A stretch of 64,000 bases of DNA from Lonicera japonica. Its lineage: Eukaryota > Streptophyta > Magnoliopsida > Dipsacales > Caprifoliaceae. The DNA is taken from contig JAKCWG010000771.1 of assembly GCA_021464415.1 (NCBI GenBank), forward strand, positions 203,136 to 267,135, given 5' to 3'. Of the stretch, positions 1-64,000 are shown in pieces (positions within the stretch are counted from its first letter, which is position 1; every line of letters starts with the position of its first letter). Below the pieces are notes generated by a model. The model was not told the DNA's origin, did not search any database, and saw only the letters and a program-made list of their open reading frames with translations. Both the position numbers and the translations under genes were made by a program.

Positions 1-2
1 TG

Positions 3-3000
3 AATGGTTTCTTTGTAAAAGAAGGGGAAGACTTCCCGTTTTGTGGTTTTCAAGAACCATGGTTTAATTTGAAAGGAGAAAGAGTCCTAGGACTAGAAAT
101 CTTCTTTGTTGAAGACTTGTATCACAAAGAGGGGGAGGTACATTGTATTGAAAATAGGAGATATGAAGATCCATCTCAGGGTTTGAAGTAAGAAGATGAA
201 GGAACTGAGGAGTTAGCTCTTATGATGAAGAGTTTGTTTGTCGAAACTGAGGTTATGGCAGTGACTGAAGAGGGTAATCTAGTTGATCCCGTGGTTTTGA
301 TCTATCCGGCAAAGAAAAGGGGAATTTTGAGAGAGAAAGGGAGTGAATATGTAAGGGATAAAATTGTGGGTAACATGAGCGATGATAAGCTCTTAGGAAA
401 TTTACTTGAAAATGTATCCGATGGAATTTTTGTTAATGAAATAGAAATGGTTTCACAGTATCCGGATATGTCCAATCCTTTTATTGCCTCTGCTGAAATT
501 GAATCTATGAATGATATCCCTGAAAAGAACAAACAGCGAATCCAAATCGAGGAGGGTGAAACCGTTACGGTTAAGCTAGGGACTAATGAGGATAAGAAAG
601 AGTTAAAAATTGGGGCTGAGTTGAATGAAACTGAAAGCAAAGAATTGCATGAATTATTAAAAGAATATGTTGATGTGTTTGCTTGGTCTTATGCTGATAT
701 GCCAGGTTTAAGCACAGATATAGTGATGCATGAGATCCACACCAAACCAGAGTGTAAACCCGTCAAGCAGAAACTCAGAAAGTTGATACCAGAATGGTCC
801 TTAAAAGTTAAAGAAGAAGTTGAAAAACAGTTGAAAGTGGGATTCATCCGAGTAGTGAATTATCCAACTTGGTTAGCCAATGTCGTACCTGTACCGAAGC
901 CAAATGGGAAAGTGAGGGTATGTGTAGATTATAGGGATCTCAATAAAGCCTGCCCAAAAGACGATTTTCCATTACCCAATATCGATCTAATTGTGGACAA
1001 TACTGCCAACCATGCTTTGAAGTCGTTTGTCGATGGTTTTGCCGGTTATAACCAGATAAAGATGCATCCCGATCATCAAGAAAAAACTGCCTTCATCACA
1101 CCATGGGGTACTTATTGTTACACAGTTATGCCGTTTGGGTTAAAGAATGCCGGGGCGACGTACCAAAGGGCTGCAACTGCACTTTTTCACGATATGATCC
1201 ACAAAGAGGTTGAGATATATGTGGACGACATGATCATCAAGTCCAAAGAGAGAGAAGGGCATCTCCCCGCCCTCAAAACTTTCTTCGATAGACTCCGGCA
1301 ATTCCAGATGAAATTAAATCCGTAGAAATGTGTATTTGGGGTAACAAAAGGCAAGTTGTTGGGTTATGTCGTTAGCAAAAAGGGAATTGAAGCAAACCCT
1401 GCCAAGATAAAAGCAATCAGAGAAATGCCGGCACCGCACACAGAGAAGGAGGTCAGAGGGTTCCTGGGTAAGCTACAGTATATCAGCCGGTTCATATCCC
1501 AGCTCACGCAAACATGCGAGCCCATATTCAGACTCCTGCAGAAATCATCAGATGGTCAGTGGAATGAACAGTGCCAAGCGGCGTTTGATAAAATCAAGGA
1601 GTACCTATCCAATCCACCAATCCTTGCCCCACCACAGCCAGACCTTCCCTTATTACTGTATCTCACAGTCAATGAAATTGCTGCAGGGGCTATGTTGGCT
1701 CAACACTTGATCCAGAGTCAAAAGGAGCAACCGATTTATTACATCAGTAAGAAGTTGTCACCCTGTGAAAGAAATTACTCACCATTGGAAAGATTGTGTG
1801 CAGCTTTGATTTGGGCAACTCATAAGATACGCCATTACATGCTCGTATTTTCCGTTGTTCTGATAGCCCGGTTGGATCCATTGAAATACTTGTTCGAAAG
1901 GCTAGTGTTGACTAATCGGATGGCTAAATGGGTGTTTTTGTTATCTGACTTCAATATCACATATGTTACCCAGAAGGCGATTAAAGGTCAGATCATCGCA
2001 GATTTGTTGGCTGGTAATCCTATTTTGGAAGAGGAAGAAGAAAGAGATCTCATCTTCCCAGATGAAACTATCATGGCATTAGAAACATAGGGTAAATAGA
2101 AATTGTATTTCGACGGAGCTGCCAACAAAAATGGCTATGGAATAGGGATTCTTTTGATCTCGCCAGACCAGATTCACGCACCGTTGTCGTTCCGGTTGCA
2201 ATTCGACTGCACCAATAACACTGCTGAATATGAGGCTTGCATCGTGGGGTTGGAAATCGCTCTTAAAAGAAGGGTAATGAAAATATAGGTTTTCGGAGAT
2301 TCGGCTCTTATCATACACCAGGTATTGCAAAAGTGGAAGATCAGAGAAGATAAGCTCATCCCCTACCTGGACAAACTGCAAGATATGGCTAACAAGTTTG
2401 AAGAGATCAGTTTCCATCATGTACCCCGCAGTCAAAATAATTTTGCCGACGCACTGGCAACATTGGCATCAATGGTAGAAATCCCGGGAGATATGCAGGC
2501 AGTACAGATCACTATTGAGCAAAGAGAGGTCCCGGCATACTGCATGGTCCTTGACAGTGAAAATGAAGATGAGGATTTGGTAGATTCAGCCACCTGGTAT
2601 TACGACATCTGGAGGGTCTTAAAAGAAGGAAAATACCCTGATCATGCCAATAAGAAGACTCGGATAGCACTTCAGAGATTAGCAGCTCAATTCATCATTT
2701 GCGCGGGAAAATTGTACAAGAGAGGGTATGACGGAGTACATCTTCGATGCCTAAGAGAAAAGGAATCTCAAGCCGTTATGAACAAAGTGCACGGGGGATA
2801 ATGCGGACCCCACATGAGTGGACACACTTTGGCCCGGAAGATAATTCGGCAAGGATATTACTGGACCACTATGCAACAAGACTGTAATGGTCATGTCAAA
2901 AGATGCCATCTCTGCCAAGTTTACACAAAATCTCAGAAACTTCCCCCAAAAGAATTGTACACCATGACAGCTCCTTGGCCGTTCTCAGTTTGGGGAATAG

Positions 3001-3839
3001 ACGTCATTGGAAAAATATCGCCGTCAGCAAGCAATGGGCATGAGTACATACTGGTCGCAATCGATTATTTTACAAAGTGGGTCGAGGCAGAATCGTATGC
3101 GAAGCTTGATGCTAAAAAGGTAGCAAAATTCATCCGAAGGAATATCATATGCAGATACGGGGTACCCCATGAGATTGTGTCTGACAATGGAACCCACTTC
3201 GAAGGAGAAGCCAACAATGTAATGGAAGAATACGGGATACAGAGGCACAAGTCCTCCCCCTACAGGCCACAGACCAATGGTGCAGTAGAAGCGGCAAACA
3301 AAAATCTGAAGAATATGATTAGCAAGATGATAAAAGGTGGTCAAGATTGGGCCGATAAACTGCCGTATGCATTGTGGGGATATCGCACTACAGAAAGGGT
3401 CTCCATAAACGCCACACCGTTTTCATTAACATATGGGATGGAAGCAGTACTACCTGTAGAAATGGAGATCCCGTCTCTGAGGGTAGTTATGGAAAGCACA
3501 ATGGCAGAATTAGACTGGGTTCAAAGCCGTTATGAAGAGTTGGCGCTACTCGACGAGAAACGATTGAAAGCCGCCTACCATCAGCAAGGGTATCAGAAAA
3601 GGGTTGCTAGAGCATTCAATCAGAAAGTGAAAATCAGGGGAATACAGATAGATGATTTGGTGATAAAAGAAATCAGAGAACCAGCTAGAGATCCAAGGGG
3701 AAAATTCGCGCATAAATGGACAGGGCCGTATATTGTCAAAGAGATTTTGTCCGGAGGAGCAGTTATAATCACAGATACAGATGGACAACAGTTCAATTCT
3801 TCGGTTAATCTAGACTGTTTGAAGAAATACTATCAGTAA
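3..3839 (+). pseudogene. pol: E1 pol: RT, RNase H, archaeal-type RNase H, integrase (stop-disabled)
   Basis: Replication and integration part of the Tat polyprotein, open at its 5' end. One frame can be followed throughout, broken by stops at 189-191, 1323-1325, 2088-2090, 2097-2099, 2286-2288 and 2799-2801. The RT active site YVDD is at 1218-1229. The gypsy RNase H follows, with its usual TDA catalytic motif replaced by TVN. The second RNase H starts near 2103 (YFDGAANKNG, then EYEAC, GDSAL and NFADALA, a DEDD set). Integrase has an H-H-C-C zinc-binding region (HMSGH, then CHLC) near 2812-2925, and the D,D,E core is visible as WGIDVIG, SDNGTHFEG and EAANKNL. Several stops fit single transitions (CAG to TAG, TGG to TAG) when aligned with E2 and E3. 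Confidence 0.93.
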
Positions 3840-3862
3840 AGGACATAAGCCGGCATACCCAA

Positions 3863-3960
3863 GAACTACGTAGACCTGAGCCCCACAACCAAGAATTAAG
3901 ATATTAAAACAAGGGGAACGTAGGAAACCTGAGAAGTGACTTCAGGCCCGGTCTAATTTT
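3863..3960. other. Conserved non-coding block in the convergent gap of E1
   Basis: This lies between the end of pol (3839) and the 3' end of the antisense PMD gene (4211). It contains ACCTGAGCCCC, then GGGGAACGTAGG, AACCTGA and GACTTCAGGCC. The same string of short blocks sits at the matching place in E2 (38994-39105) and E3 (57056-57157). CCTGA and TTCAGG can pair. The rest of the gap to 4210 is AT-rich with no recognisable feature. A role in 3'-end formation of the converging transcripts is inference. Confidence 0.6.
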
Positions 3961-4210
3961 CATAAAATAATATAAACCCTGCTTTTCATTTAATCTTGAA
4001 AAATTACAAAATAAGTTTGCATAACAACACTTACAACTGATATTTTCTCAAAACAAAATATTAAATATATTTCCGAAAAAGAGTCTACATTACATATGTT
4101 TGCATACATATCATTTTCGAGCTACCTAGACTTGTTTCTTTTTTCGCAAAAAATACACGATTTCATAAATAAAACATAAAGGATACTTTTTCAAAAAAGA
4201 GAAAAACTAG

Positions 4211-7165
4211 CTAATTGCCGCGTCTCGATGACATGTCAATATTCTCCGCCGAACCAAGCTGAGAACGTCGAGAAGGAGGGCCACGACGACGAGGGGCAGG
4301 ACGACTTATGACCACGGCCTCGTTAATTGACCCCATGGAAGAGCGAGAGGGTGCACCAGGATCAGGAGCCTCACGGGCAGCGGCATTACCAGCAAGCCTC
4401 ATAGCATCACGAAAAGACCTATCGTACTCCCACGGTTGGGGAACACAGTGAACTAAGAAGGCCCAATAATCCGTGGCAGTATCATAAAGATTGCATAACT
4501 CATCTATCGAGACTACAACATTTGTCCAACTTGGAATCCCGGGAAAAGTAAAACGTTCAGGAATGGGAGAAGATCGGAGGTTATACTGCATCTCCTCCCA
4601 AGCAGCAGTAAAAGACATGGTCCGCGGCAATACAGGTAAATTACAAGAGTGGGATGATTGGCCAGGTCCAGAATGCATCCCTTGATCCCTCTCAAAACGT
4701 CTAACCGCTTCTACATGGTTGAGATCTCGTACCGTATCTCGGAATTCCCTCCCAGAGTCTTGGGGTACCTCGCCACCAAAAGGGTTGTTATTCAGGAAAG
4801 AGGTAAAGTTAGAGAAGGCGGGCAGATCAAAACTCGAACCTTGCCCCGTCTGATAACCTGCAACAAAATCTCGCCCTTGTTCTGTTTGATAACCTGCAAT
4901 AAAGCCTTGCCCTTTCCCCATTGGATGACCTGTAGTATGACCCAAGCCTTCACCCATCGAATGATTAACAAAAACAGGTGGCCTCATAGCCACATTGCCG
5001 CCTGTAAACCCACCATCAACACCACCACCACCGTGACCAAAGCTAGTATCCATGTCTTCATCTCCACCAAGGTTCTGATTTAAACCCTCTACATTACCAG
5101 CAATCCCATCAGTCGCCTGATCCATGACATCATCATCATCCGTATTCTCATTTTGGTTCCCACTCTCATCGTCAGGAGAATTAGCAAACCGATATCCAGG
5201 GTGAGCGGACTCCCCAGATTTTGACACATGCATCGCATACCAGTCCTGCCCACGAATACAATGAGAATTGCCCCCTAGCCTAGTATAACGTGTATAAATG
5301 TCATCAGGGGTAGTGCCTACATTCTCTCGCAATAGATAAGTGCGTGCAAACTCGCGATAAGGAATATCCGACTCGAACCTCGTATAATCACATCCTTGAA
5401 ACAAGATTAAACAATCCTCAGCAGGAATTTGAGAAGGAAAACACATACGCGAAGGAGGATGAGCAGGGGACTTGAGATTAGCCCCAGGAGAATGCTAACG
5501 CATCACCCTCTCACCCAGATAGAAACAATAGTCATACTCATGATGCAACAGTCGCCGTGTCTGAGAAAATGTTCGGATATAATGGAAAGCCGGCTAACTA
5601 TGCAATTCCGACCAGGGGGTCCAGTTCACTTACAGAGACATAAGTATAAGGAACAATTTAAAAAAAAAAAATGAACCAAGGGAAAAAAGTTTGTACCCGA
5701 TCAGGGGTAAGCCCAAAGAAATCTTCGTGGCAAAGATGCGATAAAGAATAACGGAATGGCTTCGATGTACATAGTTTTCGGGAAAAATGACGAAAAAAGG
5801 GAAAAGAACGATCCCTACAAACACCAAGCTGTGCCGGACCACTACCGATATACGCCAAAAACCAGGCCTGAAAATTATAGAGGATTAAACAAAGAAACTT
5901 ATATAAACATGGAAATTGTGATAAAAGAGATAGAAAGGGGGATACGTCCCATAACATGCACATTCCCCGGTGAGTAGGAGACTCGCGTCTCGAAAAGCTA
6001 TCCATCGAGTCATACAGAACGGCTAGAACAAGTCCCCCCCATTCCCAAGTATGAATAGTGCTGAAATCATTGAGAATGGCAAGCCAGTATACAACCGCAT
6101 CATTATTACCGCGAGCTGTAAATAATTCCTGCAGAACGAGGAGGAGTAATGATCTAGCATACTGACGAACCTCTCGTCGGGTAAGGAGATCGCCCCTGCT
6201 TGCCATGCGCAAACTTTCCTGCTTCAGATATTCAACCAAAACAGCATGAGGGATCTCATTCCCCTCGTGATACCAGCCCAGAGCAGCTCGCATCCCCGCC
6301 TCGGTAATCCTAGCCGAAGGAGAACAATCGATCGGCCGGCCCCCAAAAGGCAAACCCGTCAGGACATGCACGTCTATAGGAGTCATGGTCATCTCCCCCC
6401 AACCCCACTGAAAGGTGTGGGTAGTATCAAACCACCTTTCCGCCATCGCTGTCGTAAGATTCGAACCACGCTGGGCGTGCCCAGGCAATGCGTTGAGAAG
6501 AGGGCCAAAAGGAGTAACACCGAGGAACTCCCTAACTGCTTGAGGAGAGGATACCCAAGCGTCATAAACAGAGTTACAAGAACCACGGCATCTGCGACTT
6601 ACCTGGTTTAAAAAAGAAAAAAGAAAAAAGAAAGAGAGCTCGAAAATGATAAACATGCATTTTAGCATACATACATATATAGGAATTTCTAACATGGTAT
6701 TATTTACTTTTGCAGGAAACATGTTCTACTACTATTACTACTATTATTACTACTATTATTATTGCTAACATTATATATTATTAATTGATATTATTATCAT
6801 TTTTTTTTTTTTAAAAAAAGACATCTAACATGGCACTTGCATAAACATATAAAGCAGTACATTAGCATTTTATAATATATGTTGCATTTTGGAAATACCC
6901 GGGCACGATTGAAGAATAAATGTTGTTCCGGCTCCATGATAAGCCACGGGGCGTTGATATCAGAAACGACAGCGTCAGTATACACAGCACGTCGGTAAGC
7001 CACACCTTCAACACCTTGCCATACTATCCCCTCCCAATCATCGTGATGCGGCGATATGAAAGTAAAACCGTCAGATCCCGTGGTGAAGATATTCGGAGAA
7101 TCACCAAGCAGACAATCCGGAGGGAGAGAATGAATACTATTATTATAAGAATGAAAAGCCGACAT
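4211..7165 (-). pseudogene. E1 antisense plant-mobile-domain (PMD) gene, 4 exons, stop-disabled
   Basis: Spliced gene opposite to pol. Exon 1 is 7165-6899 (first ATG at 7165), exon 2 6602-5946, exon 3 5867-5697, and exon 4 about 5637-4211. Introns 1-3 use GT donors and are phase 0, at the same places as in E2. Exon 1 encodes the SPHHDDWEG block. Exon 2 carries the PMD signature: RWFDTTHTFQWGWGE, then MTPIDVHVLTGLPFGG. Exon 4 encodes an acidic, Gly-rich low-complexity region and a basic tail (PAPRRRGPPSRRS). Exon 4 contains in-frame TAG codons at 5594-5596 and 5495-5497, and its acceptor looks damaged. The last intron of the E2 gene is absent here. PMD proteins occur in plant TEs and in the host silencing factors MAIN/MAIL1; a DNA or chromatin role here is inference. 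Confidence 0.82.
6723..6765. repeat. Trinucleotide microsatellite in intron 1 of the E1 PMD gene
   Basis: Imperfect run of TAC/TAT-type triplets between exons 1 and 2 of the antisense gene. The E3 gene carries a long minisatellite in the equivalent intron. Confidence 0.7.
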
Positions 7166-7269
7166 GATAAAGAACAAAAGGATTGCAAAGAAAAGCCAAG
7201 GAGAAAATATGAACTTAGAGAGAGAAAGAAACTATGGAAGATGGGAGGAATGCAAGCAAAGAAGACTCA

Positions 7270-7418
7270 TATATATAGGAACCAAACTAGTTGTCCCCAA
7301 AAAATACCAATTGTCCCCAAAAGAAAATAGTTGTCCCCAAAAAATACCAATTGTCCCCAAAAGAAACCATTGTCCCCAAAAAAATACCAATTGTCCCTAA
7401 GAAAAACCAATTGTCCCC
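7270..7418 (-). promoter_or_regulatory. Promoter of the E1 PMD gene: TATA box plus seven phased TTGTCCCC motifs
   Basis: A TATATATA box at 7270-7277 lies about 105 bp before the PMD start codon. Immediately upstream of it (rightward) are seven motif copies starting at 7291, 7311, 7331, 7351, 7370, 7391 (TTGTCCCT) and 7411, nearly all 20 bp apart. The same TTGTCCCC motif occurs twice just upstream of the TATA box in the E1 LTR (9578-9606). The spacing of about two helical turns would place bound proteins on one face of the DNA. Confidence 0.8.
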
Positions 7419-7636
7419 AAAAATATAAAAAACTCTTTTTTCTCTTTTATCCGGAATAAAAATGTCATTTTTTTATCAGTTTTCAAAAAAAATAAAAAAA
7501 ATAAGAGGAATCACGGAATTCTGAAGTTTTCAAGCCAACACGGAGAATTTAAACCAAGATTTCCACAGAATACAGGAAATGTGCCCTTAGCAGTAGAGAA
7601 ACTATTTGAAGAGAACAAAGTGGGTACAAGAAATAA

Positions 7637-7890
7637 TTGAAAGAGTAGAAAAGAGGATAAAACCCACAGCACCAAGAGAGAAGAAATAAAGAGAATCCCA
7701 AAAAAACAGAGAAAGAAGGTAACGGCAAGAGCCACACCGAGAGTGACAGCTAGGCCAAAAGGCTCAGGGCTGCGTCTCAGGTGAGAAAGGCTGCTGGCCA
7801 TGCAAAAGATTAAATAGACGGGCATCAAGAAAAAAAAGCCTTGAAAACATCAGAGGGAGATATAAGGGCATCAAAAACAGAAAAGGTGCA
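7637..7890. other. Conserved 3' non-coding block of E1
   Basis: Contains ATTGAAAGAGTAGAAAAG, GAGCCACACCGAGAGTGACA and, at 7779, CAGGTGAGAAAGG, then a further conserved stretch around TAAGGGCATCAAAAACAG. All are shared in order with E2 (45020-45325) and E3 (63268-63530), although surrounding DNA is unrelated. It lies between the antisense promoter and the tandem array. The minus strand can be read as a hydrophobic peptide, but the frame is broken in E3. Confidence 0.65.
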
Positions 7891-8122
7891 GGTGCAAATA
7901 AAAATGTTCTCCAAAAACCAAGAAAAAACTGCAAAGGGCAAGAATCCTGAAAATTGTGGAAACATGGGTAAGAATTCAAGAGTGTAAGGTGAAAACCCCA
8001 AAGAAAGCACTCACGAGGTTTACAAACCAAGGAAATCGTGATTACATCTTTTTAGAAAGAAAGGAAACTCATCAAAAAAATACATGGAAAAACTGGATAA
8101 AAAGAAGAAAGAAAACCTTTTT

Positions 8123-8880
8123 CAACCCAGAAAGCAGATTCGTTGCCAAGAATCGTCCTACGAAGTAGGAGTACCACAGCTCAACCCAGAAAGCAGATTC
8201 GTTGACAGAACCTTCCTACGAAGTAGGAGTACCACAGCTCAACCCAGAAAGCAGATTCGTTGACAGAACCTTCCTACGAAGTAGGAGTACCACAGCTCAA
8301 CACAAAAAGCAGATTTGTTGACAGAACCTTCCTACGAAGTAGGAGTACCACAGTTCAACCCAGAAAGCAGATTCGTTGACAGAACCGTCCTACGAAGTAA
8401 GAGTACCACAGTTCAACCCAGAAAGCAGATTCGTTGACAGAACCGTCCTACGAAGTAGGAGTACCACAGCTCAACCCAGAAAGCAGATTCGTTGACAGAA
8501 CCATCCTACGAAGTAGGAGTACCACAGTTCAACCCAAAAAGCAAAATCGTTGACAGAACCGTCCTACGAAGTAGGAGTACCACAGTTCAACCTAGAAAGC
8601 AGATTCGTTGACAGAACCGTCCTACGAAGTAGGAGTACCACAGTTCAACCTAGAAAGCAAATTCGTTGACAGAACCGTCCTACGAAGTAAGAGTACCACA
8701 GTTCAACCCAGAAAGCAGATTTGTTGACAGAACCATCCTACGAAGTAGGAATACCACAGCTCAACCCAGAAAGCAGATTTGTTGACAGAACCATCCTACG
8801 AAGTAGGAGTACCACAGCTCAACCCAGAAAGTAGATTCTTTGATAGAACCGTCCTATGCAGTAGGAGTACCACAGCTCAA
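8123..8880. repeat. 58-bp tandem array, about 13 copies
   Basis: The period of 58 bp is measured from successive AAGTAGGAG positions (8163, 8221, 8279). Each unit holds the inverted repeat TCCTACGAAGTAGGA. The array sits between the conserved 3' block and the 3' LTR. Tandem repeats in the 3' untranslated region are a known hallmark of Tat-lineage elements and a source of satellites. Bases 8881-9064 to its right hold no recognised feature. Confidence 0.92.
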
Positions 8881-9064
8881 CATTTGTTTGCAAAGCACAG
8901 GACGCGTCCTGAATCGCCCATCCATTCCCAGCAGAGATAGACAGCACAAACATCATTTAGCATGGCATTGTTTTCAAAAAACATATCATGGAGGATTCAT
9001 GCAAGCGCCTCAAAATGATGCATTCTCAGTATCGTCCTAGTTTCTTTGTTCCAAAGAACCTAGG

Positions 9065-9075
9065 CCGAGAGGGTC
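9065..9075 (+). other. Polypurine tract of E1
   Basis: CCGAGAGGGTC directly abuts the 3' LTR. The same GAGAGGGTC stands in front of the E2 3' LTR at 47287-47295, which supports it as the plus-strand primer site. Confidence 0.65.
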
Positions 9076-10761
9076 TGTGAATACCTCATTTTTCGACCCT
9101 CGCACAAATCCCGAACTTCAAGAAAATGAACACACAGGCATGCATAGACATTCATGGATGAATATATACTCTATATATGTGATACAGGTCAAAGAATGAG
9201 GCAGAAAGGCCACCCGGACAGAAAGTTACGAGAATTACCAGAAACTGCCGAAAATCGATAACCGTGAAAACTCCTGGAAGGTAAACTTAAATATCTATGG
9301 ATATCTGATCTCTCTCAAACTTTGAGGATTGTTAGGTAATACTACAAGGAGGAACATACTCAAAAATCAGCACATTCTGACGACCGGATCTCCGGGAATT
9401 GAGAAAACTGGGAATTCACCTCGGGAATCAAAAGGCACACTTCCCGAAGTACAAATGAGCTGAAATTTGGTTAAGAGGTAGGTTACATTGTGGGGAACAA
9501 CATATCAAAAAATCAGATCATTCCGATACTCGGTTGGGCCGAAATCGCAAAAACCGTTGCAAAAGAGGCAAAACCGGTTGTCCCCGCGACAACACCAGTT
9601 GTCCCCACGGCAACTGGTCATTTCTGCTATAAATAGACCCCTTTTTGTGCCTTTTGGAAGGGAGGAAAAAGTGGAAAATCTCGGGAGAAGTGTTGGAAAT
9701 AATATATTCACCTTGGGAAAGCTTTTTGGTAAGTTTCGTAATTTTCTGAATTGCAATTTTTATCCGTGTATTTTCATTGAATCACATGTAGAGAGTGATA
9801 TTTATCTCCAAATCAGTCCAAATTTCATATTTGAGCTTTATTTTAATTATAGAAGGTGTGGATTGAGAAAAAATCGTATTTTGAAAATATATTTTTATCA
9901 GGGTATTTTTTATCAGTCTCACATTTAGACTGCTGTTTAAATTCCAAATCAGTTCAAATTTTAGATTTGAGTTGGATTATCAATATTGAAAATATTGGTT
10001 GAGAAAAAATCACATTTTGAAAGAATATTTTTATCAGTTATTTTCAATTTTTATCAGTCTCAATCTACACCGGAATTGATTGATTTTGTGCCCCGTTTAA
10101 TCTATAAATTTGGGCGTTGAATTAAATATCCAATGTGAGAGTATGAAAATTGTCAAATTCCAATTTAAGTAATTAAATTGTGATATACTATTTGACAAAA
10201 GAAATCTCGATGATTGCCGGATACCAATTCTAAACTAAATTAGCTTCTGAAAAGCTCTGATTTTTATCCAAATGCACTGATTTCGTTGTCTATCTCTATA
10301 CAAAACAATTGTGAAACCACACACATACACACTGATTTCTAAAATCAAAAAGGGCGAAATACGAAGCACACGTCTTCAATCCCCACCCCAAAATCCCGGT
10401 TTTCTAAAAATAAAAGGTTGAAGTGAGATAATATTATACGCGCATGCGAATTTGTGATAATACTTAACGCATATTATACTTAGAGACCGAAAGGGCGAAT
10501 TGGGTGCCTAATCCCTTCCCAATTCGTAATTTAATCCCCGAACCCTTGAATTGTCTGGTTTCGCATTAATTGTGTTTAAGAAGGCGTTTAATTCATAAAT
10601 GTTTTTCTTTTACACAAAACTTTTGTTTGTTTAGTAAAACAAACTGGCGACTCTGAATTGTTTACAAAATGTCATGTTTTTTTGTAATTAATAAAAACTC
10701 CAACGTATTCCGAAAATAAAAGATGAAAAGCGGAGGGGCCGAGAAAACGCGGGTTTTCACA
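9076..10761 (+). repeat. 3' LTR of E1 (1686 bp)
   Basis: Begins TGTGAATACC and ends GGTTTTCACA, giving TGTGA/TCACA terminal inverted repeats. U3 has two inverted repeats around TTGTCCCC: GTTGTC/GACAAC at 9577-9593 and CCAGTTG/CAACTGG at 9595-9617. TATAAATAG follows at 9628-9636. U5 contains the family-wide hairpin CGAATTGGG/CCCAATTCG (10496-10526) and a copy of the first ten bases of the primer site (10645-10654). The open frames inside it are not genes. Confidence 0.9.
9577..9636 (+). promoter_or_regulatory. E1 LTR promoter: two TTGTCCCC inverted repeats and TATA box
   Basis: The two motif centres are about 21 bp apart and the second ends 11 bp before TATAAATAG. The motif is the one repeated seven times in front of the antisense PMD gene of the same element. 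Confidence 0.78.
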
Positions 10762-11864
10762 GAAAGAAATAAGAATTTTTCGTTCATGATAATTTTGGAA
10801 TTACAGCTATGTGTATATATTCTCAGCAATACAAGATTTCATAGCACCTCTCTGAAACATCAGTGAATCCAGCAAAAACACATCTCACAATTAGTCCTTA
10901 GCATTTGACACCTAGCCTTAAAATATAAAAGTTCAAACCTTGGAACACTGGTTTGTTGGGTTGCTTAACTATTTTAGGATTTCCATAGGTTATTAGGTTC
11001 CACCAACGTATGTCCTTCTAAATTGATACAATGAAGTTACCACCTGGGCATTCTACCCGAGCCAATTTCTTTTTTAATTAAGATAAATGAAACATAAGGT
11101 GAATTTTACCAGTAGGAGACATTGTAAGTTTGCAAGCATCTGTCCTTATTTAGCTATAACTTGATATGGAGAAAAGGCATTTTGAAGGAGGGGAATATGG
11201 TCTACCTCTTATAATCGCTGAGGTTGTATTTCTGAGACAAGAGTTGCATACTTGCATCTTGCTGCAGCTTCCGGAAATCTGGATAAAGCATCAGATGCTC
11301 TATCATTCATCCCATTTATTGTAACTTATAGTTTTGAGCCCATTTTTATTGCATCATAGTTGTCATACTTAATTAAGGAAATACATCATGCCTTTTCGAT
11401 GTACATGAATAATAAACTAGCATCCCTGCAAATAATACTTATATTTAGCAAAAAACTGCTTTGGTAACTCTTATCATTCATACCATCTTCTTTCATATTA
11501 TCTAGGACTAATCTAGGCATACGGCATGCATCTTCCTTCGTATTATTAACTCGATGATTCTAAATGCATGAAGAGAACTTCAAAACTTACCCTAAAATGG
11601 CAGCATACATTATATGTATATAGCTGACTTTTAAGGCATTTGAGTTATAATTGGCTTAATGAATTGAAATTGAATTGAAGAAATTGCATATGTTTTTTAC
11701 TGCAAAAAGTTCATTTGCACACCCAATGCACTATTTTATTATATTAAAGAAATTCCATTTATTTAATTTGTTTATTTGATTATGCAATCGTATACATATT
11801 ATTAAAACACATTATACAGTCTAACAGTAGTATATTTTGCTTGTAGACTAAAGAGAAGGCTTAA
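10762..11864. other. AT-rich sequence with no recognisable gene
   Basis: Flanking DNA to the right of E1. I see no long open frame, RNA gene or repeat. It may be upstream sequence or an intron of the Ulp1-like gene that follows. Confidence 0.5.
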
Positions 11865-12739
11865 TTGACAAGAAAAAGAAAGCCGACAAGCTCCCAATGT
11901 TCACCTGAACAACTGTCTTGTAAGGCGAGAAAGACAAATGGTTCAACTTCCCCTAGAATAGAAATTACAAAGAAGTGTACTCCAAAAAAACAAACTAAAG
12001 CAAAAAAGGGTGAATTGAAGAAAAAATTAGTGGGGGGAGTTTTTGTTTCTAAAAAATCCCGAAAAAACAAACCGAACAGAAATGAGGATGAAGGGCCAAC
12101 CATCGTAACGTGCAACTTTCAATCAATCATGAATTTGATTGATACTTTACGAGATCAAATGCCCCCATCTCATATTGAAGCTCTTATGAGGACACCCTTT
12201 GGAACAATGTTCAAAGCATTGTACGATAACAAAGTGAATGTAAATACAGTCATAATGATAACTAGAGTGGTGGAAAAGGCTATTGAAACATTTTCGGACA
12301 AAGAAGATGCTAAAGCTAACAGCAGATGATATTGCAGTTATGTTTGGGTTGCCGACACATGGGAAAATGATTCTTGTGCAACCAGGAGTAAAAACGGAGA
12401 AAATTCAATAAGAATTTAGGGAAAGGCAGTTCAACCCGAAAAACAAAGCTCAACAAAGTTGCAGTATATGAAGCTTTAGCTATAACAGTCAATGGAAATT
12501 AAAGGCCCGCAAGATCATGAGGATTTTGCACGTTTGATCATCTTATATACGGTGGTCACATTGTTCTTCCTCAATTCACTCAGAGCAATTGGATGGTCGT
12601 TCTTGCCCTATATTGAAAAGTTCAAAAACATTAGCTAAATAGCTTGGGCAACGGTGATATACGAGAACCTAATCAAAAGCATAAAGAAACACCATGACGA
12701 TCCATTCAAGACACCTGGGTGTACCATTCAATTGCTAGT

Positions 12740-13970
12740 AAGTACTTTACAATATAAATATATTTATTTATAATTGTAAAATAAATCCATTCTTTCTTTT
12801 ATTATATAATTTTAAATAGTAGAAATAATAATGTTATTAAATTACAATATTGGTTATGCGAGCACACAAGCAATGTACAACCAATTCAATAAAAGAAGGA
12901 AGAAATGACAAGATTTGTGTGGTGGAGTATTTTCTCTCTAAGGCAAGGAATGCAGAACTTGACATTGTCCGATTTGGATAATGTAGAGGTACTCACTTAA
13001 ACCATCTTAAGAACCAAAATATATTAGGAAGAAGCCAAGACTTCATTTAAGTATAATTCAGCTTGTTCAGTTCATTGCTGGTAAACGCAGAGGCAGTTTC
13101 ATTTAATAAACCAGCAAGCCCATATATAGATGGGCATTACCTGACTAGTCCATTTTTTGAAGAATACAAAGAACTTAACTTTAAAAGATTGCAAAACACA
13201 CAAAAATGAACTGATACTAATCAAATTTATTCAACATGAGCTACCAACAGCATATTTGACAATGTATTAGTAGACAAGCACATATGCCAACTACGTTTAC
13301 ATAATCAATCAATATCTAAATCTTATTGCTGCAAGATTATTTTGCTTATTCTTATTGCTCTTACCTGAAAATGATTACAAACACAAATGTAAGACATGGT
13401 ATCAAGTTAACCATGCAGCTGCCATAATAGGAGAATTGTAGTTGATGTCTACATATGCACATACCTGCAGTACACAGATCTTGGAAAAGATTTTTCCCAT
13501 TTTCTTTTAGAATAGGATACCTTTATATAAGTGCTTTTGCAGTAAAGACAAGTGAAAAATTGAATAGAACTTTAGTGCAAAAGTGTTTTTGCACTAAATC
13601 CGCATGCAATTTTTAGAAATAATCAAGTGCAAAACCATTTTTGCACTAAATACGCATGGAATTACAATAAATAATTCAGTGCAAAAACATTTTTTCACTA
13701 AATTCGTGTGCAATTACCAGAAAAAATATTCAGTGCAAAAACAATTTTGCACTAAAGCCTCATGCAATTTTTATAAATAATTTAGTGCAAAAACAATTTT
13801 GCACTAAATCTGCGTGCAATAATGCGCTTTCATCTTTTCTCTTGATTTCCAGTTATGTCTTTGTTCGATTTACTTTAATTGCTATGTTTTTTTGTTCCCT
13901 TTGCTTATAGTATATTTCGAAAAACAATATTATTATGTTTATTCAATGATTAAAACTTTGTTTCACATTA
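12740..13970. other. Mostly non-coding stretch within the Ulp1-like pseudogene
   Basis: AT-rich intron-like DNA with traces of coding homology near 12840-12960 that are broken by stops. It contains the hairpin repeats listed at 13571-13815. Confidence 0.45.
13571..13815. repeat. Five tandem hairpin-forming repeats (period about 53 bp)
   Basis: Each unit has an inverted repeat of the type TTTAGTGCAAAA ... TTTTGCACTAAA followed by a spacer with GCATGCAAT or a variant. Units start near 13571, 13623, 13676, 13730 and 13782. They lie in an intron-like part of the Ulp1-like pseudogene. Confidence 0.8.
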
Positions 13971-14439
13971 CAGATATATGAAGACATCCAGAATATTTCT
14001 GAAGCTGAGAAAAGGTTGTTCCATGCTGAAACAAAAGATGGGACGGATGATGGAATTGACAAAAAAAAGTCCAAGTCCATAGACATTTCAAAAGAAGAAA
14101 AGGAAAGGATTTTTAATGAAGAAACAATCTCCTTAGACAAAGGATAGTTGAGTTGGAAAGAATTCTTGAACTAAAGCAAAGTGGAAAGATGAAGCACTTG
14201 AAGCCACAGAGTGAGGAGCTTTATTTTGAAACGAAAATAATTTATAGTAGCAGCCCTTTGGAAGAAAAAGAAAGCCTTGAGGACTATGTTGAGTTTGAGT
14301 GCACAACCTTGAACGATGACTTTAACTTTAAAACTCCAGAGAAACATAAAGAAGAAAAGGAAAAAGAAGAAAAACCAAAAGAACAAATTGTTAAATCCTT
14401 TGTGTTAAGATTGAAGGCAAGAAAAAGAAAATAAAAGGA

Positions 14440-15650
14440 TGATGACATGTTCGTGTACTACCTAAGAGACAATCAAAGGAAAGAGGAAAATGAGAAGAGG
14501 ATGACACCACTGAGCTCAAAATAGTGGAAAAGCATGTACAAGAACAGAATTGCAACAAAGAGGAGCACAAAAAGTGGTAAAAAAACTCTACAAAGGAAAA
14601 TGATGCTCCAAGTTTTGAATTATTAGTTAATAACACACGATAGACAACAGAGGCAATCGATGCAGACGGTTATGAGTACAAAACTGAAACACCAACGAAG
14701 AGCCAATTTCTGTCAATTAGAGTATGCTTATGTAAATATGTTTGTATGTACTTATACTGTCAATTAGATTTTAAATTATACGAGTTCGTACTTCGCAGAC
14801 CACAGTACTATTTCTCAATTGAAGAATTGTATATCATCAACTTCTGTATGTATATTTTATATTGTAAAATCTAAATCCGATTTTATGCAATTGAAAAGAG
14901 TTTGTAGTAGTTTTTATTTACAGTTACTAGATTGCAGTGTTATAAATCCTAATCATCATGTTATGCTTACGATTTTTTGACCCTTTCATCAAACTTGAAC
15001 GATTATGAAAGTATTTTATGAAATTGACTGAGTTTATAGAACCTCTTCTCAACTGTAGTATTGCGTATCATCATGCATGTGTGTATATATAAAATTGTCA
15101 ATATAATTATATTTTATAAAATTGATTGAGTTTGTAACACTTAATAGTTTGTAATCATTTGATTAAAGTGTTATAAATCATAACTTTCAAGTTCTGCTTG
15201 TGGTTTTTTTGATAATTTCGTGAAACATATCTACAATTTCCTCGTGGGTACTCATAATTTCATTCAAATATACATGTTTTTGGTTATGAACGATCAATCA
15301 TTGAGATTGTTTGTGTAGTTAAAAATGCATTTGACACACAATTTGTAGGATATTGCTTTTGGAATGAATACTATTTATGCCGAACTTACAAATACAATTG
15401 CATAATCCAATTATTAATTGATTTGTGTTTTCTTTGAATAGCGTTGCTGCTTAGCACGATCAGAATTAAAACCATCATATAACAAGGTCATGTCTAGAAC
15501 ATCTCATGTGTAACCTCTTTGTGGATGCGCCGGTAATATATATACCAAAAATGTATTTTAGGTTTTCATGTATATACGCAAAATGATATCAAACTAATGA
15601 CATACTCTAAATAAAATGTTTCTGTAATGCAGGTCATAGACTAGTATGCT
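14440..15650. other. AT-rich non-coding stretch in the Ulp1-like pseudogene
   Basis: No convincing coding block, repeat array or RNA gene was seen. It is probably introns or decayed exons between the Lys/Glu-rich region and the protease exons. Confidence 0.4.
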
Positions 15651-16526
15651 TTGTACTTAAAAAAGAACCCATCACCGAATCACATCAAAAGCATATTATT
15701 TTCTTCTTTAGCTTGGGTAATATGTTATTTCATAATTTATTTCAATACATTACATGTCACATATCAGCTGCTACATAAATTTTTCTTTGAGGCACAGACT
15801 TTTGTCAAACATAATAATGGGAAGAACCAAAAGAGGTGCTTAGACAATATTATACTAAGCATGCCTGATGATACAGAGCTACTCTTGTTCTCAATGAACA
15901 GTGGAATAAACAGCAAAGATAAGAAGGGCTTCCACTGGACATTACTTGTATTGGATTTGAAGAAAAAAAATGGTCACATTACAATAGTTTGCAACCAAAG
16001 GGCAGCAAAGAAAGTTTGATAATCACTACATTGACGATGTGAAAAAGACGTTAACTCTAAAATATTCATTAATATTACTTTCAACAATAATGATATTAAA
16101 ACTACATTTCATTTCCTTTCTGTAGAAAGATACTGTGACATATGTCATGAATATACGGCTCTATATGCGTGACCAACCACATATGGAAGAATCGATGGAA
16201 CTAATTGTCGAAGAATGTCCACAATAAGGAGAAAGGTAAGATTTGTACAACTTTCAAACATTGCTTCTCTTATTATTTTTTGGTTCTCACTTTCTCTTAT
16301 CTCTAAGATTCTTTATTTTCTCTATAGCTTAATTGCTCTAATTCTTCAAACAAAGATGGGTTGAATTTATATAGGCTTTCAAGGAGTTGAATAACAAGTA
16401 TTAAGGGGACTATTTAACTAACTTTTGCTTTTTTTGGATATAAAAATGCTGGATTTGAATGTAGTGAAGATCAAGCAAAGCCAAATTTACGTTGCTGTTT
16501 ATCAAGTGTTTTTTTATCCTTGTGAG

Positions 16527-16700
16527 TGTGAATACCCTAATCCACGATTCTCGTGTGAACATTGGTTTTCTCACAAAACAGTTAGGAAAGACCCTGACCT
16601 TGAATCGGTCGGAAGTCTGATACTACCATTGTTGCCACTTCGCTTACGAGGCATTTTTGAAATGTTAACCACAGCCCCCCAACTACACTGCTACCAGCCA
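16527..16700 (+). repeat. Fragment of an E2-family LTR start
   Basis: TGTGAATACCCTAATCCACG followed by a short stretch closely matches the first about 150 bp of the E2 LTR (29682 onwards). It breaks off near 16700 after CCAGCAGTATGGCTGG, which resembles the E2 palindromes. Confidence 0.6.
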
Positions 16701-16756
16701 GCAGTATGGCTGGGCCCCCTAACCCAGTTTATATTTGATGGAAACTAAGTTCCAGA

Positions 16757-18037
16757 ATCGTTTAATATAAAATATAGACCGAACAAAATTTTTATGTAAA
16801 ACCCTAGTGTGGAATCGGATTTTACCTTCGAGATCTCTCTGGTTTGATCTCGTCTCAGCATGAACAGGGATTGGTGGAGACAAATCGAGAACACGAGCTC
16901 GATAGAACCTCAAGATCTTCTATCGTATTCCTTTCGCCGTGCAATCTTGTACCGAGTGTGGGCTGCGGTATCACCAAGATCTCCTCCTCTACTCTCTACG
17001 GCACAAACCCTAAATTCGTGAGAATTATTGTGTCGAGAGAAGAGGCAAGGCTGGCATATATAAAAGGCTACGATAGGGACCCTAAGGAGAAATAAGTGTT
17101 TGGGCTTAATATGGAAAACTGGAATCCTAATTCGATTAAGAATTGATTCCTTCCATAAATTATAATTCACACCACTAAAGAATTATAATTGCACTCCCGT
17201 CCTTATCTCAAAATTATATTTCGAGCTCCTTATTATTAAATACTTATTATTCTCCCCACGTTAAGATTACAGATAACCGTCATTTAAATTAAATTACTGA
17301 CAATTATATTTAAATGACTTCTTAATCCTTGAGCCTACTACTTAACTTATTTGACATGTCGGATTAACATAATCCACCTGCAGGGTTTGACATGATCTTA
17401 TAAGCTTCTCAAGGGGTTATCATCAATCCCTATACCGGGACGCGGATTCCGTCAATAATTAATATTCATCATACATATAGTGTCTCCATCCAATTCACGA
17501 AGATTATTGATCCATAAATGAATCTCACTTTTAATGAGTCAAAACAACAAACACTACATATATATGTCTATTAATTATTTCAAAATTAAGAGCATAAGTA
17601 ATCATAATAACCATGGGATTTTAAATTGTTTTATATAGTCAGTATAAAAACAATTAACCCAAACTAGTCCTGTTCAATACACATAAAGTGTACTAGCACA
17701 ACGAGTTAAAACTACACCATTTCCTGTAGTCAAGATAAACTACTAAAACTTGTGCTACAATCCTACTGATGGTTGTCCAATTCCATCTAAGATCGTAAAC
17801 CAATAAACTTATATTTCACAAGAACCGATGATATGATCCTCTGTGTGTAAGCTATACTCTACACACCAAATCATCTACTATATGGAATAAAAGACACACA
17901 CATGCACAATATTTAAATAAATAATATCATGTAACCATTGCCCATAAAGATTCTTATTAAAATAGCAAAACCGAGTCTATATAACATACCAATAATAATA
18001 AAATCATGGCTTTTAGTATATCACTCTAACAATATTT
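16757..18037. other. AT-rich non-coding sequence, possible degraded retroelement LTR
   Basis: No long coding frame. A TATATAAAAG box lies near 17057 and the sequence style resembles plant LTR or promoter DNA. I cannot match it to another part of the window, so its nature is uncertain. Confidence 0.25.
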
Positions 18038-19294
18038 GTTGTTGTGAGAATCCGGACCCGCGCGACCCGAGAGAAGAGATAGAGTCCACGTTCTCTGTTT
18101 TATTTGAAAAAAACATGTTTTGTAGAGTCGCCAGTTTGTTTTACGAGAAAACAAACAAAAGGTCGTACGAAGGATAATTCGAAAACGAACTATCTTTCAT
18201 ACGTTTGAAACCAGAGATTTATTTTGAAAATTGACTTTGCTAGGGTTCGGGAACTACGTTACGAATTGGGAAGGTGTTAGGCACCCAATTCGCCCTTTCG
18301 GTCATTTAATGGATCATGTATCTAATTCCTATTTTAGATATCTTGCAAGTAGTTCGAATGGTTTTCAGAATAGTCCTTTCCGGATAAGTTTAGTTTAAAA
18401 CAATATTTTAAAATCAGACTCGAGCTTTTCGAGCGCCTACGTATTCATTCGTAGAATGAAATCAGAGTCTCGTAGTTCCTTTCTTTTGGAAGCTGTTTTT
18501 GTATTTTTGTTTGTTTTGAAAATGTGTCAAAACGGATTTTAGATTTCTTGTAAAACTTAGAAAGGATTTGTTTTGAAAGCAGTGAACTTCTTTGCAAGTT
18601 ATCTAATTTTCTGTATTAAAACGAATTTAAATGCAGTATTGAAATTAAGGATGGTTGTAGAAAGACGTACCTGATGCGCTTGAAGAAGAAATAAGAGCCT
18701 CGCCTAGTTGCCTTGCTTGCTTCCTTCTCTCTCTCTAAAACTTTCTCTCTCTAGATTTTCTCTCTCTAAAACTTTCTCTCTCTAGAAATTCTCTTTCAGA
18801 ATTTCTTTAAAATGACTCTCTAAAGATTTTGACAGAGTTTCTACTTACTAAAAACACTATTGAGTGTTGATGATCTCAAAAGAGACCCCAAGGGTCCTAT
18901 TTATAGGGAAAAAATCCGCCAAAAATGCTCTAAAAGAGGCCAGCCGCAGGGGGTAGCCGCACCGCGTGCGGCTGGGGCGTGCGACAGGTGGTAGCCGCAA
19001 GGCGTGCGGCTGGTGGCTGCGACAGGGGCGTGCGACAGGGGGCCAACCGTACGGCTGGCAGGTAGCCGTACGGTTGGGGGCGTGCGGCTGGCCAACCAAA
19101 AAAAGTGCAGGTCGATCCCCGTCCTAGTAAGCGAAGAGGCAACAAAGGTTATATCGAACTCCCAACGCGCGCGAAATTGGAGTCTTTCCTAACGGTCTTC
19201 TATATGCATGATGACTCAACACTTGACGTGAGATGTTGATTTTAAGAAAAGCAGTGTTCGCACGAGAGTCGTGGATTGGGGTGTTCACAGTTGT
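18038..19294 (-). mobile_element. Solo LTR of the E2 family with 5-bp target-site duplication
   Basis: The LTR at 18043-19289 (1247 bp) is the reverse complement of an E2-type LTR. Read on the minus strand it begins TGTGAACACCCC and ends ATTCTCACA. It is flanked by GTTGT on both sides (18038-18042 and 19290-19294), so it is a solo LTR left by LTR-LTR recombination. It keeps the U3 palindrome CCAACCGTACGGCTGG (19043-19058), a TATA box near 18897-18906, the U5 hairpin (18262-18292) and the internal primer-site-like decamer (18124-18133). Confidence 0.92.
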
Positions 19295-20939
19295 ATTTTT
19301 AATGTTTTTCAGGTGTTTAGAATTAAGTTAGAAGATTACAAAGCAAAAAAGAGATTGGTTGCGCACATCACCTGTATTTAAGAAATTTCTGGCATTCATC
19401 CGTACGGAATTTGAAGAAATCTCCAGAGACAAAAGCTTTAGATCTTTAAGTTAGCTATGCAGGGCGAAAACCTTGTGTCAATCGGAGTTCGGAGCGCGAA
19501 GTTACTGCCGAAATAAGATCAGTGCGCCAAATAAATTAATTCCAGCGGGCCAATTAAATTCAAGCCCATTTAGCCCAATAGCAAGCGAGCTGGCCCATGT
19601 CATTTTTATCATGTCCAAGTCTTGTTTCACAAGCCCAAGCCCACGTTGTTCAATTAAAACCCTAATACTAGCCAAGTGCAATTATAAAAAGAACAGCAGT
19701 GGCAGCATTCAAGGGGGTTGAGAAGCCACAGTTTAATTTCTTTTTCTCTTCTTCCTATGCACAATTTTCGATAAAGAGGAGGACAGCAGCCGTAGCAATT
19801 AATTCATAAGCAACAACTCTATTTTTTTGGCTATCATCTTTTCTTCCTGGCACGATTATCACCAAGCTAAGCAGCAACTTTGTTTTATTTATTTTGTTTT
19901 CTTTCTGTTTCTTGCTTCTATTTTCAATTCATCAACACAACAGCAGCAGCCGGCAAGAGGGGATTTTTTTATTTATTCTTCTTAGTTTTTTTGATGCTCT
20001 TCATGTACGCACGGTTATCGAGAGAGTACCCCGCCGCCTTTAGATTTTTTTTCTTCCTTTTCTTTCTTTTTCTTCATAGATTGTATGCATGTTCTCTTCT
20101 TGGAGAGCAGCTTTAATTTTTTTGGAACTCAAGCAACAGTAGATTTGTTTTGAGGTAGAACTAATTCAGAATTATTTTCTTCTTCATCAATTTAATTGTG
20201 CGTATCAAGTAAGTATTTAATTTATTTATTTGTGTATTATTTAATTATGTTTTGTGTTTTAATTGCAAGCATGCTAAGCTAGATTATTATCTAGGGTAGA
20301 GGATGATTATATTTGATTGATTCCCTTGCACATAATCATGCCAACTAATTCTACCCATTTAATGCTTTAATGTTAAAAAATAATTCTTCCTATTGAATGC
20401 CTATTTTAATTGATATAAAAATAAAATTGGATTCTCATTATAATTTGTTGGATTCATTTTATAATTTGTTAAAAGAAGATATAAATTGTGTTTTGACGGA
20501 TATAGTGAGTGTTTTGGTTTTATATATATAAGTTTGGCTGTGGAAGAATTAATAATTAGACTTTAAAAATTAATTGGGCTTAAATGATTTTATTTTCCGC
20601 ATCTAATAGAGTCGAGAGACCAAATTAATACGAGACAAATAGTAGAATTTATTAGGCATGAATATTAGGAATATGGTATCAAATATATGATTTCTCCATC
20701 CTAGTATTTTATAAATTAATTATTTTTCTAATATTTTATTAATTGATTATTTAGTTAGTATTTTATTAGTGTTTTTAATTGATAATTCACAATTTTCCAA
20801 TTTTTAAACTAGATTAGGAATTAATCAAAATTAGTAAGTGGTAAAAATCTCAAGTCCCTTGAGTTCGACCTCGCACTTGCATAAACTATACTATATACCG
20901 ATTCGTGCACTTACGAGTAAATAAAAAAAGTTTCTTGAA
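19295..20939. other. Non-coding sequence, possibly part of a degraded retroelement
   Basis: It has CT-rich and AT-rich tracts and a TATA-like AATTATAAAAAG near 19680. A stretch near 20850-20910 resembles sequence often found near plant gypsy LTR ends. No coding sequence was recognised. Confidence 0.25.
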
Positions 20940-21693
20940 GAAACAATTTCTAGAGAGAAAGAAAGTCTAGAGAGAGAGAAAGTTTTAGAGAGAGAAGGTC
21001 TTAGAAGGAGAAAGTTCAAGAGAGAGAAAGGAGCAAACACGCGATCCCCGCTCTCTTTCAAGCGCATCAGGTACATTTCTCTACAATTCTCCTGCGTTTC
21101 AATATTGCATTTCAATACGAGTTTTAATACAGAAAGTTAGATAATTTGCAAATAAGTCCACTGCTTTTAAAATAAGTTCTTTTTAAATTTTACAAGAAAA
21201 CTAAAATCCTTTTGGACACGTTTTCAAAACAAAAAAAAAATACAAAAACAGTTTCCAAATGAACGAAACTACGAGACTCTGATTTCATTCTACGAATGAA
21301 TACGTAGGCGCTTACAAAGCTCGAGTCTGATTTCAAAATTCTGTTTTAAATTGAATTTATCCAGAAAGGACTATTCTGAAAACAATTCAAACTACTTGCA
21401 AGATATCTAAAATAGGAATTAAATACATGATCCATTAAGAGACCGAAAGGGCGAATTGGGTGCCAACACTTTTACAATTCGTAACGTAGTTCCCGAACCC
21501 TAGCAAAACAAGTTTTCAATCAATCTCTGATTTCAAACGTATGAAAGATAGATTGTTTTCAAATTATGCATCGTACGATCTTTTGTTTATTTTCCTGTAA
21601 AACAAACTGGCGACTCTACAAAACAAGTTTTTCATTCAAAACAAAGAAAAACGAGAATGTGGACTTCTCGGGTCGGAGGTCTGGATTCCCACA
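20940..21693 (+). repeat. 5'-truncated E2-family LTR
   Basis: It matches the 3' two-thirds of the E2 LTR: GA-rich TCTAGAGAGAGAAAG repeats, GCGCATCAGGTACA, U5 hairpin left arm at 21452-21460, internal decamer TGGCGACTCT at 21608-21617 and end ATTCCCACA. No primer site follows, so no internal region is attached here. Confidence 0.82.
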
Positions 21694-22335
21694 GTGATTT
21701 TTGATAGCTTAATTAGGTTGATTCTATATTTGGAGAGTTTAACAATTCATACTTGAGTTTAGTATGGGTGGCAGTTGCTGTTTTATCAAAATTGCCAATT
21801 GGTTAATTATGGGCCTTTCTTATAGTGGTTCTAAATACACACTAGCAATTCGATTGTGTCGTGTTTATTTATTTTTTATTTATTTTTGGAGAGAGTGTAG
21901 TTGTTCACGTCAAAAATATTAAAATAGATTCGATTAGTACCATGGATTAGCAATTAATCATGTTGTGTCAGTCTTGAATAGTGTTGTTTCAAATTAAATT
22001 GGCCCAGCACAAAGGCCAATATGTACTATAAGTCTAGTCAGAAAATGTGAGAATAGCTAACAATTAATTTATTGAGCTATGGCAATATTATAGGATCAAA
22101 TGAGGGCCTGAAGGTCATCCTAAGCTTAATAGCTTTATATTGAATTCAAGTTGGCTTTACCTTTTTATATATATTAGACTGAATTCAAGATGGCAGTATT
22201 ATTGGATCAAATGGTGCAAAAATTGATCTAACTTTTTTTTGTAAAAACAAGTTTGTTCTTGATTCTTTTTAGAATTGCTAGCATTTTATTTTATGAAAAT
22301 GTTACTCTTAGTTTTTTGAAACTAACATTAACAAA
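21694..22335. other. AT-rich non-coding stretch before the last Ulp1-like exon
   Basis: No gene or repeat was recognised. It is likely the 3' end of the long interrupted intron of the Ulp1-like gene. Confidence 0.4.
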
Positions 22336-22553
22336 AATATTAATTTGTAGTGCGGATTGTGCCTTATACGTATGCGACTTTTGCGAGGAGCTCATTCGTG
22401 GGGAAACAATACCAAAATTCTGTAACGGCGCACTAATGCAAGCAAAGTGCGCGACGATTACGCGGCTTATATTAATAGAAGAACCATATTCTTGGAAACC
22501 TGATTGTTGTAATCAAGAAGCTGTTGATGATGTAATTCAGTTCATTAAGACCA
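22336..22553 (+). pseudogene. Last exon of the Ulp1-like protease, separated by about 6 kb of inserts
   Basis: After an acceptor-like AATTTGTAG near 22350 the frame reads CADCALYVCDFCEELIRGE, the catalytic-Cys block of Ulp1/C48 proteases (DCG is usual, DCA here). It then continues to a C-terminal VDDVIQFIKTN. The matching catalytic His is at 15932. The exon ends where the E3-type LTR begins at 22556, so the native 3' end was probably cut off by that insertion. Confidence 0.68.
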
Positions 22554-22555
22554 AT

Positions 22556-24091
22556 TGTAGACACCCCGATCCGTGACCCCCGCAAGAACCCTAACGACCT
22601 TCGGGAACTGCTGTTTCTGGAGTCCGGGACCCACCCGAACACCCGACACTGCCCTGGAAGCGTTTGTTGGCCAAACAAACCAGTTTTTAATGGAAATGTC
22701 GCACGACACTCAAGATTGTCGCGCGACATACACAGGATTGTTGTGCGATAATCCTAACTTTATGGGGACATGTCACGCGACAAACACCCCACCACTCCAC
22801 TTTTTGACTCATCAGTGAGTCAGAATCATCATTAAAGTAGAATGTCGCGCGACAGTCAAGATTGTCGCGCGGCATATACCCAAATGTCGCGCGACATATG
22901 CCCTTTCGTCACTATAAATAGGGCAGCACCCCCATGGGTTCTAGACAGCAACATCAGAGCAAGATCAGAGCTGAAAACGGCAAGAAAAATCGCCAAAACA
23001 GTGCAGAAAATAGCAACAAGCATTTTCGATTATCGTCTTATTTCTAAAGAGTCGAATCTATTCTCGACACTCGACGTGTCCGGTCTCGGGAATCGAATTC
23101 TCAGAAATATCTGAAGAAGGAGAAGATTATTATTGCCGAAGATCTCTCTGCCGTATTATATTTTCTTTCTTATTATTATTCTCGTCGGGAAGTGGCAACA
23201 TGGTTGTGTTAGGTTTCTAACGCGCTCGAAAATCAGGTTTATCTGTGTACTTGTTTTATTTCTGTTGTTTTGTCCACATTTTATTTGAATAAACTTATTG
23301 CCAAGTTATAAATAGTCTACCATCTTCAAAATAAAAGACCCTGATAAAACCATTTGCAAAATCAGAAGAGTAAGTAGATTATCATCCGGATAAAATTCTG
23401 TTTTCAAAACCCGGATTGATAAGACTTATCTAGGAATTAAAATCAGCATATCCTGTCTTCTCTATAGACTGCGACGTGTCTGATAACTCTCCTCAAAGAA
23501 TTCTAGTTCCATATTAAATTAGTCCCGATACAAGATCCGAACTTTTACAAAAGTAATCACAACACGAGAAAACCGTCATTATCTGAGGAAATAATACGGG
23601 ATACTCTTTCAAAATAAAAGGTTTTGCCATTTGTATTTACATCTTTCAATAATAAAAACATCGGATCTCGGAACACAAAGGTTCTTTATCCCTTTCCCGC
23701 TTTCCTTAAAATTAGGGTTTTTATTCGAAAAGTAGTAGACTGTCAGTAAAAGCATCCAAGTTTTTCAACATAGAATAAACATATAAGTCCACTAGAGAAC
23801 GAAAGGGCGGAATGGGTGCTTAACACCTTCCCAAACCGTAATATAGTTCCCGAACCCTATAGAATCCTGGTTTTGCAGACAAACGTGTAAAGAAAGGCTT
23901 ATCTGTAGCCTTTCCCCTTACACAACCCTTTTTGTCCGTTTTCTCGTAAAACGTACTGGCGACTCTGAATAAACCCTCTTGCATCTAGAAATAGGATAGA
24001 GGGACACCCGATATGAATTATCAACACGCCATTAGACGCACGAGAACAAATAAGGAACGAGGCCCGGGGGTCGCACTTGCGGATTCTCATA
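22556..24091 (+). repeat. LTR of Tat family E3 (about 1536 bp)
   Basis: Starts TGTAGACACCCC and ends near GGATTCTCATA, directly followed by the primer site. U3 carries six TGTCGCGCGACA-type palindromes plus one weak copy, and TATAAATAG at 22913-22921. U5 has the hairpin in variant form (CGGAATGGG at 23808, CCCAAACCG at 23830) and TGGCGACTCT at 23957-23966. The same U3 palindrome marks the antisense promoters of E3 at 58571-58614 and 62956-63021, which ties this LTR to E3. The terminus is uncertain by a few bases. Confidence 0.8.
22697..22921 (+). promoter_or_regulatory. E3 LTR promoter: TGTCGCGCGACA cluster and TATA box
   Basis: Motif copies start at 22697, 22717, 22771 (TGTCACGCGACA), 22843, 22863 (TGTCGCGCGGCA) and 22885. 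A weak copy lies near 22740. Neighbouring copies are 20-22 bp apart. The last copy ends 16 bp before TATAAATAG. Confidence 0.82.
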
Positions 24092-24092
24092 G

Positions 24093-24110
24093 TGGCGACT
24101 CTGCTGGGGA
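24093..24110 (+). other. Primer binding site of E3
   Basis: TGGCGACTCTGCTGGGGA follows the LTR end and is identical to the E2 site at 30862-30879. Ogre/Tat elements are reported to use a tRNA-Arg-type primer; I did not verify the tRNA. Confidence 0.85.
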
Positions 24111-24629
24111 CAATGAGAACTAGGCTTTTATATGTGGATTTTTTGTTTATAATATGTTGATATGCATGCTTTTATTGCTTTCCCTACTTGCCCCCTGACG
24201 TGGTGCCTGGATTTTATTGTTGACCTGACCTAGAGGCGCATTAAAGTCCATTCATTGACATAGACATATGTTTAGGATTTCCCCTTTATGTTATATATGA
24301 TTGTAAAGAAATATCTTTTTTAAATAAAAATGGCGTTTTCAAAATACACCTCGAAGATAATATATTTGCAATCAAAACTTTTAAAAAATTCTTGTTTTGC
24401 ACGCACTTTCACAAATCATGCATTGGTTCTACGAGTGTGAATTTACCCCGAACCCTCGGAAGTATTATAAATGAGTAGGGAGTTGGCTTGCTTGGGCCGA
24501 CATAAACCGAAAGCATTTACTTCCACTCTCCTTGGCCAAGTACGCCCCCGAGGTATATCGAGTGACGAGAACACTCACGTACCCGGGAAGTATATCAAAA
24601 GATTCTTGCACGTACCCGCCCCTAGGGTA
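24111..24629 (+). other. E3 leader, 5' part, ending at the copia insertion
   Basis: Non-coding leader with CTCCTTGGCCAAGTAC and GAGTGACGAGAACACTCACG, both shared with the E2 leader near 31230-31290. From 24186 on it is duplicated at 47488-47927. It ends in GGGTA, the target-site duplication of the copia element. Confidence 0.75.
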
Positions 24630-26264
24630 TGTTGACCTTGAAGGTCTTAATCTTATTTTGATAATAACAATAAATTAATCATGTGTAATTTAACATGTTC
24701 TTGATATAAGATTATAGATTTCTTATTTGGAAAATCAAGAATAGCATGATTCCTCAAAGGAAGTTTGACAAGGATCATTCAATCAATATCCGATCAAGTC
24801 AACGAAGCATTTGACTAAAACCGATCTACCCGAATTCAGATCATTCTTCTACAAGCGTTGGACAAGACAAGAAGATCAATCTCATCACCCACAAGCTAGC
24901 AATGCAAATCCATGAAGCACAAAGATCAAGAATCATATGCAAAAGCTTCAAGGGAAAAGCTTCAAGTGAAGAATCAATTTGAAGAAACAAATCGAAGCAT
25001 TCGAAGACTCATATATTCGGTAATTGAGTGTTTGCTTAGGATTAATGTAAAGTTTCTTAATTGATTTATTATATAGCTCAAACATATTCATGCATCTTTT
25101 AAAGATTGATTCAAACTAGCTTGAAATTGAATTTATTTGAAAAACATCATTTTACAAAAACCGAGTTTCAAAATAAATTCATATTAATTTTAAATGATCA
25201 TATTTTAAGCTATAATAAAAATGGGTATCTTAGAAACATATATTTGAGGTTCAAAAATCATTAGAATTTTATTTGGAACTAAATTATTAAATTGAAAAAA
25301 TATTTTTATTTTTCGTTTAAAATTCGCTCAATTTTTGCCCAGTTTTGATCTAACGGTAAAATGGAGGCCTTCCCGAACTCCGATCATTTTGAAATTTTTA
25401 CAGTAGTTAGACAACATCTCCTGGCAATTTTGAATAAAATTTGAGCATGATCCAACGGTCTAATTCAGAGAAATTAACAAAACAATTTTGAATTGTTTTG
25501 TCAAAACTAGCTGTTGGAAAGTTTGAAAATGTATACCTTGGAGCCAAAACCTCTCTTAATCATCCCCAACGGCCATATGATTTTGTAAGCTATAAATATG
25601 ATGTCTTAGACATGTTTTAACACACTTGAATCATTCTACAAACTTATTTTACATATATACAAAGTTATTCAAGTATTATTGATCATATTCTTCATTTTTG
25701 AGCTATATATTTTGATCAATTTTGATATCTCTTAGTGTGAGCTTCATTTGTATTTTGTCATATACAAAAGAGATATTGTACATTGGTGTTTGTCACCAAA
25801 ACTCATTTTGAATCATAATTGTGAGAGGTGTATCTCATAGATTAGCAAGAGGGATTTCTTGTGAGAGTATTGAGGGTGTTTCAATACTTGTAAGAGTGTG
25901 TGAGAAGAATACACTTGTAGAGGTTTGATCTTCACCCGGAAGGAGATCGGTTATAGTGGAAATTCTCGGGGAACTAACCGAGCGCGGAGTAGGGGGAACA
26001 AGCCGAACCGTGTGGACAAAAAATATTCGACTTCAAATTGGTTCAATCTTTCTTACTCAATCTCTTTATTTATTTTGCTATATTAATTGATTGAAGTTGC
26101 TTATATTATTGCTTATTCTTGGGATTGATTATTTAATTGATTGTTTTCCTTGATAAACTTATTTAACTAATTTGCTTTACTTAAATATTTTAAAAACGTT
26201 TTAATTCCACATTAAGTTTTTAAAACCCTATTCACCCCCCCTCTAGGGTATTTTCCGACCTACA
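24630..26264 (+). repeat. 5' LTR of the copia element (1635 bp)
   Basis: Begins TGTTGACCTTGAAGG and ends TTTCCGACCTACA (TG...CA), preceded by GGGTA. By eye it differs from the copy at 47928-49561 at roughly two dozen positions, about 1.5%. Confidence 0.92.
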
Positions 26265-26266
26265 AT

Positions 26267-26278
26267 TGGTATCAGAGG
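26267..26278 (+). other. Copia primer binding site (initiator Met tRNA type)
   Basis: TGGTATCAGAGG begins two bases after the LTR. It matches the plant initiator-Met-tRNA primer site TGGTATCAGAGC except for the last base. Confidence 0.88.
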
Positions 26279-26320
26279 TTGTACTCTTGTTTTGATTTAA
26301 CAATCTTAGAGTTTACGATC

Positions 26321-28637
26321 ATGTCTATTTATCAAGGAACCGGAATTAACGAAGGTTCTTCCACCACTAGACCACCTCTATTTGATGGCAAAAATTATAG
26401 TTATTGGAAAAGTCGTATGTGTACTTTTCTTCAAGCTAGTGATTTTGAACAATGGAAGGTTACACTCATTGGACCTTATAAGATTACCAAAACCGATGAA
26501 AATGGTATAGTCACTCCTAAATCTATTTCCGAATATGATGAGAATGATATTAAGAAAATCCAATTTAATGCTAAAGCCTTGAATGCTCTACATTGTGCAT
26601 TAACTATAGATGAATACAACAAGATTTCTAGTTGTAAAATCGCCAAAGAAATTTGGGATAAATTAGAAGTTGCCTATGAAGGAAGTCAAGTTAAGGATGA
26701 TAATATTAATATGCTCGTTCATGATTATGAACTTTTCAAAATGGAGCCTAATGAATCACTTACTTCTATGTATAGTAGGTTCTCTATTATTACTAATGCT
26801 TTAGATTTTCTTGGAAAGGAATATTCTAATGAGGATAAGATTTGAAAGATTCTTAGAACTCTTCCCAAGAAATGGAGACCCAAAGTAACGGCTATTCAAG
26901 AAGACAAGAATCTCAAGACGCTAAGCATGGATGAACTCTTGGGTTCACTTAAAACCCATGAGAAGGAATTGGCAAGAGAAGAAGAAAGTGATTCAAAAGC
27001 CAAAAAGTCTCTAGCTCTCAAAGCAACTCAACTAGATAATGATGAAGAGTTGATGATAGAAGATGATGATATGGCTCTTCTTTCTAGAAAATTCATAAAA
27101 TTTCTAGCCAAGAAGAAGAAATTTCAAGGTAAAGGAAACAACTTTGATCCGTCATCAAGAAGGAACAATGATCGATCTGTTCAACCAAGAGGTGAAAATG
27201 AAGAAGAAAAGAAGTGTTTCCATTGCCATGAACCAGGGCATTTCAAAACAAATTGCCCAGTTAGAAGAAAGGAAAGAAGAGACAAAAGAGACAAAGCCTT
27301 CAAACAAGTACGACAAGCCCTCAAAGGTACTTGGAGTGATTCCGAAGAAGGTGAATCCAATGCCGATTGAAGCGACGAGGAAACGGAAAATCTTTGCCTT
27401 ATGGCAAGAGACGATGAGGTACACTCTTCTTATGACTCATCTAGTGATGATAATGCATCTATTAATAATGATATACATGATGAGAATGACTATGAAGAAT
27501 TATATGATATGTTTGATGAATTGCATAAAAAGTTTAAAAATTTGTCTAAAATGTATGCTAGCCTCAAAAAGGAAAATTTGATTATTTCTAGTAAGTGTCA
27601 AAACTTTGAGAAAGAAAATATATTTTTGAAAAATGAAAACAAAACTTTGAAGAAAGGAAAGGAGAAAGAAACTCCAAATACACTTATATTAGAAAATGTC
27701 AAATTGAAAGATCAAGTGGATGACTTAACTAATAGTTTAGCCAAGTTCACCAAAGGAAAAGATAACTTGGATAAACTATTAGGAGCACAAAGGTGTGTCT
27801 TTGATAAAGCCGGTTTGGGTTATAATCAAATCCATATCCAAAAGGATTACAAAAATTTCTTCAAAACATACACACCGCATAATCCTACTAATCTTTGTTC
27901 ATTTTGTGGAAGAAATATTCTTAGTGCACATTCTTGTTATTACAAAGAAAATGACTTTCCTAAAAGAAAGCTTGCTTGGGTTCCAAAAGGAACCATTATG
28001 TTTGCTAACCCAAAGGGACCCAACTTATTTTGGGTACCAAAAGAAAAGTTGTTTAAGATTTTGGTGTAGATTTGGATGAGAGTAAAAGCTAGCAAAATAA
28101 AATGGTTCTTGGATAGTGGATGCTCGAAACACATGATGAGAGAAAAGAGAAATTTCTTGAGTCTCACTCCTAAACAAGGAGGCAACGTCACATTTAAAGA
28201 CAACGTCAAAGGCAAAATCATTGGTGTAAGTAAAATTGGTAAGAAATCTTCTTATATCAATAATGTTTTACTTGTTGATGGTTTAAAACATAATTTACTT
28301 AGTATTAATTAATTGCGTGATAAAGGTTATAAAGTTATTTTTCAATCCGAATGTTGCCTTATTAAAATTATTATTAATAATTCTATCTTGTTTGTTGCTT
28401 ATAGATCATATAACGTATATACTCTTGAACTTGATGATTTATCTAAACAATATGTTAAATGTTTATCCGTATTGAATGATGTTTTTTAGTTATGGCATAG
28501 AAGATTAGTTCATGCTAATATGGATTTAGTTCACAAATTATCTAAAATGGAATTAGTTAAAGAATTGCCTAAAACTAAACTTATTAAAGATAGAATTTGT
28601 GATGCTTGTCAACTTAGTAAACAACATAAGTCTTCAT
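26321..28637 (+). pseudogene. gag-pol: Copia gag-pol: gag, protease start, pre-integrase; stop-disabled
   Basis: The first ATG is at 26321. One reading frame persists to 28637 with no frameshift, interrupted by stops at 26843-26845, 27368-27370, 28067-28069, 28310-28312 and one near 28487. Domains in order: UBN2-type gag (NYSYWKSRMCTFLQ), CCHC knuckle CFHCHEPGHFKTNC near 27215-27255, an acidic then coiled-coil region, NPKGPNLFWVPK, protease motif WFLDSGCSKHM near 28105, and the GAG pre-integrase block LWHRRLVHAN near 28495. Homology ends at LSKQHKSSF. The stop at 26843 fits CGA to TGA and that at 28310 fits CAA to TAA. The integrase core, RT and RNase H are missing. Confidence 0.9.
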
Positions 28638-28772
28638 TTTGCATGTTATTATAAACTAACAATGATTTTGCAGTCTAAAAAAATTATTATTTATCATTCA
28701 AAGAAAAGAAGGGAACAGAATCTGAAGATCATCAACATCAAAATTCAAAACAGTATCGAGACTAGAAGAAGA

Positions 28773-29468
28773 CTAATCAACAAAATTATGCTCCATATCT
28801 AATAGAGCTGTCCAATCAGAGCTCATTGGTTCGGCAACCTCCGCAACAGTACCACTTTGAGAAAGTTGCGATGAATGACCTTCCAAAGCAGCTTGGTAAT
28901 CTGACAGAGTCAGATATGCCGGCAAACCCACATTAGTTCGAAAAGTACTATGGTCTGAAAGATTCCCGGTAGTCGAAAGAATTTCATGTGCAACATTTTC
29001 TGCTAACGATAGGAGCCCTGTAGAACTTCTAGGAGGAGCAAAAGAAAAGCATTGGTTAGCGCTAGAAGACTCTCCTAATCGAGCCTCTAATGTTGTCACT
29101 CGTGATTGCAAAGCTTCTAACGCTGTCACTCGTGATTGTAACTCTTGTACCTTCTGTTCAAGAGAAACAATAAGTGCAGTACAGCCTTTACTGGGATTCT
29201 CGACTCTCGCCTTAGCTTCAAAAAGAAATGAATAGAGAGTCTCAAGATATTGATGTTGAGGAATTTCTTTTAAAATATTTGCAACACTATTTACCCCAAA
29301 AACGGTGAAGATTGTACGATAATCTTGACGACTAATCACATCCATAAAAATTTGTGCATATTCACACCATGGCTGACATTTCTTGCGTTTGTAAGCACAA
29401 GCAGCACAAGACGAACCTGTACAACGGAAGGTATTCGGCATACTTTTGATTTGCTTTCCCTTACTCAT
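28773..29468 (-). CDS. LOB-domain (LBD/ASL) family protein, intronless, 231 aa
   Basis: The LOB C-block is intact: CAACAYKRKKCQPWC fits C-x2-C-x6-C-x3-C, the zinc-finger-like DNA-binding motif of this plant transcription-factor family. A divergent GAS block follows (VFGVNSVANILKEIP where VFGASNVSKLL is typical), then NPSKGC in place of the usual DPVYGC. Next comes a leucine-rich coiled coil in which LQSRVTALEA is nearly repeated. The C-terminal about 90 residues are not recognised. The start is ATG at 29468; the frame is open to TAG. It lies between a truncated copia element and the E2 5' LTR, whose start is 213 bp upstream of its ATG and points away. The GAS divergence leaves open whether it is functional. 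Confidence 0.8.
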   Translation of the reverse strand: MSKGKQIKSMPNTFRCTGSSCAACAYKRKKCQPWCEYAQIFMDVISRQDYRTIFTVFGVNSVANILKEIPQHQYLETLYSFLFEAKARVENPSKGCTALIVSLEQKVQELQSRVTALEALQSRVTTLEARLGESSSANQCFSFAPPRSSTGLLSLAENVAHEILSTTGNLSDHSTFRTNVGLPAYLTLSDYQAALEGHSSQLSQSGTVAEVAEPMSSDWTALLDMEHNFVD

Positions 29469-29681
29469 GGGTACCTCCTATAAAAGTTATAAGAAGAAAA
29501 TGGATCTCGAGGAAGACAACAAGAAAGAGGGGACAAGAGGCAGAGCAATTAAAAGAATCCCGAAAATGAAAAGTTGTAATCCTAAAAGGTCAAAAATACA
29601 GCGCCGCCCGCGTGCATCTAAAGTCCACCGCCCTAGCAGGGTCTAGATCCCTCTTTGATGTTGACATAGGGGGAGGGGGAG
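29469..29681 (-). other. 5' flank of the LOB-domain gene up to the E2 LTR
   Basis: Contains AT-rich TATAACTTTTATAG just before the ATG and, next to the LTR, a purine run GGGGGAGGGGGAG. That run is not the E1/E2-type polypurine tract (GAGAGGGTC). Confidence 0.4.
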
Positions 29682-30860
29682 TGTGAACACCCCAATCCAC
29701 GACTCTCGAGTAAACTCTGGTTTTCTTAAAACAAGCATCTTGCGTTTTTGTGTTGAGTTATCATGCATATAGAAGACCGATAGGAAAGACTCCATTTTCG
29801 GCCACGTTGGGAGTTTGATATAACCTTGGTTGGCCCCCTTGTCGCAGCCCCCTGTCGCAGCCCCCAGCCGCACGCCCCAACCGCACGACCTAGCCGCACG
29901 CCCTGCGGCTACCCCCTGTCGCACGACCTAGCCGCACGCCCTGCGGCTACCCCCTGCGGTTGGCCTCTTTTGGAGCGTTTTTGGCGGATTTTTCCCTATA
30001 AATAGGACCTTTGGGCTCCCATTTTAAGGCATCAACACTCAATAGTGTTTTTAGTAAGTAGAAACTCTGTCAAAATTATTAGAGAGTCATTTTAGAGAAA
30101 TTTTGAGAGAGAATCTCTAGAGAGAGAAAGTTTTAGAGAGAGAAAAATCTAGAGAGAGAAAGTTCTAGAGAGAGAAGGAAGCAAGCAAGGTAACAAGGCC
30201 AGGCTCTTAATTCTTCTTCAGGCGCATCAGGTACGTCTTTCAACCCTCCTTGATTTCAGTACTGCATTTAATTTCACTTTTAATACAGAAAATTAGATAA
30301 CTTGCAAAGAAGTTCATTGATTTCAAAACAAATCCTTTTTAAGTTTTACAAGAAATCTAAAATCCGTTTTGACACGTTTTCAAAACAAACAAAAATACAA
30401 AAACAGTTTCCAAAAGAAAGGAACTACGAGACTCTGATTTCATTCTACGAATGAATACGTAGGCGCTCGCAAAAGCTCGAGTCTGATTTCAAAATATTAT
30501 TTTAAACGGAATTTATCCGGAAAGGACTATTCTGAAAACAATTCAAACTACTTGCAAGATATCTAAAATAGGAATTAGATGCATGATCCATTGAGAGACC
30601 GAAAGGGCGAATTGGGTGCCTAACACCTTCCCAATTCGTAACATAGTTCCCGAACCCTAACAAAGTCAATTTTCAAAATAAATCTCTGGTTTCAAACGTA
30701 TGAAAGATAATTCGTTTTCGAATTATCCTTCGTACGATCTTTTGTTTGTTTTCTCATAAAACAAACTGGCGACTCTACAAAACACGTTTTTTTTTTAAAG
30801 AAAACCGAGAACGAGGACTCTTTCTTTCTCTCGGGTCGCGCGCGGGTCCGGACTCTCACA
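29682..30860 (+). repeat. 5' LTR of E2 (1179 bp)
   Basis: TGTGAACACC ... GGACTCTCACA, with TGTGA/TCACA terminal inverted repeats. U3 contains GC-rich palindromic motifs (29849-29965) and TATAAATAG at 29997-30005. GA-rich repeats lie at 30100-30180. U5 has the hairpin CGAATTGGG/CCCAATTCG (30608-30638) and the decamer TGGCGACTCT at 30767-30776. Confidence 0.93.
29849..30005 (+). promoter_or_regulatory. E2 LTR promoter: GCCGCACG/GCGGCT motif cluster and TATA box
   Basis: AGCCGCACGCCCTGCGGCT occurs at 29892-29910 and 29930-29948. TGTCGCA and CAACCGCACG variants lie among them. The cluster ends about 30 bp before TATAAATAG. The solo LTR of the same family has CCAACCGTACGGCTGG at this place, which is the form repeated in front of both E2 antisense genes. 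Confidence 0.75.
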
Positions 30861-30861
30861 G

Positions 30862-30879
30862 TGGCGACTCTGCTGGGGA
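30862..30879 (+). other. Primer binding site of E2
   Basis: TGGCGACTCTGCTGGGGA lies one base after the LTR end and is identical to the E3 site. Confidence 0.9.
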
Positions 30880-31995
30880 ATGTCGAGAACTAAGCTCTAT
30901 TATAATGGATCATATATTTAATTCCTGTTATTTATTAGATATAGGGTTGTAAGCCTCAGTTTTAGGATAACATAGAAGCGATCTAGGTGGATACTCTGAT
31001 GCCTTTATTTGTTATTTATGTGAGGAAAAATCTTTTTCATAGTTAAAATTGGGTAAAATACTGTAACAAATCCTAAAGCATTTATCAATAATGAACCGCC
31101 AGATTGTTATTTCGCATGCACTCACGTCCTATCATGCATTTTCGCGAGTGTGAATTTACCCTATTAACCTCGGGACCAGAGTCGTGATTAGGCCGCGGAC
31201 TTGCGGGTCTGCACTAGCCGAAAGCCCTGGGACCACTCTCCTTGGCCAAGTACTTACCGAGGTATATAGAGTGACGAGAACACTCACGTACCCAGGATGT
31301 ATATCAAAAGGTCCTTACATGTACCTGCGCTCTTGAGGTATATCGTAAGACTTGCCAAATAGGAGGGAGCCTTAAACCTTACCCTCTTCAACCACGCTTG
31401 CATATAGGGGAATCAGCCTAGAACACAAAGATTTTAGCGTCGTTTTAATGACCGACAGTCGTGAGAATCTAAAACCAGCTAAGGCCCTGCCATTTATACT
31501 ATGATGGTTTCGACAGGTATGGCCGGAGGCTGTTCGACCTTCACCGTAAAAATTCACGAGGACTGAATCCTCGTAATTTTCCTGATGTTGATTCCATGAA
31601 TAAAGCAACTCATGAAGAGAGAACCTCCCGTGATTTTCAAATGATTTTTCTAAAAAGCTCTTTTTTGAAATCGTTTTTCAAAACTATAGATGATCAGGGA
31701 ACCCATGGAATTCTTTTCCTACCCTGTCTCTATACGGGACTCTCAAGTTGTTGCCGTCGGTCTATTTTTGATCTCACATAAAGAAAATCTTTTGTGTGTT
31801 TATTTCTTTTGTCCCGATCGATGTATTTCTGGATAAAGTCCGGCAAGTTCTAAGTGATATATTATTGTTGTTTTCCGGGGGGAATGTGCGCTATCGAATT
31901 TGTCCTTTTTCCGGCATCAGACATTCACACTGGCCTCTGCGTGGGCCGGAAGAGATAGTACCGGTAGACTCATCAGACCAGACTCAGCTGACAGC
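30880..31995 (+). other. E2 leader (5' untranslated region)
   Basis: Non-coding. It shares CTCCTTGGCCAAGTAC, GAGTGACGAGAACACTCACG, GAGGTATAT and CTTGCCAAATAGGAGGGAGC with the E3 leader. The open frame upstream of 31996 begins at a TTG, not an ATG. The conserved blocks could hold the packaging signal; that is inference. Confidence 0.7.
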
Positions 31996-34900
31996 ATGGA
32001 TCAGAATACGCCGAATCGAAGTGGGAACAACCAATACAACAATGCAGCGGATCCGCCGCCCGGTCCGTTTTACCCAAACCCGGGAATGCCAAAGAACAAT
32101 ACCGCTGGGGGTCAGCCACTGCATCACACCCCATCTCTTAATGCCGATCCAAACTTGCCTAGTACAAGCGCAAACATGAACGCTCCGTTGCCAAACCCTG
32201 AGGACATGTATCGGATGTTAATGAACCTGAACCAAAGCATGGCCATGTTGCTAAGTGACAACCAAAACACTCGTGCCAAGTTGGACGAGTTGGCTAAAGG
32301 CCGCCTGCCAGAACAACCGAGGGAAACTCCGATTATTCCTCCACCACCTCCGGCACTTTCAGTTCATACAGAAGCACCACCGCCGTTCGAACAGTTGAAC
32401 CAACCCAAATACATGCATGACCCAGTTGGTAATTGGTTACACCAAGATCTTATCAATCAAGCCCCTCCACAAATGCAACCGGTTCACAAACCTTATCATG
32501 ATCCATACTATGAACCAATGAAGAGGCCCATGCGTATCCAAGGGGAGGGCCCCTCACTAGTGGAAGGTTACCGGGGGGACAAAGACTTATCAGAACTCAA
32601 GGAACAACTGAAAGCCCTTACCCAGAAAGTCGCCGAAAGTTCAAATGATTTGACCCAGTTACAGAGCTACAATTTGTACCCCGAGGCTCATTATCTGGTG
32701 GGATTTAAGATGCCGTCAATTCCAAAGTTTACAGGAACTACACCGCCGGAACTCCACCTGAAATCATATGTCCGTTCCATGAGAATCTATGATATTGGGG
32801 AAGCAGAATTGGCTAATTCTTTTCATCTTACGCTAGCTGGACCAGCCCAGAGTTGGTTTTTGAACCTCGAAAAACATCGGGTTAGATCGTGGCCGGCCAT
32901 CGTCCAAGAGTTTGTGGCACAGTACAAAACCAATGAAGAGCTTAAAGTCACAAGAAAACATTTGGAGATGGCTAAACAAAAAGAGAATGAAAGCATTAGA
33001 GAATTCGTTACGAGGTGGAGAGAATTGGCTGCCCAAATGGTGGAGCGCCTAGATGAAGAAGAACAGTTGGGAATGATAGTGAAAAATTTGAAACCCGAAA
33101 TTCGGGCTCAGATGGGTCATCAGTTCTTTAGCAGATTCAAAGCTCTGCTCCATGTGGGTAATGAAATCGAGGAGGACCTGGCCAAACAGGCCGAAATCAA
33201 GAAGTCTGCCTCTCAATACAAAAAGACTTCTACATCCGCTGTCAATCAAGTAACGTCCTATGGGTCCTATGGTAGAGGATACTCCAACAACCCTTATAGT
33301 CAAAGCTCTGTGAAAAATATTGGGGATTATCCTACACCGGGGTATCGTAACAACAATAATAACAACCCCCGGACGTTTGATCAGAACCGCTCACGGGATC
33401 GACATTTTTCACAATTACCGGGGCCGTTGGGAAAAGTGTTTGAGCAACTGAAAGAGGCTGGGATTATGTATCCCATGAATCCGAGACCTCTACCACAACA
33501 GATACCGCCTCATTGGAACATGAATGAGCGGTGCGAATATCACCAGGGATTTGGACACACTACTGATAGCTGTATGGCTCTACGGCATGCTATCCAAAAC
33601 CTGATCGATAGCAAGAGAATCCCAGATCCGTCAGCCCCAAATGTTGCCAGAAATCCCCTTCCTAATCACCGAATCAACGCTATCGACGAGGATTTAGAAG
33701 TACCAGATCCTGTATTTCTGATTAAACCCGCCGTAAATACAGACAATGTTGAAGTGTTGAAATTAGGCTATTTAAAGCCTTCACCCACAGTCACCGAATA
33801 CGTTCCTCCAAAGTCCCAGAAAATCGTCAAAGATATCGAAGACGAAACCTCATTAGGACTTTGTGTTGATGAAACTCGAACCACACGGTCACAAGAGCTA
33901 TTTAGCCCAAAGGTTAGGGGCTGGATGGAACAAATGAAGTTCATACCCGGTCTTGGGCTTGGCAAACAAAATCAAGGGATCGCCCACTTTCCACAGCTTG
34001 GGGGCAATCCAAGGCGACAAGGGCTCGGATATAACCGGGGAAAAGCAGTGAAAAGAGACATCCGTCAAAGTTTATATTCTTCACAAGTAAACATGATTGC
34101 TTTTGATTGGAGTAAAGTTTCGCAAACCGAGGAAAAGTCGCCTCCGACCGCCGTTGAGATAACTGAAAAGGCAAATGATCCAGTTGCCACGTGGGTTCAA
34201 CAGTTGACCCGTTCTGGGAGAGTTTATCAGCCGCCAAGTACCAAGCAACCTACCGATGCCTCTGCTCCCAAAGAACCAACAAAAGATCCGGAAGAAGGGC
34301 GTGTTATTGAACAGTTAAAGAAAACGCAAGCCCAAATCTCAATTTGGGGACTCTTAGTAGCATCCAAACCACATCGGATGGCCCTAATGAAAATGTTAGA
34401 TGAATCGGTTGTTCCTCTGGAATCCACCCCAAATGAGTTAACCGCAACGATCGCTTCAATGGGGATACAAAAGCAAGTAATTGGGTTTTCCGATGAAGAT
34501 CTGTCACCGCTCGGTCGAGACCATAATCAAGCCCTGCACATCACCGTCGTCGCCTATAGGATGTCTATACCTTATGTTCTTGTGGATAACGGTTCCACGA
34601 TTAATGTGTGCCCGCTGAAAACCGCTGTTCGTTTGGGTATTGACTTAACTACATTGGAAGAATCACCAGTCACGGTCAGGGCATACAACAATACCAAGAG
34701 AGAAGTACTGGGTTCCGTCATGCTGAGTATGCAAATAGGGCCGGCCACGTTTACCACTGAGTTCCAAGTCATTGACATTCCATCAAGCTTCAACTTGCTA
34801 TTGGGACGAGTTTGGCTACATGAGGTCGGAGCACTCCCTTCCTCACTTCATCAAAAAATGAAGATACCTTTCAATGGCGACATTATCATCGTTAAAGGAG

Positions 34901-35034
34901 ATCCTGAAAGAACAATAATGCCGAAAAACTCGCCAGTATTAGGGATCGGAAGCCAAGATGTCCAACTCGGGGGATTTTCGTATGAGCCGAAAGTAAAAAC
35001 TCTCACCACTCAAACTGTGAATTATCTACCCTAG
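31996..35034 (+). CDS. gag: E2 gag-protease polyprotein part (about 1012 aa)
   Basis: The first in-frame ATG is 31996. The N-terminal about 230 residues are Pro/Asn/Gln-rich. The gag capsid domain begins near residue 239 (MPSIPKFTGTTPPELHL) and includes ELANSFHLTLAGPAQSWF. A zinc-knuckle-like CEYHQGFGHTTDSC lies near residue 513. A G-patch (KFIPGLGLGKQNQGI) follows near residue 650. The aspartic protease has DNGSTIN near residue 864 and then LLLGRVWLHE. The frame ends at TAG 35032-35034 and is in phase with the pol frame that starts two codons later, so the two were probably one polyprotein. No other stop interrupts it. Confidence 0.88.
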   Translation: MDQNTPNRSGNNQYNNAADPPPGPFYPNPGMPKNNTAGGQPLHHTPSLNADPNLPSTSANMNAPLPNPEDMYRMLMNLNQSMAMLLSDNQNTRAKLDELAKGRLPEQPRETPIIPPPPPALSVHTEAPPPFEQLNQPKYMHDPVGNWLHQDLINQAPPQMQPVHKPYHDPYYEPMKRPMRIQGEGPSLVEGYRGDKDLSELKEQLKALTQKVAESSNDLTQLQSYNLYPEAHYLVGFKMPSIPKFTGTTPPELHLKSYVRSMRIYDIGEAELANSFHLTLAGPAQSWFLNLEKHRVRSWPAIVQEFVAQYKTNEELKVTRKHLEMAKQKENESIREFVTRWRELAAQMVERLDEEEQLGMIVKNLKPEIRAQMGHQFFSRFKALLHVGNEIEEDLAKQAEIKKSASQYKKTSTSAVNQVTSYGSYGRGYSNNPYSQSSVKNIGDYPTPGYRNNNNNNPRTFDQNRSRDRHFSQLPGPLGKVFEQLKEAGIMYPMNPRPLPQQIPPHWNMNERCEYHQGFGHTTDSCMALRHAIQNLIDSKRIPDPSAPNVARNPLPNHRINAIDEDLEVPDPVFLIKPAVNTDNVEVLKLGYLKPSPTVTEYVPPKSQKIVKDIEDETSLGLCVDETRTTRSQELFSPKVRGWMEQMKFIPGLGLGKQNQGIAHFPQLGGNPRRQGLGYNRGKAVKRDIRQSLYSSQVNMIAFDWSKVSQTEEKSPPTAVEITEKANDPVATWVQQLTRSGRVYQPPSTKQPTDASAPKEPTKDPEEGRVIEQLKKTQAQISIWGLLVASKPHRMALMKMLDESVVPLESTPNELTATIASMGIQKQVIGFSDEDLSPLGRDHNQALHITVVAYRMSIPYVLVDNGSTINVCPLKTAVRLGIDLTTLEESPVTVRAYNNTKREVLGSVMLSMQIGPATFTTEFQVIDIPSSFNLLLGRVWLHEVGALPSSLHQKMKIPFNGDIIIVKGDPERTIMPKNSPVLGIGSQDVQLGGFSYEPKVKTLTTQTVNYLP

Positions 35035-35040
35035 GATGAC

Positions 35041-38000
35041 ATGGCGACCATGAAGGCACAAGTTGTACAAATGATGAGGAAGATGAAATTCTTACCAGGG
35101 ATTGGCTTGGGAAAATACAAAACCGGCATTGCGCAAATGATCGAACCGTACCAACAACCGAGGCCTCTTGCTGGTCTGGGATATGCGGGAAATGGTGACT
35201 ATATAAAGAGGGCCGTATTCACTGACAGATCATTAAATGGGTGGTTCGTGAAAGAGGGTGAAGATTTCCCTTACTGCGGATTTCAAGAACCATGGGTAAA
35301 CGAAGAGGGAAAGCGACAACCGGGATTAGAAATCTTTTTCGAAGAAGACTTGTATATAGGCGAAGGCTTTACCCATACTTTCTCGTCAAAGCTAAAGATA
35401 ACCAAGCCACCTGTCGAGCCACTGGAAGAAGAAGAGATGTTGGGTGACATGTTTGAGGTTATGGCAATTGAGGAAGAAGACTATCTCGAGGACCCCGTCC
35501 ACCTCATACGTCCCGTTGATGAAGAAAAGAAGAAAAGGAGAGAGAAAAATGTTGATAGAAATGTACAAAATTTAGAATGTATGCTATCTATGCCAAATGA
35601 TGTTTCTATCAATAAAATTGACAATCTTTCCCCTTACTTTGATTCTTGTGATGTTGAAGTTATGAATGAAAATTTGAATGATGAACAAAGAATACAACCC
35701 ATTGAAGGGGACACGGTCACAATAAATTTGGGAACGACTGATGACAAAAAAGAGATAAAAATTGGGGCCGAATTAAGCCATGATGAAAAAACAGACTTAG
35801 AAAATTTGTTGAAAGAATTTGTTAATGTTTTCGCTTGGTCATACGCTGATATGCCGGGTTTAGATGCCAACATTGTGATGCATGAAATTCACACTAAACC
35901 CGAATGTAAACCTGTCAAGCAAAAGTTAAGAAAACTAGTACCTGAGTGGTCGCTCAAGGAAAAAGAGGAAGTCACAAAACAATTGGGTGTCGGATTCATA
36001 CGGGTGGTTGAATACCCTACTTGGTTGGCCAATATAGTACCGGTACCAAAAGCTAATGGCAAAGTACGGGTTTGTGTTGATTATCGCAATTTAAATGCTG
36101 CATGTCCAAAAGATGATTTTCCACTGCCAAACATTGATCTCATTGTCGACAACACTGCAAATCATGCTTTAAAATCATTCGTTGATGGGTTTGCCGGATA
36201 TAACCAAATCAAAATGCATCCTGATCATCAGGAAAAGACGGCTTTTATCACGCCATGGGGAACTTATTGTTATGCCGTCATGCCATTTGGATTGAAAAAT
36301 GCCGGGGCCACGTATCAGCGAGCCGCAACTACTCTGTTTCATGATATGATTCATAAGGAAGTCGAAGTGTATGTCGATGACATGATCATCAAATCATTAG
36401 ACCGGGCAAGTCATGTGGAGACTCTTCGTGTTTTCTTTGAACGGCTCATGCAATTTCAAATGCGTTTGAATCCTCAGAAATGTGTGTTCGGGGTCACCAA
36501 AGGCAAGATGCTGGGGTATATAGTCAGCAGAAAGGGAATTGAGGTCGATTCGGCAAAGGTTAAGGCTATTCAAGAAATTCCAGTCCCTAAAACTGAAAAG
36601 GAAATACGGGGTTTTCTCGGGAGACTACAATTCATCAGCAGATTTATTTCACAGTTGACTCGAACATGTGAACCAATTTTTAAGCTACTCCAAAAGAGCT
36701 CGGATGGGCAGTGGAACGAGCAATGCCAAGAAGCATTCGACAAGATTAAACAATATTTGGCCAAACCGCCAGTCTTGGCGCCTCCCCAAGTAGGCACTCC
36801 ATTGATACTATACATGTCAGTCAACGACTCATCAGTTGGGGCAATGTTAGCTCAACATTTGTTGAAAACAAGAACTGAACAGGCAATATACTACCTCAGC
36901 AAAAAGTTTTCTCCGGGAGAACAAAATTATACAACTTTAGAGAAATCATGCGCCGCGTTAGTTTGGGCTACCCAGAAGTTGCGACATTATATGTTGGTAT
37001 TTTCCGTGATCTTAATCTCTCGTCTAGATCCCTTGCGGTACTTGTTCGAAAAGCCAGTGTTGACTAATCGAATGGCTAAATGGGTGTTCCTACTTTCAGA
37101 ATTCGACATTTCCTATGTAACTCAAAAGGCTGTCAAAGGACAAATCATAGCAGACCACTTAGCGGGTAATCCTATTATTGACACCGACTTACAGAACTTT
37201 GGATTTCCCGACGAAGGTATCATAGAAATTACGAAAGATGATGAATGGAAAATGTATTTCGACGGGGCTTGCAACCGAAATGGGAATGGAATCGGGATCC
37301 TGCTAATTTCCCCAGATCAAACCCATGCCCCTATGTCTTTTCGCCTGGAGTTTCCTTGCACTAACAATATCGCGGAATACGAAGCATGCATTGTCGGGTT
37401 AGAAATTCCTTTGCAGAAGGGGGTTCGCAAGATTCAGGTATTCAGAGACTCCGCCCTCATTATTCATTAGATCTTGAAAAAATGGAAGATCAAAGAGGAA
37501 AAGCTTGTTCCATTCTTAGCCCAACTTGAAGAAACCTCTGAGAAATTCGACTGTATTGAATTCTTTTACATCCCGAGAACACAGAACAATTTTCCTGATG
37601 CCTTAGCTACTCTGGCCTCGATGATTGAAATTCCGGGAGAAAGAGAAGAAATTCAGATTCAGATTCAGAAGCGGATAAATCCAGTATTCTGCCTATCACT
37701 CGACGTTGAGAGTGGAAATGAGATTGATAAGAATGTTTGGTACTACGATATCTGGCAATTGCTCAAGCATAATGAGTACCCGCCTAATACCGACAAAACT
37801 ACTCGGGTCACACTTCGCCGACTTGCATCCCGATTTATCGTCTGTGCGGGAAAATTGTACCGAAGAAATGATGATGGCATACACCTTCAATGTCTTGATG
37901 AAGAAAGATCCCGAGTAATGATGTAACAAATCCACAGTGGTGAGTGTGGTCCACACATGAGCGGTCATACATTGGCACGAAAAATAGTGCGACAAGGGTA

Positions 38001-38981
38001 TTACTAGTCGACGATGCAAAAAGATTGTTTTGACTATGTCAAAGGATGTCACCAATGCCAAATATACGCCAAGGCGCATAAACTCCCACCAAAAGAGTTG
38101 TATCCCATGACATCTCCTTGGCTATTTTCCATCTGGGGTATCGACATAATTGGTAAGATCTCGCCAAAAGGAAGCAATGGGCATGAATATATTCTGGTAG
38201 CCATTGATTATTTCACCAAGTGGGTTGAAGCTGAGTCTTACAAAGATTTGAATGCCCGGAAAGTAGCTCGATTCATTCGTCAGAACATTATATGCCGATA
38301 TGGGGTGCCACATGAAATCATATCCGATAATGGGACGCATTTTGAGGGTGAAGCCAACGAAATCAAGGAAGAGTACGGCATCAAACGCCACAAATCTTCT
38401 CCTTATCGTCCGTAAACAAATGGGGCCGTTGAAGCTGCTAATAAGAATTTAAAGAACATCATTAGTAAGATGATCAGATCCGGCAGAGATTGGCCCGAAA
38501 AACTTTCATATGCACTTTGGGGATATCGAACTACTGAGAGGGTTTTACGGGATCAACACCTTTCTCCCTTACGTATGGCATGGAAGCAGTTTTACCAGTG
38601 GAAATGGAAATACCTTCTTTACGGGTTGTCTTGGAAAACCAAGTCACTGAAAGTGATTGGATAAAGGCGCGATATGAGGAGTTGGCAATGATTGATGAAA
38701 ATCGTTTGAGGGCTTCGTATCAACATCAAGGGTATCAAAAACGTGTTGCTAAAGCCTTTAATAAAAAGATCCGAGACAGAAACATCATAGTCGGAGATTT
38801 AGTACTCAAAGAGATCCGTGAACCAGCCAGAGACCCACGAGGAAAATTTTTGCCAAAGTGGACAGGCCCTTACATTATTACCAAAATCTTATCCAGTGGT
38901 GCCGTGCTCCTTACCGACATTGATGGTCAAGAGTTGAACTTACCGGTCAATCTAGACCGATTGAAGAAATACTACCAGTAA
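35041..38981 (+). pseudogene. pol: E2 pol: G-patch, RT, RNase H, archaeal-type RNase H, integrase; disabled
   Basis: Starts at ATG 35041 with a second G-patch (MKFLPGIGLGKYKTGI). The RT YVDD is near 36369-36380. The gypsy RNase H has MSVND where TDA is expected. The archaeal-type RNase H starts near 37250 (MYFDGACNRNGNGIG). Integrase keeps HMSGH, WGIDIIGKI, SDNGTHFEG and EAANKNL. Disabling changes: TAG at 37468-37470 (CAG expected), TAA at 37924-37926, TAG at 38005-38007 (TGG expected), TAA at 38413-38415 (CAA expected) and a frameshift near 38545. The C-terminal part resumes at 38580-38981 and ends LDRLKKYYQ. Confidence 0.93.
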
Positions 38982-38993
38982 GCTTGTATTCAT

Positions 38994-39105
38994 GAACTAC
39001 GGAGACCTGAGCCCCATGAGTAAAGGCAAAAGTAAAAAGATCTTTAATATACTATTTGGGGAAACGTAGGCAACCTGAATAGGACATTCAGGCCCGATCT
39101 ATTCA
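38994..39105. other. Conserved non-coding block in the convergent gap of E2
   Basis: GAGACCTGAGCCCC, then GGGGAAACGTAGGCAACCTGA and ATTCAGGCCCGATCT. It corresponds to 3863-3960 in E1 and 57056-57157 in E3, between the stops of the convergent genes. Confidence 0.62.
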
Positions 39106-39293
39106 TTATAATAATATTCATTCATTGGGACGAAAGAAGGGGGACAGAAAGAGATTTTCCATATAATCAAAGTCAAGCTACTACATACTTTTCATGTAAA
39201 CAAAACCTACATCAAACTACTGCATGCTTCTACTACGGGTCAATCTACCTACATACAAAAAGCTTTCAGTATACTAGACCTAACCTAAAGCCA

Positions 39294-40526
39294 TCAATCG
39301 TCTACAGAATATAAGATCATCTCTCGCTCCATGGTATGATAAGAAGCAAGAACTGTCTCATCTATCACTCGGGAATCCGCAAACCGGAACCACCTCATCA
39401 TCATAGGCTCATGCTCAATGGTCTGTCGAACCCGACGCCAGATATGCAACACGACATCAGACCGAGTCGCACGGGTAATGCCAACCTCTCCTGCACGAAA
39501 TCGTCGAACATAGCGGGTAGACCATAAGCTCTGCAGCGTAGTCTCCAATCTCGGGGTAACGGGAAGAGCCACCGAAGAAAAATTCCTCAGTGGAAGGGGT
39601 ATACTCAGAGGAACACCGAACTGTCTCGTTAGCCTCCCGGGTATATAGAACGATGTCTCCCTCAAACCGCGAAATCGAAGGTAGTTCTGCCCACCCATGC
39701 TCGTAATCATAGTCCTCATACGCCACCATGGAACCTCCCAACGTATCGAAGAAGAGGACTCAGAAAAACGGACAGCCCAATCATATGATGACAGACGATG
39801 AATCCGGGCGTAATCAGGACGCTGAAAGAAGTGCCGAGAGTCCCAGGGAAGCCGAGTTTCCAGATATCGAAATTTCTCAGTAACCCACATATACAGCAGA
39901 TATGGGCTACCCCGAAAGTGGCTAAGTCGGCACTGAACCACGGCGTCTAGACCATTCAGTGTCTCCGCTAGTAGGATGGGAGTCACCAAATGGCCGCATC
40001 TAGCCTCAGACACCACCCGAATAATCAAAGGATCAACCATGATGGCATCATCAGTAACTAGAAGCATCTGAGAAAAAGTAAAGATCATACAGGCAGCAGT
40101 CCGACCTGAGAAATAAGCCGGATCATCGCCATGCTGCATGAAGAAATCGGCCAGGCGACGTAAGTGGAGCCGTCCGTCTACAATCATCGGTCGACACTCA
40201 TTCTCCCGCAAACCCAATAACTCCGCCAGCATAACCCGTGGGCTCCTCGCATCCCGCAAAGACGCCAACGGCCATGAGAGGTCCTGGCGCATCAGCAAAG
40301 TGAACTCCTCGATCGTAGGGCAGAGCTCGTCTAACCCAATGCGGAAACAATGATCCTCAGCATCCCAGAACTCAGTAAGACCAAGCAAGAAAGAAAAGTT
40401 AATATCATGCGAGCACCAACGGTGAAGGTGGCTCAGGTCGCCCCAATTGAGACCGCAATCAGCCTCGGCTAAAGATACAAAGTCGGTCAGAAGGGAGAAA
40501 GAATCGTGGGTATGAAAAGTAGACAT
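39294..40526 (-). CDS. DUF7745-like antisense accessory protein, 410 aa, intact
   Basis: Single open exon opposite to pol, starting at ATG 40526. It resembles plant retroelement-associated proteins I recall as DUF7745. Visible blocks are FSFLLGLTEFWDAEDHCF, then GLDELCPTIEEFTLLM, a region with RTAACMIFTFSQMLLVTDD, SPYLLYMWVTEKF, and an Arg-rich end (RFRAGEVGITRATRS). The DELCPTIEEF block parallels GEMTLTPEDVFVLTG of the PMD protein, suggesting distant kinship. A TATA box (40611-40620) and three palindromes (from 40635) stand in front of it. A decayed homologue is at 57245-58496; E1 has none. It has no stops although pol of the same element has several. The function is unknown and DNA binding is only inferred from the promoter motifs. 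Confidence 0.82.
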   Translation of the reverse strand: MSTFHTHDSFSLLTDFVSLAEADCGLNWGDLSHLHRWCSHDINFSFLLGLTEFWDAEDHCFRIGLDELCPTIEEFTLLMRQDLSWPLASLRDARSPRVMLAELLGLRENECRPMIVDGRLHLRRLADFFMQHGDDPAYFSGRTAACMIFTFSQMLLVTDDAIMVDPLIIRVVSEARCGHLVTPILLAETLNGLDAVVQCRLSHFRGSPYLLYMWVTEKFRYLETRLPWDSRHFFQRPDYARIHRLSSYDWAVRFSESSSSIRWEVPWWRMRTMITSMGGQNYLRFRGLRETSFYIPGRLTRQFGVPLSIPLPLRNFSSVALPVTPRLETTLQSLWSTRYVRRFRAGEVGITRATRSDVVLHIWRRVRQTIEHEPMMMRWFRFADSRVIDETVLASYHTMEREMILYSVDD

Positions 40527-40610
40527 GATGATAGAGCAAGAAGAGTGGTTTTAGGCTAGAAGACTAGAGTGAATAGTGATCTTGATGAGGAAAAAGGACA
40601 AATTCGCGCT

Positions 40611-40695
40611 CTTTTTATAGCAAAAATGCACAGCCCAACCGTACGGCTGGATGCCAACCGTACAGCTAGCCTGCCAACCGTACGGCCACCCTTTG
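40611..40695 (-). promoter_or_regulatory. Promoter of the E2 DUF7745-like gene: TATA box and three palindromes
   Basis: CTATAAAAAG (minus strand, 40611-40620) is followed upstream by CCAACCGTACGGCTGG at 40635, CCAACCGTACAGCTAG at 40654 and CCAACCGTACGGCCAC at 40674, spaced 19 and 20 bp. Confidence 0.8.
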
Positions 40696-40749
40696 CGGGT
40701 GGGGCGTGCGGTTGGCTCTTCCCCTTTGGCCAAAAATCTCCGTTTTTCC

Positions 40750-41263
40750 AAAATTCTTCTTCACAATAATACATTATTGTATGAATGTTGCCAGACTCTA
40801 TTCAGGAAGAACGATCCATTCATTGCATGCATATAAGTTTAATAATCACTTGCCAACACGAGTACTTGACAATTTTCATAATTAAAATTCAGTCACTTTT
40901 AACAATTTCGCCAATGCATATAATTAATTAATCATCTTTTATTTTTCTCAAGTTCAAAATGTTTTTTACCAACATGTGTTATATAACCATTTCTTCCAAA
41001 CACAATCACAATAAATATTACAACATTCACAACACATCACAAGCAAACATGTTTTCTCTAAAAAGCATAAATATTTTATTCATAAAGCAAAACCGATCAC
41101 ACTGATAAATCAACGTCTTTTCTTAACAAAACAAACATATTTAAAATTAACCACTAAATTAACAAAGTTTTTATTAAAAAACATAACTAAGTTAACTAAC
41201 TCAAATTAAAATTGTTTTTTCTAAAAACAAAACCTAACATTATCGACCCATCACTCAAAAACG
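40750..41263. other. AT-rich spacer between the two E2 antisense genes
   Basis: No coding sequence or repeat was seen. It joins the upstream side of the DUF7745-like promoter to the 3' end of the PMD gene. Confidence 0.5.
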
Positions 41264-44200
41264 TCAACGCTGAGGAGAAGGGGGAGGATCCATCATACGC
41301 GGCCGCTTCGCTTCCGTCTCTCCCGCACCCTCTGCTGGACTCTCCGAGACTGTACGACCCTCGCCATGAGGAGAAGGACCAAGCCGGGAAGTACGCCTCG
41401 ACTGCTGAACCGACTGGGACGGCGCCGCCGATCGAGACCGCGAGCGTGACGGATGATAGGTGGCAGTCGTATCGCCCGCCAGGCGCCTGCTGTACTGCCT
41501 CATGTACTCCGTAGGGAAGGGAGCCGCAAATGTCAGCAGCCCGTACATGTTGAAGTAGCTCCTCAACAACTCAGCTACCTCGCAAAGCAGGAATGAGCCC
41601 CTCTGTCAAAACCAAAATTACCAGTCAACAACATTCATAAACCCACACATGTACCATCTTTTTACAAGATAACATACCTCCTCGTCCGAGACATGCGCTA
41701 GGGCCCCCATCCGCTCATCGTCCACAGGTATATCGGGAATCCGGTAGCTTTTCGGTAGACCAAGATCTAGGTAGGGAATCTCCCGCGGGTACTCCGGAAT
41801 CGAGTAGGACGTCGACGCCCCACCAGCCTGTGACGGACCAGCTCCGCCAACGCCGCCCACCGGGGGTGTGTCCTCCCCGGTATCCTCTCCCACCTCGGGC
41901 TCAGGCGCCACTGCTTTCCCCTTCCCCTTGTCACCAGCCTCGCCCGCCGGAGCCTGGCCTATACCTGCCTCCGCCTGCAACTGCGCCTCCCTCTCCCCTA
42001 ACTCTCGCAAAACTATACCGCGGGCCGCACCTGATGATGGAGTCGACAGCGAATACGGCCTCAAACCCACCGACCCGGCACCAGGCGAACCAACAGGCGT
42101 GCGCAGTAACGGTGAGAAAGATACATGCTGGGCCCAATCCATATCTCCTGGCGCAAACACAGGGGACGATCCCGACATCGACCCGCGACCCTCTGGCATC
42201 TGCGCCGCCTCCAACATCTGCCTAATATCCTCTGACGACAGTTGAGGTGTCCTCCCTGCCATCGCCGGTGGAATAGGCGGCCTCGATACTGGACTCCGAC
42301 CTCCCAATGGACTCCTCCCGCCCCTCGCAGCCCTACCTCGTCCAGGCGAGACCGCAGCAGTCGGCCCCTCGACCCCTCTTCCTCCTGACCCAACCGGGGG
42401 TGACCCGCAGTTGCCTCCTCCCAAGGGCACCTCCTCCGACCCCCCTTCGTCCTCCTCCTCCTCCTCCACATGCTACGGCTCCTCGTCCCTCTCTCCATGC
42501 GGATCCTCATCGTCCGAATCCACGATCCCCTTAGCCCTCCGGTTCGGCCCAGGGGCAGACTGATGTGGGACCCGCTGTGAGATATACAGCTGCCCCCGGA
42601 TGAACAACGGATCTCCCCCGACAGCAGCGTACCTTGCGTATATCACTCTGCCGCGCACCCCCCTCATCTCTCGCATCAAGTAGCGGTGCGCGAAGGTCCC
42701 ATACTCTCCCTCAACCAGCAAACCCTCCATCGGGACGCCTCCCAAGAACGCAGCCCGCTCCTCTCCGGATAGCGTGCCCGGCCGCCTCATTGCCGCTGGA
42801 GGCCAGGCCGGAACCCTAAAGCCTAGCCCAGGAGTGTGCTGCCGCACCACGCGCTCTCCCAGGTAGAAGGCCGCACAGTACTCGTGCAAAAATAGCCGCC
42901 TCGAACGGGCCGCCGCCAACGCATCCGCATACCCCCACTGTTGCGTCACGAATGCAGGCCATGGGCTCCACTGCACCTGCCACATTGAACATACGCTAAT
43001 AAATAACTTAACTTTCTTTTTCGAAAATAATTAAAATCTCAGTTAAGTCAATCTCATACCCGATCTAGCTGGAGGCCTGAGACGTCGCCCGCACTGACGT
43101 CCGGGGTCAGATACCGATACACCCCAACTATGTTCCCGCTATAATACCGTCTGAAGAGCGGGAACTCATCTGTGAAGGTCGGATGCAAATGGATCTGACC
43201 AATACCCTGATGGGTATGTGCAATAAACCACATCTGTTGCAAATTATCACATTTTTTAGGAAAAAACCGTCAAATTTTATTTAACAATCGCACGCTTTTC
43301 TCATAAAAAGATAATTGAGTTTTTTTGTTTAAGTAATTACCTCCCAAAGCGTGACCAGTCCGCGATGGTTGAGCTCCATATGCCGGCACACCAAGTCCAT
43401 CGACTCGTATAGCACCGCCAGCACGTATCCTCCCCAGGCAAATGTGTACAGTTGGTCGAAGAACGGCAAGTAAGGCAGCCACCATAGCCGTAGGTTGTCG
43501 CCGCCCCGTGCGTAGAAGAAATCGTGTATCAATAGCAGTATAAAGCACCGAGACAGATGCCGAACCTCCTGCCGTGTCATCGGTCCATCCCCAAACCTCT
43601 CGCTCTCTGCCTCGATGTGATGAACCATCGCAGTGTGGGGTATCCCGTCTGCCACGATCCGACTCGACCTCCAACCTAGTGCCGCACCCATCCCATCTTG
43701 AGTAACTCGCAACCGAGGGTTGGGCGCCAGAGCCTCTCCTCCAAATGGCAGTCCCGTCAGCACGAACACGTCCTCCGGGGTCAGCGTCATCTCGCCCCAA
43801 CTCCAATGGAAGGTGTGAGTCGTATCCCACCATCTCTCCCCCAATACCGTCGGCAGACTCACTGATCGCTGGAACTCTCCGCCAGGAAGCACCTCGATGA
43901 ATCGTCCGAATGGGGTCGCGCTCAAATAGGCCCTCACCAGCGGGGGTAGCTGATCTCGTAACTCCGGTGCAGCACGAGTGATACCACGGCATCGTCCAAT
44001 CCTCTGACACAATCACATGTTTTAATAATAACATTTTAGAACTCACTACTTAATACTGGATAATATAGATTTTAAGTAAACTATGTTAAGTATGTCGATT
44101 ATGGCAAGTAATTATTAAATTTATAATATTTCATGCATATCATGGCATTGCATATTTTAAAATATCAGAGCATAGAAATCAGCATATACCCGAGTACGGC

Positions 44201-44495
44201 GACGGATCTCGTGTGCCGCAGGCTCCATCAGTAGCCACTCCCGTCCCTCTCCCGGCGAGATCGAGGGCACGTCACGATACATCACTCGCTGCAACGACCC
44301 GTCCGCCCCCAGTGGACCCTCCCAAGCCACCCCCTCCCAATCGTCATGGCGTCTCGCACATACTAGTCATCCGTCCATCATCGCTGTGATAGAATCCATC
44401 TCATCGCCAGGGAGTAGCTCCGGCGCCTCCCCGCCCTCCGGTGGGCCCCCCATCATCATGAACACGAAAACCGATAGTAGCCTCGCAAACGCCAT
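41264..44495 (-). pseudogene. E2 antisense PMD gene, five exons, two in-frame stops
   Basis: Exons on the minus strand: 44495-44190, 44003-43341, 43233-43060, 42976-41678 and 41602-41264. All introns have GT...AG ends and phase 0, giving about 926 codons without a frameshift. Exon 1 has RRHDDWEGVAW and WLLMEPAAHEIRRR. Exon 2 has the PMD core, RWWDTTHTFHWSWGE then MTLTPEDVFVLTGLPFGG. Exon 3 starts MWFIAHTHQGIGQIH. Exon 4 has LHEYCAAFYLGERVVRQH and RYLMREMRGVRGRVIYARY, an acidic stretch (VDSDDEDPHGERDEEP) and a Gly/Pro/Ser-rich disordered region. Exon 5 ends in a basic tail (SRSRSRSAAPS, then AKRPRMM) that could be a nuclear signal. Stops: TGA 44367-44369 in exon 1 and TAG 42473-42475 in exon 4. 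Confidence 0.85.
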
Positions 44496-44604
44496 CACTC
44501 ACTTTGTATAAGACACTCGTTAAAACTTTTTGAAAATTGGACAGTTGTATGCTAGAAAGAGAAGTTGCAGGAAGAAGTGGTGAGGAATGATTCAAAACAG
44601 GCCA

Positions 44605-44770
44605 CTATTTATAGGAAATAGGAGCCAGCCGCAGGCTAGCCAGCCGTACGGCTGGCCCCCAACCGTACGGTTGGCTCCCAGCCGTATGGCTGGGGGGTCA
44701 AACCCTGCGGCTACCCCCAACCGCATGCTCCCAGCCGCACGCCCTGCGACTACCCCGTGCGGCTACCCTC
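44605..44770 (-). promoter_or_regulatory. Promoter of the E2 PMD gene: TATA box and phased palindromes
   Basis: CTATTTATAG (44605-44614) is the TATA box on the minus strand, 110 bp before the ATG. Upstream are CCAGCCGTACGGCTGG (44640-44655), CCAACCGTACGGTTGG (44659-44674) and CCAGCCGTATGGCTGG (44678-44693), exactly 19 bp apart. GCCGCACGCCCTGCG and GTGCGGCT variants follow up to about 44766, as in the E2 LTR. Confidence 0.85.
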
Positions 44771-45019
44771 ATTTTTGACCAATTTGACCCAAAAAAAAAA
44801 AAAAAGGGGGGGGGAAGACACTGATAAGTTCTGAATTAACCTTTTTCCAACACAAGAGGACCAAGACTCACACACACGCACGAGATGACTCATCAATGCC
44901 CGAAGCTTGACATTCCAAAGTCTGTGGAGGAACCGAAATTCAAAAGGATCGATCTATTATCCGGAAGGCTCGAATCTGACAGATAAACGGGGAAGGTGTA
45001 AAAGAGGAATCGGGTACCA

Positions 45020-45325
45020 GAAAAAATTGAAAGAGTAGAAAAGGGCAAAATCCCGTTGGTCCAAGTGAGGAAAAAGTGAAAAAAAAAATTAAAAAATAAA
45101 AAAAAATGAAGAAAATCGACAGGGAGAGCCACACTAAGAGTGACAGCTGTGCCAAAAGGCGGAGGGCTACATCTTAGGTGAGTAAGGCTCCTGTTTTGGA
45201 AAAAGCCAAGAAATAAAAAGGCAAGGAAAGTCCGAAAGCCCAAAATGAAAAGGCCGGATAATCAAAAGAGGGAGCAATAAGGGTATCGAAAAACAGAAAA
45301 CGATACAGGACCAACATCTTCCCTG
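45020..45325. other. Conserved 3' non-coding block of E2
   Basis: ATTGAAAGAGTAGAAAAG, GAGCCACACTAAGAGTGACA, TTAGGTGAGTAAGGCTCCTG and TAAGGGTATCGAAAAACAG, in the same order as in E1 and E3. The plus strand has a strong 5'-splice-site-like GTGAGTAAG at 45178. Confidence 0.65.
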
Positions 45326-45609
45326 TAGAAAAACCAGAGGGTAGCCTGAGGATGATTGAGAAATTCAAGCGAAACTCTGTCCCCATGACCGAAGAGAGGA
45401 AGGCTGAGGGTAGAGAAATGTCAGATCCCAAATTCATGCACAACGGTTCGACTGTTTTAAGAAAAGTTGATCCAAAATTTCGACTCCCGATAAAGCCAAA
45501 GGTCAAAACTGAGGATAGAAAGGAATGGGAAAGAAAAGGCACTCCAACTCGCGAAGCAGTTCTCTCTAGCATATTATTCTTAAAACAACAAAGCAGTGTC
45601 TGAATAACA

Positions 45610-46870
45610 CTTACCGCACGTTCCCCAAGATGGGAATTTCCCGAATTCTTCAAGTAGGAATTCTTCGCATTCCCCACGATGGGAATTTTTCCGAAACCCC
45701 TTTCCCCACGAAGGGAAATAACGACTCCACGTGTTCCCCACGATGGGAATTTCCCGAATTCTTCAAGTAGGAATTCTTCGCATTCCCCACGATGGGAATT
45801 TTTCCGAAACCCCTTTCCCCACGAAAGAAAGTAACGACTCCACGTGTTCCCCACGAAGGGAATTTTTTCGGATTCCTCAGAGTTAGGAATTCTTCGCATT
45901 CCCCACGATGGGAATTTTTCCGAAACCCCTTTCCCCACGAAGGAAAATAAAGACTCCACGTGTTTCCCACGAAGGGAAATAAAGACTCCACGTGTTTCCC
46001 ACGAAGGGAATTTTTTCGGATTCCTCAGAGTTAGGAATTCTTCGCATTCCCCACGATGGGAATTTTTCCGAAACCCCTTTCCCCACGAAGGGAAATAACG
46101 ACTCCACGTGTTCCCCACGAAGGGAATTTTTTCGGATTCCTCAGAGTTAGGAATTCTTCACATTCCCCACGATGGGAATTTTTCCGAAACCCCTTTCCCC
46201 ACGAAGGGAAATAACGACTCCACGTGTTCCCCACGAAGGGAATTTTTTCGGATTCCTCAGAGTTAGGAATTCTTCACATTCCCCACGATGGTAATTTTTT
46301 CCGAAACCCCTTTCCCCACGAAGGGAAATAACGACTCCACGTGGTCCCCACGAAGGGAATTTTTTCGGATTCCTCAGAGTTAGGAATTCTTCGCATTCCC
46401 CACGATGGGAATTTTTTCGAAACCCCTTTCCCCACGAAGGGAAATAACGACTCCACGTGGTCCCCACGAAGGGAATTTTTTCGGATTCCTCAGAGTTAGG
46501 AATTCTTCGCATTCCCCACGATGGGAATTTTTCCGAAACCCCTTTCCCCACGAAGGGAAATAACGACTCCACGTGTTCCCCACGAAGGGAATTTTTCGGA
46601 TTCCTCAAAGGTAGGAATTCTTCGCATTCCCCACGATGGGAATTTCTTCCGATCCCCTTTCCCCACGAAGGGAAATAACCTTTACCGCCTATTCCCCAAG
46701 AAGGGAATTTTTCCTGGATTCCTTAGAGTTAGGAATTCTTCGCATTCCCCACGATGGGAGTTTTTTTTCCGATCCCCTTTCCCCACGAAGGGAAATAACC
46801 TTTACCGTGCATTCCCCACGAAGGGAATAACTCTATCCCCACACTCCCCACGATGGGAGTTTTTCAAATT
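45610..46870. repeat. About 116-bp tandem array built of CCCCACGAAGGGAA hairpins
   Basis: AGTTAGGAAT recurs at 45881, 46029, 46145, 46261, 46378 and 46494, giving a main period of 116 bp and one longer unit. Each unit contains several inverted repeats such as TTCCCCACGAAGGGAA. It occupies the same place as the E1 array. Long open frames on both strands are repeat artefacts. Bases 46871-47284 to the right show no gene, only short GAGGGT repeats near 47040-47090. Confidence 0.92.
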
Positions 46871-47284
46871 TTCTCAGAAGATACTGATTTCTTCTTACAC
46901 CGCATCCCCACAAAGGGATACATCTGAAAACTAGAAACACTCTCTTCTTTAAGAAATAGGAAACCTTTGAAGCACTTTTTCGTTATGATCATTTGGACAC
47001 AACGAATTGTCAAAACTCCTCGCATGGAGTCCTGCACACCGAGGGTGGTGTGCCGCTGAGGGTAACGCACCACTGAGGGTAGACGGAAGAAAAGAGTGAT
47101 GCATCGGGTCGCCTAGCCGAAAGGAAAGAAGCGGTCATAGATTGCATCGCCTGGAACGCAACGAGATCCATATGCCAGGAAAGGGTATATTCTGATTCAA
47201 TTATCACCGCATCGAGATTCGCCCGAGAGTCGTGAATCGTTGTCTTCTTATCGTCCCGGAATTCTTGCGGACAAGAATCCCGGG

Positions 47285-47295
47285 ACGAGAGGGTC
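47285..47295 (+). other. Polypurine tract of E2
   Basis: ACGAGAGGGTC abuts the 3' LTR and shares GAGAGGGTC with E1. Confidence 0.65.
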
Positions 47296-47484
47296 TGTGA
47301 ACACCCCAATCCACGACTCTCGAGTAAACTCTGGTTTTCTTAAAACAAGCATCTTGCGTTTTTGTGTTGAGTTATCATGCATATAGAAGACCGATAGGAA
47401 AGACTCCATTTTTGGCCACGTTGGGAGTCTGATATAACCTTGGTTGCCTTTTCGCTTACTAGGACGGGGATCGTTATTTCCCGT
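47296..47484 (+). repeat. Truncated 3' LTR of E2
   Basis: TGTGAACACCCCAATCCACG and the following about 150 bp match the 5' LTR almost perfectly. The sequence then breaks at CTTGCC and continues directly as E3 leader. U3 motifs, TATA box and U5 are missing. Confidence 0.9.
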
Positions 47485-47927
47485 CTTGCCCCCTGACGTG
47501 GTGCCTGGATTTTATTGTTGACCTGACCTAGAGGCGCATTAGAGTCCATTCATTGACATAGACATATGTTTAGGATTTCCCCTTTATGTTATATATGATT
47601 GTAAAGAAATATCTTTTTTAAATAAAAATGGCGTTTTCAAAATACACCTCGAAGATAATATATTTGCAATCAAAACTTTTAAAAAATTCTTGTTTTGCAC
47701 GCACTTTCACAAATCATGCATTGGTTCTACGAGTGTGAATTTACCCCGAACCCTCGGAAGTATTATAAGTGAGTAGGGAGTTGGCTTGCTTGGGCCGACA
47801 TAAACCGAAAGCATTTACTTCCACTCTCCTTGGCCAAGTACGCCCCCGAGGTATATCGAGTGACGAGAACACTCACGTACCCGGGAAGTATATCAAAAGA
47901 TTCTTGCACGTACCCGCCCCTAGGGTA
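47485..47927 (+). repeat. Second copy of the E3 leader 5' part
   Basis: Near-identical to 24186-24629, with only about two differences noticed. It begins at CTTGCCCCCTGACG fused to the truncated E2 LTR and ends in GGGTA. Confidence 0.9.
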
Positions 47928-49561
47928 TGTTGACCTTGAAGGTCTTAATCTTATTTTGATAATAACAATAAATTAATCATGTGTAATTTAACATGTTCTT
48001 GATATAAGATTATAGATTTCTTATTTGTAAAATCAAGAATAGCATGATTCCTCAAAGGAAGTTTGACAAGGATCATTCAATCAATATCCGATCAAGTCAA
48101 CGAAGCATTCGACTAAAACCGATCTACCCGAATTCAGATCATTCTTCTACAAGCGTTGGACAAGACAAGAAGATCAATCTCATCACCCACAAGCTAGCAA
48201 TGCAAAACCATGAAGCACAAAGATCAAGAATCATATGCAAAAGCTTCAAGGGAAAAGCTTTAAGTGAAGAATCAATTTGAAGAAACAAATCGAAGCATTC
48301 GAAGACTCATCTATTCGGTAATTGAGTGTTTGCTTAGGATTAATGTAAAGTTTCTTAATTGATTGATTATATAGCTCAAACATATTCATGCATCTTTTAA
48401 AGATTGATTCAAACTAGCTTGAAATTGAATTTATTTGAAAAACATCATTTTACAAAAACCGAGTTTCAAAATAAATTCATATTAATTTTAAATGATCATA
48501 TTTTAAGCTATAATAAAAATGGGTATCTTAGAAACATATATTTGAGGTTCAAAAATCATTAGAATTTTATTTGGAACTAAATTATTAAATTGGAAAAATA
48601 TTTTTATTTATCGTTTAAAATTCGCTCAATTTTTGCCCAGTTTTGATCTAACGGTAAAATGGAGGCCTTCCTGAACTCCGATCATTTTGAAATTTTTACA
48701 GTAGTTAGACAACATCTCCTGGAAATTTTGACAAAAAATTGAGCATGATCCAACGGTCTAATTGAGAGAAATTAACAAAACAATTTTGAATTGTTTTGTC
48801 AAAACTAGCTGTTGGAAAGTTTGAAAATGTATACCTTGGAGCCAAAACCTCTCTTAATCATCCCCAACGGCCATATGATTTTGTAAGCTATAAATATGAT
48901 GTCTTAGACATGTTTTAACACACTTGAATCATTCTACAAACTTTTTTTACATATATACAAAGTTATTCAAGTATTATTGATCATATTCTTCATTTTTGAG
49001 CTATATATTTTGATCAATTTTGATATCACTTAGTGTGAGCTTCATTTGTATTTTGTCATATACAAGAGAGATATTGTACATTGGTGTTTGTCACCAAAAC
49101 TCATTTTGAATCATAATTGTGAGAGGTGTATCTCATAGATTAGCAAGAGGGATTTCTTGTGAGAGTATTGAGGGTGTTTCAATACTTGTAAGAGTGTGTG
49201 AGAAGAATACACTTGTAGAGGTTTGATCTTCACCCGGAAGGAGATCGGTTATAGTGGAAATTCTCAGGGAACTAACCGAGTGCGGAGTAGGGGGAACAAG
49301 CCGAACCGTGTGGACAAAAAATATTCGACTTCAAATTGGTTCAATCTTTCTTACTCAATCTCTTTATTTATTTGTTATATTAATTGATTAAAGTTGCTTA
49401 TATTATTGCTTATTATTGGGATTGATTATTTAATTGATTGTTTTCCTTGATAAACTTATTTAACTAATTTGCTTTACATAAATATTTTAAAAACGTTTTA
49501 ATTCCGCATTAAGTTTTTAAAACCCTATTCACCCCCCCTCTAGGGTATTTTCCGACCTACA
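47928..49561 (+). mobile_element. Solo copia LTR with GGGTA target-site duplication
   Basis: The LTR runs from TGTTGACC to GACCTACA (1634 bp), flanked by GGGTA at 47923-47927 and 49562-49566. It interrupts the E3 leader: removing it joins CCCTAGGGTA to TATCGCGAGG, which matches the uninterrupted E2 leader near 31335. It is nearly identical to the copia 5' LTR at 24630-26264. Confidence 0.93.
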
Positions 49562-50167
49562 GGGTATATCGCGAGGTCTTGCCAAATAGGAGGGAGCCTA
49601 AAGCCTTCACCTTGCATTACACCTGCGTTGCATATAGGAAGAGTCAAAGATAGAACACTCTTATACTTTTTTATCAACCGTGAGGAGTTCGTACCACGTA
49701 GGGCCTTGTCATGTATATCTCCCCCAGATATTGGCAAGTACGGCCGGAGGCTATCCAACCTCCGTCGTAGAAATTTACATCGAGATCACCTCGTTGTGAC
49801 TTTCCCCGGTACATCTCCCATGAAAAGCAACTCAAGAGGAGAGATATTCCAAATTTTCATAAAATCAAAAGATGAGTTTTTCAAAATTCGGGACAAATAG
49901 GATAACCCAAGGAGCACTTTGCTGCCTATCCTAAACTCCCACTGGGAATTCACTCAAGTTGTTGTTGACGTGTCTTTCTAAAACACCCGAAACTTGGTTT
50001 TTTGTTGTTTTTTCTTTCTTCATGGTTCTTTTGGCAAAATTGAGACACATCATAGTCTTCCTCATCTTCGCCCATGGTTCCGTCTACAGCCGTAATACAA
50101 CGACAGTCTGGAAGGTTAGGCTGGTCGGGATCTCACCGGAAGATTAGTAAGACCAAGCACACCCGCG
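49562..50167 (+). other. E3 leader, 3' part
   Basis: Continues the leader after the copia LTR (CTTGCCAAATAGGAGGGAGC, as in E2 near 31351). It is non-coding up to the gag ATG. Confidence 0.65.
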
Positions 50168-53100
50168 ATGGTCGATGGACGCGAAAATCAAGAGACAGAT
50201 CAGAGCCTAGCCGAGGCATCTGCAGCTCAGCCGACTTTAGCCGAGATGCATCGTTTGCTAATGACCGTTAGCATGAGTCTGGCAAACCTCATGAATGAAC
50301 AACAGAGTACCCGAGTTTGAGTAGAAGAGTTGTCAGCCGGGCAGGTCGCGCCACTGGGGTTCGAACGACTTCCACCGAATCGAGATCAAGGGCAGTCATC
50401 GCAAGTACTTCCCCCAGTTCAAGGAACCAATCCACCTCAAACGGGCCCTGTCATCGCCGGTCCCGTTCAGACCGACCCCAACAATCAGAATCAATGGGCC
50501 CCGGATTCAGGACCCACTTATCAGCAACAAGAGCCATCCATCATCTAGCCACAACCTCAGCAAGGTCTTGATCCCAATACAACCATGGCGCAAGTTGCCG
50601 CAAGACTATTCTACCACTGGCCCACTAGCCCCTCCCAATGAATACCCACAACATCAACCGACTCCGGCAGTGTATGCAGAATCGGTTATAGCTCAGGAAT
50701 AGCCCGATGAGGTGTCGAGAGAAAGTGAAGAAATGAAGAAATTAAAAAAGCAGATGAAGGTTCTGCAAAGAGGGATCTCCTTGATAAAAGGAGGAGATGA
50801 GATTACAGATATGAATGCTTTTTCCCTTCCTCCCAGAAGCAAGATTGCCTCAGGGATTCAAGCTCCTTCCATCACCAAATTTACAGGGACCACGCCCCCC
50901 AACATCATCTTCATCCTACATCAGATCCATGCAAGTACCAGGCTATGGAGAGCCAGAATTGGCTCAGGCTTTACACATGACTCTCACGGGGGCCGCCCTG
51001 AGATGGTTTTTCGATCTGGGAGACTCCACACGACGACTTGGGGAGATATTGTCAAAGAGTTCATGAATAAATATGGGTCCAATGAAGATTTGGAAATTAC
51101 TCGCAAGCAACTTGGAAATGCATAAGCAAGGTGAGAAAAGAAAGCTTTAGCGATTTCATCACACGTTGGAGAGAGATGGCCTCCCAATGTCCAAACGGCC
51201 CGATGAAGAAGAACAGTTGGAAATCATATAGAGGAATTTTACTCCAGCTGTATTAAGTAGTACGGGAAAGCATGTGTTCCACACTTCAGGAGCCTTGTAA
51301 AGCATGGGGTCACAAGTAGAAGAAGATTGGCTAAGAAAGCAGAGAATGATACCAAGAAAGCCCTCATACGCAGGGAAAAAATGGCCCACTCTCCACTTTA
51401 ACCAAATAAGCTCATACCCATATCACAAAAATTCGTTTCAACAGCCACAACAAGCACCTCCGATGAATTGGCCCCGCACAAGGAGATTCTTCGAGCACAC
51501 GAAGCACAAGAGAAAAGAAACTTCTGTACCCTTCCCACTACCCTGGTCAAAAGCCTGGAACTACTTCGAAAGGCCGGACTACTCACTCCACTTAACCAAC
51601 GTCCTCCACCGAATCTATTCCGGCACCTGGAAAATGAATGAGAATTGTGCATACATCAGGCCGCAGGCCATGACACGGAACGTTGTTGGCTCTCCGCCAT
51701 CGTATTCAAGACCTAATCGAGGCTGGTACTATACCGCACCGCGGGCCCAATTGTTACCAACAACCCCTTCCCAACCATGCTCCACCTACAGGAATTAACG
51801 CCTTGACCACTGATGAAGAAGGCTTTGATCCAGTAAGACTTAACCGAGATGACCCAGCCTACAAAAACACCAGTTGTGCTACCAACAAAGGCTCAAGTGG
51901 CCCCAGGCCTCAATCCAATAATCGACCAATGGATGGCTAAAATGAACTTCCTCACCCGGGCAGGGGTTAGGAAAGACTAATCAGGGGATCCACAACCACT
52001 CACAATCAAGACCAATCCAGAAAAACAGGGATAGGATGGACCCCAGGATAAGAAGAAACAACCATGGAAGCCCCGAGGCCCCCTAAGGAGACAATTTGTA
52101 TGACAGAAACCTCCCCCAAGCTTCAGTTGGTCGACAGAACCAAAATCATCGAAGTCTCAGAGGAATCAGACCAACATCTCTTTGGATACAAACAAAATTA
52201 CCCGTTCGGGAAGGGTATATATCAGTCCCCGCTAATCGATGTCGAGAAATCAATTCCTCCTAAGGAAATAGGAGACGATCGGGGTATTGGAACAGTTGAA
52301 GAAACTCAGGCACATATCACCATTTGGGGCGGCCTCCTGGTCGCCTCCCAAACCTCATAGGACCGCTTTCATCAAACTCGTAGATGAGGCCGTCATATCA
52401 ACAGACTCTACGCCCGAACAACTGCCAAACATGATTGGGTCACTTACAGTTCAAAGAAGTCTGTCATTTTCAGATGAAGACTTATCTCCATTGGGGAGAA
52501 ACACAGTTTGGCTCTTCATATTTCTATCAGGACCCGAGGGAAAATCCTGCCGCAAGTTCTCATCTCGACAACGGGTCGACTATAAACGGTCTGTCCCTGA
52601 AGACCGCCTAAATGTATGGTATCTTAGACTCAGAGCATTCTCCGTCAGCTGTGACTGTTAGAGCCTATGATAATACAGGAGGCCGTTCTGGGTTCCCTAA
52701 AGCTAGATTCATGGTCGGTCACGAAAACTTTCCAGCGAGTTCCAAATCATAGACATTCCTCAGTTTCAACCTCCTGTTAGGAAGAGGCATGGCTACATGA
52801 CATAGGAGCACTCCCCTCCTCTTACACCAGAAGATCAAGTATACCATTCGAAGAAATGTAAATCACCATCCAAACTAGAGTCCGTGGACCTTGGCAGATC
52901 TGGAATTACCTGTTCTGGGTATCGGAAGCCAGAGCATACAGCTGGGGGCTTTTCCTATGAGCCTCATGTACAAGCTCTCACCACGCAAAGAATCGAGTAT
53001 CTTCCCCCCGATAATATCCCGGTCTCAGCAGCAAGATCACGAAGATGCTGAGGATGATGAAATACTTACCTGGAGGCAGTCTGGGAATGGGACAGCCAGG

Positions 53101-56100
53101 ATTACTTCAAGCTTTGGAACCGATAACGAGGTACGAAAGGGAAGGTTTGGGGTACTAACACACCGAAGAAGACAACCAAGAAAAACAGAGCCGAGGGCAT
53201 CAATATCCGAGTTTCAGCTCTCTGAATGGGTTTTTCGTCAAAGAATGAGAAAACTTCTCCTTTTGCGGTTTTCAGGAGCCTTGGAGAAACAGCAATGGAG
53301 ATAACCTTCCAGGATGGGAAATATTTTATGAAGAAGACCTCTATCTCAAAGAAAGCATTTTGCACAGCTTCTCTACCAAGATAACGATCGGGCCGAAAAG
53401 AAAAAATGAAGATAAGAAAGATGAAGAGGAGGAATTGATCGGAGATCTTTTCGACATCATGGCTCTAGAGGATAATGAGTCAGGAGATGACCCTGTACAC
53501 TTGATACACGCTGATCCGGATTATCAGGAAAAAAGGGGAAAGAGTGAAATTGTAAGGGTGGAAGATAAGAGTGGGGGTAAGGATAGGGAGGAGTCATTCC
53601 TGGATTTACTTTTCAAACTTGTACCTGTAAGCACTATTATTAACGAAGAAGACTCTATTTTGCGTTATCCTGTTAATGTTAATTCTGTAATTGCTTATAT
53701 GGAGTTGGAAAGACTAAACGAACACCCTGAACGGGAGGAACAACGTATACAGAGCGAGGAAGGAGACACTCTTATAATTAACCTCGGAACAGAAGAAGAA
53801 AGGAAAGAGGTCCGTATTGGGGCAAGTCTGAATGAGATAGAAAGAGAAGAATTCACTCAAACTCTGAATGAGTACGTGGATATATTCGCCTGGTCCTATG
53901 TTGATATGCTGGGTTTAAACAGTCAGATAGTCATGCATGAGATACACACCAAGCCGGAGTTCAGACCGTCAAGCAAAAATTGAGAAAGCTTACGCCAGAA
54001 TGGTCCCTGAAAGTAAAAGAAGAAGTGATGAAACAACTGAGTGTAAGGTTTTTGCGGGTGATCGAGTACCCTTTATGGTTAGCCAACATTGTGCCCGTTC
54101 CAAAGGCAAATGGGAAGGTCCGCATGTGTGTGGATTACCGAGATCTCAATAAAGCCTGCCCAAAAGATGATTTCCCATTACCCAACATCGATTTGATAAT
54201 AGATAATACTGCCAACCATGCCTTGAAGTCATTTGTGGACGGTTTTGCTGGGTATAATCAGATCAAGATGCACCCAGATCACCAAAAGAAAATAGCATTT
54301 ATCACGCCATGGGGAACATACTGCTACACTGTTATGCCATTCGGGCTGAAGAACGCCAGGGCAACGTATCAGAGGGCAGCTACCGCTATTTTCCATGACA
54401 TGATTCACAAAGAAGTGGAAGTGTATGTGGATGACATGATAATCAAATCAAAAGAAAGGTAAGGCCATGTACCAGCCTTACGAGCCTTTTTTAACCGCCT
54501 CTGCTAGTACCAAATGAGACTCAATCCGCAGAAATGTGTGTTCGGGGTAACCAAGGGAAAACTCCTAGGCTAAGTTGTCAGTAAGAAAGGAATGGAGGTA
54601 GACCCTGCCAAGGTTCGAGCTATCCAAGAAATGCCCGAGCCTCGTACCGAGAAAGAAGTCCGGGGATTTTTGGGTAATTTGCAATACATCAGTAGGTTCA
54701 TCTCTCAGCTCACTCAGACTTGCGAGCCCATCTTCAAACTCCTGAGGAAATCTTCACTGGGAGAGTGGGACGATCAGTGCCAGGAAGCTTTTGATAAAAT
54801 CAAAGAGTATCTCTCCAACCCCCCAGTATTAGCCCCACCACAGACCAGATTGCCGCTAATTCTATACCTAACCGTCACCGATTCGGCTGCAGGAGCCATG
54901 CTAGCCCAACATCTGACCGATACACGAAAGGAACAAGCCATCTACTACATCAGCAAGAAATTATCCCCATTTGAGATAAACTACACGCCATTGGAGAAGT
55001 CATGCACTGCTCTCGTCTGGGCAACGCAGAAATTACGGCACTATATGCTAGTCTTCCCGGTCATCCTGGCATCACGAGTTGATCCGTTGAAATACCTCTT
55101 CGAGAAACCAGCTTTCTCAAACCGTATGGTAAAATGGTTATTCTTGCTCTCCGAATTTGACATCACCTACATGACTCAAAAGGCAGTAAAAGGCAAGATC
55201 ATAGCTGATTACCTGGCCCACAATCCGATATTGGGGGACATATTAGAAGAAGCAGAATTCCCAGATGAAACTATCATGAATGTCAAGATCGACGAAGACT
55301 GGAAATTATACTTCGATGGGGCAGCCAACCAAAATGGGAATGGAGTAGGCATCTTGTTATTCTCTCCAGACCAAGCTCACTCTCCGATATCATATCGTCT
55401 AGACTTCTTCTGCACCAATAATATGGCCGAATATGAAGCCTGTATAATTGGATTAGAGATTGCACTCCAAAGGGGTATACGGAGAATACAAGTGTACGGA
55501 GATTCGGTATTGGTAGTCCACCAAGTGCTACAAGAATGGAAGGTCAGAGATGAGAAGTTGGTACCATACCTCTCTCGACTGGAAGATATCGCGGGGAGAT
55601 TTGAGCATTCGGAGTTTTACTATGTCCCCAGGTCACAGAACAGTTTTGCTGACGCATTGGCAACCTTGGCATCTATGATCGATATCCCGGAGGGGATGGA
55701 AGAAATAACTCTTACAGTACAAAGGAAATCAGGACCAGCACACTGCATGGCCCTTGAAGTAGAGAATGAAAAGGAAGGGGACTCAACCACTTAGTTTTAT
55801 GACATCTGGAACCTATTGAAAAATCATCAGTATCCCAAGGAAACGGATAAGAAAATACGGGTCACACTCAGAAGGCTAGCATCAGGGTTCATACTTTGTG
55901 CCGGAAGACTGTATAAGAGGAACTACGACGGGACCCATCTTCAATGTCTCACCGAAGAAGAATCGGTCAAAGTAATGGATCAGATACATGGGGGCGATTG
56001 CGGATCTCATATGAGCGGTCATACACTTGCCCGCAAGATCGTCAGACAAGGTTATTACTGGTCTACCCTTCAAAACGACTGTGTTAATCACGTACGTTGT

Positions 56101-57036
56101 TGTCACAAATGTCAAATCTACGCTAAGTCCCAGAAACTTCCTCCGAAGGAGTTATACAACATGACTGCTCCCTGGCCTTTCGCAACCTGGGGAATTGACA
56201 TCATTGGGAAAATTTCGCCCAAAGCCAGGAACGGCCACGAATTCATACTAGTGGCCATCGACTACTTCACCAAATGGGTAGAGGCCGAGTCTTTCCAGAC
56301 CCTTGACGCCAAGAAAGTTTCCCGATTCTTCAAAAGGAATATCATCTGCCGGTATGGGGTCCCACACGAGATCGTCTTGGACAATGGCACCCACTTCGAA
56401 GGAGAAGCTAATACAGTCATGGAAGAATACGGTATTACCCGACACAGATCTTCGCCATACCGACCGCAAACTAATGGGGCAGTTGAAGCCGCCAACAAGA
56501 ATCTGAAAAATATCCTGAGTAAGATGACCGACACCTGTCGAGATTGGCTAGAGAAGTTACCATACGCATTGTGGGGATACCGCACCACTAAAAGGATCTC
56601 TACTGGGGCAACCCCATTTTCACTCACGTACGAGATGGAAGCAGTTCTCCCTGTTGAATTAGAGGTCCCCTCCCTCAGGGTAATGTTAGAAAACCAAGTT
56701 AATGAGCTGGAATGGGTACAGGCACATTATGACGAGTTAGCATTGTTAGATGAGAAGAGATTGAAAGCCGCATATTACCACTAAGGGTATCAAAAGAGAA
56801 TCGCTCGAGCATTTAACCAGAAAGTGAAGACTCGGGGTATCAATAAGAATGACATCGTGTTGAAAGAAATTCGAGAACCAGCCAGAGACCCAAGGGGAAA
56901 GTTCGGTCAGAAGTGGACAGGACCATACATTGTCAAAGAGATTGATACAGGGGGTGCCGCTATACTCGCTGATTTGGACGGACAGTTACTGCATTCACCA
57001 GTCAACATGGATCGACTGAAAAAGTATTATCAATAG
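50168..57036 (+). pseudogene. gag-pol: E3 gag-pol, many stops and frameshifts
   Basis: The gag starts at ATG 50168 and soon meets stops. Capsid homology (ITKFTGTTPP) lies near 50870. Protease traces (SFSDEDLSPLGRN, then DNGSTIN in another frame) lie at 52460-52600. From 53360 long frames remain: the RT-upstream region to 53983, RT 53980-54462 with YVDD at 54424-54435, RNase H and archaeal-type RNase H 54592-55794 (YFDGAANQNGNGVG near 55309), and integrase 55816-56784 plus 56824-57036. Integrase keeps HMSGH, CHKCQ, WGIDIIGKI and DNGTHFEG. Pol is better preserved than gag. The second G-patch region is hardly recognisable. Confidence 0.9.
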
Positions 57037-57055
57037 ATATAACATGTGTGATAAG

Positions 57056-57157
57056 AACTACGTAAACCTGAGCCCCAACTCAAAATTATGTATTTGGAAA
57101 AATCAAAAAGGGGAACGTAGGCAACCTGAGAATTGACTTCAGGCCTGGTTTAAACAT
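57056..57157. other. Conserved non-coding block in the convergent gap of E3
   Basis: AAACCTGAGCCCC, GGGGAACGTAGGCAACCTGA and GACTTCAGGCCTGGTTTAA, matching E1 and E2. Confidence 0.62.
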
Positions 57158-57244
57158 TATGAAGCAATAAAAGTCCTTTGTTTATTATTAAGGTGGTTCA
57201 GAACACCGGAAGTTACAAAGGAGATACATCATACAGAAAGACCT

Positions 57245-58496
57245 AATCCCTAGGGGTTGGCCAAGCAGGGTCCTCAGTAGCCAAGTCAATTCGGGCCTCA
57301 TCTAGAATCTGGTACGCAGAGACAATGCTTCCTCAGTGGGCTCGGAATCCATGAACTAAAACCACTCCATCTGAAAGGGGTCATCAATCAGCTCATCTTC
57401 AAAAGACCCCCAAAGAGAACGGATGACGTCAGCCCAGAGGGGCCTGGAAATACCAAAATAGGCATGGTTGAATTGACGAATCAGTCGAGCACGCCACATT
57501 CTCTCCACCGATGAAGAAATATGCAGGGTCAGAAATTTAGACTCGGAAGAGAAATTGTTCAGACCAAGGGGAATGCCCTGGGGAATGTTATACTGCCAAG
57601 AAGACGTCCTGGGAGATAAAAAGAAGTGAACCAGAGCCCACGGAGCCGAACGTAATTCTGCCCCCGGTACTAAGCACTATCGCCCTCAGCTTTCACCAAG
57701 GAATGTTCCACCGAATAGCCCTAGAATTCTCTGAAAACCATACCGTCCAATCAGAGGAAGACATGGTCAAGGCACCAAAGAGGGGACGATGGAAGAAGTA
57801 TGTCGGGTTGCCAAGATGGACCCCATTGAAACCCACTGATCGAAAATGCTCCAATAGCCACATGTATAGCAAGCGTGGACTTCCCCTGAAGAAGGGCGAA
57901 GCTCCCCTTTTGAGGTCATCTAGACCATTCAGAGTCTCGGCCAGAACGATAGGCACTATGGATTCCCCATTCCTTGCCTGATAAACCAAACTCAGAATAG
58001 TCGGATCAACATAGAAAGAGCCTGTCACCAGTAGCATATCAGAAACAAGACAAATCAAGGCTGCTACAGTACGCCCCGCACTATAAGAAGCTCGCTCCTC
58101 GTAACGATGAAAGAACCTCACCATTTTATGGAGATCAAGGAGCCCGTCAATAATAAAACCATCATAAGCCACTTGGGGAATGGCTAACAGAGCAATCAGC
58201 ATGTCTCGAGAACCGATTTCTTCTATGGGAACAGCCATCGGAAGGCGAACGTCAGAACGCAATAGCCAAGAAAATTCTTCGTAAGTCGGGCAGAGCTCGT
58301 CTAGTCCAAAACAGAAAAGATGATCGGCAGGACTCCAGAAATACAGAGCGCCAAGTAAAAAGGAGAAGTCTATAGGACGATGGCGCCAGCTCGCTAAAGG
58401 ACTGAATACACCAAAGTTCAAGACATTTTCAGAAGATATCAGAGCATCTCGGGCTTCAACATAAGAAAAATCAGAACTTGTGTGACAAGAAGACAT
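57245..58496 (-). pseudogene. E3 DUF7745-like antisense gene, frameshifted
   Basis: ATG at 58496. It is open to 57693 and homologous to the E2 protein: FSFLLGALYFWSPADHLF, LDELCPTYEEFSWLL, RTVAALICLVSDMLLVTG and SPRLLYMWLLEHF. After IRWNIPW the frame breaks, and homology continues in other frames to about 57245. The longer open frame to 58631 starts at a GTG and crosses the promoter, so 58496 is preferred. Confidence 0.8.
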
Positions 58497-58534
58497 TTTG
58501 GAAAGGTGTAGGGATGAAGGAAGGAAGATGGGTG

Positions 58535-58619
58535 TATTTATAGCAAAAAAAGGAGGATCTTGTACTTGTTTGTCGCGCGACAAACCTATATCCAGGAGGG
58601 ATTGTCGCGCGACAATCCC
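58535..58619 (-). promoter_or_regulatory. Promoter of the E3 DUF7745-like gene: TATA box and two TGTCGCGCGACA palindromes
   Basis: CTATAAATA (minus strand, 58535-58543) lies about 40 bp before the ATG. Palindromes are at 58571-58582 and 58603-58614. The second is embedded in a perfect 22-bp palindrome (58598-58619). Confidence 0.83.
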
Positions 58620-58949
58620 ATTTGGTGTCACCCTATTTTTTTGCTTTTCTCACACATAAGAGTCATTCTTGCCAAAGATCCACTTTTTTATATATTTGTA
58701 CTCACTCCGTTCTTTTGCAGGGACCTTAAGTATTATCCCATGACAAATGTACGATTCCTAAAATCATCAATCTATGTAACTATTATTTTTCATCACAGAT
58801 AAAAAAATAAATGCGTAACATCAGACACAAATAAAGATTTTTTATATAAAACCAATAAAAGAACAGTTTTCTACAAAAACCCTATCTAAAAGTCTAAAAG
58901 AATAAAAACTACATATTTGTCAGGACTAACTAAAATACAGGAAGGAAAG
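58620..58949. other. Spacer between the two E3 antisense genes
   Basis: AT-rich, no gene or repeat recognised. It corresponds to 40750-41263 in E2. Confidence 0.4.
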
Positions 58950-61900
58950 CTAATCTAATCGGGAGCGTTTGGACACACTCCCACTATCACCCGAACCATC
59001 CTCGGGAGTAGGATCGACCTCTGGGATGCCCTGAGTAGAAGGAGCTGCTGCCTGCGAAGGCCTGTCGGCTAGACCGGAGCCGTGGACTGGATCACCGAGG
59101 ACCGAGACTGTCTGGAAGTCCGGCTACTGCTCCTCCGAGACTCCGTCCTAGCGCAAGAGGAAGACAGAGGGTCATTCGCCTGCAAGGAAATGTCGATCGC
59201 CCTTTGATAGTCCTGCATGTATGTCGTAGGGTCTCGACCAACGTACTAGAGCAGGTTCCACCTGTAAAGGTACTGGGAATGCCAAGCCCTCAGATCTGCC
59301 ACACGCACGCTCACCCGCTGAAAAGAAAAGAAAGAAAAATCAGCACCGATAAAATAAGTAAGCATAAATATGAAGGGATATTGAAGGAGGAAAAGCACAT
59401 ACCTCATCATCAGAACGACCACCCAAGTAGTCAAACGTGTCTCCAGGGAGAGGATACTCGGGTACCGTATATCGACGTAAGCCAGCACCGACATACGAGA
59501 AATCTCGAGGAAGTGTCGACAGATCTACCGAATGATTGGACGAACTCGCCGGCATAGCAGTAGAAGTAGACCCACCCTCCTCATGAATCGGGAACAAAGT
59601 AGGACGAGAAGACGAGCCACCAAGACCTGTAGATCTGACCGGAGGACCCATGGCAGCAGACGGAAGGGGAGTCAGCGTGGCATAAGTACGAACGCCTGGG
59701 GGGTCCACTACGGCCGTCGCTCTTAGAGGCGGGACCCCACTAGAAACAGCAGCAGCAGCAAAAGGGGTCCGCCCAAACTGCTCGTAATCAACCCCGAAGT
59801 TTGCAGGCTCGCAGGATCGCTCGGGAAAATCACCTCCCCCTCTCTCAACAGGCTGCTCCTCTCCAGGTGTAGTCTGAGACGGTTGCTCTGGAACCGCCGC
59901 TGTCGCACCTCCCTCGCTGCCCTCGGGCCCATCATCACCACCCTTGGGTCTATCATCATCTCCCTCGGCAGCAGCAGGGACGTCCCTCTCACCATCATGA
60001 TCATCATCGTCAGAGTCCAAAATGTTATCCCTCTGATCAGGGATAGGCGGCAAGTGACCAGGGACCGTCTTGGACAAGTGAGTCTGCCCTCGTATGTAGT
60101 TGGGATCTCCTCCGAACGCCTGGTACCTCTCATAGAAGACCCGTCCCCGAGTCCCCTTCGTCTCCCTCATCAGATAGCGGGTAGCGAAGACAGCATAATC
60201 CCCCTCCTCGGTGAACGTCTGGAAATTGAGTCCATCTATAAGGGCTTGTACCATCACGGGGTCGATCTCGCCCGTCCGCCTTATCAGAACTGGCAGAAAT
60301 AAAGAAACCGAGGCACTGAGCCGGTGAATGCTGGCGAATAACCTTCTCGCCTAGATAGAAATGAAGGCCGTACTCGTCCCTGATAAGCCGCTTGGTCCTC
60401 GAAGCGGTCAGAGAACGGCCATATCCAAAATGAAGACCCAGATCGCCCTAAGGGGCCCACTCAATCTGAAAAAGAAGAATAAGATTTTATTTCAGTAATT
60501 TATATTCTATTTTACCATTTATTACAAAACAAGAATACTAAAATATTTACTTGCTCCTCCAACAGGTCGTGGACAGCAGCAGCTCCGGTCTCTCGAGTCC
60601 GGTATACATAAGGAGCCCTGTAGTTCCCCACGATGAATCGGCGGAGAAAGGGGAACTGGTCCTCGTTCTCAACGAGGAGATCCACCTGGGCGCGATCCAG
60701 GCGGGTATAAGCAAGGAACCAACTCTGAAAAGGAAAGATAACGTATTTCAGCAATAATCAACAGGTGATATATGAAGGTCCAAAGACAAAAGGACTAAAG
60801 TATGTACCTCCCACAACAATGAGAAGCCCTTGAGGTTCAGGGCTAAATGGCGAGAGACCTGGTCCATGGCATCATATAGGACTGCAAGAATGAAGCCGCC
60901 CCAGTCATAGTCAAACATGAGGCTGAAGTCCCGAAGATAAGGAAGCCACCAAAGATGGGCCGTGTCCCCCCACGGGCTCGAATAGATCATGGAATGTCAG
61001 TAGAAGAAGGACGCGGGCATACTGGCGCGCCTCCTGACGGGTCATAGGAATCCCTGAAGCAACTAGCCGTGCTCTCTCTGTGCCTAGACGCGTAACCAAG
61101 ACGCCCGAGGAACCGTCCAAATGCGCTAACAATGCCCTCTGCCGTCAGACGCAAAGGGACATCGATCCGAATGGGGATCCCCCTAAAGGAATCCCGGTCA
61201 GAGCAAAAAGATCGAGAGGGCTCATCGTCATCTCCCCCAGCCCCAATGGAAGGTATGAGTAGTATCCCACCAATGGCAAGCCAGTGATGACACCAAAACT
61301 GCCGCCCTAGAAACCCGCTCTGGGAGGGCATCGAAGAGAGAGCCAAAGGAATCGCAAGAATCAACTCCTGAACAGGGGCTGGTGCCCGTCGCCCCTCCAG
61401 AGATATAGTGTTGGGAGAACCCCAACCTCGGCCAACCCACTACAGACAACAGAGAGAGATATATGTATAAATATAGGGTTATAAGGGTAAATTATGTAAT
61501 TTTCCAAAACCTGAGGGTACTTTGGTGTAATTATGAGAGATATAGGGTTATAGGGGTAAAATTATGTAATTTTCCAAAACCTGAGGGTACTTTGGTGTAA
61601 TTATGAGAGATATAGGGTTATAAGGGTAAATTATGTAATTTTCCAAACCTGAGGGTACTTTGGTGTAATTATGAGAGATATAGGATTATAAGGGTAAATT
61701 ATGTAATTTTCCAAACCTGAAGGTACTTTGGTGTAATTATGAGAGATATAGGGTTATAGGGGTAAAATTATGTAATTTTCCAAAACCTAAGGGTACTTTG
61801 GTGTAATTATGAGAGATATAGGGTTATAAGGGTAAATTATGTAATTTCCCAACCTGAGGGTATTTTGGTGTAATTATGAGAGATATAGGGTTATAAGGGT

Positions 61901-62786
61901 AAAATTATGTAATTTTCCAAAACCTGAGGGTACTTTGGTGTAATTATGAGAGATATAGGGTTATAACGGTAAATTATGTAATTTTCCAAACCTGAGGGTA
62001 TTTTGGTATAATTATGAGAGTTATAGGGTTATAAGGGTAAAATTATGTAATTTTCCAAACCTGATGGTATTTTGGTGTAATTATGAGAGTTATAGGATGA
62101 TAGGGTAAATTATGTAATTTTCCAAACCTGAGGGTATTTTGGTGTAATTATGAGAATTATGGGATGATAAGGTAAAAATATGTAATTTTCCAAACCTGAG
62201 GGTATTTTGGTGTAATTATGAGAGTTATAGGATGATAGGGGTAAATTATGTAATTTTCCAAACCTGAGGGTATTTTGTGTGTAATTATGAGAGTTATAGG
62301 GTTATAAGGGTAAAAAATGTAATTTTCCAAAACCTGAGGGTATTTTGGGGTAATTATGAGAGTTATAGAGTTATAGGGGTACATTATGTAATTTTTTAAA
62401 GGGTATCACAAGTAAAAGTATGTGTTCGCTAAATCGGACATTATTTTTAGGCAGACATGCATACTAACATTGTTTAAAATATATGCAGGAAACGACGGAA
62501 ATAAAAGAACAGACAAAGAAAGAATTTCAAGAAGACATACCAGAGATCGTCGGCGAATCTCGTGAGAAGCAGGCTCCATCAAGAGCCACGGAACATCAAG
62601 GACCGGAGCAGCCCGGGTAATATCTCGATAAATAACCGCCCGACCGCGGTCCACTCCATCCTCATCATACCAATCCAGGTCCTCCCAATCATCGTGATGA
62701 GGACTGCAGCGGAGAACGCCCTGAGCGTCAGTAAAGGTGACCTCCTCTTGGTCACCCTCTAATCGATCCGGCTGTGCTGGGTCCAT
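58950..62786 (-). pseudogene. E3 antisense PMD gene, five exons, frameshifted
   Basis: Exons on the minus strand: 62786-62541, about 61439-60808, 60724-60551, 60465-59403 and 59317 to about 58950, with GT/AG borders at the same places as in E2. Exon 1 has SPHHDDWEDLDW and PWLLMEPASHEIRRR. Exon 2 has HWWDTTHTFHWGWG, but with a frameshift before it (near 61350) and more after it. Exon 3 begins SWFLAYTRLDRAQVD. Exon 4 has an early TAG (60448-60450), then RYLMRETKGTRGRVFYERY, an acidic run (ILDSDDDDHDGERD) and Pro/Ser-rich sequence. Exon 5 is Arg/Ser-rich near its end and has stops. Intron 1 is about 1.1 kb because of a minisatellite. Confidence 0.8.
61455..62395. repeat. About 69-bp minisatellite in intron 1 of the E3 PMD gene
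   Basis: About 13-14 copies of a unit with GAGAGATATAGGGTTATA, GTAATTTTCCAAA and CTGAGGGTACTTTGGTG. The period is 68-70 bp from TTTCCAAA positions (61501, 61571, 61640, 61708, 61777). The intron of the homologous E2 gene is only 186 bp. Confidence 0.93.
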
Positions 62787-62936
62787 CTGTGTATATGGAA
62801 TATGAATGAGAAAAGTCGAAAAGTCGGATAAGCGGCAGGGCTTCCGCGCTTAAGAGAAGAAAGAAAGAGAGAGAAAGAGAGCTAGAGAGAGAGAAAGAGG
62901 AAGGAGAGAATGAGGTGGAATGAGCTCAGCAGGGAG

Positions 62937-63021
62937 TATATATAGTGGATCAATATGTCGCGCGACAAACAGCCTCATTGTCGCGCAACAAAGGGCCTTG
63001 CCACCGAAATGTCGCGCGACA
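62937..63021 (-). promoter_or_regulatory. Promoter of the E3 PMD gene: TATA box and three palindromes
   Basis: TATATATAG (62937-62945), then TGTCGCGCGACA at 62956-62967, TGTCGCGCAACA at 62979-62990 and TGTCGCGCGACA at 63010-63021. The ATG is at 62786. Confidence 0.84.
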
Positions 63022-63267
63022 TATTGACCCTTCCCCTGATTTTTTGACCTTCGTCTCATTTTATCTCTTGCAGGGGTACTTTCGAGAAGCAGTTTTTGAA
63101 AAAATTGCTAAAAACCACACACCCAGGATGAGAACACGAGGAAAGATTCCAAATCATCTCCCCAAAAATGCGAGAAACGAAATGCAACGGCTAAAAGTAG
63201 TCTCTGATCTCCCAAGAAGACCGAGACCATCAATGAGAAAAAGCAAAATATCAAGATAAGACGGGAA

Positions 63268-63530
63268 TAGAAAAATTGAAAGAGTAGAAAAGAGAAAGAA
63301 CCCGTATGAGCGCCCAAGAGCGAGCGAGAGAAACAGAAATGCAGAGTGACAGGGAGAGCCACACCAAGAGTGACAGCTAGGCCAAACTGGCTCAGGGCTT
63401 CGTTTTGGGTGAGTAAGGCTCCTGATCACGACAAGGGACGAAAAGACTCCTGTTCAAAAACAGAGAAGGCCAGGAAAAGTCTTTCCCAAGAGAGGAGAAA
63501 TAAGGGCATCGAAAAACAGAATACGATGTG
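63268..63530. other. Conserved 3' non-coding block of E3
   Basis: ATTGAAAGAGTAGAAAAG, GAGCCACACCAAGAGTGACA, TGGGTGAGTAAGGCTCCTG and TAAGGGCATCGAAAAACAG, as in E1 and E2. Bases 63531-63826 hold nothing recognisable. Confidence 0.65.
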
Positions 63531-63826
63531 GGCCCACCAAAAGAGAAAACTAAGAAGAGAACAGAGATCAGAGATTGAACTTTCAAACAAATTTTCTTTT
63601 CAGCATGATACAGAAGAGATGGTTTGGAAAACCTCGGACCATCACTCTGCGGAGAGCAAAAGAAATCCGAAAACTGCCTTATGAGAGAAATATCTTCACT
63701 TGAGGAAAACATGAGAGTAAAGTTCATAAAGAGACAAGGAAACGGACATCCGGACAAAGATTAGACCCCGAGAGAGAAGCTCTTTCACCTTCGCAAGATG
63801 TTTCTCTCTCTCACTCTAGCAGTCTA

Positions 63827-64000
63827 AGAGAGGCAATTCACCAAAACACAAGCCCTCTCCGAAGCAATTCACCAACAAAGCCCTCTCCGGAGGCAATTCA
63901 CAAACACAAGCCCTCTCCGGAGGCAATTCACTAACTCAAGCCCTCTCCGGAGGCAATTCCCAACGCAAGTCCTCTCTGGAGGCAATCATTCACATAGCCC
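63827..64000. repeat. About 30-bp tandem array, runs off the window
   Basis: CCCTCTCC recurs at 63853, 63881, 63911, 63941 and about 63970. Each unit holds the small palindrome CTCCGGAG. It occupies the place of the E1 and E2 arrays. Confidence 0.85.

Follow-up and report, generated by a model that had tools for sequence, protein, structure and literature searches.

The LTRs and the antisense genes of three Tat-type LTR retrotransposon families (E1, E2 and E3) share an array of short motifs upstream of the TATA box, and the motif differs with the family. Within the 64,000-nucleotide stretch of Lonicera japonica DNA analyzed (the window), the arrays are built from TTGTCCCC in E1, CCGTACGG, CCGCACG and TGCGGC in E2, and TGTCGCGCGACA in E3. 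All nine promoters of the original prediction were found, comprising LTRs of E1, E2 and E3 type, an E2 solo LTR, three promoters of plant mobile domain (PMD) genes and two of DUF7745-like genes; the last motif lies 11–34 bp from the TATA box in 9/9 promoters, in agreement with the roughly 10–35 bp predicted. As the motif stands in both LTR and antisense promoters and one encoded protein is predicted to have a VANC-like fold, these data suggest that each family may control itself by a private DNA code.

A second RNase H domain in pol is a hallmark of Tat elements. In E3 (54592–55794), RT_RNaseH_2 and RT_RNaseH are accompanied by a second RNase H (RVT_3, 73.7 vs. a cut-off of 21.6; RNase_H, 28.9 vs. 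25.8), which by sequence places this element in the Tat lineage of Ty3/gypsy. The second RNase H of E2 (35041–37470), cut by the end of its ORF, scored just under the cut-off (RVT_3, 21.2 vs. 21.6). Antisense ORFs are located between pol and the 3′ LTR in E1 and E2, and after pol in E3. Judged by their Pfam matches, the E1 PMD, E2 PMD and E2 DUF7745 proteins are members of the plant mobile domain superfamily (PF10536/PF24924), and 17 members gave no match to DUF1985 at E ≤ 10. According to the accessible text of a survey, TRP28 (PF04195) occurs as an antisense domain in 97% of Retand-clade clusters (PMC11963269); it was absent from the Pfam matches of our scanned antisense ORFs, although it might escape notice in short or spliced exons.

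The E1 3′ LTR (9076–10762, plus strand, ends read from the sequence) is 95.6% identical to the E1 5′ LTR, which lies outside the window (L014, 3991–5718). It contains two TTGTCCCC at 9578 and 9599 (9578–9606, plus strand), 21 bp apart and followed by the TATA box TATAAATA at 9628, while the 5′ LTR has three TTGTCCCC at 21-bp steps. In the antisense PMD promoter (7291–7418, minus strand), six TTGTCCCC (7291, 7311, 7331, 7351, 7370, and 7411) and one TTGTCCCT follow each other at steps of 19–21 bp, with the TATA box at about 7270–7277. Relative to transcription, TTGTCCCC in the LTR is oriented oppositely to that in the PMD promoter. Elsewhere in the window it occurs three times (24106, 29529, and 32575, minus strand). 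The antisense PMD gene (5658–7165, minus strand) consists of exon 1 at about 6900–7165, as read from the frames, and a PMD core ORF at 5658–6722 (PF10536, 1e-18, 68.1 bits vs. a cut-off of 34.9). A further antisense ORF (4211–5446, minus strand) had no Pfam match and is probably the C-terminal exon of this gene. PMD was the only antisense gene type seen in E1, and viral contigs scanned for relatives of the E1 PMD protein yielded none.

For E2, an array was present in every promoter, as predicted, but the motif types proved to be a mixture. The 5′ LTR (29682–30860, plus strand) carries CCGCACG, TGCGGC and TGTCGCACG types at 29837–29968, followed by the TATA box TATAAATAG at 29997; it contains no CCGTACGG and instead has the CCGCACG and TGCGGC types in common with the other promoters, each of which contains two copies of CCGTACGG. 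These are the solo LTR (18043–19290, minus strand; 91.8% to the 5′ LTR), with its array at 18940–19098 and TATA box at about 18900–18905; the DUF7745 promoter (40634–40717, minus strand), with CTGTACGG, only one CCGCACG and a TATA box at about 40614–40619; and the PMD promoter (44628–44765, minus strand), with CCGCACG, TGCGGC and a TATA box at about 44608–44613. The antisense DUF7745 protein (39294–40526, minus strand, 410 aa) scored 37.1 against the curated PF24924 cut-off of 26. The antisense PMD gene (43329–44500, minus strand) has exon 1 at about 44190–44500, again from the frames, and a PMD core at 43329–44012 (PF10536, 7.3e-22, 78.4 bits vs. 34.9). Sequence nearly identical to the repeat at 24179–26264 interrupts the 3′ LTR, the start of which lies at 47296–47476 (plus strand).

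All seven exact TGTCGCGCGACA of the window are located in an E3-family LTR (22717, 22843, and 22885), the DUF7745-like promoter (58571 and 58603) or the PMD promoter (62956 and 63010). The LTR (22556–24091, plus strand; ends and following primer-binding-like sequence read), with a motif block at 22709–22896 and TATAAATAG at 22913, had been attributed to E3; it is indeed of the E3 family and contains TGTCGCGCGACA, but it belongs to another copy, since the own 3′ LTR of E3 lies beyond the window, with which the contig ends. In the DUF7745-like promoter (58571–58614, minus strand; TATA about 58537–58542) the two sites are 32 bp apart. The antisense DUF7745-like gene (57200–58496, minus strand; one frame open at 57693–58631) encodes a protein 43% identical to that of E2 and 88% identical over 285 aa to P0007 of Lonicera macranthoides; on its own it remained below the Pfam cut-off (12.8 vs. 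26), as did P0007 for PMD (24.7 vs. 34.9). The PMD promoter (62956–63021, minus strand; TATA about 62937–62944) has three palindrome sites, the middle one mismatched. Its antisense gene, broken in the window (60250–62790, minus strand; exon 1 about 62545–62790), has a 68-bp tandem repeat between exon 1 and the core, and four E3-type copies (L002, L007, L008, and L010) match both exon 1 and the PMD core.

The predicted sharing of a family-specific motif between LTR and antisense promoters was confirmed: 141 8-mers were common to promoters of the same family (9 pairs) and 16 to promoters of different families (26 pairs), while 500 dinucleotide shuffles of the within-family pairs gave a mean of 10.3 and a maximum of 23. 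At least one common 8-mer is ordinary, being found in 46% of 18,152 random window pairs and in up to 9/9 shuffled pairs. The single E1 pair has just 4 common 8-mers, among them AGTTGTCC, and 10% of random window pairs have at least 3; the case for E1 therefore rests on its motif arrays. The co-variation of motif type and family, as seen in these sequences, comprises three families. A PF24924 search listed 118 places and yielded no fourth family, the two promoters read (L050 and L051) being of the E2 family.

Across the whole genome (886 Mb), there are 29,561 occurrences of the 12-bp palindrome TGTCGCGCGACA, compared with a single one of the reversed control. At 13 motif-selected loci, all 19 E3 clusters kept (those of one inexact site were dropped) were LTR-type, PMD or DUF7745-like promoters, and each adjoined a TATA box; as these loci were drawn from the first-listed 50 sites, all on one contig, they are no random sample, and the LTR-type clusters were recognized by a post-TATA leader shared with the window LTR rather than via both LTRs. 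CCGTACGG was present in 32/32 E2-family DUF7745 promoters read, and E2 arrays stood in both the LTR and the PMD promoter of 5/5 other E2 copies. Between E3 LTRs, motif sites diverged by 5% and other positions by 24%, in an alignment that favors motif-motif pairing and with gap-facing cells (916 motif, 6,938 other) set aside. Helical phasing was considered but is not claimed: neighbor spacings (20–23, 30–34, 42, 54, 72, and 80–81) look quantized, but the test for a 10.5-bp period was weak (R 0.53, P 0.022 vs. uniform), and periods of 10 and 12 fit better.

Short TATA-proximal sites are typical of host factors, and each family might have captured a different host transcription factor for co-expression, the antisense proteins doing otherwise. 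In the original prediction, GTAC was likened to SPL cores, CGCG to CAMTA cores and TGTC/GACA to auxin-response-factor (ARF) sites. This explanation is unlikely; three motifs at the same place in one genome, apparently variations on one half-site, are better accommodated by a diverging element-encoded binder, and the VANC-like fold predicted for the encoded protein would be a coincidence. It is less probable still that the antisense promoters were copied from LTR DNA, or that the motif was dispersed through tandem duplication and gene conversion, with no dedicated binder. E2 arrays vary in unit number at a period of mostly 19–20 bp, so duplication does act; however, self-BLAST of the window gave no LTR-to-antisense-promoter match (matches of at least 80 bp, at least 600 bp apart), cluster spacings differ between promoter types, and the conservation of the E3 LTR motif over its flank argues for selection, even if the aligner favors matching motifs. 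A silencing, chromatin boundary or DNA-structure role without a promoter code is the least probable, as the CpG-rich, largely palindromic E3 and E2 sites and the mismatches in 108 E3 sites (49/59 C>T or G>A, as expected for methylated, decaying copies) would fit it, whereas the E1 motif, which sits at the same place, lacks both CpG richness and a palindromic form, and the sampled E3 clusters all adjoin TATA boxes.

We therefore favor, with reasonable confidence, a private regulon in each Tat family. The accessory genes on the antisense strand (PMD in all three families, joined by a DUF7745-like gene in E2 and E3) would encode sequence-specific DNA-binding proteins of VANC-like fold; these would bind their own family's motif, whose copies mostly follow each other at about 20 or 31 bp next to the TATA boxes of LTR and accessory genes, and thereby jointly activate or un-silence the family. 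Motif sharing, placement, recurrence and conservation, together with one modeled fold resemblance, are observed and partly support the predicted coevolution of a cis code with an element-encoded binder, while binding, the identity of the binder and the sign of its effect are inferred. If the regulon is real, activation or un-silencing is rather likely; autorepression or copy-number control is a clearly weaker possibility.

The closest parallel is VANC of Arabidopsis VANDAL transposons. As far as the accessible text of these studies goes, an element-encoded protein is likewise paired with family-specific short motifs in tandem arrays in noncoding DNA, arrays gain and lose units, and sister families have different motifs (PMC5735166, PMC10398659). 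Such arrays are found here in the elements' own noncoding DNA, and AGTTGTCC equals the printed VANC6 CC-type motif. The structure model of E2 DUF7745 resembles VANC21 bound to DNA (9lnj); an initial model, built on 5 sequences, was of inadequate quality (pLDDT 42.5). VANDALs, as described in those texts, are DNA transposons whose VANC contains DUF1985, whereas ours are LTR retrotransposons encoding PMD/DUF7745 proteins that gave no match to DUF1985, their sites adjoin TATA boxes of LTR and antisense genes, and binding is proposed by analogy. Retand- and Grande-type elements also have antisense genes, as well as tandem repeats, in the region that separates pol from the 3′ LTR; the Grande gene has its own promoter, and TRP28 had already been suggested to bind DNA and act as a regulator, but the accessible sections describe TRP28 and other domains, with no LTR-shared motif, instead of PMD and DUF7745 (PMC11963269, PMC7264820). 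Host PMD proteins MAIN and MAIL1 are needed for expression of genes with the DOWN promoter motif; in the portions available these are host genes, the motif is CATGCAGTTT, and direct binding is left open there too (PMC7156037, PMC9899485). By title or start of abstract, the matches listed in PMC included no report of a motif common to Tat LTR and antisense promoters, and no paper naming DUF7745 was found in PMC, subscription papers and preprints being outside this scope.

More tentatively, at slightly less than even chances, the PMD/DUF7745 superfamily would consist of fast-evolving DNA binders of VANC fold, kept antisense in Tat elements for self-recognizing regulons, with MAIN/MAIL1 and the DOWN motif as domesticated descendants and VANC-type anti-silencing in both classes of plant transposable elements. 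The shared cis motif and the modeled VANC-like fold point to a direct, testable function for antisense retrotransposon genes, a function called unknown in the accessible parts of reviews. If true, sequence-specific anti-silencing would extend from DNA transposons to LTR retrotransposons, the abundance of one palindrome in one genome would have a reason, and a route would open to what MAIN and MAIL1 recognize.

Three Tat-type LTR retrotransposons (E1, E2, and E3) were present in part within the window, with about 71% likeness among their pol blocks (window self-BLAST). A second RNase H is expected of the Tat lineage; it was present in E3 pol and lay marginally under the cut-off in E2. After pol, all three elements carried a spliced antisense plant mobile domain (PMD) gene, matching PF10536 in E1 and E2; the window's E3 gene is broken, and its recognition came via E3-type copies. 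A DUF7745-like antisense gene followed pol in E2 and E3 (E3 product 88% identical over 285 residues to a Lonicera macranthoides protein) and was not seen among the antisense ORFs scanned in E1 within the window. Between PMD promoter and 3′ LTR lay a noncoding block (7622-7796, 45012-45193, and 63331-63424) whose surroundings were not alike; its E1 copy was 75-82% alike to the E2 or E3 copy (self-BLAST) and contained a CAGGTGAG-like sequence, as of a splice donor, on the + strand. Tandem repeats were family-specific, with units of 58 bp in E1 (8033-9028), 116 bp in E2 (45620-46830), and ~68 bp in E3 (61440-62400, between PMD exon 1 and core). A 2.1-kb repeat occurred directly behind an E3-family LTR (24179-26264), where a copia gag followed it, and within the E2 3′ LTR (47477-49561; 98.6% identity). 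Immediately upstream of the E2 5′ LTR, a LOB-domain gene (28773-29468, - strand, PF03195 7e-23) is probably host DNA.

Nine LTR, PMD, and DUF7745-like promoters were compared. Their motifs were TTGTCCCC in E1, the group CCGTACGG/CCGCACG/TGCGGC in E2, and the palindrome TGTCGCGCGACA in E3. The original prediction that a motif cluster lies near each TATA box was borne out, the last motif ending 11-34 bp upstream of TATA in all nine. LTR and antisense promoters had their family's motifs in common in all three families; E2 was mixed, its 5′ LTR in the window containing the CCGCACG and TGCGGC types and lacking CCGTACGG. The E1 PMD promoter contained six TTGTCCCC copies in 19-21 bp steps, and the two E1 LTRs two and three copies at 21 bp. 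All seven exact E3 palindromes of the window fell inside the three E3-type promoters; three stray TTGTCCCC copies occurred elsewhere in the window. The E1 motif was inverted relative to transcription between the PMD (7291-7418) and LTR (9578-9606) promoters; any binder would therefore need to work in both orientations.

Within families, promoters of ~160 bp had 141 8-mers in common (nine pairs, excluding E2 LTR versus E2 solo LTR because of their plain homology), compared with a mean of 10.3 and a maximum of 23 in 500 trials with shuffled within-family promoters. Between families, 26 pairs had 16 in common, with any sharing in 11. The E1 pair had only four, and the E1 case therefore rests on its arrays.

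In the genome searched (886 Mb, 967 contigs), TGTCGCGCGACA occurred 29,561 times and a reversed control sequence once. Thirteen loci fetched from 50 TGTCGCGCGACA sites among the matches listed yielded 19 retained clusters: 12 LTR-type, four PMD, and three DUF7745-like promoters, the adjoining PMD and DUF7745-like genes being found by tblastn. The E2 DUF7745 protein had at least 102 genome matches, itself included, at 88-100% identity; each of the 30 E2-family DUF7745 genes fetched, plus two others, had CCGTACGG within the preceding 250 bp. Five of five further E2 copies (PMD exon 1 77-92%, LTR 86-90% identity) had E2 arrays in both PMD promoter and LTR. Because these copies are close relatives, this is recurrence and not independent evolution. 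Many E2-type DUF7745 genes (loci L036-L044 and the listed matches) scored identically (872.1) and had an open frame of 436 codons; one subfamily seems to have been amplified recently. At locus L047 (4265-4342), an E2 LTR was followed directly by the start of an E3-type TGTCGCGCGACA array; elements from two families are nested side by side there, each with its own motif.

In 13 aligned E3-type LTR promoters, including the window's, cells aligned to the exact palindrome differed in 5.1% (n = 5,420) and other cells in 23.9% (n = 59,266), with transversions at 0.85% versus 11.9%, a contrast that is overstated, since alignment favours motif-motif pairing. CpG sites outside the motif differed in 16.9% (n = 5,477). 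When E3 sites with no more than two mismatches were collected (n = 108), C>T or G>A changes made up 49 of the 59 mismatches, as expected from decay of methylated CpG. The E2 DUF7745 promoters had a variable number of a mostly 19-20 bp unit, and E2 LTRs varied in array composition between copies; judged from these sequences, the arrays change fast. The available part of PMC5735166 likewise describes fast change for the targets of VANC, the Arabidopsis VANDAL transposon protein, in arrays varying like those of E2. In some E3 LTR arrays (L001 ~4890, L002 ~9070), the sequence at the upstream edge was CCTATTTATAA, which on the other strand is a TATA box, and for this reason two divergent promoters may flank such an array.

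Read by eye, AGCCGTACGGCT (E2) and TGTCGCGCGACA (E3) both match NGYCGNNCGRCN, and the E1 LTR copy TTGTCCCCGCGACAA was compared with TTGTCGCGCGACAA in E3; there appears to be a relationship among the three motifs. This likeness would fit divergence of one ancestral recognition site alongside a homologous binder. The 8-mer AGTTGTCC, common to the E1 promoters, equals the printed VANC6 CC-type motif, a match of only eight bases that may be due to chance.

Antisense ORFs of such elements, with their own promoter in Grande, are already in print, and a DNA-binding role was suggested for TRP28 (accessible portions of PMC7264820, PMC11963269). Meeting reports, as far as accessible, likened MAIL1, a host PMD protein, to gypsy-encoded proteins (2019; PMC6419827) and mentioned unpublished studies of co-evolution and of the structure of VANC with DNA (2026; PMC12859917). 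The accessible text of a 2026 sunflower paper posed as a question whether LTR-retrotransposon ORFs could shape methylation as VANC does (PMC12844716). No link of PMD or DUF7745 to VANC, or to an LTR-shared motif, appeared in the accessible portions of these five sources. The MAIN/MAIL1 papers, in the parts available, do not settle whether these proteins bind the DOWN promoter motif (PMC7156037, PMC9899485).

The predicted PMD/DUF7745 proteins encoded by an element would recognise the motif of their own family, with the LTR and the promoters of their own genes as targets. By analogy with VANC, the proteins would activate the family that encodes them or relieve its silencing; with sites so near TATA, the sign could alternatively be autorepression. 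The weak E1 pair by 8-mers and the E2 5′ LTR without CCGTACGG slightly lowered our confidence in this regulon, and we still lean somewhat towards it: by analogy, PMD/DUF7745 proteins may well be VANC-like readers of a private family motif in three families.
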